From Bryopsis sp. KO-2023 (lineage: Eukaryota; Chlorophyta; Ulvophyceae; Bryopsidales; Bryopsidaceae): a DNA stretch of 64,000 nt. Numbering within the stretch: the stretch's first letter is position 1; every line of letters starts with the position of its first letter. The notes under the pieces are model-generated. The model ran no database searches and was not told the origin of the DNA. It worked only from the letters and a program-made list of their open reading frames with translations. A program made the translations under genes and the position numbers. This document shows, piece after piece, positions 1-64,000 of this stretch. The stretch is taken from assembly GCA_030272585.1 (NCBI GenBank), contig BSYQ01000016.1, positions 1 through 64,000 on the forward strand, read 5' to 3'.

Positions 1-2815
1 CCTAAACCCTAAACCCTAAACCCTAAACCCTAAACCCTAAACCCTAAACCCTAAACCCTAAACCCTAAACCCTAAACCCTAAACCCTAAACCCTAAACCC
101 TAAACCCTAAACCCTAAACCCTAAACCCTAAACCCTAAACCCTAAACCCTAAACCCTAAACCCTAAACCCTAAACCCTAAACCCTAAACCCTAAACCCTA
201 AACCCTAAACCCTAAACCCTAAACCCTAAACCCTAAACCCTAAACCCTAAACCCTAAACCCTAAACCCTAAACCCTAAACCCTAAACCCTAAACCCTAAA
301 CCCTAAACCCTAAACCCTAAACCCTAAACCCTAAACCCTAAACCCTAAACCCTAAACCCTAAACCCTAAACCCTAAACCCTAAACCCTAAACCCTAAACC
401 CTAAACCCTAAACCCTAAACCCTAAACCCTAAACCCTAAACCCTAAACCCTAAACCCTAAACCCTAAACCCTAAACCCTAAACCCTAAACCCTAAACCCT
501 AAACCCTAAACCCTAAACCCTAAACCCTAAACCCTAAACCCTAAACCCTAAACCCTAAACCCTAAACCCTAAACCCTAAACCCTAAACCCTAAACCCTAA
601 ACCCTAAACCCTAAACCCTAAACCCTAAACCCTAAACCCTAAACCCTAAACCCTAAACCCTAAACCCTAAACCCTAAACCCTAAACCCTAAACCCTAAAC
701 CCTAAACCCTAAACCCTAAACCCTAAACCCTAAACCCTAAACCCTAAACCCTAAACCCTAAACCCTAAACCCTAAACCCTAAACCCTAAACCCTAAACCC
801 TAAACCCTAAACCCTAAACCCTAAACCCTAAACCCTAAACCCTAAACCCTAAACCCTAAACCCTAAACCCTAAACCCTAAACCCTAAACCCTAAACCCTA
901 AACCCTAAACCCTAAACCCTAAACCCTAAACCCTAAACCCTAAACCCTAAACCCTAAACCCTAAACCCTAAACCCTAAACCCTAAACCCTAAACCCTAAA
1001 CCCTAAACCCTAAACCCTAAACCCTAAACCCTAAACCCTAAACCCTAAACCCTAAACCCTAAACCCTAAACCCTAAACCCTAAACCCTAAACCCTAAACC
1101 CTAAACCCTAAACCCTAAACCCTAAACCCTAAACCCTAAACCCTAAACCCTAAACCCTAAACCCTAAACCCTAAACCCTAAACCCTAAACCCTAAACCCT
1201 AAACCCTAAACCCTAAACCCTAAACCCTAAACCCTAAACCCTAAACCCTAAACCCTAAACCCTAAACCCTAAACCCTAAACCCTAAACCCTAAACCCTAA
1301 ACCCTAAACCCTAAACCCTAAACCCTAAACCCTAAACCCTAAACCCTAAACCCTAAACCCTAAACCCTAAACCCTAAACCCTAAACCCTAAACCCTAAAC
1401 CCTAAACCCTAAACCCTAAACCCTAAACCCTAAACCCTAAACCCTAAACCCTAAACCCTAAACCCTAAACCCTAAACCCTAAACCCTAAACCCTAAACCC
1501 TAAACCCTAAACCCTAAACCCTAAACCCTAAACCCTAAACCCTAAACCCTAAACCCTAAACCCTAAACCCTAAACCCTAAACCCTAAACCCTAAACCCTA
1601 AACCCTAAACCCTAAACCCTAAACCCTAAACCCTAAACCCTAAACCCTAAACCCTAAACCCTAAACCCTAAACCCTAAACCCTAAACCCTAAACCCTAAA
1701 CCCTAAACCCTAAACCCTAAACCCTAAACCCTAAACCCTAAACCCTAAACCCTAAACCCTAAACCCTAAACCCTAAACCCTAAACCCTAAACCCTAAACC
1801 CTAAACCCTAAACCCTAAACCCTAAACCCTAAACCCTAAACCCTAAACCCTAAACCCTAAACCCTAAACCCTAAACCCTAAACCCTAAACCCTAAACCCT
1901 AAACCCTAAACCCTAAACCCTAAACCCTAAACCCTAAACCCTAAACCCTAAACCCTAAACCCTAAACCCTAAACCCTAAACCCTAAACCCTAAAACCCTA
2001 AAACCCTAAAACCCTAAAACCCTAAACCCTAAACCCTAAACCCTAAACCCTAAACCCTAAACCCTAAACCCTAAAACCCTAAACCCTAAACCCTAAACCC
2101 TAAACCCTAAACCCTAAACCCTAAACCCTAAACCCTAAAACCCTAAACCCTAAACCCTAAACCCTAAACCCTAAACCCTAAACCCTAAACCCTAAACCCT
2201 AAACCCTAAAACCCTAAACCCTAAACCCTAAACCCTAAACCCTAAACCCTAAACCCTAAAACCCTAAACCCTAAACCCTAAACCCTAAACCCTAAACCCT
2301 AAACCCTAAACCCTAAACCCTAAACCCTAAACCCTAAACCCTAAACCCTAAACCCTAAACCCTAAACCCTAAACCCTAAACCCTAAACCCTAAACCCTAA
2401 ACCCTAAACCCTAAACCCTAAACCCTAAACCCTAAACCCTAAACCCTAAACCCTAAACCCTAAACCCTAAACCCTAAACCCTAAACCCTAAACCCTAAAC
2501 CCTAAACCCTAAACCCTAAACCCTAAACCCTAAACCCTAAACCCTAAACCCTAAACCCTAAACCCTAACCCCTAAACCCTAACCCCTGAACCCTAACCCT
2601 GAACCCTAAACCCTAAACCCTAAACCCTAAACCCTAAACCCTAAACCCTAAACCCTAAACCCTAAACCCTAAACCCTAAACCCTAAACCCTAAACCCTAA
2701 ACCCTAAACCCTAAACCCTAAACCCTAAACCCTAAACCCTAAACCCTAAACCCTAAACCCTAAACCCTAAACCCTAAACCCTAAACTCCTAAACCCTAAA
2801 CTCCTAACCCCTAAA
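1..2815. repeat. Telomere, (CCCTAAA)n
   Basis: Nearly perfect 7-bp CCCTAAA units run from base 1 to about 1990. From 1991 to 2275 some units have a fourth A (CCCTAAAA), and at about 2566-2605 there are CCCTAACC and CCCTGAA variants. The tract decays after 2780 (CTCCTAAA) and ends near 2815. This is the C-rich strand of the Arabidopsis-type telomere, so base 1 is the physical chromosome end or close to it. Variants cluster on the centromere-proximal side, as expected where telomerase no longer renews the tract. Confidence 0.98.
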
Positions 2816-4452
2816 TATTCAAACTACTAAACTTTGTAAGCCCTAAAGTCGTCAGTTTCATGGCTAAGGGCGTCGAAACTCGATTTCCACCAGAAATGCA
2901 ATATGGGTATCAAATTGTAGGTCTCGAAAAAAGATTGCGTTTGGCTTTAACCAGAATTTTGATATTCCTTCTCATTTTCAAGTTATCAAGCGTTGAAGAC
3001 AATCGCAGAAAATGTGCGGTTTCACAACGTCAGTAATCTAGCTTCATACGTCTCGATCAGCAAATAACTAGCGAAATGATCCATAACATTCTACTGCCGA
3101 AAGTGTGTAAGCCACTACCTCTAAACGCCAAGGTCTCGGGATCGAATCTTGCTTCGGTCGCTTTTGCTATCAAACGACATACTTTCAAGCACGAAAGGAA
3201 ACAAGCTTAGACTCGAACCTTCGACCTCAACAACACGAACATAATATACACCACCCCGTTCACTCCAACCATTCGAGCCATCACGTTATAAGATAAACGT
3301 TTCCGATTGAAGTACTTCTATCGTAACCAAGACCACTTCAACTCCAAAAGATCACTCATAATCACTTGTTTCGTAGCTCGATGTAGCAATAATGATGGGC
3401 AGATTTGATAAAAGTCTCGAGTCGTAAGGGTCGCAAGATCGAACCCAAGCTCGAACTACTTGTCATACTTTTTTGAACTTAGCTTTTTTCTGGTATACTA
3501 CCCCTGGAGCGAGCGAAAATTTCGGGGGCCCCAGCTACATGGTGGTAGGATGTCTTGGTGGGTATTCGAGATGTGTGCTTGTCTCATTAGCCATAGTGGC
3601 ATCGTGGGTTCAAATCCCGCCTGGGGCCAAACTTTTTTGTGACTTTCAGTTTTTGATACTTCCGTAGTGTCGCGGGTTCGATTCCTTCCTTGTGTGCTTT
3701 ACTACGATTCGGTTGCAGTTCGGTTGCAGTTCGGTTGCAGTTCGGTCGCTCCTACCTGCTTGCCTCTTACGAATTTTTGGCCGAAACATAAAATTTCAAA
3801 ATCTACGTAAAATTTCAGAACTTTGGACTATAATGTTGCATTTTTGTCAAAAGTCGTCCTTAGTCATAGACGTCAAAGACGTCATGACTAATGCTCACGT
3901 AATCCGAAAAATCGAAAAGTTACTTTCTTCCATAATTCATTTTCGCTCAGACAGAATTTCAATCGGAGGTCTCCTTGAGGAGTTAGAGCCTAATGAAAAG
4001 TGGAATTTAATAAATTACATTAAAATTTTGAAAAAGTCGAAAACTACTTTTTTCCAAAAATCCAAAATCTGAAAACGGAATTTCAAAAAAGTCAGTGGTT
4101 GGGGAGTTATGGTCAATCGGTGGTTTTTCCCTTACGAAAAACGCAAAATAAAGCCAAAACGAGCCACCTTTGAGGCCCAAGCGCTTACGAATGAATCATT
4201 ATTTTCTTCTGAAATTTTGAGGATATGTTTCCACATAGAGGGACAACATTTGCGAAACTTTTTTTAGAAGATAAAAATAGAACCTAAACTTTTATAACTA
4301 AAAAACCTCCAAAAAAGCCCTTTTTTGGCCATAACTCAAAAACTAATCATTATTTTTTGACGTAGATTGAAAAATCGAGTTCCTTGGGGTCGATTTGGGG
4401 GGGTGTCAAAATCTCAAGGCCAACAAAACTAGTTTGACGTTTTGATTTCTAC
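2816..4452. other. Subtelomeric spacer with tRNA-like relics
   Basis: AT-rich sequence without a convincing gene. An 11-bp unit, TTCGGTTGCAG, is repeated about four times at 3708-3748. Pol III B-box-like strings (GGTTCAAATCC, GGTTCGATTCC, GGGATCGAATC) occur near 3608, 3675 and 3140, which suggests decayed tRNA genes or tRNA-derived SINEs. A 126-codon frame at 3692-4072 has no recognisable domain, and I do not call it a gene. Confidence 0.6.
3528..3608 (+). tRNA. tRNA-like sequence, possible pseudogene
   Basis: The ends pair as a 7-bp acceptor stem (GCCCCAG at 3528-3534 with CTGGGGC at the 3' end). A D-arm forms from ACAT/ATGT and a T-arm from GTGGG/CCCGC around TTCAAAT. The stretch between D-arm and T-arm is too long and gives no clean anticodon stem, so the isotype cannot be assigned. 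It could be an intron-containing tRNA, a tRNA with a long variable arm, or a pseudogene or SINE head. Confidence 0.35.
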
Positions 4453-4620
4453 TAAACCCTAAACCCTAAACCCTAAACCCTAAAACCCTAAAACCCTAAA
4501 CCCTAAACCCTAAACCCTAAACCCCCTAAACCCTAAACCCTAAACCCTAAAAAACCTAAAAAACCTAAGAAAACTAAAAAAAACTAAAAAAACCTGAAAA
4601 CCCTAAAGCTTTTGGAATCC
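4453..4620. repeat. Interstitial degenerate telomeric repeats
   Basis: A second block of CCCTAAA units with CCCTAAAA, CCCCTAAA and AAAACCTAAA variants, about 1.6 kb inside the terminal array. It grades into A-rich sequence. It is probably an old chromosome end, a healed break or a subtelomeric duplication. The sequence to 4756 that follows holds nothing I recognise. Confidence 0.93.
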
Positions 4621-4756
4621 CCGAATCCCTGAATTTTACAAAGCGCAAAACTCTTAAGTACTGAGTCTCAAGTCTTTTCTTCCAAACCTTTTGTTGGTCC
4701 AAAATATATATTTTACAACATATTCAATATATTCTCATATATATTGAGAACTATAC

Positions 4757-4803
4757 TGCACCCGACGAGACTCGAACTCGCAACCCTCAGATCCGAAGTC
4801 TGA
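4757..4803 (-). pseudogene. 3' part of a tRNA-Arg(TCG) gene (positions 27-73)
   Basis: On the minus strand this reads a complete anticodon arm (TCAGA-CTTCGGA-TCTGA, anticodon TCG), variable loop, T-arm (GCGAG-TTCGAGT-CTCGT), 3' acceptor strand CGGGTGC and discriminator A. The D-arm and 5' acceptor strand are absent next to it. They are found 34 kb away at 38749-38776, where the 5' strand GCACTCG pairs over all 7 bp with this 3' strand (one G-T wobble). Together they make a canonical 75-nt tRNA. The break lies between positions 26 and 27, with one shared base (C26) at both junctions. As it stands the gene is dead. Confidence 0.8.
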
Positions 4804-6162
4804 GTGGCACGTTGGAATCCTGAGAAATCGGGAATAGGTTGAAAAAATCGGAATAGGAGCGAAAGAAAGCTAGGAAATAGATAGAAGTCACCGAGCCGGT
4901 GTGCGAGGACCTCTGAGAGTGAGAACGCTGGTCGCGGTGTTTTGATCGGAGTAGTATTCGGCCTGTTACGGGCTTTTTTCTTTTTTCTGAGCGATATTTT
5001 TTTGGTTGTTTGGTTTGTTTCTCGCGGTGAATACACTGGAACGAGTTTTTCGTACGTGTTGGTGGCGGTGCTGCCTTGTTTCTATCGGCTGCGTGCGTTT
5101 GTAGCGTTGCTGGTGGAGTTTTTTGAATCACTTTTTTGATTTTCGAGCGAACTGGTGGTATTGCGCCCAAGAGGGAGTGGTGCTGCGTTGGGATTGGTCT
5201 GCTACGGTGTGGTAGCGAGAAAGGGTGACCGTGCTGCTCTTTTTTCGTCCTGTTTGTTCGCTCTTTGGATTGCTGACAGTTTGACGACCGGCTGGATTAC
5301 TCTAACCGCTTTTTGATAAGTGTTTGGATATTACGCAAGCTCTGGCGAACGTGCTGCACGATCGTGGTCTACAGGTTGTGCGCGACGGTTGGAGGTATTG
5401 TCTCTGCTCTTGCTCGGAGTGATTGACTGGGAAGGAAAGGAAAGATCAGGGAAAGTACGGTACAGGAACTCGTTTTCTCGCTTTTGGCTGCTTTCGTTTG
5501 GATTCTGTGACCTTGATACTTGCTGTTCTGCCCTGGTGTTGGTGGGCTTGGTTTTGGTGTGCTCTGGTAAGGTTTTGGCCGACGCGTTTGGTGTTTGCCG
5601 GGACGGAGGAAAAAGAACGAGTGGGAAAGATCAGCTTTGCGCTTTTATTTTCGACGTTAGTCCGATTCTATTTTGGTATTGGTGTGAAAGAGCTGCTGGT
5701 TGCTGAGTCCTGACGCTGTAGAACGACGAGGGCTTGGCACTGGTGAGCAAAAGAGAGGAATATAAAGAAAAAAGACGGTGATCGGCTGGGCGGAGCCACA
5801 AAAAGACTTCATTTAGACTAGAACAGGAAAAAGAAAAGACAGAAAAAAGACAACAGGAGTAGTTTTTGATCGACGGAGCCACTGGTTGCTTAGTCCTGAC
5901 GCTGTAGAACGACGAGGACTAAGCCCTAGTGCGCGAAAAGAACAGAACGCCGTCGGAAAAGAAAAGAATCAGGGGAAAACAAACGGAAATTCCATCGACT
6001 GACGACTTATTCCGAGCCCATTTACTCGCTCGAAGTCGCTTTCACAGGATCAACGGAACAACTGCCTCAGAAACTTGTCGCAGTCCTCTAACGAGAACGT
6101 CACACCTTCCTGCGACCACTCACGCAACTCGGATCTGTGAACGAAACGATTAACTGAGAAAG
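4804..6162 (+). other. Putative LINE 5' leader
   Basis: This stretch lies between the tRNA-Arg 3' half and the first LINE ORF and has no convincing gene. A 36-bp block containing AGTCCTGACGCTGTAGAACG is present at 5695-5731 and again at 5882-5917, about 186 bp apart. That fits the repeated monomers some LINEs carry in their 5' UTR promoter. Several short open frames here lack recognisable motifs. Confidence 0.5.
5695..5917 (+). repeat. Duplicated block in LINE 5' leader
   Basis: The core AGTCCTGACGCTGTAGAACG followed by ACGAGG occurs twice, at 5707 and 5892, with one mismatch in the flanking bases. Period is about 186 bp. A promoter role is inference. Confidence 0.7.
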
Positions 6163-6909
6163 ATGGCACCAAAGACGAGGAGCAAGGAAAAAAGATCGGC
6201 TCGCGAGGCGAGCGAAACGCACGATATGACAGACGAGGTTGCGTCCCCTTCTGCTGAGCGTGGAAAGAGGCGAGGAACGAACATGGACGCGATCTGCCGA
6301 CGTCTCACCTCGGGAACGAAATCCGTTGGTGGATCGGTTGGAGGCAGTGTTTGCGATCCAGGAGACTTGGGATGGGATACAACTGAACCTACTGGAAATG
6401 AAACTGTGGGGAAGAATATTGGAGACACTGAGTTGATAGAGAGGAGGAGGCCTGCTGGTGGTACTTCTGGGGAGCTTGGACATGCTGGAGAACATGCCCA
6501 ACTGTCTGCTCCAATTACAGCACAGGATGTACAGACACTACAAATTGAAACTCAATCAGATGGTGACCTCCCTACTGAACCTGAATCCACTTCAAAGAGG
6601 AAGAAAAAACCCAATGTACACACTACACAAGGGAGAAGGCCTGCAGGCACTGCTGGTGGTGATTCTACACCGAAATCCACTATGATTCCACCAACTGCCC
6701 CCAATGTTGCTGCTGCTGCCTCTATTCCTCCAGTTCGGGTTCCTGATAACCCCTTTGGTTCCCCTTTGGCTCCGGTGGATACATCAGTCCCAATTCATTT
6801 TTCTACCCCTCCTGGATCCCCCACGGCTCCTCGTTCTGATCATGGTCACCCTGAAGGATCAGCACCTCCTAGCTCTGCTGCTCTCCAAGATGTTGTCAAT
6901 GAAGTGAAG
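6163..6909 (+). pseudogene. LINE ORF1, 5' segment (interrupted)
   Basis: Starts at ATG 6163 and runs 249 codons until element A is reached at 6910, where the LTR supplies an immediate stop. The N-terminus is basic, followed by a Pro/Ser/Thr-rich, probably disordered region. The frame continues exactly after both LTR insertions are removed: 14 bases at 16994-17007, then 32369-33569. Total length would be 654 codons with the stop. It would package LINE RNA as an ORF1p-type chaperone. That role rests on the downstream coiled coil and RRM-like part, not on this segment. Confidence 0.72.
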
Positions 6910-7090
6910 TGATAGTGAAGCTTGTGGGTGACACAATAGTGGTCGGCTGTGTTGGTTGGATTCGTGATAACTTGCTGGCTAACGCAAGTATACTTGTGGG
7001 GTTTGTTGGTTTAGACAACTCTCTAGCTAGCGCGGTTGTGAACGCTACTAGAGCACTTAGGTTGGGAAGTGATTGCGTCAGGCAAACACT

Positions 7091-7123
<33 letters not shown>

Positions 7124-7334
7124 AGCGGGAACACACCAATCCCACGAATCCCGAGTTCTTACAAAGTAACTATATGTGTCAAAACAACGAGTGGGCCTCT
7201 TAAGTACCCCTAAGTGTAGTACGCTGACGCATGCCCCAAACTCTGGGTCTAATCTGTCTTACTCGTGAACCCACATGCGTCAGCCACCCTCGGCTCTATC
7301 CCAAACTACCTCGTATAGCGCTAAAAGACTAACA
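6910..7334 (-). repeat. 3' LTR of element A (425 bp)
   Basis: Direct repeat of 16584-16988. Begins TGTTAGTC and ends CACTATCA in element orientation. Contains a CA/TG microsatellite about 20 bp longer than in the other copy. The same family reappears at 63638. Confidence 0.95.
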
Positions 7335-7529
7335 TACGCCCCCCCCGCAAAAAGTGGGCGCCCACGCACACCAAAACACAAAGAAAAACAAAAACACAAA
7401 AACACAAACACAAAACTCACCCACTCCCATACCCACACCCAACTGTCTTGGACCTGTCTCTTGCTCTGACGTCTCTGACAGCTGCTGCACGCACACACTT
7501 GGTCGACGATAACTCCGGTTCCCTCCTCC
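7335..7529 (-). other. Element A 3' non-coding region with polypurine tract
   Basis: Non-coding stretch between ORF3 and the 3' LTR. The polypurine tract (eight Gs in element orientation) abuts the LTR, where plus-strand priming would start. A short match around ACTGTCTTGGAC recurs in element B near 17424, supporting kinship of A and B. Confidence 0.75.
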
Positions 7530-8903
7530 TTAACGCTGTTCCTGCGCTTGCGCTTGCGGAATAGCACGCTGCTCCTGCGCATGCGCTTGCTGCACTGCAC
7601 GATACCGGACACAGGGATCAAATGCGGCAGCCACCCGCTTGGACTTAAGGAATGGCAGATCCCTTGTGATGCCGGACACCTTGAGCTGCCGCTTCACACA
7701 CATGTTGCAGTGTGGCAACTTCTCGTGCTCAGCCGGGAACGAAGGGATTTCTTCGAACGTCGAGCGTGTCAGCTTCAACATATGGGCAGGTAGAGAGAAT
7801 GGGGAGACGGTGGCGATGGACTTGTTGTCCACTTCTGCGACTTTTTGGACCGCCGTGACGATGCGCCCCAGCATCGAGTATGCCAACCAGTGAGCATCAC
7901 ACACGAGGTGATACCCACAAGGAAGGACGGAATACTTCTTCTGCGTCAGCCGCTGAGCACTTGCCTGCATTGGGCTTCTCCCGCACCAAATGCACATGGG
8001 CAACTCGTGAAAGTGCCGGTTGCCGCGGTAATTTTGCAAGGCTCGGTCCCTGGGGTTAGTATATTGGACCTTCGGCCATTTCTCTGACGCAGTGATGGGG
8101 TTGCAAGCCTCCTCGATATCCTCCCGTGACAGGTTCACTTCGCTGGGTGCAGCATCCACTTTGTCCTGAGCAGCCGCCCTTAGTCTTCTGAGCTTAACCT
8201 TTTCTCGGAAAGCCCGAAGTGCTGCTTCTGTTGGAGCTAACTCCAACGGTGGATGGACCGCACGCTGAACCTCTGTCACCTGGCTTGGCCCTTCATCATT
8301 CCTTATTTCCCCGTCCTCCAGTTCAGAACTAGGACCTTCGAGCCTAGGAGGTGGACTGCCGAAGTCAATTTCTTCGTTAAAATCCAAGTCCAAAAGCTCC
8401 TCCTCTCTCATGTCGAATAAGTCCTCCCCCGGTGCTATTGCGGTAGCCTCATCTCCGGGAGTCTGAACTGTTGGTGCTGGTTGTGAGGGTGCTGGAGTCT
8501 TTAATGCGGCAGCCTTTAACTTGAGTAACAAGTTGGCTCTTGCTGCATCTCCAGGCATACGATCCCTCGGTGGCTCACCACCTTCATCGTCACCGTCCTC
8601 TCGCCTTCTCTTTCCGTGTGGATCTTCATCCCTACACGGCGAGCTTGGGCGTTTGTTTTTCCCTTTCCCCTTGCCCTTGCTTGAGCCTCCCGCATCATCG
8701 TCCTTGGACGGTTCCAGATCAAGTGTTGCGTTTGACAACAGAACTTGGACTTGGCGATCCAGTTCTTCGCGTACCCGTGGTGCTGGTACCGCCGGGTTCA
8801 AACGCAGCATCTTGTCCGTTGTTTCGCTCTGCACTTGAAGTTTTTCAGAGCCGTCTCTGAGGGACTCTCCCAGCAAATCGGTCTGCAGCTCTTGTTCTGC
8901 CAA
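7530..8903 (-). CDS. Element A ORF3, C-terminal part: RING-like zinc protein
   Basis: A 457-residue frame downstream of pol on the same strand, where some LTR elements keep an env-like or accessory gene. Visible parts: helical N-terminus, a Lys-rich NLS-like stretch near residues 76-102, acidic and Pro-rich middle (150-220), a charged helix (228-250) and a zinc cluster. Cluster residues are C303/C306, C328/H331, C334/H337 and C398/C401. The first six fit a RING-type CX2C...CX2HX2CX2H pattern, but the gap to the last pair (60 residues) is longer than a typical RING. No membrane segment, so not an envelope protein. No standard ATG start is seen. The frame is open upstream and overlaps ORF3a, so it is probably expressed with it. 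Function unknown. Confidence 0.62.
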   Translation of the reverse strand: MAEQELQTDLLGESLRDGSEKLQVQSETTDKMLRLNPAVPAPRVREELDRQVQVLLSNATLDLEPSKDDDAGGSSKGKGKGKNKRPSSPCRDEDPHGKRRREDGDDEGGEPPRDRMPGDAARANLLLKLKAAALKTPAPSQPAPTVQTPGDEATAIAPGEDLFDMREEELLDLDFNEEIDFGSPPPRLEGPSSELEDGEIRNDEGPSQVTEVQRAVHPPLELAPTEAALRAFREKVKLRRLRAAAQDKVDAAPSEVNLSREDIEEACNPITASEKWPKVQYTNPRDRALQNYRGNRHFHELPMCIWCGRSPMQASAQRLTQKKYSVLPCGYHLVCDAHWLAYSMLGRIVTAVQKVAEVDNKSIATVSPFSLPAHMLKLTRSTFEEIPSFPAEHEKLPHCNMCVKRQLKVSGITRDLPFLKSKRVAAAFDPCVRYRAVQQAHAQEQRAIPQAQAQEQR

Positions 8904-8944
8904 TTCCTTCTTCAGGTTGTTGGCTGCTGCACTCCACGCGGTTG

Positions 8945-9427
8945 CTACAGCTCGCTGCAGCGTTCCTCTACCGCGGTAAATCGATCCACCATTCCCCCGA
9001 GAGCTTGTTTACGGAGGTCATTCTCACGATGGTTAGCCATCATGTGAGATTGGAACCTTTGCTTTTTCAGCTTCATGGCTTCCAATTTTTCTTCCAAGAC
9101 CTTGGTCTTGTCCTCCGCTTCTTTCTTTTCCGCCTCCGCCTTTTCCTTGGCTTTCTCCGCTGCCTCCTTCGCAGCCTCAGCTGCTTTCGTCCGGTCACTC
9201 AACTCTGAGAGCTGCCGGGTTAAGGCCTCATTGTTCTGCAGCACTTCCTCTGCGGTCGACGTAAAGTGCTGCAGCTCCTCTTCTTTTTGAGCTACCTCCG
9301 CTTCCAACCTCGCAATAATTGCGGCGGGTGTATCGGCAGCCATTATGTTCGTCGGAAAGAAAGAAATAACAACGGTTTGTGCGTCTTTAGACTCTTTTTT
9401 ACTCAGGAGCTCGCTCCGTTCACACAA
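8945..9427 (-). CDS. Element A ORF3, N-terminal part: coiled-coil protein
   Basis: A 160-codon frame about 365 bp past the end of pol. An internal ATG at 9343 begins a more natural protein. From there it is one long Glu/Lys/Ala heptad coiled coil, ending at a stop just where the next frame (ORF3b) takes over. ORF3b is in the -1 frame and open across about 75 bases of overlap, and its first residues continue the helical character. Either a one-base indel has broken a single ORF3 of roughly 600 residues, or a frameshift joins the halves. Confidence 0.6.
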   Translation of the reverse strand: MCERSELLSKKESKDAQTVVISFFPTNIMAADTPAAIIARLEAEVAQKEEELQHFTSTAEEVLQNNEALTRQLSELSDRTKAAEAAKEAAEKAKEKAEAEKKEAEDKTKVLEEKLEAMKLKKQRFQSHMMANHRENDLRKQALGGMVDRFTAVEERCSEL

Positions 9428-9792
9428 ACACTAGGGCAAAATGGTTCGAGGGCTGCGCTTATAAGGCTGGGTGACTCGTACACTTTCCTCGTTGAGTTAT
9501 TGGGGTGAGACACCAACGTTTCGCTCGGTTGGAGTCTCGTCAAGACCACCTCAACACGTCACTTGATAGGGGTTTTCTCGGAACAACCACACTATCTCGA
9601 ATGTGACATCGTTTGCCCGGTTTCTAAAGTACTACTGAAGCTACACTTACTGCGCCAGCCAAATAACTTAGGCACCTAACGCATTAAAGTTAAAGAGTTG
9701 GTTTGGAAGTCGACAGAGTTTTTCTAAGGTATCCTTTTTCGCGCCCCCTTGCTATAAGGAGTTCCACCTTAGCCATCAAACACTCTGTTTCC

Positions 9793-12700
9793 CTATTCTC
9801 TTCCTTTCTGCAACTCTTTTCTTTCTTTCTCTTTAAATGCGCGAAGTATATCTGGTGCGTTAACCAGATTAGCTTCAGGTTCCCAAGTAGCGTCAAGTAG
9901 ATCGTATCCTTTCCACAGCACTAGGTATTCGCGATTGCGTTTACCTCTAGCCCTTAGGATAGTTTCGACCTCATACTCTACTTCGCTACCAATCAACTCT
10001 CCTTCTGGAGGTTGTATTTGCCTGCTGTTATCACTCGAGGCGTGATAACGCTTGAACTTAGAAACATGAAACACTGGGTGAATGGGCCATGTTTCCGGAA
10101 GTTGAACTCTGTAAGCCACCTTTGATATTTTCTCCACAATTTCAAAGGGACCCACAAATCGACGGCGCAGTTTGGGACTCACTTTGTTCAAAGCAGCCAA
10201 CGGAATAAAACGGCTTTTTATCAGGACTTTATCCCCTTTTTCAAAAGCAATATCTTTCCTCTTCTTGTTTGCACTCACACACATTCTGTGTTGTGCTCTA
10301 GAGTAATATGCTTTTGCGGTATCTAAGTCCTGTGCCATCCGTGCTACCATAGTCTTAACTGCTTCCACCTGAAATTGCGTTGCCGTCCCACCAATGTTTG
10401 GTGTTTCTGGATGGTACCCATACATCAAGTATGCAGGTGCGAACCCTGTACTCGCATTCACTGCATTGTTTGCTGCAAACTCTGCTGTAGGTAAATACTC
10501 AACCCACTTATGGGGATACCTCTCAGCATATGGCCTCAGGAAATTTTCCAGAGTACGTATGGTAACCTCACTCTGCCCATCCGTTTGAGGGTGGTAAGCT
10601 GTACTCATACGAATCTCTGTACCCAGAGCTTTAAAAAGCGTCTGCCAGAACTTGCTGGTAAAGCGAGGGTCTCTATCAGACACAATCACTTTAGGTAGGC
10701 CATGGTTGCGGTAAACATGTTCGATAAAAAGTTGGGCGTATCCTGCAGCGGTAATCTCTTTAGTACATGGGGCGAAATGCACAAACTTGGTAAGTCTATC
10801 GACAAAGACAGCTACAGCACTAAACCCATTGGATGCTGGTAGATCTGTCACCAAGTCAGTGGTAATCTGCTCCCACTTCCGCTCAGGTATTGGCAGGGGT
10901 TGAAGTAAGCCCATAGGCTTCTGTGTGTCAGCCTTTATTTGTTGGCACACAGGGCATTCGCGCACAAATGCCTTCAACTCATTCATCCACCCCTTCCACC
11001 AATATCGCCGCGCTAGGATTTCTCCTGTTCGCGCTGGTCCTGTATGGCCTGCTGAAGGTGTCTCATGGCACTCCTTCATAATCTTATTGCGCTGGCCTTT
11101 AGGAACCACCACTTTCTCGACTAATCCTCTCTTTGGGACCGTCCAGAGTATTCCCTCTCTGAGGAAATATCCCTCAACTTCCTCGCCACTCTCAAGCTTC
11201 CGCAATATCTTCACCAAGGAGTTATCAGCTTGGAGGGCTTGTTTCCACTCGTCTTGGCTTGCTTGATGCACTTGCCAAGTGGAAATGTTCATCGCAGTTT
11301 CCACGGGCTTAGGAACACTGCGGGAGAGAGCATCTGCTAACACATTAGCCTTGCCTTTGATATAGGAGATCTTGGGGTTGATCGAAGTCAGGTACCCCGC
11401 CTCAAGCCATCTTGCTTGGGTTCTAGAAAGGTTCCTCTGCGACAGAATATGCGTCAGAGGTTGGTGGTCAGTGAACACTGTTACTCCACCCGCACAACCT
11501 TCTAGATAATGTCTCCACTGCACCATCGCATAACATATTGCACACAACTCTTTGTCGTATGGTGCATAGTTAAGCTCGGCAGGCTTGAATCTACGTGAGA
11601 GGTAAGCTATTGGCTGTAGCCCCTCTCCGTGATCCTGTGTTAACACGGCACCGATGGCCTCATTCGACGCATCAGTGATCACAGTGTAAGGCAGTGACGC
11701 ATCTGGAAAAATAAGGACGGGAGCTTGACTTAGACGCTTTTTCAGTTCATTGAATGCGCCACGCTCAACCTGTCCCCATCTCCAGGGATGGTCTTTTTTC
11801 ACTAAGTCATGGAGTGGTCCAGCAATATGTGCAAACTGGGGAATGAATTTCCTGTAGTATGAAACCATTCCAAGGAAACTACGTACATCGCTAACACTCT
11901 GTAGTTCCTTCCACTCCTTCACTGCCTTCACTTTTTGTTCCTGTGGTTCTAACCCACTTCCGCTAATGCGGTAGCCAAGATAGTCTACTGTTGCGACAGC
12001 CAGCTCACTTTTACTTGCCTTAGCAAAAAGCTGATATTCTGCTAGTCGCGACAGGACTTTCTCTAAGTGTTCGGCATGCTGTTCCATGTTTTCAGAGAAG
12101 ATGAGTATGTCATCAATAAAGACAACAACAAAATCATCTAAAAACTCTGCGAGTAGGTCTTGCACTAGAGTTTGGAATTGCGCTGGGCAATTGGTTAGCC
12201 CAAAAGGCGCTACCAAAAACTCAAAGTGACCGTATCTCGTGCGGAACGCTGTTTTATCTGTATCAGATGGCCTTACTGGAAATTGCCAATAGCCTGATCG
12301 CAGATCTAACTTCGAGAACACTTTGGCTTTAAACACTCTATCCATCAATTCTTCTGGCAGGGGTAAAGGATATCGGTTTTTCACCGTCACCTTATTGATC
12401 CACCTGTAATCCACACACATCCTTAAGCCTCCATCCTTTTTCGGGACAAACAGGATTGGCGCGCCCCAAGGGGACTCGGATGGTTTGATTTTCTTCTGTT
12501 CCAGAAGGTAGTCCACTTGTGCTTTCACTTCATCCAGCTCTGCTGGTGAAAGCTTGTATATTGGACGATGGATAGGTGTTGGATCCTCCAGGTCTATCTT
12601 AAACTCATGACCTTTTCTCTTCGGAGGGATCCCTGGGGGTAAATCACGAGGGAACACACCACGGTGTGTTTCTACCACCTTTTTAATTTCGGCAGGGGTG

Positions 12701-13804
12701 TCTGAACGAATAAGTTTGCCAATCTCATCCTCAGTGTTGAATGGCTGTGTTCGCTCTATTGCGTCAGGCAATTCATGTTGGCCTAAAGCTTTCTCTTCAG
12801 ACTCTTGCACTACAACCATGAATGCTGTCTCTGTTTTGAGATGACGCATCATTCTCTTAGCTGAACACTCAGTCACTGGCACTTCTTGCAGTATCGACTG
12901 TACTTTTCGTTCAGGTTCAATACTCTCTTGGGTTGGATGACGCAACGGGAGATGAAACACTTGGCTGTTTTTGCAAACTGAAATCTCATTTTGCTGAAAG
13001 TCTATGCGGGGGTTTTCTTTCTGCAACCAAGGCATGCCCAATATTAGGTCATAACCAAGGTCTGGGAACAGATCCGCTCTCATTTTGCACTTCAGCCCTC
13101 CTATCTTTACTCGGAGGTTGTTACAGCTGCCAGCCAGTTCTTTAATATCTCCGTTTGCCAACATTGCTCTCTTTGAGCTTGGTGTAATCGACAACCCGAG
13201 ATCACGCGCTACCTTATCATTGATATAGTTTGCGGTACTCCCACAATCAATGAATGCATAAAGGTCCGTGGTCTTGATCCGTGCTTTTACTTCGTACCCT
13301 CTCACAGGCACTTCTTGAATTTTTAACAGAGGGCATGTGTCACCCTTGGTTGACGAAGTTGATCGAACTTCTGACACATTAACTCGCTCTGTGGTAGACC
13401 GCTGGGTTGTTTCTGACCCACTATCGTCTATGTCTGCAGGCAGGGACTCCTGTAGACTACTCTGTGACTCCAATGAGCCCACAGATTCACTAACAGAGGG
13501 AAGAGATGCAGATGACGCATGAGGCGCGTCCATCTCATCCGGTGTGCTTTCCTTCTGTTCATTTTTCCAATCGCAGTTGTCATGTGCCGATTGGGTAGAT
13601 GTGGAGAGTGTCTCTGTTCTCTCTTCACGCGGTGTACTAGTCCGCGCCCCAGGTTTTCCGCTGTGAGTACAAACCTTTTTCGAGGCACCTACTTTTGATC
13701 TTAGCTTCCTACGCCGCCTACGAACTCTGTTTCGCTTACGACGTTTGCGTCGGCCAGGCTCAGACGAAGCAGTTTCCTGCCTGGCGGTCAGTTTAACATT
13801 TTTT
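9793..13804 (-). CDS. pol: Element A pol polyprotein
   Basis: The frame is open from the gag end; its first Met is at 13533, giving 1246 residues. Domains in order: aspartic protease with a DCG motif (FIDCGSTANYI) instead of the usual DTG/DSG; reverse transcriptase (VDYRWINKV, KLDLRSGYWQ, VFIDDILIFS); RNase H (DASNEAIGAVL); integrase with HHCC finger and D,D,E core (YHPQTDGQSE); GPY-like region (RRRFVGPFEIVEK); C-terminal chromodomain (EYLVLWKGYD). The chromodomain marks a chromovirus and in that group can guide integration to particular chromatin. It lies in the -1 frame relative to gag and the A8 run at the gag end is the likely shift site. No internal stop seen. Confidence 0.93.
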
Positions 13805-16439
13805 TTACATCGGGGAGGTTTTTCACCTCCTCCAATCTAGGACATTGCCTCACAGGGTGACCCTTCTTTCCACAAAGATAACAATTATATCCCCCTCCCC
13901 CCTGGGGGTTCTGTCTTCCCTGATTGGCTTGTCCTCTTCCACGGTTACCACCACCGCGTCCACGTCCACCACCACCACGTCCTCCTCCTCGTCCTTGTTG
14001 CTGTTGCTGCTGCTGTTGCACTCCTGCGGCAGCTTGTGGTGGTGCTTGGGCTGGTGGTGTGGGGTTCTGCTGCTGCTGACCCTGATTCTGGCCTTTCTTC
14101 TTTCTTCCACCACGCCAGACTCCTTTCTTTTTCTGATTGGTTTGCCCTCCTTGGCCTTGTGTTCCAACTCCAAGGGCTTCCAATCGTTCGGCGGATATGA
14201 TGGCAGCCTCGACATCTCGAGGTACCGTTGCAGCGACTAACTTCTGAACTTCACTCTTAAGTCCATCCACGAAGAGCAAATACTGGTGATCCTCTTCGAG
14301 GTCTGGAATCCTCAAGACTAACCGCTGAAACTCTTTGACGAACTGTTTCACGGTTCCAGTCTGCTTGAGTTTGTGGAGGTCACGCCACGCTTCATCTCGA
14401 TCACTAGAGAATTCGAAAGCTGTAGCTAAGCCATCCATGAAGTCCATCCAGTCACGGAAGGGTGGTCTTTCACCTCGGTGAATTTTCAACTCTTGCATCG
14501 TTAACCAATCCGAGGCAGCTCCATAAAGGTTAGTGGCCATAATCGATTGCCACTGTGCTTCATGCACTCCGCAGGTTCTCAAGTACCGCGTCATGAGCAC
14601 TTGCCATTTACGGGCTTTTGGTTCTCCACTTCCGTTAAATGCGCGAGGCATTTGCAACTTGACGGTGCTAGGCAACCACTGTCCTTGCCTAGGAGGTCCT
14701 GGGCCTGCTGGTCCAGCGCCACCTCCACCTCCACCTCCACCAGGAGGTCCACCGGGAGGTCCACCGCCTCCACCATCTCCACCGCCGCCACCACCTCCAC
14801 CGCCATCAGGCGCACCTGGAATGCGGGAAGGTGGGCGGTTTCGTCTGTCGCGGTAATCATCACCGCCATCATCATCTGGGTCGTCATCATCAGGGTCTCC
14901 AAAGTTACCTCGCATGCGAGGAACTCGACTGGGTCCACCAGTAGACTCATATGAACCAAGTGCAGCAAAGGGATTATTTTCTACCCTTGCTCCCAATGCA
15001 CTTAACCCAAGTCCCAATCTTCCAGTACGTGTGGGGATCTGCATGGGTTCTTTTCCTTTCTCTTCTCTGACCTGTGCCTTAGCACGCTCAAGGTCAATTT
15101 GATATAACACTTCTGCTGAGGAGAGAACTCTTGGGTTAGTTCGTGTGGGTCTACGTGATCCATCGGCAGAGTCGGGTTCTGAGATGCGTACTCCAGGCTG
15201 AGCTCTTGTACTTGGAGGTATCAATTGAGGGAATGTGAAATCAGCGTCTGGTGCGCTGTCCACTGCAGTGCATGGTGGTGCTTCTGCAGCAACAATTTCA
15301 CCCTCCTCGACCTGTACTGCTGGAGGAGCCGGTATTGTTGAGGTTCCTGCCCCAACCATTCCTACCGCGAAGCTCTGGTCTAGTGGCGGCCATGACGCAG
15401 CCAACTGCTTTACTGATTTCTTCGGCAGTGGCATCCCAAAGGCTGAGTCCTCAGGCTCAGGAGAAGTTGATTCTTCACGCTCTGGTGATACTGCACGAGC
15501 ATCACTTCCACTTTGGGCACTCTGACTTCCGCCACTCACATCCTCCATGCTTCGTTCCAGGCCAGATAATCTTAAGGCAACCACATCAGCTGCATCTTGC
15601 TGCTGATCCCAGGTCTTGGATGCCTTTTTCTCCAAGGCAATCAAATCTTTTTGAATTGCTACTCTTGAGCTCTGCAAACGCTTCACCTCAGCACCTTGTT
15701 TGTGCAAGGACTCCCGAAACAATTCTAGAGTCCGTTCGACTTTTTCGTTGGAATCCGCAACAGTTCCTAATAAGCCTTCAATTCTCCGCCCTTGAACAAG
15801 GGATAACTCGGAGAGTTGTTTTAACTGAAGTGCTGATGCTTCAGTTGCTTCTTTTAGGTCAGCAAAACGAGAGTCCGCTAGAATGTCTGCGGCATCCATT
15901 CTCCTCGTTATTGCATCCACAGAAGCTTTGATCTCGGCTCTTTCTTTCCTATGGTCGATATCTTGGCGTAATAGCCTCTGCTCGTATCGACTATGTTGAG
16001 CCGCTACTGAATCCAGCTTCTACTGTTGCGACACCACCGCATGCTGTGTGGCCTCAACCTGTTGCGCATGCTGGTGCTGTGTTTCCAGCGCCTGCCCGAT
16101 CACCTCTGATGCGCCAGCCAGTTGGTTCGACACAGAGGCCTCAGTATGGGCGAGCCTCTGCCCCAGTGTCTGGTCAACTTGCTGCAGGTGACCCCTTAGC
16201 CCGTGGGCTAAATCGTCCACACGGTCATGGACCGCATCCACATCCTCTCTTAAGGCTTCCGCATCAGCTCCCATGTCTATGTCGACAGCTGCTTGCTGGA
16301 CATTGTGGATGTTCTGGACGTTTATTTGTTGGTACACAACATTGGGTGCGTCAGGCAATTCCTCATCGAACTCAGGTTCAATCCCTGGCTCTTCAACTTG
16401 AGGCTCGCGCACTGCCAATGCGTGTTCACGGTCAGCCAT
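13788..16439 (-). CDS. gag: Element A gag, with an in-frame TAG
   Basis: ATG at 16439. The first 139 codons are helical and end at TAG (16022-16020). The same frame then stays open for about 743 more codons to 13788, so this is one gag of roughly 883 codons with a single amber codon. It follows two Gln codons, so CAG to TAG mutation is the simplest cause; readthrough cannot be excluded. The downstream part has coiled coils, a Gly/Pro-rich segment, the retrotransposon gag domain (around DRDEAWRDLHKLKQTGTVKQ) and a CCHC knuckle (CYLCGKKGHPVRQC) near the C-terminus, after Gln- and Gly/Arg-rich tracts. It forms the virus-like particle and binds RNA. Confidence 0.85.
13799..13806 (-). promoter_or_regulatory. 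Probable -1 frameshift site, A8 run
   Basis: Eight As in element orientation, read in gag as GTA AAA AAA ATG four codons before the gag stop. A AAA AAA is a classic slippery heptamer, and the -1 frame is open from here into pol. No downstream pseudoknot was modelled. Confidence 0.65.
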
Positions 16440-16569
16440 GATTTCCCAGCCACTATTTGGGAGTACTCAACAACCACGGTTGGAGTTTCTCTCTACCAAA
16501 CAAACAAACAAAAACGTTTGTTGCGCCACGTTCACAAGTTTCGATCTCAAGAACTTAAAGTTCTTGCCT

Positions 16570-16581
16570 GCTCCGAAACCA
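16570..16581 (-). other. Primer-binding site of element A
   Basis: TGGTTTCGGAGC in element orientation, two bases inside the 5' LTR. It would pair with a tRNA ending GCUCCGAAACCA. The same 12-mer is the PBS of elements B, C and the TRIM. Confidence 0.85.
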
Positions 16582-16583
16582 AT

Positions 16584-16988
16584 TGATAGTGAAGCTTGTG
16601 GGTGACACAATAGTGGTCGGCTGTGTTGGTTGGATTCGTGATAACTTGCTGGCTAACGCAAGTATACTTGTGGGGTTTGTTGGTTTAGACAACTCTCTAG
16701 CTAGCGCGGTTGTGAACGCTACTAGAGCACTTAGGTTGGGAAGTGATTGCGTCAGGCAAACACTTAACACACACACAAGCGGGAACACACCAATCCCACG
16801 AATCCCGAGTTCTTACAAAGTAACTATATGTGTCAAAACAACGAGTGGGCCTCTTAAGTACCCCTAAGTGTAGTACGCTGACGCATGCCCCAAACTCTGG
16901 GTCTAATCTGTCTTACTCGTGAACCCACATGCGTCAGCCACCCTCGGCTCTATCCCAAACTACCTCGTATAGCGCTAAAAGACTAACA
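16584..16988 (-). repeat. 5' LTR of element A (405 bp)
   Basis: Matches 6910-7334 apart from a shorter CA microsatellite. Followed outward by the TSD TGAAG. Confidence 0.95.
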
Positions 16989-17007
16989 TGAAGGGTATCA
17001 GCTCGGA
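16989..17007 (+). pseudogene. LINE ORF1, 14-bp middle segment between elements A and B
   Basis: After the element A TSD (16989-16993) only 14 bases of LINE ORF1 remain (16994-17007), the last five being the element B TSD TCGGA. They encode Gly-Ile-Ser-Ser plus two bases of the next codon and keep the ORF1 frame on both sides. Confidence 0.85.
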
Positions 17008-17216
17008 TGATAGTGGGGTGTGTGGTGGAAATAAATTTTCTACATACTCCCCCTGGGAGCGTTCCCCTACAACAGCGAATCCAACCAAAACAACAACCCA
17101 ACCAGTGTCTAACTACGTGTCCCTTAAATAGTACCCTAGGGCTATCACGAGTCACACTAATGATACAAGTCACCTCAACGCTCCCAGACCAGTCATTTCG
17201 TCTCAAATCACTATCA
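17008..17216 (-). repeat. 3' LTR of element B (209 bp)
   Basis: Identical by eye to 32155-32363. Its last bases (CACTATCA in + orientation) mirror its first (TGATAGTG), giving 8-bp inverted ends. Confidence 0.94.
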
Positions 17217-20200
17217 ACTTGCCCCGCCCCATAATAAGTGGCGTCCGCGACACTAACATTCTTTCTCTCTACCGCGATCAAACAAATACTTCATAACCCA
17301 TAAGCTAACACACTTAATCCTCTAGGTACAATGCACGTCCCATACCATGCAAAGAATCTCAAACGCATTACTCAACTCAACCTTTTCAACTCAACCTTTT
17401 TCTTCTGACCCACGAACCACCACTGTCTTGGACATATTGGACATCTCTTGCTCGTGTCTTGGTCAGCTCTCCTGCGGCAAAGTCTTGAACACTCGAGGTT
17501 AGCACACTTCCTTTACAACCTTTAGCTGTGAGCGTCATTTGGCAACAACTCTGAGCTCCTTAGAACAAATAGCTTGGGAAACGTAGCCTTGCTTGACGTT
17601 CCAACCACTGCCAAGGCTATGCTCTTACCAGTTGTCCCATGGCCTTAGCATAACGCACTTTCACCCTTGTGCGTGGCCAATACACATGCACACCAACTCA
17701 TGTGGGCCGCACATTGACAGGTGGAGCTCCAGCTTTTCAGCGAACTCACTCGGTGCTCTCCCTTTTAGCACCTCCAGCCATTTCTCCGTCCTGTAGTCGC
17801 TCTTTGCCGCACTTCTCTCTACCTTAGACCTCTCTGTCTCAGGTTTCGCTCTCTCGCTCTCCTTAGTAGTCCTTGACTCTTGCTCTTCCTCTTCCGCTTT
17901 GGGTTCTCTTTCTCTTGTTTGATATAAACGCACCATCCTCTCATAGTCTATTGACCTTGACCTGAGGGTAGGCTACCACGTCGGGAGGCAAGTCAGAATA
18001 CATCCGCTTGTATTCTTTGTTACTGTTGTGATCAACCAAGTGCTCCACCTCCAACATTATCGAATCCTCAATCAAATCAGCTAAGTCAGAGTAGCATATG
18101 AAGACGAGTTACATAGGCTGGCTTTGGGTCAATGGTACCAACACGTGATCCCACACTAGGATCTTCCACCATTGCCATCCCCAAAAAGACCTATTGAGTT
18201 TGTATTCCACTTTAGGGAACCTATGCCTCTGACCGCCATTCATCTCTTGCTTGTTCTTCCTCGTGCTTCTCTTCTTATTTCCTCGATAAATTCTTCCACT
18301 TGTTGATCCTTGCGTTACCGGTTGCCTATCCAGCTAACGCTTCTCCTCCTTTCAGTTCACTGACGTTTGAAGATGCAACTCCTTTCTGCACTACCCATTG
18401 TAGGCAGTCACCATATGCAAGCTCCACGTTGAAGACTTAGAACGTATCCCACACTCACATGTGTTTGCACCCATACATCATGCAAGTCCCGAAGGTAGTG
18501 TGGATAATCTCCTCATTCTTCAAGTATTTTCTCACAAAGATAAACAAGGATGCGTTAGGCATTCTCGTGTTCTTCGCCAACAGAAGTAATATCTGCGACT
18601 CCTCTTGCCTTTGATGGATCGGCTATAAACCATGCACGGCATTCCGACTTATTACCTTGATGGGAATAGTCTTTACTGCGCTCTTTGGCGACTTACAACC
18701 GCTGTACAGGGATTTATCGCGTATTCTGCTCGTCTTCTCCTCCTCCTACTGCAAATCTTCCGAGATGCTCATCACGGTTCCTTTATAGTCGACGTCCACT
18801 GTTGCTATTGCTTCTTCTTTCTCCACTTGTGTTTCTTCAACTCTCAAGTGTAATCCAATGCAGTTCCTTTTACCATCAACCTTAAAACAGAGTGGTGTTT
18901 CTCAATCTGGTTGTGGCACTCGATAGTCTACCTCTTTCTCCAACCAACACGTTGGTTAAACGCACTTGTTGTCGTTGAAGATATCACACCTCTTGTCGTT
19001 CAAGAGTTCTTCGCTGCTCGTTCATCTTTCGCCGATTGCTGCTCTGGTTCAGTCACTACCCATGGCACTTGGCGGATTGTCAAATACTTGTGCCAGAGTC
19101 CATTAAACTCTTGTGAACTTCATCTCCTCCAGAGCTAAGCTCTTCATGTGATAGCACACACCGATCCTCGACGTCAATTGATCAAGCTACTGCTCAATCT
19201 CTTCCACAAAGTTACTCTCGCTTTATCCTTCATGGAACCTCTGTCGCGAGGCTAATATTTGCCTTCTCCTTTTCAGAACGACAGACTTGTATTTCGGTCG
19301 GTCCATATGCTTCACCCTCAGATAGACATATCCCACGCCATGCATCACCTTAACACCTTAGTCGCGTTGACATGTGTCGCTGGAATTGTCTTCACACTCG
19401 TCGATAACAAACGAACTCCAAGTGTTGCGCTCTCTTCTCAATAAAATGATACACAGAGCACCATCCACTTCGAGTATTGGATTAAGTAAACTGTTTCGCC
19501 ATCATATTAACGTAGCCACATTTCCCTTAGGAAGTCTTCACATGCGCGTACGCGGTAGCTGGCGCACAGGGTTCCAGCTGCTACGTCTCTTTTCGCTCCT
19601 GTGTTCCTCTCTTTGAACACTTAGGGTAGAATCACGTCTCCTCCCCCTTAGTACTACCGAAACTAAGGTGGACTTCACACTAGGCGACCATCACCAAGGC
19701 CGTCTTGAAGCTGACGAATCCTTTAACTCATACTCTAATGAGATATTGAGTTTCAGCTCCTCGAGTTCCCTGCAAGGATTCTTATCTCGACTAGTGTGTG
19801 ATTCTATGGAGTCTCCTATATTTTCGCCACGGTTTCTCAGGACTTCGAGATCACCAACTATCACACGCCCTGTAATAGTGGTTTTACCGTCATGGGAGAC
19901 AACAAGGTGTCTCAACCATCCCACAACACTCCAATTCCTTTTCTCCACATTCATCGATCACGTCTCAGCCACTTGTGGCTGTCCCTCTCGTGGGTGTTCT
20001 CTTTTATCACGTTCGAAAACAACTTCTTTGAAACAACTCCATCACATACTTTAGCAACTTGTGCTAGAGAGTACCATACTTTAGCAACTTGTGCTAGAGA
20101 GTACCACCCTCAACTCGTCCTCCATGTCGCATTTCCAGTGCATACACCGGGTTTAATTCAAAATTTTGAGTGTGGCCTGGCGGCCAGTAAATCTCACTGC

Positions 20201-22475
20201 GCACTCCGTTGCTGCAGAGACTCACTTCGTTCGTTTGTTCGATTTACCTCACTCACGACTACTTCGTGACCTCCTTCGTCGGTAACCTCATTCGTCGCTC
20301 GTGAGCACTCCTGTCCCCCCTGGGGCCAGTGGAACGCCCTCGTCCACGTCCCAAAAGGGTAGAAAAACATAGAGTGGGTAGCAAATATTGCAAGGTTGCA
20401 CATATCTCCAGCCATACCTCCATAAAACCTTGAGAAAAAGATGCACCACACATCACAACATATCCACATGGATGATGTGGCGAAGATCTCGCAAATGCGG
20501 ACACTCTGAAGCGAAATATGGTCGAGTTCATCCACGGAGTTAGTCCTGACACTACAGGCCAATGATGAAGGTGTGGCTTCTGTTTTCCCATCAGCCTCAC
20601 CACACACTTGTCAGACACTGGGAGCAACCACGGCTCGACCAGCCTGGAATCAACCATTAACACATGGATGACGCATCATTGGGGGTCCCTAAACAGGGCA
20701 TCGCGTTTACAAACGCCTCTCACCAAGTCCCTTGGTGGATATCCCAAATCTCAAACCATGATGCTCAAGGGTGTTATGAATTTTAGGAGATAAACTCCTT
20801 CCTCTTCGCTTCACCACCATCAGCAAACCTTTTTGCAACCTTTTGCGGTTTTTCACTTGCATCTCATTCTCATGGGGTTGTCAACCATTGTCATCCTCTA
20901 AACCCCGTTATGCACAAGGCTATCATCCACATAGTGCGTCACCTAGCTCTCGAATCGCTCAGGTGGCGAATAAACATCCTCTCCCTTAGGAGGTATCCCT
21001 TAGCCTTTGCACAAGGTTTTGTGATAGTTAACACAAATTCCCTCGCATGGACTTCAAGGTTCTTTTATACTCTTTGTTACCGCACAATATAAGGCAACAA
21101 CTCCACGCAGTTTTCTCTTGGAGATCCTTCTTGCTTCACGCATCTCACGTGGTATAGATCCTTCTTCACGCATCTCACGTGGTATAGACTTCTTGCGTCA
21201 CGCATCCTCTCTCTCTTATAGATCGAAATTTATATAAGTTTGAAGTTTTCCCTTGCAACGACGACTCTCTCGCGGAAGTGCATCAACCAGCGCACTGGGT
21301 GCACATCTCCTTGTGCTTAACACAAGCATGGTATCCCCATAGAACAAAGTTCTAGGGTGGAAAGAACAATAGAGCGATCGATGTTTGAAGTTCTCAACAA
21401 CACATCGTTTTGCGCGCGTCAACGTGGCGCTTTAAGCTCCCATCGCTTCCTCTCTTTAACACATTGTCTTTCCCTCGTCGTTGTAATTTCGCCATCCACA
21501 CTTGGTTAAAATTACACTCCATATTCTCTCAATCGTTGGATCTTCTTGCTCTCACAAGGTAGAAAAACTTCCGGCCCTTCTCCAAAATATCATGTTATTT
21601 CCACAATGAATAACTCCACAGGTGCTCTTCACTTAGCACATTTTCCACACGTCTTCTTTAGCTTTCCTTCCTACTTTTTCTTACTTTTCCATCTTTCATA
21701 CTCTCCCAAACTTCGACTCATACCTTCACGACGGAGTTTCCAAGTGAACGTTCTTTAACTTCTCATGTTGAACGTTTTAGTGCTATCTCTGTAGTTAACG
21801 CACTTACCATGCAGAGGAATCTTCGGGAGTGTTGGAGGAGCGTCTCGCTTCTACTCACTTACACTTCCCCGTTTTCCTTCTGCTACTGAACGTAGTAACA
21901 CCACAGCGTTGGTCGCTTCCCCTTATTAGAGGCGTGCTCCTACTTAGGTGCTCCATATAAACGCGAGTGCATTTCGCATATAATGTAGCGACTCGTGTTT
22001 ACCACTTCTCTTCTTGCCGTTCGTCACCATTGCTTAGAACGCAAGGTTGTGGTCGTTCAGTTTCCCCTTGGAAACTTCCTCTTTATACTTCCAGCGCTTT
22101 TGCAGCGTATAAGTATTTCTCTAGGTGGGGCGCTTCACAATTGCCTCCACACTTGACTCCAATTGAGGCTCAGCCATAATAGCCTTCCACGCTTGCATAG
22201 GGAGAATTCAATTTTTCCCCTCGAAGTTTTCAATCACATAACTCCATCTCCATCTCCTTTTGGCACCTTCAGTGTCACTTGCGTCAGCCAGCATCAACCC
22301 AGTTCTCTCCACGCCTTTTGCCAACGTTTCATCAACAATACTCCCACCAGGCGGTCGCTTCTTCCAGCAACGTCGCACACAACACAGTGGCTCATTGGGC
22401 AGCAACACACGCATCACCCAGAAAATACGAAGCTCACAGTTGCTTCGTCATGATCTCTTTTGCTGGAAGTTAGAT

Positions 22476-22517
22476 CGAGGCGTTGGCCCTAATATGGGTT
22501 CGACTCCCATAGCCTCG
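22476..22517 (+). ncRNA. Mini-tRNA-like hairpin in element B
   Basis: CGAGGC pairs perfectly with GCCTCG, enclosing a T-arm (TATGGG-TTCGACT-CCCATA) with a consensus B-box. The D- and anticodon arms are replaced by about 11 bases. It looks like an acceptor-T-arm minihelix or a deleted tRNA relic. Confidence 0.4.
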
Positions 22518-22921
22518 TCTTTTTCTTCTCACCAACGAAGTGTACATCCCATAGTTTCAACTAACTATGACAACTTCATAGTCAACTTAACGCTTGGTGG
22601 TGATTGTCTCACACAACTAACCACCTGGGGTCGCTCTGTTTCTTTCATCAACCTGAGCTTACTGCAACACTCTCTGGTTGGCGCAAAAAGCAAACATGCT
22701 TCACTCTTAATGTTGGGTCTCTGACTAACTTCGCGAATTCTAGCAGAATGGCGCAGTTTGTCTTTACAGACCAAAGGTCTGTCGCGTCCAACATGCTTGA
22801 CTTCTTTTCATACTTTTAGGTCCACCTTTGGACTTGGTCCACAGAAGAAGAAACGAAAAACCTTAGAATTGCCTTCAAAGCCAAAACCATCACCCTTAAA
22901 AATCTTCTCCACCTTACTCCA

Positions 22922-23286
22922 TTACTCCATTCGCCTTAACCCCTCTGCGATTACCGGGTTACCGTTCTCTCGCGGGTCTATTTGGGGGTTCTCCAGGATC
23001 TTTCTTGTGATCTTCTGAAGAAAGAATCCTTTGTTCTTATCCTTTCGATCCGTCTAGTCTCTTGAGCTTATGGTCTTTGCCTTGTTCTGCGGCGGTGCGG
23101 TTTTTCCTGGCGATCCAGTGAACTTCTGCCCTCACCCTCCTCTGGTCGCCTCCATGATCTAGTGACCTTCTGACCTCGCCCACCTCTAGTCATGGTTCGC
23201 ACCCTTTCACCTCTCGTTACAACCTCTTGGGTCAGAGGCGCCATCTCACTCTCAACTTCCATGGCCTCATCAGACTCGAACTTAGG
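22922..23286 (-). repeat. TRIM-internal sequence inside element B
   Basis: Reverse complement matches the internal part of the TRIM at about 40242-40550, for example GAGGCCATGGAAGTTGAGAG, then the GAGAACGGTAACCCGGTAAT stretch. No 71-bp TRIM LTRs flank it, so it is a fragment or a shared ancestral segment. Confidence 0.75.
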
Positions 23287-23548
23287 TTAAAAGTTCAACC
23301 TTTATATCGCAACTTTACCCCCTTTTGCGAACTTTCCTTTTCCCTTTAGGCCTAATATGCAAAATCTAAGTTTTTCCAGTCGATAACAGCGTTAGCTTCG
23401 CTATCCTCATATCCTGCTGATGCAATACAGCTTTTTGCAGGCACGATACTGTCGTCAGCTGTTGCGTTCATTTATCTTTTACCCTTGGTGGCTAGCTTGG
23501 CGCATTTTCCTTGTTTCGCCAGCCTCCATCCTTTTTCGCGTCAACCAC

Positions 23549-23911
23549 TGTGACAGTTCTAAAGTGCGAGAGGTGGGATTTGATCCCGGGACCTCTCAGT
23601 GTCGAGTACAGTAACGGTCGCAAGTGCGAACCATGTGCTACGGTTGTCATGTCGGTTAGGTCGGTTGTGTAGCCGCCTGACCCATGACGTAATGAGTGAG
23701 GTGTGATGGAACGGATGACTGTATGTGTGACTGTATCTGGACGGTGTAGTCCAGGGTCACGTGAGTGAGAGTTACAGCCAGTTACGGTTGTGACCGTTGA
23801 CGGGATTCGAACCCGGGTCAACGGTTGGCCGGTCTTAAGGCTCTAGGCCTTTGGACCAGGTGTTCACGTTTGTAATATTCCTTAAGTCTTTCCATTCCCC
23901 GCGTCCTTACA
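23549..23911 (+). repeat. 5' LTR of element C (363 bp)
   Basis: Identical by eye to 30437-30799. Holds two B-box-like strings in antisense (GGATTCGAACCC; GGGATTTGATCCC). Confidence 0.95.
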
Positions 23912-23913
23912 AG

Positions 23914-23925
23914 TGGTTTCGGAGC
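23914..23925 (+). other. Primer-binding site of element C
   Basis: TGGTTTCGGAGC, two bases after the 5' LTR, the same 12-mer as in A, B and the TRIM. Confidence 0.85.
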
Positions 23926-24005
23926 GAAGTGTACAGGGCTACACCCAAACGATCGGGCAGCCTGTGATATTGGGTTCATCGTGAGAGACCGGGGGAAGAA
24001 CCAGA

Positions 24006-25571
24006 ATGTCGGCGGAAGACTTTAATAACTTGGTGGAGTCGGTGGCGGCACTAAAGACGGGGTGCAAAGCACTGGAAGACCGAATCGGGGAACTCGAAGG
24101 GTTGGAGATAAAGACAGAAATCGCGAATATCCACAAAGCAGGACAGAACGTGGAGAAACTGGTGAATAAGCATGGCGACGAGTTCGCAAAGGTTCACAAA
24201 GCAGGCTTGGCAGTCGAAAAACTGGCGAATAAGCATGGAGAGTCCTTACAGAAACTGTCGAAAGCGGTCGGCAAGCTCGATGAAGCGGGAGCCGGGCTAC
24301 AGGACAAAGTCAAAGCTGTGAAGGAGAAAGTTGCTGAGCTTGGAACCACGAGCGAAACCAGACATGTCGAGACGACTGGGAAACTGGAACTGCTGGAGAA
24401 ATCGGCGGGTGACGTCCGAGCAGACATGCTGAAAGTTCGACAGGCGGGCACGAAACTGGAACAGAAATTGTCGAAAGTGACCCTCGACGGCCAAGCGAAC
24501 CACCAGAAACTAATGCAGAAGCTGGACGAACTAACGTTGAGCCAGACCCTACGGGAAACACAAGCGATGGAGTTTCGGACGGATACGGATGCAAAGATCT
24601 CCACCATGGTGGCTACTATGACGGAATTAACCGAACAGCAGTCGACGGCGCAGTCGGCTGTGGGCATCAACTTGGAAGCCGGGTCAAGTATGCACAAAAA
24701 GCTATTGGACCTGCAAGAACAAATGGCGAACCAAAGGAGCGACTTCCAAGCATCGTTGTTGGCAGCAAAACAAGAACTGGAGCAAAAGCTCCGTCAAGAG
24801 AGAGCGACGAGTGGTGCGACGAGTGGAGGCTCTGCAGGGCCATCTATACCTGATGTGTGGAACTTTGCGCCTATCCGGCTGGGGAATCCTCCCCAGTTCT
24901 TTGGGAAAACGGGAGAAGGAGCATCCGACTGGGTGGAGAGTATGGAAACTTATTTTGTGGCGTCTGGATGTCCCCTGAACAAGAGGGCGTTACTGGCGTC
25001 GACGGTGTTGAGAGGAGCTGCGCAGGAATGGTTTACTGTTAAGAAAGCGTCCAACCCGGACGTGTTGGCGAGCTGGGAAACACTGGGGCAGGAGATTATC
25101 GAGTACTTCGACCCCTTTGACAAAGCGGAAACAGCCAGAGACCAACTGTTCCGGTTATCACACAAGAAAGGAACGCTCAGGGAGCATATCGCTTTGTTTG
25201 CCAAACTCCTGCTGAAGACTCCCACTATGAGCACCGAGGACAAGGTGCATCTATTCACGCACTCTCTACAGGCGAAGATAAAATCCCATGTTTTCCTAAA
25301 CCGTCCCCACACATTTGATGAAGCCGTCCAGTTGGCACTGCAAGCAGATCGGGCTGCAGGCCGAGCAGGAAACGACCAGACTCCCTGGTACCCGAAACAG
25401 AACCGACAGTATGACGATAAAATGGAGATCGGCGCAGTGTCTGGAGAAAAGTGGAACAAGTCGGCGCCCAAGAAAGGGAAATGTCATAACTGCGGAAAGT
25501 TTGGGCATTTTGCGAGAGAATGTCGATCGAAGAACAAGGGTGGCCAGAACAAGTCGTCGGGAAACGAGTAA
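24006..25571 (+). CDS. gag: Element C gag
   Basis: 521 residues from ATG 24006. The N-terminal half (about residues 1-270) is a long coiled coil of Lys/Glu/Leu heptads. Residues about 280-460 are the retrotransposon gag domain (around AQEWFTVKK, LFRLSHKKGTLREHI). A CCHC zinc knuckle (CHNCGKFGHFAREC) lies near residue 495. The gene ends six bases after the slippery heptamer GGGAAAC. CpG is plentiful here, unlike in most of pol. Confidence 0.93.
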   Translation: MSAEDFNNLVESVAALKTGCKALEDRIGELEGLEIKTEIANIHKAGQNVEKLVNKHGDEFAKVHKAGLAVEKLANKHGESLQKLSKAVGKLDEAGAGLQDKVKAVKEKVAELGTTSETRHVETTGKLELLEKSAGDVRADMLKVRQAGTKLEQKLSKVTLDGQANHQKLMQKLDELTLSQTLRETQAMEFRTDTDAKISTMVATMTELTEQQSTAQSAVGINLEAGSSMHKKLLDLQEQMANQRSDFQASLLAAKQELEQKLRQERATSGATSGGSAGPSIPDVWNFAPIRLGNPPQFFGKTGEGASDWVESMETYFVASGCPLNKRALLASTVLRGAAQEWFTVKKASNPDVLASWETLGQEIIEYFDPFDKAETARDQLFRLSHKKGTLREHIALFAKLLLKTPTMSTEDKVHLFTHSLQAKIKSHVFLNRPHTFDEAVQLALQADRAAGRAGNDQTPWYPKQNRQYDDKMEIGAVSGEKWNKSAPKKGKCHNCGKFGHFARECRSKNKGGQNKSSGNE

Positions 25572-28500
25572 GGCCTCCCTGGACCAGGCCAGGAGGGGCG
25601 TCAAAGAAACCTGGACATGCAAATGTGATGTCGGAAATGTCGTCGGAAAGTCGTCAGAATGGTTCTCAAGACAAGGAAGGATTACAAGGAAATCAGAGGA
25701 ATGTCAGTGATGGGAAGGTGCTAGTGGTTGATAAGGTTGAAGGGGGAACATCTAAAGGATCTCCTGAGAATGGTGCTCAGGCAAAGGCAGGATCCAGATG
25801 TAAGACATCTTCATCTTATTTGGGAAGGTTTGGGGGAGGGAAGCTTGCCAGATCCAGTACCTCAGATTCGAGGGCTGGCAAAGGGGATCCGGTCAGCAAC
25901 AAAGCTAAGGGATCCATCCCCACAGTGTTGGGACAATCCATACAGAAAACCCCTGAGATGGAAGGGATAACAAAGGACAGTCTACAGTCCTCCCCTCCAA
26001 AAGGATCAGTGGTGATGCAGAAACAGCTACAGACAATCAAGGAATCCATCTCTAAGCCCAGAGAGGTTCTCACAGCCTCAGGAGTATGGAAATCCATACA
26101 TGGAAAAGAGGAATCAAAAGGGAATCATGGGATTCACAAGCAAGTCAGATTCTCATCATCAACTGAGACACATTGTCCAACACCAAACCAGGATACAGAG
26201 GAAAAAATGGTGACAGGGAAATTGGGATCAGTGGGTCAAGGAGACCTGGGATCCACCCTGTTATATGTGCCTGGAAAATTGAAAACAAAGACAGTCAAAT
26301 GTCTCATTGACAGTGGAGCTACTGGAGATTTTATGGATGTCATCACTGCCCAAGAGAATGCATTGAAAATCCTTAAAAATGAACATCTATCAGTGGAGTT
26401 AGCTGATGGATCCAGAATCCTACTCAAGGAGAAAGCATTGATCAGACTCAGATTGGGTCCATGGGTGATTAAGAGGACCTTCTGGATGGTACCAAACTTG
26501 AAGCACAAGATCATACTTGGAAAGGCTTGGCTGGTTGACCACAACCCACACATTGACTGGAGGAGTCATGTGATCACCATCTGCAGGCCTAATAAAGTCC
26601 CAATCAAGCTACAAGGTTTCCATCCAAAGGTGGCAGCAGTTCAGGATCCCCAAGAGATCAACCTCCTCTCAGCCAGTGAGGCTAAGAAATGTTTGAAGAA
26701 CAGAGATGGAGAGGCTTACTTGGTGCTGGTCAGGAAAGTTCAGGATCCCCAGGAATCAGGGGAAATCAATGCAGCCAAGCAAATCAGGAATCCTGGTGAA
26801 GCAAAGGCAGTCAAGGGTACAGAGGATGGTACAGATGCAAATTTCAAAGGCATGGTCGATGGATTGGATGATGAACTACATGAGCTGAAGGATGTCCTTA
26901 ATGAATACAAGGATGTCTTCCCAATGGACCTACCTGATCATCTACCACCTCACAGACCATGGGACATGAAGATCCCATTGAAAGATGATGCTAAACCAGT
27001 TTTTGGACCACTATACAAGCAGTCCCCAAAGGAATTAGATGCTCTAAAGGAGCAATTGGACTATTTGCTACAGAAAGGGATGATCAGACCCAGCCACAGC
27101 AATTTTGGGGCACCTGTGCTCTTTGTTCCCAAACCTGGAGGAGCATTGAGGTTCTGTGTGGACTACAGAGCTTTGAACAGGGCCACCAAAATCACCCAAT
27201 TCCCCATTCCTAGAATGGATGAGATGTTGGACAGGCTGGGGCATGCAAAGTACTTCAGTAAGGTGGACCTAAGGGCAGGATTCTGGCAGTTGAGAATGGC
27301 TCCAGGGGAGGAGGGAAAAACAGCTTTCAGAACAAAATATGGCCAATATGAATTTTTGGTCATGCCTATGGGGCTGAGTGGATCTCCTGGGCATTTTATG
27401 TCTATGATGAATGAGATCCTGGCTCCCTACATAGACAAATTTGTTCAAGTGTTTTTAGATGACATCCTCATCTATTCATCCTCACCTGAGGAGCATGCCA
27501 GACACATGAAGCTGGTGCTGGAGGCCTTAAGGAAGCATCGACTGTATGCAAAGTTGGTTAAGTCTGCAGTGGGAAAAAAGGAAGTGGATTTCTTGGGCAC
27601 CTGGGTTACACATCAAGGAGTGCAGCCTATGGCTGATAAACTGGATGCCATCAAGAAATGGCCTACACCCACTAATGTCCATGATGTCAGGAGCTTCCTG
27701 GGATTGTGCTGCTTTTATAGAAGATTTGTGGCCAATTTCAGTGGAATAGCTGCAGCATTGACCAACCTGACCAAAGGAAATCAACAATTCATATGGGGAG
27801 CAGAGGAGACTAGAGCATTTGAGGATCTCAAGCAGGCATTGTGCTCAGCACCTGTCCTGATACATCCAAGGGATGATTGGCCCTGGATTGTGGCTACTGA
27901 TGGCAGCCAATCAGGAGTGGGGGGAGTTCTGATGCAGGAGGGACCAGATGGATTGCATCCTATAGCTTTTGAATCCCATAAGCTTACTGATGCTGAATCC
28001 AGGTACCCCATCCATGAGATTGAGCTGTTGGGGATTGTCCACTGCCTAAAGAAGTGGAGAGCATATTTGGAAGGAAGAGAGTTTGTCCTCAGAACAGACA
28101 ATCAGTCATTAATTTGGCTGGATTCTCAACAACACTTGAGCAGGAGGCAAGCTAGATGGGTGGAGTTTCTAGCTCCATTCAGGTTCCAAACTGTTCATAT
28201 CCCTGGGAAAGATAATGTGGTGGCTGATGCCCTATCCAGATGTCCACATCCAGTGGATCCAAGGGATTCTGGAAGTGGAGGGGGAGATTTGAGGGCATCT
28301 GCACCAAATGGCACAACCAAAACTCTTGTGAAGCATGATGGCAAGGTTCAGAGGTACCAAGGCTTGGGGGCCTGGGGAGAGAATCATCCACAGGATCTTG
28401 TGTTTGATGAACAACCAGGAGAGCCATTGGGTTCCAGATTGGTGAAGGTTACTGGATGCCAAACTGGAAAGCTGCCTGAGAGACTGAAAACAGATGTGAT

Positions 28501-30118
28501 GCCAAGTGATGCAAGAGGAGGTACCAAATGGGGTACTATAAATGAATTGCCAAGATCTGATGAACAAATCAATGCACTGGAGAAAACATCCATGGAACCT
28601 GTGGCTCAAGGGAGTCCACAAGAGGTTGCTGATGCCCAGAAGAATGATGTACATTGCAAGGAAATCCTGAAGAGATTGGATTCTGACATCCAGACCCAAA
28701 GGGTGTTCAAGATGTCTGCTGATGGAGTTCTACAGACTGTGGAAGGGAAGATTGTAGTGCCACAGAGTCTGAAAGCAATGGTGATGAAGGAAGGGCATGA
28801 CAGTTTGCTTGGAGGACACAAAGGGAAGGAAAGAACATTGTCTACACTACAGCAGAACTTCTGGTGGAAGAAGATGTCTCAAGAGGTGGCTCAGTACTGT
28901 AGGAGCTGTCCTGTGTGCCAGAAGACTAAATCATCTACTCAGAAGATTGCTGGAGATTTACAACCACTGCAAATCCCCACAAGAAGATGGAGCTCTGTGA
29001 GTTTGGACCTCATCACAGGATTACCAAGGACATCAAGGGGGAAGGATGCAATAGTGGTGTTTGTGGACAGGATGTCAAAGATGTCCCATTTCTGTGCAAC
29101 TGAAGGAACCATTGGAGCTGTTGGGATGGCTAGGATGCTATTTGATGAAGTCTGGAGGCATCATGGAATGCCTGAAGACCTGGTATCTGACAGAGATGCC
29201 AGGTTTACATCTGAATTGTGGAAAGAATTAATGAAGCTGGTGGGTACTACATTGAAGATGTCATCTGCCAGGCATCCCCAATCAGATGGCCAGACAGAGA
29301 GGCTTAACAGGATACTGGAAGAGAGCTTAAGAGCCTATGTGAGCCATTCCCAAACAGACTGGGATTTGAAGTTAAGTGCAGCTGAATTTGTGTATAATCA
29401 AGGGAAACAATCAAGTACTGGGTATAGCCCATTCTACTTGAATTCTGGAGAAGAACCCTTGGTACCTGCAGCCTTGATTGGAAGGAAGAAGATTGAGACA
29501 CCCATCAGAGGTGTGGATGAGATTTTGAATGACCTGAAGATGGATGTGGAGGTGGCCAAAACATGCATTGCCAGAGCTCAGAACAGACAGAAGCAGAATG
29601 CTGACAAACACAGAAGAATAGATGAGTTCAAGGTGGATGACATGGTCCTCCTCAGTACCAAAGATTTGAAGCTGGCTGGGGACAGATGCAAGAAGCTTGG
29701 GCCCAAATATGTGGGACCATTCAGAGTGAAAAAGAGAGTGGGTCAGGTGGCCTATGAACTGGAAGTCCCACAGCAGTGGAGTCTGCATCCAGTGTTCCAC
29801 ATTTCCAAGTTGAGGAGATTCCATCAGGATGGACAGTATGGGGAGAGGGAACCCAACCCAGTTCCACCTGAAATCATTGATGGAAACACAGAGTTCCATG
29901 TGGAAAGGATATTGGATCACAGAGAGGTCAAGAGAGGCAGAGGCAGGGGGAGGACATCAAGAGAGTTCCTCATCAGATGGCAAGGATATGACAGGGGTCA
30001 TGATAGCTGGGAGCCTATCAGAAACCTGGAGAACTGTCCAGATGTAGCAGCATCATACTTCCAGCAGAATCACTTGGAAGCAACAGAGCAGGAGAAGAAG
30101 GTTTGGAAGTGGAGATAA
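25520..30118 (+). CDS. pol: Element C pol polyprotein
   Basis: Open frame of 1532 codons in the -1 frame, overlapping the gag end by 52 bases; translation would enter after 25565. Order: a low-complexity linker of about 230 residues; protease (LIDSGATGDFMD); reverse transcriptase (VDYRALNRA, FSKVDLRAGFWQ, FLDDILIYSS); RNase H (ATDGSQSGVGGVL); integrase with HHCC finger (CRSCPVCQKTK) and D,D,E core (RHPQSDGQTER); GPY-like region (KYVGPFRVKKRV); chromodomain (FLIRWQGYD). No internal stop. CpG almost vanishes after about 25,700. Confidence 0.95.
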   Translation: MSIEEQGWPEQVVGKRVRPPWTRPGGASKKPGHANVMSEMSSESRQNGSQDKEGLQGNQRNVSDGKVLVVDKVEGGTSKGSPENGAQAKAGSRCKTSSSYLGRFGGGKLARSSTSDSRAGKGDPVSNKAKGSIPTVLGQSIQKTPEMEGITKDSLQSSPPKGSVVMQKQLQTIKESISKPREVLTASGVWKSIHGKEESKGNHGIHKQVRFSSSTETHCPTPNQDTEEKMVTGKLGSVGQGDLGSTLLYVPGKLKTKTVKCLIDSGATGDFMDVITAQENALKILKNEHLSVELADGSRILLKEKALIRLRLGPWVIKRTFWMVPNLKHKIILGKAWLVDHNPHIDWRSHVITICRPNKVPIKLQGFHPKVAAVQDPQEINLLSASEAKKCLKNRDGEAYLVLVRKVQDPQESGEINAAKQIRNPGEAKAVKGTEDGTDANFKGMVDGLDDELHELKDVLNEYKDVFPMDLPDHLPPHRPWDMKIPLKDDAKPVFGPLYKQSPKELDALKEQLDYLLQKGMIRPSHSNFGAPVLFVPKPGGALRFCVDYRALNRATKITQFPIPRMDEMLDRLGHAKYFSKVDLRAGFWQLRMAPGEEGKTAFRTKYGQYEFLVMPMGLSGSPGHFMSMMNEILAPYIDKFVQVFLDDILIYSSSPEEHARHMKLVLEALRKHRLYAKLVKSAVGKKEVDFLGTWVTHQGVQPMADKLDAIKKWPTPTNVHDVRSFLGLCCFYRRFVANFSGIAAALTNLTKGNQQFIWGAEETRAFEDLKQALCSAPVLIHPRDDWPWIVATDGSQSGVGGVLMQEGPDGLHPIAFESHKLTDAESRYPIHEIELLGIVHCLKKWRAYLEGREFVLRTDNQSLIWLDSQQHLSRRQARWVEFLAPFRFQTVHIPGKDNVVADALSRCPHPVDPRDSGSGGGDLRASAPNGTTKTLVKHDGKVQRYQGLGAWGENHPQDLVFDEQPGEPLGSRLVKVTGCQTGKLPERLKTDVMPSDARGGTKWGTINELPRSDEQINALEKTSMEPVAQGSPQEVADAQKNDVHCKEILKRLDSDIQTQRVFKMSADGVLQTVEGKIVVPQSLKAMVMKEGHDSLLGGHKGKERTLSTLQQNFWWKKMSQEVAQYCRSCPVCQKTKSSTQKIAGDLQPLQIPTRRWSSVSLDLITGLPRTSRGKDAIVVFVDRMSKMSHFCATEGTIGAVGMARMLFDEVWRHHGMPEDLVSDRDARFTSELWKELMKLVGTTLKMSSARHPQSDGQTERLNRILEESLRAYVSHSQTDWDLKLSAAEFVYNQGKQSSTGYSPFYLNSGEEPLVPAALIGRKKIETPIRGVDEILNDLKMDVEVAKTCIARAQNRQKQNADKHRRIDEFKVDDMVLLSTKDLKLAGDRCKKLGPKYVGPFRVKKRVGQVAYELEVPQQWSLHPVFHISKLRRFHQDGQYGEREPNPVPPEIIDGNTEFHVERILDHREVKRGRGRGRTSREFLIRWQGYDRGHDSWEPIRNLENCPDVAASYFQQNHLEATEQEKKVWKWR
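25559..25565 (+). promoter_or_regulatory. Gag-pol -1 frameshift heptamer GGGAAAC
   Basis: Zero-frame codons are TCG GGA AAC, so the string fits X XXY YYZ exactly, two codons before the gag stop TAA. Slipping back one base enters the open pol frame. Confidence 0.8.
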
Positions 30119-30436
30119 GAGGACTTCAAGAGTTGAAGAGTGAGTAAATGAAAGATATCCCTGCAGAGACATGGGAATGAGAAGAGAATTTCAGTCTATG
30201 ACTGTTGGGGGTTCAGGGGAGTTGGTGTTAGTGCTGAGGCCAGGTCAGCTGTTTTCTTTTCTACTGTCTTTGGGATGGTCTTTCAGATGGGGTTTTTCCT
30301 TTTTGCTTTCTGGAGGGTCTTTGGGATTTTCCTTTTTGCTTATGGGGGAGTGCTCTATTTCTTTGCTGGAGTCTGTATGTGCTTAGTTGGTGACCTTAGG
30401 TCTGGGGGGCCAGATTTCTAAGGTCAGGGGGAGTCT
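30119..30436 (+). other. Element C 3' non-coding region
   Basis: Between the pol stop and the 3' LTR, with repeated T-rich CTTTTT/GGGATTTTCC strings and a purine tract at the LTR edge. No gene seen. Confidence 0.7.
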
Positions 30437-30799
30437 TGTGACAGTTCTAAAGTGCGAGAGGTGGGATTTGATCCCGGGACCTCTCAGTGTCGAGTACAGT
30501 AACGGTCGCAAGTGCGAACCATGTGCTACGGTTGTCATGTCGGTTAGGTCGGTTGTGTAGCCGCCTGACCCATGACGTAATGAGTGAGGTGTGATGGAAC
30601 GGATGACTGTATGTGTGACTGTATCTGGACGGTGTAGTCCAGGGTCACGTGAGTGAGAGTTACAGCCAGTTACGGTTGTGACCGTTGACGGGATTCGAAC
30701 CCGGGTCAACGGTTGGCCGGTCTTAAGGCTCTAGGCCTTTGGACCAGGTGTTCACGTTTGTAATATTCCTTAAGTCTTTCCATTCCCCGCGTCCTTACA
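30437..30799 (+). repeat. 3' LTR of element C (363 bp)
   Basis: Identical by eye to the 5' LTR. Followed by TSD ACCAC. Confidence 0.95.
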
Positions 30800-30804
30800 A
30801 CCAC

Positions 30805-32154
30805 ATACGTTCTCTTGGTTTTCGCGTCAGCCACACATGTTCTCTATTATCCTACTTGAGAACACTTGAACACAACGCTCTCCCAGCCTCTTGGGATGAT
30901 ATTCGCCACCGCCACCATCACCTCCGCCATCAGGCGCACCTGGAATGCGGGGGTGTAACTAAGGACGGGTTCGCCTATCGCGGTGGTCATCACCTCCCTC
31001 ACCATCTGGCTTATCGTCACCAGGAACACCTCCTATACCTTCTCGCTTCCTGGCGCTTGCGTTATCCCAAGCAAGTTTATCGACTTGAACGCTTTTTCCA
31101 CGTTTCCCTGAATGTCCTGACGCGTTTTCTCTCTGTTGCGCGAGACACAAATGAGAGTAACGCATTTATATATACCTCTCTGCCTTAGGAGTTGCGAGTT
31201 TCGCCTATCACAAATTTCTGTGAAGACGACCTTTGCTGCTGCAACCATAGGTTGGCGCAGTTGTCCTTCCACACTTCTGTGGAGACAACCTTTAAAACAA
31301 CAGGTTGGCGCAGTTCGGCTTTTACCACATTTCTGTGGACGAACTTTTCACAATTGCGCCAGCCGTTCCCTTAGTCGTTTTCACGCCGACCTTTTCACAA
31401 TTGCGGCAGCCATTGCCTTGGTCGTTTTCACGCTAAAGTTAACGTGCCGCGCGCTCTGGCAGTTAGATTTTTCGACTTGCAGCGCGTTTTTCTGTGGGTC
31501 ACACTTTCTGGAGTGACCAAATGAGTCATGCCGACAGTTCCTGGCGCAGTTTTCTATAGTCTTCTATAGTTAGCGCAGAACTTGGCGACTTAGGCGAATT
31601 TGGTCGACAAAGCTAAGGCTTCTTCGCCTAGCAAGTCCTCAGACTTAGGTGGAGGTAAGGCTTAGTTTTGGGCTTTTAAGAACCCTTAAAAAGCCTTTCT
31701 GGAGGTTCCTGTGAAATCTAGCTCCAGGGGCTTAAATTTCCAGGTCTACTCTCCTCAAGAAAACAGACAGAGGTCCTCTTTTCTCTTTCTGTCTCTTTTC
31801 CTCCCCTTGTCGACTCTTTTCGTTTCGAGATCGAGGGTTTTTCGACCTGTCGATCTTTTCATCGACCTGGGATCTCTATCGCCCAACTTTTCACGTCGAA
31901 AATTTTTCGGCCCTCTTCTTTCCGCGACGTTGGGAACCCGTTGGGAACCCTCTCGCCTTGGTTTCGCCTGGCCTACTTCAGGGATACCCCTGGAAAAACA
32001 ACCTCCTCCCTGTCGACAGATCTTTTCGTCTAGATCTTTTCAAAATCGATCTTTCTATCCAATTTTTTTTTTCCTTTTTTTCACTCCCGTTTCGTTTTCG
32101 ACCACCACGACCTCTTGAGGAGCGACGTCGATCGACCCCAGCTCCGAAACCAAT
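30805..32154 (-). other. Element B internal region, right (5') part
   Basis: Holds the short element-A gag match (30890-31030) and a series of degenerate repeats around GGTTGGCGCAG and TTTTCACAATTGCG at 31190-31430. The PBS is at 32141-32152. No intact ORF. Confidence 0.65.
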
Positions 32155-32363
32155 TGATAGTGGGGTGTGTGGTGGAAATAAATTTTCTACATACTCCCCC
32201 TGGGAGCGTTCCCCTACAACAGCGAATCCAACCAAAACAACAACCCAACCAGTGTCTAACTACGTGTCCCTTAAATAGTACCCTAGGGCTATCACGAGTC
32301 ACACTAATGATACAAGTCACCTCAACGCTCCCAGACCAGTCATTTCGTCTCAAATCACTATCA
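32155..32363 (-). repeat. 5' LTR of element B (209 bp)
   Basis: Identical by eye to 17008-17216. TSD TCGGA follows at 32364-32368. Confidence 0.94.
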
Positions 32364-32368
32364 TCGGA

Positions 32369-33569
32369 CCTGTCTACTGCCTTACAAGTTGTGAATCGTT
32401 TGGCTACATCAATGGAAGAACAACAGGCGTGTCTAACTGCTCAAGCAAAGGCGTTTACTCGGGAGAAGGAATTTCGTTTGAATCAAGGGGAACGGATTGC
32501 TGCGCTGGAACGTACCAATGCTACTGCTGCCCAAGCTATGGAGACTTCTGATGGGGAGCTGGCATCTACACAGGAGATGTTTAAGTCACTTACGGCTTTG
32601 ATTACCCAGAAATCTGATCAATCACAAAGAGATGCAAGGGAAAAAGAAAAGGTTATGTTGGCTACTCTGGAGGCTAATCGACAGCAGTCGGAGAACACAA
32701 GACAAGAACTTACTGATTTAATCGCGTCTTCTCAAGCAGCCCACGCCCAGCAGCTTCATCAGGTTCAAACCTCGATGAAAACACTGGAAAACAGTAGCAA
32801 TGCTCGATTCAGCGAACTTCTTCAAAGGGTGGAAAGGGTGGAACAGGGTGGTGGCAGTGGGAGCTCAACACAGTTGGTAGACACGGTTGCTGCCCTGGAT
32901 GCTAAAGTGAATAACCTGATTCAAACCCCAGGTGGTCAGGGTGGAGGGAACACATCACGTTTGGAAGCAGAAGTTGAGGATTTACGTGAAACGTTGGAAA
33001 TTCGGGACCGAGCGAACAAATTGATTTTCTCCAACTTACCAACGACTCAAGGAGAAACCTCGGCTACTCTGACCTCCTCCATCAACTTCCTGATTTCCAA
33101 GCTGGCTGCTAAGGCTGGAGGTCCTTCCATCACCACGGAGTTGGTTGTGTCGGCTTTTCGATTTGGGAGGGGTTCTACTCGCTCTGTGATGGCTACCTGC
33201 TCGACCCCTGAAGCCAGGAACACAGTTCTTACACTGAGGAAGCACATGGAGGCGTTAAAAAACGATATTGGGATGAGAGATGAGGTTAACCTAATGGACG
33301 ATACCTGGGTCCGACCGGATCTAACCTATCGCCAACGAAACTTGAAAGCAGCTTCTCGGGAAATCGAACATCGTTTAAAGAGTTGTTTGGGACAAGAGGG
33401 TCTCTCAGCGGTTTTTTACCGTTCTGGATGTCTGCTGCACGTTCGTATTGAGCCTCCTGGGGGTGCTGGTCGATCCACTCTGATTCCCATTGACGTTAAC
33501 TCTCCCTCCTGGTGGGATGTTCTGCCTCCTGCACTCCATTCCACACTCTCGGCTGCCCCTCCCAGTTGA
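32369..33569 (+). pseudogene. LINE ORF1, 3' segment: coiled coil plus RRM-like domain
   Basis: About 400 codons continuing LINE ORF1 in frame after the element B insertion. A fused frame that also reads through the LTR from 32115 is an artefact of the insertion. It holds a long coiled coil (SMEEQQACL to LQRVERVEQGG), a second short one (SRLEAEVEDLRETLEIRD), then an RRM-like start (NKLIFSNLP) and a basic C-terminal domain (LTYRQRNLKAASREIEHRLK). That order resembles L1 ORF1p: coiled coil, RRM, CTD. In that family it trimerises and binds LINE RNA. Confidence 0.68.
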
Positions 33570-33650
33570 CAATTTGGGTTCTGCCAGGATTCTCATCCTG
33601 ACAGAACCGACGGAGTATTACTGGAACCTGGGGGACATTCGATACGGGCT

Positions 33651-36600
33651 GTGGTGACGAACACGAGGAAAATATATCAACATGTGATGGTGGTTGCAAA
33701 GGAGGGAGGACAGAGCGAACTGCTTGATACCTGCACAAACGTCAACCCAAGTCTGAGTACCCAGCAATTCAGTCAAACACGGGGACTACCTACATCTGGA
33801 CATCAGCAGCAGGCTACAATGGCAAACATCAATGGAAGAGGGGTGAACAACGCACACAACATACAAACAGGCCCCCACAGACATCGTCAACACTCGTTTT
33901 TTCCCCTCAGAGTGGGATTCTGGAATGTTGGTCGTCTATCTCGGAAAAAGCTGTTGGGTTTTTCGGGTCTGCTGGATGAGTTTGATATTCTGGGCATTTG
34001 CGAGTTGGGTACACTTAGCTGGGTGGAGAAAGCTGCTGGTCAGTCCTGGTCGTCTGTTTTGCTGCCCCATCCAAGCTCCAAACATGGTGGTGTTGGTCTT
34101 CTGTGGCGTAAGCTTCCCCACATGTCGGTTCGGGTCATCATGGAACTCAGCTCTCACTGGGTGCTCTGCTGTTCGTTGTCGTTCCAAGGCTTCGATTTGG
34201 GAGTGCTGGTGGTCACCTATAAGCCACACAGGGGGTCAAGATTTACAAGGGAGTTCACATGGGATCATTTGGACACAGTGCTGGTTGGAGTGGGTCTATT
34301 GTCCTCACACATTTTGGTTTTGGGGGACTTCAATACACGGATGGGCCAGTGGCAGGCTGACTCTCTTTTTTCCCTTTTCTCCTTCCCACGAGTTTCAACA
34401 GATTACACTGAACACCCACAGGCTAAGGGCTTCCAGGCAGTCATTCAGCAACACAGTTTGGTTGTTCTCAATGGCAGGGCGTGTTTGGGGGACTCTGAGG
34501 GGCGTACAACTTGGTCTGATGGAAGGACTGCTGCTGTGATGGATTGGGGCTTGTGTTCGCTCAACTGGCTCAAACAGGATGGTCCACATGCAAGGGAAAA
34601 TGAAAGTGACTCTGATTTGGGGGAGGATAATACACCGATACCTGCCCTGGCTGACTGCGTGCTCCTGTTCCGTGTACACGAGATGCTGCCTGAATCGGAT
34701 CATTCCCCTCTCCGAGTGTTGATTTCCAGACCCCCTCCGGATGTTCAGCTATCCCCTGGCCTACAGGACTGTTCCCCCGACTCGATGGTCATCGATTGGT
34801 CTCCAGGAGCGAGTTTTCTATTCTGGGATCGTTTTTGGGTGTGCTACCAAGACGTTTGCAGAGCTCTGATGGATCCCTCTACCCCTTTGGCTGATTCCAT
34901 CGCTATTCTGTCTCGGGGCATTGATGCGTGCTGCGTTTGGCAACCCAAAAGGGTTTCCTCCCCTACTCCTGTTTGGACTCCTGAATGTGAATTGGCTCGG
35001 AAGCGTTTTCGGAAAGCTTGGAGATCCTGGTACAAACAAAGACACCGGTTGGACAGTCATTCGATATGGAATTTGGTGAAGGAAACCAGGCAAATATACT
35101 ATCACATGTTGGAGCTGGAGAAAAAGCAGACGAATCAAACCTACATTCGGCGTCTGGAATCTGCACGAATAACTGATTCACGGTATTTCTATCAGGAGAC
35201 CTTGAATTCACGATCAGTGCCCTCCTGTGATTTGGTGTTGGTGGAGGATTGGACACGGTTCTACACCCAGCTATTTGACTGCCCCCCAGAAAAGGAATTC
35301 CCACATCAGGATGTGCTGTTCTCTCGTTTGAAATCAGTATTGATGGCAGTCAACATAAAGGAGTTCACCTGGGATGACGTTGCACGAGCTTTGGACTCCT
35401 TGAAGGTTCGCTCAGCTCCTGGAAATGATTCACTACATGTATCGTTCTTCCTGGACGGTCGAAAGAGATGGACAAAGCTGCTGCTGCTGGTTGCAAATCG
35501 TTGGTGGGGAGGTCAGGAGGTCCCGCTGGAATGGACTTCTGCACACGTGTTTCCGATTTATAAGGGGAAGGGCTCCAAAACGGATCCATCATCCTACAGG
35601 CCAATCACACTGAGCTCAAACTTCTACAAGATTCTGGCCTATTTGGCGCTGCACCGCCTCCAAGACATTCAATTCCAAAATCGGGGACTTATCAGGATGG
35701 GAGCAAGACATGGGATCACCTGCATTTTCCAGGGAGGGTTCCAACGTCATTTACGACCGTCACATTGGATTCTCGCTCTACTGGTTTTGATTCACCAATC
35801 ACGGCGTTCGAGGAAGACATTATACCTGCTGTTCTTGGACCTCACCAAAGCATTTGACCGGACCAACAGAGCACTCCTGTGGATGGGCCTGGAGCTGCAA
35901 GGAACGCCTCCAGCATTTTTGCTTGCTCTGAAGCACCTGCTGGATGGAGCACAGTTTGCGGTCAAAACACAAGGATATATTACCCCCCCAATCCCCCAAA
36001 GAAATGGAGTTCGACAGGGCTGTCCCCTGTCCCCCGTACTATTTACGACCAGTCATGATCGTTTCTTGTTCTGGTTTCAGAGCATGAACCTTTCCTTCCC
36101 TGTACTACGTTTAAAACCCCCCCCTGTGGCTTCTCGGGTAGCTCAAACATTGGAGAGGAGTTTACATACACAGGATCACGGGTACAGTGGAGAGGGAGGC
36201 GAGGGAAATGGGGAGGATAACCCAGCAACATCTATTCCATCTATTATCAATTCTGGGAGAGAAGGAGGAGGAGTACAGGCATCAGGCGAGGTGACTGCAG
36301 GTAGATCCGGTGGACATTCGACATCACATCTTTCGGGACAACTCAACACAAAGCCTACATTACCTCTGGAGGTGGTGATCCCTGCTCTCCTGTGGGCTGA
36401 CGATACCGCTGGGCTGCTGACGGACCACCGAGACATTGCACCTGCGTTGGAAGCTGTTGATGATTATGGATCTACATTTGGAGTGGAACAGAACCAGGGG
36501 AAGCTCCAAGTGTTGCCCTTCTGTCCAGGAGGCAGGGACACCTACACATACAAAGGCACAGAACATTCGATGAACAGGACAGCGAAATATTTGGGGGTTA

Positions 36601-38309
36601 CCCTGAGTTCATCAGGGAATGTGTTTTCGGTTCAACATTTGGAGATCTACAAGAAGATGGTGCAAAAAACAAAGTGGATTTCGGAAAGGATCAGGATTCT
36701 GGGGATCACAAGTCCAAAAGCGGCGTACCAATTGTTTACTACGGTGGTCCTACCCGGGATTGCGTATGGTTGTGAGCTTTGGTTTCCCTCCATGCCCCTC
36801 CACCTCTTGGCGAAGTTGGAATCCCTCCACTGCCGGTTCATTGAGGCTTGTCTCATGGGAAATGGAGCTTACAGGCGGGGTGCCACCCATCCAGTTTGGG
36901 TTTTACAAGAGAGAGAGAGAGGATCTGGATCAGGGGATTCTTTTGGAGCAGCTGCTGGACTACCTGCACACCCTATACACCACCAACAGGGACAAAGCAG
37001 CACCACACAGGATACAGGGGAAGGAACAGGCAACACAAGGAGAACACAGGAACAATGGAGACAGGCAATTCCTAACTATACCATGCTGCTGATTGAAATG
37101 GGGGCGAAGAGTGTGGAGTTCCATTTGACCAAGCAGCTATTTCGGTTTGTTAACACCCTGCCTGCTCACCCCCATCTCCTGGTGAGGATGGTTACTGCAG
37201 CTCTACCTATAGCAGAGAAGGCAACTGGTTCATGGTTAAGGGATGTCAAAAAAATTACCACCAAATGGGGCATTGAACTCAATTTGGGTCAACCTGGCTT
37301 GGAGGAAGATGACCTGGACGCTATTCTTACCGCTCAAGGGGAGTCCCCGCTCGTTCCACCCTCCTACGCTACTGGCGCCGTTGGGACATCGCCGCAGGGT
37401 CCTCAGCAGGGGTCGCAGCACTCGCAGCATGGGCAGCAGGGAGGGTTTCGGTCGCAATTGGGATGGAGGGAGAGAAAAACACCTGCAGTGGACATTCGTC
37501 AGTGGACAGCGTTATACAAAGCAAAACAGCGAGAGAAGCTAGCAGAGAGCGTTCGGTTCCAGCGTTTCTACAGCAAGGTAAATCCCAATTTAAAACCCTC
37601 ACCAGGGCTGCACTCATTTCCGTCGCGCTTCTCCCGAAGCTTATATCATGGCTTCCGCTTGGGGCTCCACTCCCTGCGCGCTAGGTCGGCCGAGGGGCGC
37701 TGCCCTCTCTGTCTTCGATACGGTCGTGGCGAACTCGCTGGTGAAGGGGGGGGTGGTGCGCGGGGGTTCGGCGGGGAGGATAATGGGACAGCTAACGTGG
37801 ATCTGGAAACGGAATCACACTTCCTGTTTTCCTGTCCGACATTGGGATTCGTTCGAGATCTGACGACCGACATGGAGCTCGCTGGATGTACGACGCTGAC
37901 GGAATTATTCTCGGCGAAGAATCACCGTGGGGTGACTCAGTTAATTCGACGATTAGCACGAGCACGACAGGTGCTGCTGAGTGATTCTACTACAACTTTG
38001 GAGGAGGTACGACGGCAGCTGCTGCGGACGGATCCGCTGTACGTAACGGAGGATACGACGAATGTGAGAGGGGAAGCTGCTGACGGTGACGATCATGGAG
38101 TCGACGTCCGTGATCCTGGCGTCGACGACGACGACGACGACGCAGACGACGCTGACGACGCCGACGTGAACGCGCGCGCTCTCGCAGCGCTGTTTGGGGT
38201 TACGCCCCAGTCTCGGGATGATCACGCTACAGCAGAGCGAGCGACTGGAGGCGAATTCGATCCTGATATCGATTCTGGATTGGTGGAGGGAGTTACTGAT
38301 CCACAGTAA
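33651..38309 (+). CDS. LINE ORF2: APE endonuclease and reverse transcriptase
   Basis: 1552 codons, 81 bp after ORF1. Residues about 80-360 form an AP-like endonuclease: WNVG, ICELG, VLGDFNTRMG and SDHSPL carry the Asn, Glu, Asp/Asn and Asp-His catalytic set. The reverse transcriptase follows: YKGKGSKTDPSSYRPI, FLDLTKAFD (motif A), RQGCPLSPVLF (motif B) and WADDTAG (motif C, with Trp in place of the usual Tyr/Phe). About 120 low-complexity residues are inserted between motifs B and C. A CX2C...HX4C cluster (CPLCLR ... HFLFSC) follows near residue 1350, as in many LINEs. The tail is Asp-rich. No stop or frameshift, so ORF2 may still be active even though ORF1 is not. Confidence 0.92.
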   Translation: MVTNTRKIYQHVMVVAKEGGQSELLDTCTNVNPSLSTQQFSQTRGLPTSGHQQQATMANINGRGVNNAHNIQTGPHRHRQHSFFPLRVGFWNVGRLSRKKLLGFSGLLDEFDILGICELGTLSWVEKAAGQSWSSVLLPHPSSKHGGVGLLWRKLPHMSVRVIMELSSHWVLCCSLSFQGFDLGVLVVTYKPHRGSRFTREFTWDHLDTVLVGVGLLSSHILVLGDFNTRMGQWQADSLFSLFSFPRVSTDYTEHPQAKGFQAVIQQHSLVVLNGRACLGDSEGRTTWSDGRTAAVMDWGLCSLNWLKQDGPHARENESDSDLGEDNTPIPALADCVLLFRVHEMLPESDHSPLRVLISRPPPDVQLSPGLQDCSPDSMVIDWSPGASFLFWDRFWVCYQDVCRALMDPSTPLADSIAILSRGIDACCVWQPKRVSSPTPVWTPECELARKRFRKAWRSWYKQRHRLDSHSIWNLVKETRQIYYHMLELEKKQTNQTYIRRLESARITDSRYFYQETLNSRSVPSCDLVLVEDWTRFYTQLFDCPPEKEFPHQDVLFSRLKSVLMAVNIKEFTWDDVARALDSLKVRSAPGNDSLHVSFFLDGRKRWTKLLLLVANRWWGGQEVPLEWTSAHVFPIYKGKGSKTDPSSYRPITLSSNFYKILAYLALHRLQDIQFQNRGLIRMGARHGITCIFQGGFQRHLRPSHWILALLVLIHQSRRSRKTLYLLFLDLTKAFDRTNRALLWMGLELQGTPPAFLLALKHLLDGAQFAVKTQGYITPPIPQRNGVRQGCPLSPVLFTTSHDRFLFWFQSMNLSFPVLRLKPPPVASRVAQTLERSLHTQDHGYSGEGGEGNGEDNPATSIPSIINSGREGGGVQASGEVTAGRSGGHSTSHLSGQLNTKPTLPLEVVIPALLWADDTAGLLTDHRDIAPALEAVDDYGSTFGVEQNQGKLQVLPFCPGGRDTYTYKGTEHSMNRTAKYLGVTLSSSGNVFSVQHLEIYKKMVQKTKWISERIRILGITSPKAAYQLFTTVVLPGIAYGCELWFPSMPLHLLAKLESLHCRFIEACLMGNGAYRRGATHPVWVLQERERGSGSGDSFGAAAGLPAHPIHHQQGQSSTTQDTGEGTGNTRRTQEQWRQAIPNYTMLLIEMGAKSVEFHLTKQLFRFVNTLPAHPHLLVRMVTAALPIAEKATGSWLRDVKKITTKWGIELNLGQPGLEEDDLDAILTAQGESPLVPPSYATGAVGTSPQGPQQGSQHSQHGQQGGFRSQLGWRERKTPAVDIRQWTALYKAKQREKLAESVRFQRFYSKVNPNLKPSPGLHSFPSRFSRSLYHGFRLGLHSLRARSAEGRCPLCLRYGRGELAGEGGGGARGFGGEDNGTANVDLETESHFLFSCPTLGFVRDLTTDMELAGCTTLTELFSAKNHRGVTQLIRRLARARQVLLSDSTTTLEEVRRQLLRTDPLYVTEDTTNVRGEAADGDDHGVDVRDPGVDDDDDDADDADDADVNARALAALFGVTPQSRDDHATAERATGGEFDPDIDSGLVEGVTDPQ

Positions 38310-38748
38310 CCAGAAAAACAGAAAGAGTATTCAGAAAAACAGAAAAACTTAACAACAGACCAAAGAAAAATACCAAACAGACCTAGAGGGACTTTCTTTT
38401 TTGAGGAATTGCATTCAGCATTTGGGTAAACAAGAGAATCAGATTACAGAAAGGGAAAACAGGGATGAGGGACTTAAATTTTTTGGAAGAACTGCACTCA
38501 GCACTTTGGTAAACATGGGAATCAGAGGTTCAGTACTTCTTAGACATGGGATATTTACTTTTTTGGGTTCCTAAAGAAAAAACAACGATTCTGATCCGAT
38601 TTTGTCCTTGATTTTGATTGACTTCGGATCTTGCGAACAGTATATTTTGGTAGTGGGGCACTTTAGTCGGACATCGAACATTGGTATTATTACAGGGAAA
38701 AACAGCCGAGTGTAGGCTGACTTCCCTTTTGATCGAACCCATGTAATC
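38310..38748 (+). other. LINE 3' UTR
   Basis: A-rich just after ORF2. Two degenerate copies of a 60-bp block (GAGGGACTT...GGAAT) lie at about 38386-38446 and 38468-38528. The last 30 bases include GATCGAACCC, an antisense B-box-like string. No poly-A end at the tRNA junction. Confidence 0.55.
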
Positions 38749-38776
38749 GACGCTGATTCCATTGCGCCACGAGTGC
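38749..38776 (-). pseudogene. 5' part of a tRNA-Arg gene (positions 1-26)
   Basis: Minus strand reads acceptor GCACTCG, TG, D-stem GCGC, D-loop AATGGAATCA, D-stem GCGT and C26, with a consensus A-box (TGGCGCAATGG). It ends exactly where the anticodon stem should start; the remaining 47 bases lie at 4757-4803. See that entry for the pairing argument. Confidence 0.78.
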
Positions 38777-38849
38777 ACACGATTTCTTGGCCCAAGTTAC
38801 GTATTTTGAGGCAATTTGGATCAGATTTATCCGAGCGGGAACAGCTTCG

Positions 38850-38934
38850 TCCGACGAGCCGGAATCGAACCGGCGACCTAAGGATATCTGAACTCTATTA
38901 CAGTCCTCCGCTCTGCCAACTGAGCTATCGTCGG
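38850..38934 (-). tRNA. tRNA-Tyr(GTA) with a short intron
   Basis: Acceptor CCGACGA/TCGTCGG, D-arm TAGCTCAGTTGGCAGAGC, T-arm GCCGG-TTCGATT-CCGGC. The anticodon stem GAGGA/TCCTT encloses CTGTAA plus about 13 extra bases, a canonical position 37/38 intron as in most eukaryotic tRNA-Tyr genes. Confidence 0.93.
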
Positions 38935-39002
38935 GGTCGATCAATTGATTACCGCGTTCCTACTTAATACATTCCCCATAAATTACCTCACGAAACAATT
39001 AT

Positions 39003-39076
39003 TGCTCCCTCTGAGAGTTGAACTCAGGACCTCCCGCTTACTAAACGGGTGCTCTAACCAACTGAGCTAAAGGAGC
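39003..39076 (-). tRNA. tRNA-Thr(AGT)
   Basis: Acceptor GCTCCTT/AGGGAGC, D-arm AGCTCAGTTGGTTAGAGC, anticodon arm CCCGT-TTAGTAA-GCGGG, T-arm CTGAG-TTCAACT-CTCAG. All arms intact, no intron. Confidence 0.94.
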
Positions 39077-39174
39077 TTCGCTCAAGATATCTTCGATGGG
39101 ACATTTGTTCGTGCTTGACGAGGTTGGGTGTGTGAGCAAGCATGAAACGTCGACAACACCCTTCTCAATCGTGA

Positions 39175-39246
39175 GTTCGCGTCGTCTAGTGGTCAGGACA
39201 CTTGATTGTGGCTCAAGAAACGGGAGTTCGATTCTCCCCGCGAACA
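39175..39246 (+). tRNA. tRNA-His(GTG)
   Basis: Acceptor GTTCGCG/CGCGAAC, D-arm CGTCTAGTGGTCAGGACA, anticodon arm CTTGA-TTGTGGC-TCAAG, T-arm CGGGA-GTTCGATTC-TCCC region. The ACCA that follows is probably chance, since the neighbouring tRNAs lack encoded CCA. Confidence 0.94.
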
Positions 39247-39277
39247 CCACTCGCTCGTGACGGGTTTGTTATTGCTC

Positions 39278-40008
39278 AAGTTGAAATGGTGTCACCACAA
39301 ACTTGAGTCGGAACGGTTAAGTTTCGTTATTTTCGAAAGTTTTCTAACCAACCTAAATCGGATGGCTTAAGTTTCGTAACTTTCTTGACTAGCCTAGATC
39401 GAAACGCTTAAGTTTCGTTATTTTCCAAAGTTCTCTAACCAACCCAAATCGAGACGCTTAAGTTTCGTTACTTTCTAAAGTTTTCTAACCAACCTAAATC
39501 GGATGGCTTAAGTTTCGTAGCTTTCTTGACTATCCTAAATCGAAACGCTTAAGTTTCGTTATTTTCTAAAGTTCTTTAACCAACCCAAATCGAGACGCTT
39601 AAGTTTCGTTATTTTCGAAAGTTTTCTAACCAACCTAAATCGAATGGCTTAAGTTTCGTAACTTTCTTGACTAGCCTAGATCCAAACGCTTAAGTTTCGT
39701 TATTTTCCAAAGTTCTCTAACCAACCCAAATCGAGACGCTTAAGTTTCGTTACTTTCTAAAGTTTCCCAACTAACCTATATCGGATGGCTTAAGTTTCGT
39801 AACTTTCTTGACTAGCCTAGATCGAAACGCTTAAGTTTCGTTATTTTCCAAAGTTCTCTAACCAACCCAAATCGAGACGCTTAAGTTTCGTAACTTTCTT
39901 CACTAGCCTAAATCGATACGCTTAAGTTTCGTTCCTTCCTAAAGTTTCCTAACCAACCTGAATTAACGCGTGAGTTTCGTTACTTCCTAAAGTTTCCTAA
40001 CTAGCTGA
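39278..40008. repeat. Minisatellite, CTTAAGTTTCGT units
   Basis: About 15 tandem units of 41-52 bp, each with CTTAAGTTTCGT. Types alternate (TCTAACCAACCTAAATCGGATGG; TTCTTGACTAGCCTAGATCG; TCTAACCAACCCAAATCGAGACG), giving a higher-order period of roughly 145 bp. Starts right after the tRNA-His gene. Confidence 0.92.
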
Positions 40009-40131
40009 GACGGGCTAGCAACCGGATTGCTGGTTTACCGGTTCAACATAACGAGACCGGACCGGACAGATTTGGATCGGTCCGGTCCGTTGAGAGAAGA
40101 AAAAAACCGGTCTACACAGATTCATCGGTCC

Positions 40132-40669
40132 TGATACGGGATAAAGCGGCACAACCCGCAAAGGGGGCGGGCCGGTCCACCAACGTCCCGTATCGTGTAT
40201 CATTTGGTTTCGGAGCCGAACTTGCGATCCGAAGGTCACAAGTTCGAGTCCTAGCGAGGCCATGGAAGTTGAGAGTGAGTTGGCACCTCTGACCCGAGAG
40301 TGGTAGTAACGAGAGGTGAAAGAGCATGAGGATCACTGCGAAGGAGGGGAGGGGGCTGAGATCATCACAGTGATCGCCGCCGCAGAGCAAGGCAAAAGAC
40401 CATAAGCTCAAGAGACTAGACGGATCAAAGGGATAAGAACAAAGGATCAGAGGATCACAAGAAAGATCTTGGAGAACCCCCGAACAGACCCGCGAGAGAA
40501 CGGTAACCCGGTAATCGCAGAGAGGGTCAAGGAGAATGGAGTAACGGGCACGAGGAGAAGGTGGTCGAGGGCGACCACTGGCCCGAGGGGGGACGAGATG
40601 ATACGGGATAAAGCGGCACAACCCGCAAAGGGGGCGGGCCGGTCCACCAACGTCCCGTATCGTGTATCA
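40132..40669 (+). mobile_element. TRIM: complete miniature LTR retrotransposon (538 bp)
   Basis: Two identical 71-bp LTRs (40132-40202 and 40599-40669) start TGATACGGGA and end CGTGTATCA. They are flanked by the 5-bp duplication GGTCC (40127-40131, 40670-40674). The PBS TGGTTTCGGAGC at 40205-40216 is the same as in the gypsy elements, and a purine tract (GAGGGGGGACGAGA) precedes the 3' LTR. The 396-bp interior codes for nothing, so it must move with proteins from a partner. A matching interior segment is present in element B. Confidence 0.93.
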
Positions 40670-40674
40670 GGTCC

Positions 40675-40888
40675 AAACAGGTTCCACACTAATTCTAGAC
40701 AGTTTCTTAGACAAGATGCCTGACAGGTTCGACAAACCGAACCGGACTAGGCATATTCCGTCCTGTCGAACCCGTCCAGACCGGTCTAACTTGTCGAACA
40801 TGTCCGGTTTGGTTTGGTGTTCAAAGTGACGGCCCATCTCCGGCAACAAGCACACTTCAAAGAACAATTTTGGCAACGATTTTCAATA
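40675..40888. other. Spacer rich in CCGGT/GTCGAAC strings
   Basis: Repeated short strings (GGTTCGAC, GTCCGGTT, ACCGGACT), also present just left of the TRIM at 40010-40126, so the TRIM landed inside an older repeat. No gene seen. Confidence 0.5.
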
Positions 40889-40891
40889 GAT

Positions 40892-40952
40892 GAGTGGAGA
40901 TGCGGGGTATCGATCCCCGTACCTCTCGCATGCTAAGCGAGCGCTCTTCCGC
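40892..40952 (-). pseudogene. 5'-truncated tRNA-Ala(AGC)
   Basis: Minus strand has the anticodon arm CTCGC-TTAGCAT-GCGAG, T-arm CGGGG-ATCGATA-CCCCG and 3' acceptor CATCTCC-A. Upstream of GAAGAGCGC the D-arm and 5' acceptor (expected GGAGATG) are replaced by a GC-rich GACG-repeat sequence. The gene is broken within the D-loop. Confidence 0.75.
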
Positions 40953-41202
40953 GGTGCCGTCGCCCGCGACGTCGCCACCGACGCTGTCGTACGTCGCCAG
41001 TCGGACGCGCGACGGAGAGGCCACTCACCGCATCGACGGGTAGACGCAGACGCGCAGACGTCGCGAACCAGAACTGCTGTGCCAGGCTTTCGCAATTTTT
41101 CTGATGAGGGACAGAGGCGACAAGTGCAGGACAGTGACGACTCATGTGATTTTTATTTGTTTTTCGATGCTGAGACTCTACTTTCCTTTTCTTTTACCAG
41201 GG

Positions 41203-42620
41203 TGCCCAGCACTCGTGTTTGACAACTCCACAAATTCTCAATGTGAATTCGTGATGCCCCCCAAGGCTACTAAATGTTTGTACTCCGGATGGCATTTGGA
41301 TCCGTTTCAAAAGGTTTAGGGGACCTGCCTGGCTGATACGGAGGATGTGCTGTTGGGGGTCACATTTGGACCAGAAATCATCACCATCTTCGACCCAAAC
41401 CAATCCAAGTGCACCTTCATCCTTTTGATGGGGAAAGAATGTGGGGTGGTGAAAATTTAATCTGAGGATCTAATATTCTGTTCTGTTGTGCATGTGTAGT
41501 TGACAAAAGAGGTGGTGGATGCTGCGTAGGGCGGTCAATACAACAGCCTCTTCAGCGCTGGCATTGCGAATGACGAACGAGGCTTTGCATCAAGCGGCCA
41601 CCAATCGAACCTCTGAGGTTCTGGATGTTCTGTCGACGGTGACAAGAAAGCAAGCCCCACGAAAACTTGGGCTTTCCAGGAAACCCTGCTGCAAACAAGA
41701 GAACACAAAGGTATGCAGACCCCCCCCCCCCCAAAAAAAAAAAAAAAAAAGAAAGATAGCCATCAAGATATAAAAGAAACCACAGTACTTGTTTGCTGAT
41801 AATTTGTACATTTTTGAATGAAAGACTGGGACAATCTCTGTGGTGCACCTTTTTTAACGGCAGTGTTTGTAAATTGAGCACAAAGAATATCGCAAAACCA
41901 GTCTTGCATCATTTACAAACCCTCGCTCGGAAGTAGACACAGGCAGATTTCAGACAGTCCATTAAAACGCTATTCTGACTGCGCCTTGCAGTTGTTGAAA
42001 AACCAAAGCCAAGCAAGCAAGGAAAACTGGACATCGGGTTTCAGGTCATGGGCAATCGTGGATCAGGTGTGATTCCTGCAAACGTGTCTTGCCTGTTGAG
42101 AAACGAGGCCTTGGAAGTGTCTGATGACTGGGTCCCAGAATGCACGAGTCCAGTGACCCACGACCTTCTTGAGGACAGATACATCTTCAACGTCCGAGCT
42201 GTTGACAGGGCCGGTTTGCACTCACGTCAGGTTCGTTGTCAGCTCGGACAATCCAGAAAAAAGGCGGAAGTACATTCAATGTCTATAGCGGTCGGGGTTT
42301 TGGTAACTCTGCTGTTCTGTCCTGAGCAGAAAGGTGCGTTGATTTGCAGGATCACATCATCATAGTGGATTCCACCCCCCCTACTGCGAGAATAACAAGC
42401 ACCCGGCCCGTGGGACCTCAGCCTACGTTCGTTGCATTCAAATTCACGGGGAAAGATGAGCCAGAGCGAATAGCCTCTCTGGTGAATCATTAAATGCAAG
42501 CTGGAGGAACGAACTCCATACAAGGCTTCCATGTCAGATCGCACCAAGGATGGTTCAGACATGTGAGCTGAAGCACCGGCCATTACCCCAATGTGAACAG
42601 AAGTATTGCACGATACTGGG
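41203..42620 (+). CDS. Exons of an Ig/FN3-like repeat protein (fragmentary)
   Basis: Best exons are 42044-42230 (CAG before, GTTCGT after) and 42351-42478. The first reads an Ig/FN3-like strand pattern, W-V-P-E-C-T-S-P then YIFNVRAVDRAGLH. The second begins IIIVDSTPPTARIT and continues FVAFKFTGKDEPE, matching the 'VDTTPP...FxF' start of the extracellular Ig-like repeats seen in many protists. 41203-41313 and 41503-41710 may be further exons but do not join cleanly. Just past the second exon the frame is broken unless a 19-nt GT...AG segment (42479-42497) is removed. Could be a pseudogene. Confidence 0.4.
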
Positions 42621-43036
42621 TCTGTCCCCTCCCCCACCCTCTGACATTAACATGGAACATATATTCCATGTTAATATACGTGGAATACATGTTCGTTGTT
42701 GGAAGTCACTGATATCTTATCGTTGTGGAAGCAAGTTATCAAGTGAAGGGAAGGGCAAAAAAAAATTGAAAAAAAAGAAAAGATTCTTTCGATTGGGAGA
42801 GAAAACACACTGTCAGTCGAGATTATTGTTTATTTTGGTGTTTTTTTTGTTTTTAATTCCTGTTTTTCTTTTCCTCTCTCTTTTCTTTTGTGGAAAGGGA
42901 GAAGGGTTTTCTCTCCTTGTGGTGTTTTTTTTCTTCTTTTTTTTTCCCCAACAGACAGAAAGCCAAGAGTTGCTTTCATTTTCTACTGCCCTTTTTTTTT
43001 CTCCTGTATCATTTGGAAGGGTAATAATAACACCAG

Positions 43037-44880
43037 AAGTTCAAGGGAAGGATACAAATCAACCTTCCTCCCTCCTGGAAAAAAGACCACCAGTCCGAGG
43101 CTGCCCAAGGATTGAGGCTTTTGCCAGGTGTTAAGGAGGTCCTCGAGACTCTCCAAGTATTCAATAACACACAAAATAAGTACATCCCTCGTGAACAAAA
43201 AAAAAAAACTTGTAAAAATTAAAGGAAAAAAAAATATATATATATTTTTTGATAAATATGGACTCGATGTATTGGAAATTGCTCCAATTATCAGTTAAGG
43301 ACATGTTTGGGACGTATGTTTGTATGGAGAGGGGTGCTGATATGAAGAGCCTAGTTATTTAACATTGAAAACTTCAAAACTATTTCAAGAAATTATTTTA
43401 AGTTAAATACGCAAAAAATCGTGGACAAAACAGAAGTGAGAATGTCGGCTTGAGTACAGTGTTCATAAAATGTTTATTGAATAGCAATTTCCTTGACATG
43501 CTCGCTGTCAGCATCCCCATCCTGTTGCTTTGGAAAAACCCAGCACCTTTGGGGGGGCCAAGACAACTGCGTTCATTCTTGATGATGGCTCATGAACATG
43601 ATAGATATTTCTTATTTTTCGCACAATGTTGCATTTTTCAAGTTCAAGTTTTCGTAAATCCTCCTCTTGGAAAATACGATCTCCTGTGCCCCATTCTCCA
43701 TGAGTTTCATAGATAGCATTTTTACCATGAATTCTGAATTATTAAACCATTTTTTAATGTGTGTGTGTATATATTTATTTATTATGTGGGGAATTCTCAG
43801 GCTGATCCAAACGTAGCGACCTGTCTAGTGACTGGAAATCTTCAGCCCATTGGATGGGGCAAAATGAGGGCCTTGGGAATCGAACACCTGTTCTCCCCGC
43901 AGCCATTTGGAGGATTCGGTGCAGATTTTTGCAGTGGAAATATTGCGGAGAGCTGGAAGGATAGATCTGAACTGGTGGCCATTGCCGCAAAGCGAGCTGA
44001 GGAACTCGTCGAAGGTAATATTTGTTTGTGTGCTGTTGGTTGTTTCAAGCTGGGCCGAAACAAGATCGTTTAAGTTACGTCAGGCAAACTTGCCCAACGA
44101 CGGCGCTCCACCACGAGGTGATTTAGCCCTGGGCGAAGGATATTTATTATTTTTTTTAATTTTTTAAGTAAATTCTTCCAGATGGAAAGGTATACAAAAA
44201 TGCCACGGCTTCCGTTCCATTCTTTTCTTTTCATTCTGCATTGAAACTGTTGGGTTGCTGGAATTTTTCAGTGCTTTTCTGTTGGAGACATCCCCCCCCC
44301 CCCAAAAAAAAAAAAAAAAAAAAAACGAAGTTGGTGAAATATTCAGGCCCCGTTGTGAGGCGATTTCATATCGGCGATGCTCCAATGGATATGATGGCAG
44401 CGGAAGGTGCTGGAGCAACGCCTGTTGGAGTCACCACAGGGATTTTTTCGAAACAACAGCTAGAAGAATCGGTTAAACCAGGTGATTGAATTTTCTCTTA
44501 GCATGCCAGGCTTGCTGTGCATGTAATGAAAATTACTTTCAGAGTGGGTTGAAAAACTCTCTGGAGATGTACATATACATTTGCAATTACAGTATAATCC
44601 ATACGATTTGGGGACAGCACTATGATGTGACCTTTACTTACAAAAAAGGGGGGGGGGGTAGGCAACCAACTTTAGCTGACACAGCGTCCCCGGGCCAATC
44701 GGTTTTTCCCCGGGAACATGGATTACTCAATGCTACACCAGCTTCCTGTTCTTTCTTGATCCACTCCGTTCTTGTCTGCGTTATTGCACAGAAACCAATA
44801 TTATCGTTCTGGAGGGTTTAGCGGAGCCCGCAAAAGTGACGGAAGCCCTCAACCTCAACAATCACCACACACAGGAGTAG
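43037..44880 (+). CDS. HAD-superfamily hydrolase, four exons, N-terminus not found
   Basis: Exons 43037-43156, 43801-44014, 44347-44481 and 44792-44880 join in frame at GT-AG sites. Exon 1 has a HAD cap-like LLPGVKEVLETLQ; exon 2 has motif II (LVTGN) and GGFGADFCSGN; exon 3 has motif IV (HIGDAPMDMMAAEGAG) and VGVTTGIFSKQQL; exon 4 ends ...VTEALNL and a stop. This fits phosphoglycolate-phosphatase-like HAD enzymes, which use an Asp nucleophile in motif I (DxDGT). No motif I exon is visible upstream, so either an exon escaped me or the gene is 5'-truncated. Intron 3' ends are T-rich, one with a C12A20 tract. Substrate unknown. Confidence 0.68.
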
Positions 44881-46567
44881 CCAGACACCAGCAACACCAA
44901 TAGGAGGTCTTTGTTTCGGTAGAAATTTGGGGAAAGAGGAGAGAGGGACTTGGGAGGGAAATCCACCCACCTCTCCTCCTTTTTTGTCTGTTGTGGATTT
45001 GCTGAAGGGCATTGTGTAGTCTTTATCTGTTTTCATGGCTTGGGGAGGTTGTGGGGAGAAACCATTCATCCCTCTTGTTCGAAGTTTGTAAAGATTCATG
45101 GGTTCAACTTGATTTTTTTTTTCCTTCCTGCAATTAGATCTTTGAGATCAACTCTGACTGGAAAGAAACTTCTCTAAACAAATAGAACACCAAAAAGTCA
45201 AGTTTCAGTGGTGTCACCAGCTGCCTAATATTCCTTATGGCACATTGTACATTTCTTCATTTTTGGAGGAGGAAGGGGGGGGACCGGGGGCGGTTGTAAT
45301 GGTGGTGTAATGACGGCGTAGCCAGCCAAGATCGCGTCAAGCCCAAAGGGGGGGGGGGGGTCACATCGTGCGGATTGCAACTTCGCTTTCGTGGTACTGT
45401 ACGGTGTGTGACGGTGCAAGATGCAATCCGGTCAAAGTACTGCAACACCCAATTATATTTCCAGTCTTCTGGGATACGACACCTCGAGATCAATCATGCA
45501 CCGCAATTCCAGTAATTGCCCGATTGAAACCTTGATGGTGGAATACTGTTCTTTGAGTATTCGAGTTCGACTCTCGAACAAGGTCGACGCACTGGCCTCC
45601 GTGGCTGTGTATGTTCTCTTGGAGGTGTTGTCGACAACTGGCTGGTCACCTAAGGACAGCGTAGAGTACCTGGCCGACTAGACTCTCCAGCGAATAAGCA
45701 TTCGCCCAGTCTAGTCTGCCAGTGAAAACGCAGTCAAGGCAAACAGTTACGCCAGCGAAACACGGCAAGTACACCACAAGAGGAGATACACTCCGCCCCC
45801 AGTGAATCGACTCACCCAGACCATTCCAGCGGATAACCGAGTCTCTCTCGCGTAGAGGGAGAAGACTCGACGTTGGGGTCGCACCGCCTGGCCAACCCAT
45901 ACGTTCTATCGTAGACCTGGCAGGGGAGTATTTCAAGGGAGATAGTTTGAAGGGGGATAAGTTCTTTCTGAGCACCGGTTCTTTTGGAGTTAGTTCTCTC
46001 TGGACGAGCTCTCCTTCTAGATCTCCGACTGTTACACATAGCCGTTTGAAGTTGGAACTCATACTTCCGAGACACTTATCTTCGAGAGCTGAAGTATCGA
46101 GGAAGAATTCTCTTAGATACACGGGATATAGCACTCTGTGGATAGGTAATCTCAGGCCAGGAAGGTGAAACTCCGGTGGGAGACGGTAACATTTGGTAAT
46201 GTGGGAGACACCTCCCGGAGAAGGTTTTGTTAGAAGATGTTTTGTCTGTAAAATATGCTCTTTCTCTTTCTGCTCTGTTGTCTCTCTCTCCTTTGTTGTG
46301 CATGCGCAGTGAGTTTTCGTGTTCGTCTGCAAATTCTCGTGTTCTGTTTGGCTCTGATGAGTCTCTCCTGTGCGGAGCTGTAGTTCTGTCTAAGAGTCCA
46401 AGCGCTGATTATCGAATTAATGTTTTTACATCACCACGCTTCCAATTGTCTACTGCGCATCAGCGCTTGTACTTCGGCCGAATCGCTTTTCGAATCGTCA
46501 CAAGGTGTATATTCGGTCCAGGAGCGACCATCATCGGTGCAGGCGATTGGAAAAAAGCAGCAAGGCC
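44881..46567. other. Intergenic region, no confident gene
   Basis: Contains an 86-codon plus-strand frame (45421-45681) and a 228-codon minus-strand frame (45646-46332). Neither has a motif I recognise. The minus frame is Pro/Leu-rich and could be a decayed gene or repeat. Confidence 0.4.
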
Positions 46568-46929
46568 ATGGCGAAAAATCCTTCTGCGTTCGTGGGTGGA
46601 GGCAAGGGGGTCCACGGACTGGATGCGGATTGCTCCTGGGACATGTGGTTAAGGTTTCGCAATCCCGACGTGGAAGCGCGCTTTGTAACACATTCGAACG
46701 AGAAATTGACGGGGGTCGACGCCATCACGAACAAGATCCCGGTGCTTCTCGGACCAGCGAAGGTGTTCAGCTGGAAATCCACGGGGCTAGTTCGCACAGC
46801 TCTCCACCATACCTGGTTGCTTTCGTCGAGCCTGACGGCGTTGGTCATTTTGGCCGCTATTCGGAGCGATCCCGCGGTGTACACGGCCCGCAGGATTCAC
46901 ATCAACTCGGTGTATCGATTGGTGATATC
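46568..46929 (+). pseudogene. Multi-pass membrane protein gene, 5' part (split by a hAT-like element)
   Basis: ATG 46568 in good context (GGCCATGG). 118 codons to 46921, then the 8-bp target duplication. One clear membrane segment is present (residues about 82-97, HHTWLLSSSLTALVILAAI). The frame resumes without a shift at 48283 once the element and one TSD copy are removed, giving a 334-residue protein. Family not recognised. The insertion would truncate the protein unless it is spliced out or the other allele is intact. Confidence 0.6.
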
Positions 46930-48282
46930 CAGGCACGTACAAAAGTGGCATTTGCCACTATTACGGAGATTAAGCTAATCGTGGCGCCCGCACAATCTTA
47001 AAAGTGGCATCAAAGTGGCACCATACAAGAATTGCACCTTAGAACCGTCTGCCTTTCGTCAAGTGCCAGAGTCATCCAACCACACTCCTATTGTTCCATC
47101 AGAAAACTCGAAGGCCTTGATGCAACAATTAAGCGGGTCTTTTGGAGACCGCAGAGATGGATTGTCGCTCACACCTTTTTGCCAATAGATAGAAAACTTA
47201 CAGTTCGTGTTCGTCCCCTTTATCTCCACTGTTGTGTTACTCTCGCAAACTCGCTCATCATAACTCCGCACTTCCGTTACAGACGTCCACTCGACGTCTT
47301 TTCACTCTTAACGGTTGGAACACCTCTCGAGTACAAGCTTTGTTCTAGCGACTCGCTGTAAATGTGTTCGTTTACAAAGATACAACTCTGCTCTTTTCAC
47401 TGTTTGCGAGTTTCTGGCGTGCGACTGTTCGTCGTCCCCGCCCAAAACTCTCCTGCTGAGACGTCAGCTGAAACGGCGCAGCTTACAGTCATAACTGCTG
47501 CGCCGTTACATTTCGCTGACACGAGATTATCCACAATCGTTCACTGTTGTTTGTTCGAATCCCTCCCATTTCCCCTTAATAATTGTCCCTATTTCCACTC
47601 CTCATTTCACAACCTTCCTTATCTATTTCCCCACTTAATTGCCCTTTTCACAACACCCCACCCAGTTTTTGTCAAGGGCGTCGGTTCACACGCCGACAGA
47701 ATCTCGTTTCTCTATGGAAGTATATATCCCATCTGTCCTTGATTCTATCTAATAAAACACAGTCTCAAAAGCAAACAAGAACAAAAACCCAACCAACTTC
47801 TACTGAGATAGTTTCAGCGGCTCCTTGTGCTGTGCGACGTTCCGTGTCGACTCTGTGGCAGGGTCGATATCGGTCACTCTGAGACCATACTGCACTTCAT
47901 GGCCTTTTTGAAACGGTGTTGTCCGCTTCTTTGGAGCCATTTTTTGATATAAGCAAGCAGAAGAAGAACAAGAAGAAGAGTGGCGGTGTTTTGAACAAAC
48001 AGTAAAGACAAGGTTACAATCCCAGCTTTTCTACAAGCACCCCACCACAAACTCGACAGAACGACTTCTCTCTACCAGTTTTCGACTTCGACAATGCAAG
48101 CCGCACATATCCGCGAGCCACCAGTCGCACCTCACGGGCTCCCAGCGTCATGTGACACCATTCCGCCCCAAAGCTGCAGAGACGCAACTGTACGACAGGC
48201 CCTTAATAGTGGCACCACCACGGCTCTTAATAGTGGCATCGGGTGGCAATTTTGGGCCAAATGCCACTTTTGAACATGCCTG
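46930..48282. mobile_element. Non-autonomous hAT-like element (1,353 bp) inside a coding exon
   Basis: Terminal inverted repeats of about 25 bp (left CAGGCACGTACAAAAGTGGC, right complement CAGGCATGTTCAAAAGTGGC) start with CAG as in many hAT elements. Flanks form a near 8-bp duplication, GTGATATC and GTGATAGG. Subterminal AAGTGGCA copies recur near both ends (46936, 46999, 47011, 48200, 48228). No transposase ORF. Small open frames inside lack domains. Confidence 0.82.
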
Positions 48283-48933
48283 GTGATAGGGAACGGGTTG
48301 GTGGTGTTGCTGGAGGACACGTTGGATGTGTGGGCTGCGAACAGCATGGGGGTAGGAATCGTGTCGAAAACCCCCATAGCGGGGATGCTCTTGATGGGGA
48401 TGGCGCTGCGTGTTCCGTTCAAACGACACGTGCTGATCCAAGGGGTTTTGACGTGCCTGAGCTGCCTGTGGGTAACCAAATTCTGCGAGGCGTGTCGATT
48501 TGATGATGAAATCGATGCCGCTGTGAACAGGATCGGGTGGTCGACGGATGGGTTCATGCAAAGGCTCTCCACGCTGGGGGTTGTTTTGAGCAAAAGGCCT
48601 GATCCATCGGCCGGGCAATATCCTTGCTGGCTGGTGGGGGTGTTCTACCATTGGTGGCTGGGGTTTTTCCTTCCTTCGGTGGTGGTGTATGTGTCGGAGT
48701 GCCTCTCTCGATGGTCGTTTCTTAAGCCGATGTTGGAGGAAAGGGATGCGGCCAGAGTGAAAATCGCCCTTCACAGTCGATTGATTCTCGCTGGAGTGAC
48801 GGCGCTCATCGGATCTCAAGTTCTGTGGTTTGTTTTGAAGGCGATGTTCACTTCGAGGGTTATTTGTGAGGGGGATGTCGACATGAGGGCCTTGAGAAAT
48901 GGGTTACTCCTGGATGCATTACCTCAAGGTTGA
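48283..48933 (+). pseudogene. Multi-pass membrane protein gene, 3' part
   Basis: 217 codons including the stop, continuing the 46568 frame. Hydrophobic segments visible: LVVLLEDTLDVW, PIAGMLLMGMALRV, VLIQGVLTCLSCLWV, WLVGVFYHWWLGFFLPSVVV and LILAGVTALIGSQVLWFVL. With the 5' part that makes about five or six membrane spans. The intracellular location and transported substrate, if any, cannot be told. Confidence 0.62.
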
Positions 48934-50385
48934 ATCCAATAGGATCATTCTATTTTGGTCCACTGTGCAAGTGACCATCAAAGCTAAATTTTCTTGTAAA
49001 TACCCTGAGGGAGAACAACCCCACCCAGAAAAAACAAAAAACAGTGTTTAATTTCTTCTGTTTTTCTGGTGTTTTTTGAGGGGTGGGGTTTTGTGGGGTA
49101 AAACTCGACTCTTTTGTTGTTGCAAAGTTTTGAGAAATTTTGCGGGGGTGAGCCCTAAATGCTTCCTTTTGTCAATTTAAAATAAAAGAATAATGCATCA
49201 AGAATCGAAATATACATGTATGTATAATTGTATTGTGTGTTTTTTTCCAGCACAAACTACAATCTGAGTGTTTTTTCTCAACTTTTTAGAAGGGGACTGG
49301 TTAATTGTTGGTCATACAATATGCTCCACCTATCAAAGGGAAAAAAGAGAAAATGGAGAAAAAAATATAGAAGGATTTTTTTTTGGGGGGGGGGGTGGAG
49401 GAAGGGTAGGGCTGTGATGGGATTTCGAATTTTTTTGGAATGATCTGTCAATGCACAAATGATACAAACAAGCGATGAAAAAAGCAAACGTAGTAGTTGA
49501 TTTTGCTTCAACTGTACTTGATATATGATTTGGCTTCTGGAACAAAACGCAGTTGCGATGGTGCTGGCTTTTTTTTTTGGGGGGGGGGGTTCTGAAGGAA
49601 CCGGTCGAATGATTAGTCAAGATGTCAGGATAGATGGTGAGCTGGTTGCCCAATTACTGGTGGCGAGTGATCGTATTTTTGGCTGGGTTTTTTATTGTTG
49701 TGGAAGTGGGATCAGCGAGGGGCTGCACAATGTTGCCCGAGGGGAAATGAAACGTTCGACTGTAAGTGTCGCAACTAAAGAGGAGGGGGGGAGGGGTTCG
49801 ATCTTCTTGTGAACTTGGCAAAGCAGCTGTGGATATCCCTGGCCAAAATACTGGATCTGGAATCGAGCCCAAACCTCCGAAAGATGTCCAAATGACCAGA
49901 AATAGCAAAAACAGTGGCCCAAATCAAAATCTCAAAATGACCAGAAATAGCAAAAACAGTGGCCAAATTAAAAACCAAGCCTTGGTTACCAACGAAATGA
50001 CGTTGAAATTGGACAGCTGTGACCTGGGATCTGACCTGGGCAATCGCTTGCTGAACACAAAAAGGAAACTACATCCAGGTGGCGGAGGTTGTCAGAAATG
50101 GTGCAGGCCCACATTCGCTGTTGGACAAGACATTACGTTCTGGTTACGCGTGGCGCCAATCCATTTTCACCCCACCCAAATCGCCTCCACACTTTCACAT
50201 CTTGGCGAGCAGGATGGCGCTGTTGGAATGGTGGGGGTGGAGGGATCCTTATTTATCCTTGCTGGATTTCCTAAAACAAACGCCGGTGCACCCATCGCAG
50301 CCGCAAACTCTTTGGAAGAAGGACACACCTGGAATCATATCTCCAGGGAGGTTGACGTTTTTGTTTCTGCGTGTATGTCGAAAGG
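48934..50385. other. 3' flank, poly-T/poly-G tracts, possible 5' exons of the carrier gene
   Basis: Rich in T(n)G(n) tracts (49377-49396, 49568-49590). A 30-bp string beginning AAATGACCAGAAATAGCAAA is duplicated at 49891 and 49937. The N-terminal exon(s) of the downstream carrier should lie here but I could not define them. Confidence 0.45.
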
Positions 50386-53156
50386 CGTCATGCAATCGCT
50401 GGAGGTATCGCTGGTGTCGCGACTGTTATGGCGCTCCACCCCCTGGATGTGGTTAAAACGAGAATACAAGGTGTCGAATTGAAAGAGTGGTGTGTAAAAC
50501 GGATCCCTCCCCCCACCAAAAAACACAAAAAGAGAAAGAAACTGAAGAAATCCAGCATAATTATGGGGGAGGTGTTTGTATGCGAAACTCTTAGAATCGC
50601 CTACAGGGCAGATGGCTTTTTCCCCATCCTGAAAAGCAAATTTTCGATCTATCATTTTCAGGCAGGATCGATCGTAAATGGATGAGCAATATGAATGCCA
50701 TCAGCTACAGTTTTCCTTCAAAAAACACGCTCCAAAACAATAAAATCGCTTATCATTTCATTGTGAGGTCCATATCTGCGAAGTCGCCTCTTCCCTTTTG
50801 GTCATTGATTGAATCATTTCGAAAAAAAAGAAAAAAGGAATTTTTTGTATGCGGTGAAAATCTGTAAGGCCGATTTTTTTTTCCTGTTGCTAGTGCAAGA
50901 TGGCTATGGGCGGGTTCTGCCAGCATATCGAGGGACGGCACATTGCATCAAAACCATCGTTACTCAGGAAGGATGGGGTGCACTCTACTCAGGGTTACTG
51001 CCAACACTGATGGGATCAGGTGAGCACTTGGACGATTTTTTCTTCTTCATTTTTTAAAAGTTTGAACAGGATGGGATCGACCTGATCCTGATCCTGATCC
51101 TGATCCTGATCCTGTTGGAATCCCGATAGGGGCATTGCTGGATTTTTTTCTGGATCTGCCCTTCGGCGTTTTTTTTTCTTTCCAAGAAAGAGAAGGAAGG
51201 GAGCTGAGTTTTGAACTGTTGGGTTTTTTCCCGGGGGGCGCTCTGGGTTTTTTAAAACGATATTTTGCTATTCTCAGTAATTCACGAATTTTGTTTTGTT
51301 CGGTTGGGTAGGGGAAATGCATATGGGCAATTTAAGCGTTTTCATTTCTTTTTGAATTCTTTTTTCTGTGGGGGGGGGGGGGGGGTGCTCCAGGCATATC
51401 TTGGGGATTGTATTTTATGCTCTATAACGGAGCCAAGGCACGGTGGCTCCAGATGACTGACAGAGATGAGTTGAGTCCTCCCCAACATCTGATGAGTGGA
51501 ATGGAAGCTGGATGCTTGGTGAGCGATCAAGGCGATGGATGCAATTTGAATCAATCCGATCAAAAAAAAGAAACGAAACGAAAAGGATCCGATGAACGGA
51601 TGATCAAGAGTTTTTTACCACAACGAAACTTCTTTGAATTCTAATTTCTTGGCTGAATTTGTTTGTTCAGTGGAGGATATGGGTCGGATGGAGTGTAACT
51701 CTGGTTGAAAAAAAAAATCGATAGACAGAAATGGTTGGCGTTTTTTTTTTTTTTTTTTTTGAAACTTTGATATGATGACAGGCTTCATTAGTCACCAACC
51801 CACTTTGGGTGATCAAGACGCGGCTCCAGTTGCAAAGGGGAGGTGGGGCATCCGTGTTGGGGGGTGCCGAGTTTGTCAAATCAAGATATGGGGGTCTCGT
51901 CGATGCAGTTTCGACCATTGCAAGACAAGAAGGTTTGGCAGGATTCTATAAGGGTATAAGCGCCTCTCTGTTATTGGTACGTAGATCTTTTTCTTCTTTA
52001 CGTGTGTTTTTATTGTTTTCTGTTATTATTTAAACAGGTCGAGCGCCGCTATTGCTTGTATCAATGTTTTTTTGGGGGGGTCGTGAAAAAAATCTAAAAT
52101 CAAGTGTGCTTGTAAGAATGGCAATTTTTTGCCCCGAGATGGGAGAGTTCTTCTGCTCACGATCCTTTCGATACATCATATCTTAAAATAAGCGAAACCT
52201 ATTCAATCCACAAATTCATATATTAAATACACTTAGCATACATAGCAACTATACAGAGAATTTTGTGTGGGTGAAGGTATCGCATGGAGCCATCCAATTC
52301 ATGGTGTACGAAGAGTTGCGATCGGTTGTAATGGGCCGAAAGAGCGTTGATGGCGAAAGAAATGGAGCATCTCTATCGTCAGTGGAAGCACTCGGAATCG
52401 GAGCCCTGTCAAAACTCGTTGCCTCCGTCTCCACGTACCCCCTGCAGGTATGAACAGCTCATCGATTGAGACATGAAACAGGTCCCATGTGTAGGTATGA
52501 ACAGCTCATCGGTTGAGACTTGAAACAGGCCCCAGGTGTGCAGCCATAGACATGGATAGACATGGGTTGAACATTTTTGGTTTGATTGATTGTGGAAATA
52601 AATACGGACTTGTGTAACGAAAGGTATACAGCCATAGTGACCTACTCAAGTGTAAACAGACGGTGGGAACTCAGATGCGACCTTTTTTTTTCAAGAATTC
52701 ATACGGTTGGAATGAGTCAGGTTCGATTGCATAATACACAAAGGTAAACAAATTAGGCAATTTTGGAGGTGGTCCAAAGTTGGGCTGATCAAGATGGGGG
52801 GTGACCTGACTTTTAACCCTGCTTTCGAACATCAGATTTCTGAGAACTAGGGTTGGCTGAGTAGGAGAGTATCTAGTTGATTTTTTCCTGCTGGTGGTGA
52901 GTCTTGAAACTGGTTCTTGATGTGATTGGGGTGTCTTACCAAGGTGGTTAGGTCTCGGCTACAGCAGAGGTTTGATGTTGGGCGGGGTATGACGTATAGT
53001 TCCACCCGACAAGCCATCATCAGCACCATTTCCCATGAGGGGTGGCGGGGGCTTTACAAAGGGATGATCCCAAATTTGCTGAGAGTAATGCCCCAAGCTG
53101 CTATCACATTCATGGTTTACGAAAAGGCGATTCAAGTCATTGAAGCTCTGGCGTGA
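50386..53156 (+). CDS. Mitochondrial carrier, SLC25A32/FLX1-like (folate/FAD carrier family)
   Basis: Exons about 50386-50470, 50900-51019, 51394-51518, 51782-51976, 52277-52447 and 52944-53156 join in frame at GT-AG sites. Three carrier signatures follow in order: HPLDVVKTRIQ, NPLWVIKTRLQLQ and YPLQVVRSRLQQ. GISWGLYFMLYN, VSHGAIQFMVYEEL and LYKGMIPNLLRVMPQAAITF are typical of the SLC25A32/FLX1 group, which moves folate or FAD across the inner mitochondrial membrane. The substrate is inferred from that resemblance. Protein about 305 residues from the first visible exon; the extreme N-terminus is missing. Oddities: a (GATCCT)n microsatellite in intron 2 and a 48-bp tandem duplication at the exon 5 donor. 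Confidence 0.88.
51076..51117. repeat. Microsatellite (GATCCT)n in an intron
   Basis: Six to seven perfect 6-bp units in the carrier gene's second intron. Confidence 0.9.
52448..52543 (+). repeat. 48-bp tandem duplication carrying a splice donor
   Basis: GTATGAACAGCTCATCG begins at both 52448 and 52495. The first copy is the donor of exon 5; the second is preceded by AG, so AG|GT falls at the unit boundary. Confidence 0.85.
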
Positions 53157-53771
53157 CCTCCACCACCGGCAGCAAGAACAGTAATTTTTTGATCGATTCT
53201 TGGTATTTTTAAGGGGGGTGGGGGAGGATCACCCGGAGAAAACCTCGGGATGGACGGATGGATGGATGCTTGGGATTCTTTTTCTAGATTTTTTTTTTTT
53301 TTTTTTTTTTGGACTTTGCATATTGAGCATGCATTGAAACTGGTCGAAAGTGTTTTCTGCTTCCCTTAATGCTTTGTTGTTGCTGAGAGGAGATACATAT
53401 ATTACCCCAACCTTTGATTATCTAAATGTCTTGTTGGGAAGGGGGAAAGAGGGAAAGGATAGTCACTGATTTGATGTTCGATATATGTTGGTTGCCATTG
53501 GCCAAGGGAAGTTTAGTCACCATAGAGTCTGGGTTTTGTCAGTCCAGTGTGTACGTTGATGGGTTGTGGAGACAAAAACTCAACAAAAATTGACCAGGTA
53601 AAAAAAAAAAAAAATCTGAAAAAAAACTACGGAAACAGCCAATAGTTTCGCCCAGGCGAAACAACTTTTTCCATTTCTATTATTTCGGGTTGAGTTGATC
53701 GATTTTTCACTGGGCATCCCACACCGGTACTCTGCTGACATGTTCAGGAATTGATTGTTCGAAATTAACAC
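53157..53771. other. Convergent intergenic space
   Basis: Lies between the plus-strand carrier and the minus-strand dihydropyrimidinase remnant. T-rich with a T26 run near 53290. Exons for the C-terminal two thirds of dihydropyrimidinase would be expected here but are absent. Confidence 0.5.
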
Positions 53772-54601
53772 CTGAGGCAGGGCACCGATTTCCTTGCATT
53801 TCTGGAGGCCGTTCAACAGCTGCTCATCAGTCACCATCAATGCACCCTGCATAAACCATTCATTTCCTTTCATTTTTACCTCGACCATCTTGAATTTTCT
53901 CTCTTTCCAATACGACATAAAAAAAACTAATCGACATCGATCCATAAAAGTCCAAAAGGAAGCACTCACCTTGTAGGCCATGAAGAACTTGAAGGAGTTG
54001 ATTCCCTTCATCGTGAGGGTTTCCATGTCTGACGCAACCTGAGTTCAAACAAAATTGAAAACAAAAGAGTGAGGGTTTTCATGTCTGATGCAATCTGAGT
54101 TCAGACAAAATTGAAAACAAAAGAATAGAAAAAATCGAGGGACAGACAGTCAAAAAAATAAAATTTGGTGAGCTTGACGCTCATTAGTCATCGCACAACT
54201 TATCATTCCATGTCGTTATGGCCATGTGGAAGCCATAATCCATGCAGCTCTTTTCTGCCTTTTTCTGAAAAACAAACACCAAAAATCCACACACACGAGC
54301 ATTTCAGAACATACATATTAATACAATAGTAGACTGAAAATAACGAGGAATGTTCCCCCTAATTTTCTGAAAAGAAAAAAACCTTGTAGTTCTCGAAACC
54401 TCGAAGGAGGTCTCCATTTGTGGGAAGTGCAAAGTCGATGTGCATGGTGGTGCCTCCGGCCAGAGCCGACGCTTGTCCGCTGAAAAAATCATCGCAAGCG
54501 ACTTGGCCCATGAACGACATTTCCAGATGGGTGTGTGGATCGATTCCCCCCGGCATCACATATTTGCCTTTCGCATCGATAACTCTTGCCCCACGGGGTG
54601 C
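53772..54601 (-). pseudogene. Dihydropyrimidinase-like gene fragment (four exons)
   Basis: Minus-strand exons 54601-54383, 54264-54199, 54038-53970 and 53846-53772. Exon 1 has KYVMPGGIDPHTHLE, the HxH metal ligands of cyclic amidohydrolases, then ALAGGTTMHIDFALP. Exon 2 reads CMDYGFHMAITTW, exon 3 GINSFKFFMAYK, exon 4 DEQLLNGLQKCKEIGALPQ. Together this is roughly residues 50-170 of a family of about 500 residues that opens dihydropyrimidine rings. The conserved HAENG exon and the rest are missing, since the carrier gene occupies that space. The exon 2 donor reads AAG|TT, not GT. Probably a truncated gene. Confidence 0.78.
54010..54122 (-). repeat. 57-bp tandem duplication of a splice-acceptor region
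   Basis: The sequence from GTGAGGGTTT(T/C)CATGTCTGA to AATTGAAAACAAAAG is present twice, at 54013-54067 and 54070-54122. It duplicates the acceptor and first codons of dihydropyrimidinase exon 3. Confidence 0.85.
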
Positions 54602-55428
54602 CTGGCAGCATCATGGCATAAATATACTAATATTATTAAAAAAAAATAATAGTAAATAAATGCTGCAGGCCATTGAGCAAGATCTTTCATTTCGATTGGG
54701 TTTTTTGAAAAGAATGAAAGGGAAAAAAAAAACAAGAACAAGAAAAACAGAAACTGTTGAATGCAGGGGGCCCTCTTTGCTCATTGTGGCCTCCCAAAAA
54801 AAAATTGACTGGCGAATTTTTGGGCCCCAAAAGCGCCAGAACGATTTTTTATGAGATAAGTTTTGGGCCACAAAAGGGCCACAACAACATGAAACAGGCA
54901 AAATTAGGACCATTGGTTTTGGGCCCAGCAAAACTGAAAAAAAATACACTGGGGATTCGACACTGGCCAAAAAAAAAAGCCGAGCCGGTACGTGCAACAT
55001 CGACGGCGTTCGAATTACAAGAAGCTGATTTACATCGGCTTTACTCAAACACAAATTTCCCCTTCTGCCAGTTTTTTGCTGTGCATTGGGGCCACTGTCA
55101 CCTCGGCCGTAATTGGCGTTCTGTGCAAAATTACCACAGAAAGTGTTGGATTCAACGAAACCACATGACAGTCAATCAAATTATTTTCTTTTATTTAAAA
55201 AATCGATTTTGTTTGATTACTTTAAATAGTTTCTCTTTTCTTTTTTTTCGAATTACATAAAACTTCAACATCCAATTTGGAATATGCAACATAATGAGAA
55301 GAAACTTTTTCTTATGATTACTATGTCCCTGTCTATGTATTTTTGAAAATTGATTATTTAATATAAATCCATTTTTTAATTCCAATTATACAAACAAACA
55401 AAAAACAAAATACGATGTTTATACATAC
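54602..55428. other. Non-coding, intron or spacer
   Basis: A-rich sequence between the dihydropyrimidinase and complex I-like exons. GGGCC(A/C) strings repeat between 54770 and 54930. The N-terminal dihydropyrimidinase exon was not found. Confidence 0.4.
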
Positions 55429-55786
55429 CTTGATGGATTTCATGTACCTGTCGGCGAGCTGCAAAAAAAAAATCACACACAACTGGTCAACACAAAATTA
55501 AAAAAATAAATCTCCAATCTTTGTGTTTCTTTTCCTACTTTTTTCTTTTTCAATTTCGATCCACTCTTTCAAAACAAAGCATTATTTATTTATTTATTTA
55601 TGTTTATTTATTTATTTATAGTTTTTTTTTTTTTTCCACTCACTTCCTTCCAGTTCTGCAGATGGTTGACCCCTTCTCGTAGGTAGCACTCCCGCAGCCT
55701 TTCTTTCAAAATCTGACAGACATGCTATTGTCCATTCTTGTCAAAATAGCAAACAGCAAACGAACCTCGGCCAAAAAGCCATATTT
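55429..55786 (-). CDS. Exons resembling complex I subunit NDUFB10/PDSW
   Basis: Minus-strand exons 55712-55644 and 55458-55429, perhaps preceded by a 21-nt exon 55786-55766, join in frame. They read ILKERLRECYLREGVNHLQN, then WKELADRYMKSIK. Plant PDSW (NDUFB10 homologue) has a similar Cys-Tyr...Glu-Gly-Val-Asn-His-x-Gln core in an accessory subunit of the mitochondrial NADH dehydrogenase. Flanking exons could not be placed. Identification rests on one short segment recalled from the plant family. Confidence 0.45.
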
Positions 55787-56279
55787 CTATGACAGACTAT
55801 TTTCCAGCTTCTTCAATAACTTCATTTACATATCATTGCAACAAGTGGCAAAAAATCCAATCATTCGAATTACTAACGACAAAGGATCTGGGTAAAAATA
55901 AAATAAAAAATGAACGAAGGATAAAGGATATGGCATTATTTGCCATATTTCTCAGAACGGGTCATCTTGTCCAGTCCATTACTGACACGGGCTGATTTTC
56001 AATTGCAGCCTTTTCGCAAACACACACAAAGATTCTCCGGCTCAATGGAATTACGTTTTGTGAGGGTAGGAAAGACTGTTTTTTTTTTTTAAATCCCAAA
56101 AGCATCGCATCAATACTGAAAGCCACACATAATCCACACATAATCCTTCAAATTAGCACCCAGGCCCATTGCTTTAACAAAAAAAAAAAACAGCCAGTGG
56201 TCGCTCGGAAGAAATGCTAAGCAAATCACTGTTGATGGGCTCTCCAAAATAGAGATATGCAAGTTTCATAAACCACCTT

Positions 56280-56443
56280 CTAAAAAACAAGTGCTCGGTA
56301 CTGCAATCGGATGCGTTCAATTCCAGCCCGTATTTCATCTATGGACCTCCCTTCCTCTCTTGCACTCCTCAGCTCACTCTCCGTTTCTGATATTACGGTG
56401 GCGGCTCGGTCCGGGTGATCGTCGTGACGTCGCTGTAGGTACG
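56280..56443 (-). pseudogene. Host gene of the hAT element, 3' end
   Basis: Minus strand, last 164 nt of a coding exon, stop at 56282-56280. The translation is charged and helical (VISETESELRSAREEGRSID, then RIRLQYRALVF). It continues in frame from 62496-62613 across the hAT element and one 8-bp TSD. Confidence 0.72.
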
Positions 56444-56451
56444 CCTTGCAC

Positions 56452-56900
56452 CATACTATGGACGTGATCGGAAATGATCGGCCGTCCATTTTCGATGTCA
56501 GGACAGGTCGTTTCATCGATCTGACCTGATACGATCTCGTTCCACATGATTCTGAAAATGATCGGTCTTTTTTTTTTTTTTTTTTACCGATCATGATCGA
56601 TGATCGTGATCGTGATCGGCCGATCAAAACCTGATCGATGATCGTGGTCGGCCGATCACATGTTGATCGTGATCGTGATCGGTTCGCCGATCACCGATCT
56701 GATCGGTTGCTCCGATCACGATCCCGATCACGATCAAGCGTTGCGACATGCAAACGCCTAATCGGCCGATCAAGATCGGTAAAACGCCGATTAATCGGCC
56801 GTTGATCCGATCAGCTCCGATCATGGTCGGTTGATCGGGATTTGGTTTCAAATTCCGATTATGATCGGTCCAAGAAATCAAAAACCGACTTTTGCGCCGA
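56452..56900. repeat. Left subterminal GATCGG array of the hAT element
   Basis: Dozens of GATCGG, CCGATC, GATCATGATC and CGATCACGATC strings in both orientations, mirrored at 62140-62495. Proposed transposase-binding sites. Confidence 0.85.
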
Positions 56901-57049
56901 TCATCACTTCCGATCAAATCCAAAGTTAGTCAGTTCTGCCGTACTGTCCCGAATATATCGACTTCGCTCCCTGTTCAACTTCACCGCACCGTGCGCCTTT
57001 GTATCGTGGTATCTTGTTGTTGTCTCGCCTGCAGTGCTGATCGATTGCG

Positions 57050-58776
57050 ATGTACGTGGAACTCAAAGCACGGCAGTATGTCGTGAGGCTCCGGAACAGG
57101 CTCCAAAACCGAACAGACCTGTTCCAGCCCGGGACGGTGGTAGATCGGGATGCCGCCGAGGTGGTGTTCCGGCATTTGACGTCGCTTAACACGTATTTTG
57201 GTCTGGAAAATGTAAGTGTATGCTGCCTGCTATCTGCTGCGCTGTTTCTGTTTCGAATGTTTTGACTTAGGGTTACTGTTACTTGTCTTCCTAGGCTCTG
57301 TTCTGGAAAGCTGCATCCGCCCTGGACAGCGCTGCGGGAAGCGAAGACGAACTTTTCTTGCGAGCGTACCGAGCGGGCAACCCCCCTGAAAGGCGCATCG
57401 ACCCCATACTCGATTCCATTCAGGTGACACCTCCAGGACTGACCAGGAAGTGGAGCACCAACCTGGGGGACATGGAATACCCCTACATGGTGCCTACAGG
57501 TGAGCAGTCCAGCATCAGGTTCAAATTAGGTTGTTTTTCTCTCTGCCCTCTCATTCACATTCTGTCTTTTGCAGAACTCCTTCGTGATCGCCAGCTATTG
57601 CCTCATCTGGACCAGCTCAGAGAGGAGGTTGCAACCATGCACGAGGTTGATCTAGATCTGAGCAGAACGTTCGACTGGAGCATCGAAGCTGCAAGTCTTC
57701 CAGCACCTGATCCTGCACAAGAGATTTTGCCTGAAGCTACACTTCCAACCGCAGATGAACCTGAATCTGAACCTGAACCTGAGGGATCCTCTGAGCAGCT
57801 GCCGGAAAACCCGTGGAGTATGACGGACGAGGAGTCTGTTTATGAACCTGAACCTGTGCTTCACCCTGGTGGAAGAGGCTCCCCCCCAAACATGTTTAGA
57901 CCTGCTGGAGCTGGTGGAAGAGGGCCACCCCCCAATCTGTTCAGAGCCGCTGAAGCTGGTGGAAGAGGGCCACCCCCCAATCTGTTCAGACCCGCTGAAG
58001 CTGGTGGAAGAGGGCCACCCCCCAATCTGTTCAGAGCTGCTGAAGCTGGTGGAAGAGGGCCACCCCCAAACATGTTCAGAGCTGCTGAAGCTGGTGGAAG
58101 AGGGCCACCCCCAAACATGTTCAGACCTGCTGGAGCTGGTGGAAGGGGGAATGTTGGTGGATGGGAATTCGGGGGAGGCGGCAGGAACAGGAACAGAGCA
58201 GGTCAGGGTGGTCAGGGTGGTCAGGGTGGCCAGGGTGGTCAGGGTGGCCAGGGTGGTCAGGGTGGCCAGGGTGGTCATGGTGGCCAGGGTGGTCATGGTG
58301 GTCAGAGGCAGGCAAACCCCAGACCCCCATTGATGGACAGGTGGCCAATGGATTTTGATGGACAACCTTGCATCAACGACAGTGAGGGGTACCCTCGGCG
58401 CAGGCAGGCCCCCTTGCGAAGGATCATGTCTGAACGGAGCAGGGAACAGCGCAGAACTGCCCAGCGAGAGAGAGCCAACATGCAGACGGAGTACGCCTTC
58501 TTCCCCGACTTCACCATCCAATTCCCGATAACCTTCGCCTCCATGCCCCATCTGAATCAGTTCGTGCAAAACGTGTATCTGCAGAACTGTTACGCTCTCC
58601 ACAGAGTCCGTGAAGGCCTCTTCCACCATCAGACCCGTTTGGAGGACCGAAACGTAATGAGGGACCTGGATACTGGCTCGGTCGACTTTGCACCGATCCC
58701 TGAAGACCGCACACGTGTGTATCGGGTCAGGGTTGGACCGGATGGGAGGTTGGTGGAGGAGGAGGAGCCAAATTAA
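57050..58776 (+). CDS. Second gene of the hAT element, Gly-rich repeat protein
   Basis: Exons 57050-57211, 57295-57499 and 57575-58776, with GTAAGT...CCTAG and GTGAGC...TGCAG introns, give 522 residues. The N-terminal 150 residues look folded (LKARQYVVRLRNRLQN, YPYMVPTELLRDRQLLPHLD). An acidic linker follows, then about six 20-residue repeats of EAGGRGPPPNLFRAA type (57861-58140), a GGQ-repeat run (58200-58310) and a C-terminal domain (MDFDGQPCINDSEG ... LHRVREGLFHHQT). No known family. It could be a transposition accessory protein or a captured host gene. Confidence 0.7.
57861..58310 (+). repeat. 60-bp coding repeats and GGTCAGGGTGGC repeats
   Basis: Six tandem 60-bp units (GGTGGAAGAGGGCCACCCCC core) then about ten 9-bp GGTCAGGGT/GGCCAGGGT units, all in frame. 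Confidence 0.9.
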
Positions 58777-58789
58777 AGAACCTGTTTTG

Positions 58790-59130
58790 AGTCACCATAA
58801 ACAGAGGGTTATCTGTTATCTGTTATCTGTTTTTGGGAAATCGTAATGAACCATGAACCAGTCTGGGATCTGTTATCTGTTTTTTGATTCACGTAATGAA
58901 CCATGAACCAGTCTGGTATCTGTTATCTGTTTTTTGATTCACGTAATGAACCATTAACCATGAACCATAAACAGAGGGTTATTTGTGTGGGCTGAATCAG
59001 TGTTGGAATCTGTGGAACCTCTGAAACTTTTTGTTTTGTTTGAGTCATGTAATGAACCATGAACCATAAACAGAGGGTTATTTGTGTGGGCTGAATCAGT
59101 GCTGGAATCTGTGGAAACCTCTGAAACTTT
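58790..59130 (+). repeat. Tandem and dispersed duplications between the hAT genes
   Basis: GTTATCTG units, a block with GTAATGAACCATGAACCA repeated four times, and a 65-bp block (AACAGAGGGTTATTTGTGTG...) at 58968 and 59068. It lies in the 3' flank of both convergent genes. Confidence 0.8.
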
Positions 59131-59356
59131 TTACCAAGCATTCAAAAGAGTTTGGATTACATACCCATACCAAAACAAACAGAACTCGGGGCAAATCACA
59201 CCAGGTCAAGATGCAGATTGTCTGATCCATACCCAGCACCCCAAACAGAGAACATACCCGGCACCCCAAACCAAAAAAAGGAGAGTTCCTCCGTAACAGG
59301 AGGGTTCTGAATCAGAATACAGATTGTCCCACACAATCAAACAGAAGCAGTTCAGG

Positions 59357-61693
59357 TCATGCCCTGAACAGATGCAGATTGTCCCGGAGCACGGTCAGTT
59401 GGTTGACCTTGCTCTCCTCCATCGCCCTCCTGCGCTTGTTCAGCTGGTGGCCATTGACACTGAACATCCGCTCAACTGAGGCGCTGGAGGCTGGGATGCA
59501 GAGATACTCGGCAGCCAGGATCGAAACTGTTGGGTATGCCGCCTGGTGTACCCTCCACCAGTCCAGAACAGATGAAGTGCTCTGAATAACCCTCCTGACC
59601 CCACAATATCGCTCCCACTCATCAGAATTAGAACCGCCCGTAGCAGATGGAGGAGGGCACACACTGAGCCAGTCCCGTTCGAGATTTTCCTTTTTCTTTT
59701 TTTTTCCCTCTCTGCCTTCCCCCGGATTGTCAACACCTCTGTAATCTGATCGCAGCCGGATCTCCTTCAGCAGAGTCACGCACTCTTGCAGCACATCTGA
59801 AACCCACAGATCAGGTCTGCTGAATTGCTTCCTCAAGCAAGGAAAGCGCCCTGGGGTGCCCCACAAATACCGATTCACCTCAGCGTCTTCGAGTGATAGT
59901 TTGGTCGGATCCAGATGCTGCATGCACCCGACGGCCAGGAGCCATGCGGGATCGTCAAATTCATGGTCCATGACTGTGCGGAGCACATCTCTGAAGTCTA
60001 TCACATCCGGTTCCTCGATGTTCATGGCATCTACCGCAGCGCTGATCCGAGCCATGAGCATCAGGACGGCACTCCCCGTCACCTTCTTTTCTGCCTCCAG
60101 TACCTTGGTTGCTTCCTTGTATGGCCTCAGAACCAGGTACAGTTCCAGCAGCACTTTCCATTCTTGGGGGTTGATATTGTATTGGGGGGGAAGGAGGGGA
60201 AAGAGCTGGATCAGATCGGGTTTCAAAATCAACAATCGATGCAACATGTACCAGATGCTGTTCCACCTAGTCTCCACCGCCAAGGTGAGTCTGAGAACCT
60301 TGTCAGATCTGCGGACAGGTCCTGGGCAGTCTTCTGCCTCCTCCACGTCGTCTCCATCATCGGGACATGCGTCTTCATCACTTGAATATATTTCCTGTGA
60401 TGTGGGGTCATCCTGTTCCTGGCTCTGATGGTCGTTTTGATTAGATTCCTCTTGTGCATCCTCCAGAAGTTCATCCTCATCAACTTGAGATGGACCGGGG
60501 CTCTCACCAAGCCCACCGTTGCCAATCCCAGAGGCACCCGTGGCTGTCGAGGACCGGACCACATAAATTAACTCTTGGGGAGCAGCCTCCGCTTGTTGCC
60601 GTTCCAGATCAGCTTCTTTTCTTTTGGCTCGATCGATCTGAATCTGTTTCAGCTTTTCCCAATGAGTGGATGCACCCATCACTGTTCTGCACAGATCGTG
60701 TACTTTGGCCACAAGGTCGTTCACGCTTTGGGGGGCATTTTTCAGACCCTTCTTTACCCCCAAATTTATTCTGTGTGTCCCGCACCCGTGCCAATCGTAA
60801 CTGTAGTTCATTTCACATGCTGCCCCCATTCTGGACTCGTGATCGGTAACGATGCTGGCCTGATATCCGGTCAGATCAAAGTCCTCCCTGATCTCGTTCA
60901 TTTTTGTGCAAATGTCCAAAGCAGTTGCGGTACCCTCCATTTCCCAGGTCCCGAGACTGATCCGCTTGAGTTCGAACAGATCCTGTTCCGGGTCCCGGTG
61001 TATGTAGACAGCCCCCATCGCGAACCAATGCTTGGGCTGCTGAGACCAACCATCAGCAACAAAGCATGGTCGGAATCTGCTCAGATCCATATCCTTCATC
61101 TTTTTTTTAAGCCTGTTGGAGGACAATCCGACCTGGTGAGACATGGATTTCGCTGATAGAGGCGGAGCAGATGCGTTCAGTTGAGTGCACATGTCTCGGA
61201 AGTGCTGATCTTCCACTGTCCTGAAGGGGGCCCCGACGCTGACCAGATAGCACATAACCTTGTGCCGGTACGACTGGAACTCCCGGGTAGTAGGTCCCCA
61301 TTTAGACACAAACGGGAGTGTTTTCTGGGTCCCAAAAGAACTGATCCGACCCCCTTGTGTGCCTGTTTTCATGTCCTGATCATTTTGCGTTTTCAAATGG
61401 CAGCCCTCAAAGCCTTCCGCGACAGCGATTTCCATTTCGGAACTGATCCGGATACCGTGTTTGGCCGCATGATTCAAAAGGGGGATCCTGCCTCCCTTCA
61501 CCCATGACAATTGTTCATGACAGATTCTGCACGACACCACCTTTCTGCCCCGATCATCCTTATACACCAGGATCTTGCCTTCTGGACTGCTGACATACAT
61601 CTTGTCAACCCATGTGTTACTTCTCCGAACAGGAATCACAGGAGGGCTTGCACCCAGTTCCAGCAGATCAGCTTCCTTTCCATTTCTGTTCAC
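59357..61693 (-). CDS. hAT transposase with BED-type zinc finger
   Basis: 778 residues, no internal stop. A BED-like finger lies near residues 55-80 (CRICHEQL ... LLNHAAKH). The RNase H-like catalytic core shows FVADGWS (first Asp), SIVTDHESRM (second Asp) and WHGCGTHRINLGV, the hAT C-x2-H motif. TRWNSIW follows an acidic insertion. The C-terminus is the hAT dimerisation domain (SSASVERMFSVNG, LNKRRRAM). It cuts and rejoins the element ends and gives 8-bp duplications, as seen here. ATG at 61693; an untranslated leader of about 400 bp separates it from the right GATCGG array. Confidence 0.94.
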   Translation of the reverse strand: MNRNGKEADLLELGASPPVIPVRRSNTWVDKMYVSSPEGKILVYKDDRGRKVVSCRICHEQLSWVKGGRIPLLNHAAKHGIRISSEMEIAVAEGFEGCHLKTQNDQDMKTGTQGGRISSFGTQKTLPFVSKWGPTTREFQSYRHKVMCYLVSVGAPFRTVEDQHFRDMCTQLNASAPPLSAKSMSHQVGLSSNRLKKKMKDMDLSRFRPCFVADGWSQQPKHWFAMGAVYIHRDPEQDLFELKRISLGTWEMEGTATALDICTKMNEIREDFDLTGYQASIVTDHESRMGAACEMNYSYDWHGCGTHRINLGVKKGLKNAPQSVNDLVAKVHDLCRTVMGASTHWEKLKQIQIDRAKRKEADLERQQAEAAPQELIYVVRSSTATGASGIGNGGLGESPGPSQVDEDELLEDAQEESNQNDHQSQEQDDPTSQEIYSSDEDACPDDGDDVEEAEDCPGPVRRSDKVLRLTLAVETRWNSIWYMLHRLLILKPDLIQLFPLLPPQYNINPQEWKVLLELYLVLRPYKEATKVLEAEKKVTGSAVLMLMARISAAVDAMNIEEPDVIDFRDVLRTVMDHEFDDPAWLLAVGCMQHLDPTKLSLEDAEVNRYLWGTPGRFPCLRKQFSRPDLWVSDVLQECVTLLKEIRLRSDYRGVDNPGEGREGKKKKKENLERDWLSVCPPPSATGGSNSDEWERYCGVRRVIQSTSSVLDWWRVHQAAYPTVSILAAEYLCIPASSASVERMFSVNGHQLNKRRRAMEESKVNQLTVLRDNLHLFRA

Positions 61694-62139
61694 TGCAGGG
61701 CAGGGCAGGACAGGACAAACACCTCATAAAAGCAGAACCAGAACAACTGGAGAAAGCACAAGCACCTCACACAATCCAACAAGGGAACACCTCACCCCCC
61801 CACAAAACCATAAGAGTACAACAAGGCGGAACAGATCAGGGAGTAACGCACTGTTGGTCAGGTCAGATGCTTGCCCCGACCCCTGCGGCCCCACGGATGG
61901 AACGCTGCCCTGGCGACGAGGTTCCAACCCCCCGCTTCCAGATCCGGTCGGAACTGGTCTCCTCTGGGACGTGTGTGGGCGTTGCCCCGACCTCGCAGGG
62001 GTGACGAGCGATTTTCTTTTTCCATGCCGGCCCATTTCGAACGGGGCGCTGATAAGACGTGGAGTTAAACGCTCACCAGATTAACAGCAACCGAACATGC
62101 GATGTGCCCGCGTGACTCACCTGCATCTCACCCGCGATC

Positions 62140-62495
62140 AATGATCGATTCTTGACGCAGACGACCCACCGATCATGATCGGTGTTGCGCCGATCATGAT
62201 CGGCGCAAGCCGATTATAGTCGATCGCGCCGATCACGATCACGATCTCGATCAAGCGCCGCACCCTGTCGGCACCTGATCGGCAGTTTTTGATCGGCCGA
62301 TCACGATCAGGCCGATCAAAAACTGCCGATCAAGTAGGGCGACCGATCAGATCGGTGATCGGCCGATCTTGATCGATGATCGGCCCTGCCAGACCTGATC
62401 GGCGACCGATCAGATCGGTGATCGGCCGATCACGATTTGATCGGTCGCACTGCTTGATCGGCGACCGATCAAATCGTGATCGGATCCATAGTATG
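62140..62495. repeat. Right subterminal GATCGG array of the hAT element
   Basis: Mirror of the left array, with CCGATCACGATC and GATCGGCGACC strings in both orientations. Ends at the inverted terminus CATACTATGGA (complement). Confidence 0.85.
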
Positions 62496-62988
62496 CCTTG
62501 CACAGGTCGCAGGACGGGAAGAGATCGCTTTGTCTGACTGGGGCCACGACCGCCTCCATGGCGTGGTGAATAACCAGCCAATAAGGGTGGCTGAGCAGTG
62601 CATCGAACAGATCCTGCGACGAAACGATTGTTTTTGTACATGGATAGCCACTAAAACCAACGCCGGATGGGTGCTAATTCCCGACTCTTGCGCAGAATAC
62701 CGAAGGCAAGGTCAATGGCTTCTCCACGGAGTCTCACCTCAGATGGCGGTGAGTGAGTGAGTGCGGTTTCCTTGCATAGTCTCGCCACTGGGTCTGCGGT
62801 GTGCTCGCGGGATTCGACGATTTTGAGAAGAACCGGAAGCTGCGCCCATTGGAACTTGGGCAGATCGCTTCCTCCCGCGGCAAGAATTTCCAGTGCAGGG
62901 CTCAGAAAAGACGGAGGACGCTTTTCCCAGTCTTGGACGACTTCGCATGCCGCCGTCAGGATGCTATCCTCTGCATCCAGGTGATGAC
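62496..62988 (-). pseudogene. Host gene of the hAT element, upstream exons
   Basis: Minus-strand exons 62988-62738 (acceptor CGCAG, donor GTGAGA) and 62613-62496 join in phase 0. The protein reads LDAEDSILTAACEVVQDWEK, LPKFQWAQLPVLLKIVESRE, then LFDALLSHPYWLVIHHAMEA and PSCDLCKAY. The last string runs into the TSD, and the frame resumes at 56443. It is helical, HEAT/ARM-like in feel, but not recognised. Further 5' exons lie beyond 62988 or are displaced by the MITE. Confidence 0.68.
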
Positions 62989-63051
62989 CTGCGTTTCACA
63001 AAAACGTCTCAAACTTGGCATGGATTTTGTGCAGACATACTACATTTCCAC

Positions 63052-63515
63052 CAGAGATAGGACTTGGGCCGATTTTTTGGTCCGGCTCCGGTCCGGTCCG
63101 GTTACGGTCGGGTTACGGTCACCGTACTACGGCCGTAATTCCGTACCGTAACCGGAGTAATATGCTGTTTTTACGGTACGGAACAGGTACGGTATAGCTA
63201 CGGCAGGCCCTAAATCATCGTGAAGTAGTGTGGTTCAGTGCTAAAGCGTTAGGCTGCAGTCTGTAGGGTCGCAGGTTCGAATCCCCCTGGGTTCCTTTGG
63301 AATCGCGGGACCCCGCGGGGGTCACTTTCTACGGTTTACGGTTGGTACGGCCGTTACGGTCATTACGGTCCGGTACGGAGCGGTACGGAGCGGTACGGAG
63401 CTACGGTTACGGCCGTAAAAGTACGATTTTCCGACGAAAATTGTACTCCGGTTACGGTCCGGTTACGGCGTTACGGTACGGTTACGGTGACCGTAACCGT
63501 AAAGTCCTATCACTG
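63052..63515. mobile_element. hAT-like MITE with TTACGG arrays (464 bp)
   Basis: Perfect 8-bp duplication ATTTCCAC (63044-63051, 63516-63523). Inverted ends CAG(A/T)GATAGGACTT. Arrays of TTACGG/CCGTAA strings fill both halves, with a degenerate tRNA-like piece in the middle. No coding capacity. Confidence 0.9.
63215..63296 (+). pseudogene. Degenerate tRNA-like sequence inside the MITE
   Basis: Has an A-box-like GTGGTTCAGTGCTAAAGC and a consensus B-box GGTTCGAATCC at normal spacing, but no proper anticodon stem (loop reads CTGCAGT) and a weak T-stem. Probably a SINE or tRNA fragment. Confidence 0.45.
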
Positions 63516-63523
63516 ATTTCCAC

Positions 63524-63637
63524 ACCAAAAGCATTGAGGTGTCACAAGGCGGAAGGGGGGTACCGCCGACGCCGTCGCCGACGCGTCGCCGACGCACTTT
63601 CACCGACGTTTTCGTCTTGCGAACGACGTTTCGTCTA
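63524..63637. other. GC-rich GCCGACG repeats before the terminal LTR
   Basis: Repeated (C)GCCGACGC strings, similar in style to 40955-41090. No gene seen. Confidence 0.5.
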
Positions 63638-64000
63638 TGTTAGTCTTTTAGCGCTATACGAGGTAGTTTGGGATAGAGCCGAGGGTGGCTGACGCATGTG
63701 GGTTCGCGAGTAAGACAGATTAGACCCAGAGTTTGGGGCATGCGTCAGCGTACTACACTTAGGGGTACTTAAGAGGCCCACTCGTTGTTTTGACACTCAT
63801 AGTTACTTTGTAAGAACTCGGGATTCGTGGGATTGGTGTGTTCCCGCTTGTGTGTGTGTTTGTGTGTATGTGTCTAAGTGTTTGCCTGACGCAATCACTT
63901 ATCCAACCAAGTGCTCTAGTAGCGTTCACAACCGCGCTAGCTAGAGAGTTGTCTAAACCAACAAACCCCACAAGTATACTTGCGTTAGCCAGCAAGTTAT
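63638..64000 (+). repeat. Element A family LTR, cut by the window end
   Basis: Starts TGTTAGTCTTTTAGCGC and matches the element A LTR in opposite orientation to the 7-17 kb copy. 363 of about 405 bp are present. Either the 5' LTR of a second, plus-strand element A or a solo LTR. Confidence 0.9.

Follow-up and report, generated by a model that had tools for sequence, protein, structure and literature searches.

In rDNA, intact gene copies coexist with copies disrupted by the LINEs R1 and R2; insertion may cost some target DNA at the junction, and the loss of gene copies is tolerated and can be made good by unequal exchange. Other sequence-specific LINEs occupy spliced-leader and telomeric targets, and the Tx1 clade includes Mutsu, Keno and Dewa. 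Among target-specific LINEs, Mutsu is found in 5S rRNA genes, Keno in U2 and Dewa in the spacer of tRNA-Leu (PMC3706591). The endonuclease differs between these systems: R2 has a restriction-like endonuclease, R1 and the Tx1 elements have an APE domain, and a restriction-like endonuclease is again present in Utopia, the U2 snRNA LINEs of oomycetes and other organisms, whose disrupted U2 genes outnumber the intact ones in Phytophthora (PMC4640811). The Dictyostelium elements TRE5 and TRE3 keep outside tRNA genes, at about 50 bp on the upstream or 100 bp on the downstream side (PMC5391098). Positions within tRNA genes are reported for Dada (PMC3706591, PMC8869645), DNA transposons with a DDE transposase and target-site duplications of 6-7 bp (PMC3706591), among which several families have separate tRNA targets and five lineages insert at nt 8-13 (PMC8869645). 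tRNA genes are also named among the targets of LINEs in general, in an introduction that cites other work (PMC8869645). The accessible text of these sources specifies rRNA, 5S, U2, the tRNA-Leu spacer and positions outside tRNA genes as targets of LINEs (PMC3706591, PMC4640811, PMC5391098), and the accessible parts of the open-licence PubMed Central literature yielded no report of a LINE inside the body of a tRNA gene, a position held there by Dada DNA transposons alone.

Our window, the first 64,000 nucleotides of contig C16 in a genome of 91 Mb and 28 contigs, very probably holds a target-specific non-LTR retrotransposon that enters tRNA-Arg genes in antisense orientation at one fixed nucleotide; we call it LINE-Arg (Table 1). 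Like R1 and R2, it recurs at a single nucleotide of an RNA gene that is present in many copies in tandem arrays, disrupted ones beside intact ones, but its target is the body of a tRNA gene, and it differs from R2 in having an APE domain, as R1 and the Tx1 elements do. Compared by type of target, it resembles Mutsu, Keno and Dewa, which are target-specific LINEs on small multicopy RNA genes, although Dewa occupies the spacer of tRNA-Leu and LINE-Arg the tRNA body. The TRE elements are likewise LINEs dependent on tRNA genes; they insert outside the gene, whereas the junctions described here lie inside tRNA genes for Arg, Ser, Val and Ile. Utopia offers a parallel in the occurrence of several low-copy families in one small RNA gene, and differs in its endonuclease and its U2 target, while Dada is separated by its mode of transposition, being a DNA transposon with a DDE transposase, in contrast to the endonuclease-reverse transcriptase protein encoded by ORF2 of LINE-Arg. 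What is new with respect to the literature that we found is the target, a site within the tRNA body around the A box and D arm, together with the coexistence of three such families; the kind of element is known.

Table 1. Features of the interrupted tRNA-Arg(TCG) gene, LINE-Arg and the adjoining array sequence in the window.
Feature	Positions	Strand	Remarks
Spacer of the array unit, beyond the tRNA 3' part, with telomere-like CCCTAAA tract	4452..4756		
Host tRNA-Arg(TCG), 3' part, nt 27-73	4757..4803	-	interrupted gene
LINE, 5' segment: 5' UTR and first part of the ORF1 region	4804..6909	+	copy comparison
Nested insertions: two LTR retrotransposons and a candidate third	6910..32358		
LINE, 3' segment: remaining ORF1, ORF2 and 3' UTR	32359..38757	+	copy comparison
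LINE ORF1, split by the nested insert	32359..33569	+	653 aa in two C10 copies
LINE ORF2, endonuclease and reverse transcriptase, 1540 aa	33687..38309	+	
APE-type endonuclease domain, ORF2 aa 79-234	33921..34388	+	Pfam PF03372, E=1.1e-06
Reverse transcriptase domain, ORF2 aa 631-798	35577..36080	+	Pfam PF00078, E=7.5e-15
LINE 3' terminus (GACGCTGAT)	38749..38757	+	resembles lost target TACGCTA
Host tRNA-Arg(TCG), 5' part, nt 1-19, up to and including the A box	38758..38776	-	interrupted gene
tRNA-array unit remnant: tRNA-Ile AAT, tRNA-Thr AGT, tRNA-His GTG and spacer	38777..40950		

The window opens with 2.8 kb of CCCTAAA telomere repeat, and on the far side of the element its sequence is similar to the tRNA-array unit over 38758-40131 and 40670-40950. 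An earlier note on this DNA had joined two pieces flanking the element into a canonical tRNA-Arg(TCG) of 75 nt, with complete arms and an overlap of the single base C26. The intact gene measures 73 nt and begins GCACTCGTGGCGCAATGGA-TAGCGTA-TCAGACTTCGG. Set against it, the piece at 4757-4803 is indeed tRNA (nt 27-73), whereas the 28-nt piece at 38749-38776 is composite, with 19 nt of host sequence (38758-38776) and the 3' end of the LINE (38749-38757). Nor do the pieces overlap: the filled site lacks nt 20-26 (TAGCGTA), a loss of 7 bases that follows from the spacing of the halves at unfilled sites, where they lie 7 nt apart. An insertion exactly between nt 26 and 27, as the note had it, describes the 5' end of the LINE correctly, but the 3' end follows nt 19, and these junctions place LINE-Arg in the region of the A box and D arm rather than beside the anticodon arm. 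The D arm of the split gene seems complete only because the LINE tail (ACGCTGAT) carries ACGCT in the LINE sense, which mimics the lost D-arm strand. Comparison with intact genes reveals no clear target-site duplication at the filled site; CTGA occurs at both borders of the LINE, and the exact alignment of the junctions is slightly ambiguous.

Intact paralogues, for which the note had advised a search, are present: the arrays hold at least 21 uninterrupted tRNA-Arg(TCG) sites, and ARAGORN calls tRNA-Arg(tcg) at six loci (L024, L025, L026, L029, L034 and L035). Among the matches listed, every unfilled 5' half has the 3' half exactly 7 nt away (21/21), and 21 of the 22 unfilled 3' halves have their partner at the same distance; the first count leaves out nine filled entries and the second eight entries, namely five filled array sites, C5:2.76 Mb, C8 and C18. 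The lone 3' half corresponds to a rearranged gene at C5:6979 kb (L036). At one of the 21 paired sites, C9:5609 kb (L033), the 3' end is altered, and ARAGORN makes no tRNA call.

The tRNA genes concerned are organized in two kinds of array. The first, near the ends of C5, C9 and C10, consists of tandem units of 11.0-11.5 kb where it is regular, with larger and smaller spacings at interruptions. Each unit has about 27 tRNA genes, a figure based on the 26 seen in the L025/L026 unit and on one Val gene seen in other units, which was probably cut off there by the boundary of the analysed stretch. The second array, on C5, has units of roughly 3-3.5 kb in its regular stretches and up to 12 tRNA genes, for Asp, Ser, Leu, an unassigned tRNA of 87 nt, Arg TCT, Thr, Pro, Thr, Ile TAT, Leu, Glu, Ser; where its spacing is irregular, as further LINE insertions might make it, the one stretch examined (L062, 2.7 kb) contained neither a tRNA nor similarity to the LINE. 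Mixed tRNA genes in tandem arrays, with up to five genes per unit, are reported from Entamoeba (PMC2652664), and in Phytophthora infestans an array unit comprises between one and three tRNA genes (PMC9584435); the unit of about 27 genes exceeds both in length.

The 34 kb between the two halves of the gene are not a single LINE. LINE-Arg is about 8.5 kb long, and its two segments are kept apart in the window by an insert of about 25.4 kb with nested LTR elements; in copies elsewhere, the equivalent of position 6909 joins that of ~32359 almost directly. Both nested LTR retrotransposons have gag-pol ORFs with Pfam matches to gag, protease, reverse transcriptase, RNase H, integrase and chromodomain, and a direct repeat of 209 nt within the insert, in copies 15 kb apart, suggests a third. 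LINE-Arg itself is a non-LTR retrotransposon, with a LINE-type reverse transcriptase, an endonuclease domain in the same polyprotein and no LTRs: the reverse transcriptase of ORF2 resembles those of LINE-1 and R2 in the PDB, ORF2 has no transposase match in Pfam, and a scan of the window detected no repeats of 150 bases or more at the ends of the LINE. Judged from the presence of the APE domain alone, it falls outside the clades with a restriction-like endonuclease (R2/NeSL/Utopia). ORF1 as it stands in the window matched no Pfam family above the cut-off. IMG/VR yielded no relatives. The dN/dS ratio is 0.16-0.19 for ORF1 in two comparisons and 0.25 for ORF2 codons 1-886 between the window and the copy at C5:2.77 Mb, a value that would be expected if the element has moved as a coding element.

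A query of 438 bases from the 3' UTR identifies nine places in the genome. All stop at the same base of the LINE and all adjoin nt 1-19 of a tRNA-Arg gene (9/9), with one mismatch in these 19 nt at two ends, C5:2.77 Mb and the diverged C5:6.885 Mb; the LINE tail is identical at 7/9 ends and diverged at C9 and C5:6.885 Mb. This query was cleaner than a scan with a 17-nt pattern of the LINE 3' end, which at up to three mismatches gave 251 places, against 47 with the reversed pattern, and of which the seven exact matches alone were used. At the other extremity, a query of 597 bases identifies six places, each continuing into tRNA-Arg from nt 27 (6/6). The 5' end was not recovered in three of the nine copies: one copy on C10 runs off its contig, that on C9 is shortened and abuts spacer sequence of the array, and at C5:6.885 Mb the 3' end alone is recognised. 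LINE-Arg is antisense to the tRNA, and array flanks are present on both sides of filled sites. With a 3' junction that is constant over nine of nine ends, in one target and nowhere else, LINE-Arg behaves as a target-specific LINE, and the central proposal of the earlier note, a LINE directed at tRNA genes with its insertion point in the tRNA body, withstands the refuting conditions that the note had set, as these nine 3' ends and all six recovered 5' ends bear out.

Several of the filled copies are probably duplicates of one another, to judge from their resemblance: C15 and C16 have their first 6.9 kb in common at 94% identity, and two C10 copies are alike in layout. Because most LINE-Arg copies share array flanks, exchange may have multiplied a few insertions, and by our estimate there may have been only two to four independent events.

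The LINE-Arg copy at C5:2.760-2.773 Mb is located at the edge of the second array. Its outer flanks are unrelated, and it lies inside a different tRNA-Arg gene. The 3' flank is the second array, read outward from nt 19 of tRNA-Arg(TCT) (alignments of 719 columns, 88-90% identity). On the 5' side stand 36 nt that are 100% identical to tRNA-Arg(TCG), the TCT genes of the second array matching at 30/34; beyond this passenger, the sequence has no match to the analysed array stretches and no tRNA, and a deletion or rearrangement must therefore have shaped this side. Most simply, the LINE RNA brought along part of its donor tRNA, and the 5' end became attached at another place while target sequence was lost; less likely, the 36 nt come from a local gene of TCG type. 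The two targets, Arg(TCG) and Arg(TCT), have GTGGCGCAATGGATAGCG in common. Their location in the first and second array respectively, with different flanks, points to independent insertions into separate targets.

The association with tRNA genes extends to other LINEs. When the genome was searched with ORF2 and 30 of 375 candidates were scored, the best matches outside the LINE-Arg family fell in the same tRNA arrays. A second family lies inside tRNA-Ser(GCT), with a duplication of 10-11 bp (GGTCAAGGCGT on both sides); another copy of it, at C5:6.893 Mb, is old and diverged and follows a diverged 5' part of tRNA-Ser at a junction that is not clean. A third family has four 3' ends in the genome, three of which were inspected, the end at C10:5.105 Mb being left out. 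It is inserted on C10 in tRNA-Val(CAC), with a duplication of 10-13 bp, at C9:5.39 Mb in tRNA-Val and at C5:2.82 Mb in tRNA-Ile(TAT), which has intact tRNA-Ile neighbours; common ground between the Val and Ile targets is the A box with the D loop (AGTCGGTTA). LINE-Arg, without a target duplication, differs in this respect from the Ser and Val families, which each have one. In all three families the LINE runs antisense to the tRNA; the 3' junctions lie past the A box and no further than the first base of the anticodon stem, the exact position in the old Ser copy not being placeable. Altogether, 15 3' ends were found for the three families, and the 14 inspected all adjoin pieces of tRNA genes.

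Dispersed LINE families, with reverse transcriptases 28-31% identical to that of LINE-Arg, served as controls. At six of six 3' ends, ARAGORN detected no tRNA and the flanks were unrelated over ~190-880 bases past the end, the ends being mostly short repeats followed by unrelated DNA. This control, made on the 3' sides, is a small one, because the six ends stand for two or three families. In an unrooted tree of six reverse transcriptase rows, one of them on a long branch, the three tRNA families are split from three dispersed ones with support 97/98. Given so few rows, the missing root and the great length of one branch, such a tree permits a common origin of the three tRNA LINE families and does not show it.

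The best reading of these junctions is that the LINEs cut tRNA genes around the A box and D arm. For LINE-Arg, we infer that the APE-type endonuclease would nick the tRNA-sense strand between nt 19 and nt 20, immediately beyond the A box (GTGGCGCAATGGA^TAGCG), and that the freed 3' end would prime reverse transcription from the 3' end of the LINE RNA; the second strand would break at nt 26/27, with the consequent loss of nt 20-26. The LINE RNA would carry upstream tRNA sequence, and the 5' junction may remain identical because this sequence pairs with the target. A gene lost in this manner could be tolerated in tandem multicopy arrays and replaced by unequal exchange, and the element may persist because its targets are arrays of this type. 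A role of the LINE 3' tail as the sequence to which the primer anneals was also considered; it is not supported, because the ACGCT resemblance sits upstream of the inferred nick, and this resemblance could be due to chance. Taking the families together, we lean slightly towards a broader scheme in which the A box and D arm of tRNA genes are the specialty of three or more divergent LINE families, which can switch between isotypes that have this sequence in common (Arg TCG to TCT; Val CAC/Ile TAT), the Arg family carries a 5' piece of its donor tRNA that guides 5' joining, and the mixed tandem tRNA arrays constitute the niche.

The choice of position might instead be made by the Pol III machinery, with TFIIIC on the A and B boxes steering the LINEs, as in Dictyostelium TRE5-A, and the geometry of the complex setting the insertion point. 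This would be a variant of the mechanism in which target specificity is retained. It would fit the presence of three divergent families in tRNA genes and the use by the Val family of two isotypes that share AGTCGGTTA, and it has a precedent in the B box requirement of TRE5-A (PMC5391098). However, LINE-Arg sites are intragenic and exact to the nucleotide, whereas TRE elements lie tens of bases outside, and both LINE-Arg targets share GTGGCGCAATGGATAGCG; we consider this form of steering rather unlikely. Very improbable, in our view, is a single chance insertion of an element without target preference, spread by unequal crossing-over and subtelomeric exchange. The subtelomere common to C15 and C16 and the similar layouts of C10a and C10b agree with such a spread, but it does not account for the differently flanked copy in the tRNA-Arg(TCT) gene of another array, for the two other families that occupy tRNA genes with their own duplications, or for the fact that 0/9 3' ends lie outside a tRNA gene.

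Still less credence can be given to the idea that the pieces represent a split tRNA, a tRNA with a giant intron, or the element's own tRNA-like ends. The LINE tail (ACGCTGAT) does resemble the D-arm strand that was lost, and at C5:2.77 Mb, too, the element is accompanied by the 5' tRNA piece; against this, array sites without interruption number at least 21, six of the loci analysed have ARAGORN tRNA calls and filled sites have array flanks on both sides. In view of the intact copies, we reject a split or intron-containing tRNA. Under the preferred reading, that of a LINE specific for its tRNA target, insertion in tRNA arrays is an apparent way to live in the multicopy genes of the host, and selfish elements are here linked with long arrays of mixed tRNA genes. 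Should the endonucleases recognise the A box, a conserved element of the Pol III promoter, they would amount to compact nickases for it and would provide a test case for specificity shifts between tRNA isotypes.

A shortened variant, represented by three C10 copies and by those at C5:6.90 Mb and C9, has the LINE-Arg 3' end and, where present, its 5' end and ORF1. Its ORF2 lacks the endonuclease and most of the reverse transcriptase, yet is open over up to 824 aa. For this remnant, dN/dS is 0.72-0.81 between variants and 0.45-0.56 against the C-terminal part of the window's ORF2; these values are high relative to ORF1 and to ORF2 codons 1-886, and functional retention of the remnant is not clearly supported. 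Weak constraint on the remnant and constraint on ORF1 are together what would be expected of a non-autonomous passenger.

The tRNA-Arg(TCG) gene interrupted by LINE-Arg, the APE/RT LINE inserted in it antisense, belongs to a type of array with tandem units of about 11-11.5 kb, each holding about 27 different tRNA genes (array 1), which is found at the ends of contigs C5, C9 and C10 (L024-L036). Each such unit also carries, at a distance of about 200-300 bp from tRNA-Arg(TCG), a telomere-like CCCTAAA tract (window 4452-4551), which falls inside the regions where the array copies of C5 and C9 align.

Altered forms of tRNA-Arg genes were also seen. The tRNA-Arg(TCG) gene is rearranged around position 6150 of L033, where its 3' end is foreign, and around position 3400 of L036, where its 5' part is foreign; near the former, letters resembling the LINE 3' end were noted by eye. 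Around position 2842 of L031 (C8:5.37 Mb), a diverged 3' half of tRNA-Arg is followed by sequence that, by eye, faintly resembles the LINE 5' end, and the 6 kb fetched at this locus contain no LINE match.

A shortened LINE-Arg variant, present in L019, L020, L021, L024 and L028, lacks the endonuclease and most of the RT. The rest of its ORF2 is open, with weak constraint, and ORF1 is retained where present.

The second array type, on C5 (2.78-3.77 Mb), has units of roughly 3-3.5 kb with up to 12 tRNA genes each, and C12 has scattered apparent matches to it. An additional stretch separates units of this array (L062, C5:3723400-3726100), in which neither tRNA nor LINE similarity was found. ARAGORN called an 87-nt tRNA-like gene with a four-nucleotide anticodon (cata) in five of the seven loci of this array scanned, the exceptions being L046 and L054; this gene is perhaps an intron-containing tRNA.

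Further features in the window and in array-2 loci (nested element, an LTR retrotransposon inside LINE-Arg)
Feature	Location	Strand	Evidence
hAT-type transposase ORF	window 59357-61600	-	PF05699 match
LTR of nested element, inverted copy	window 63636-63873		
87-nt tRNA-like gene	around 536-639 in L047, L048, L050, L051, L052		ARAGORN
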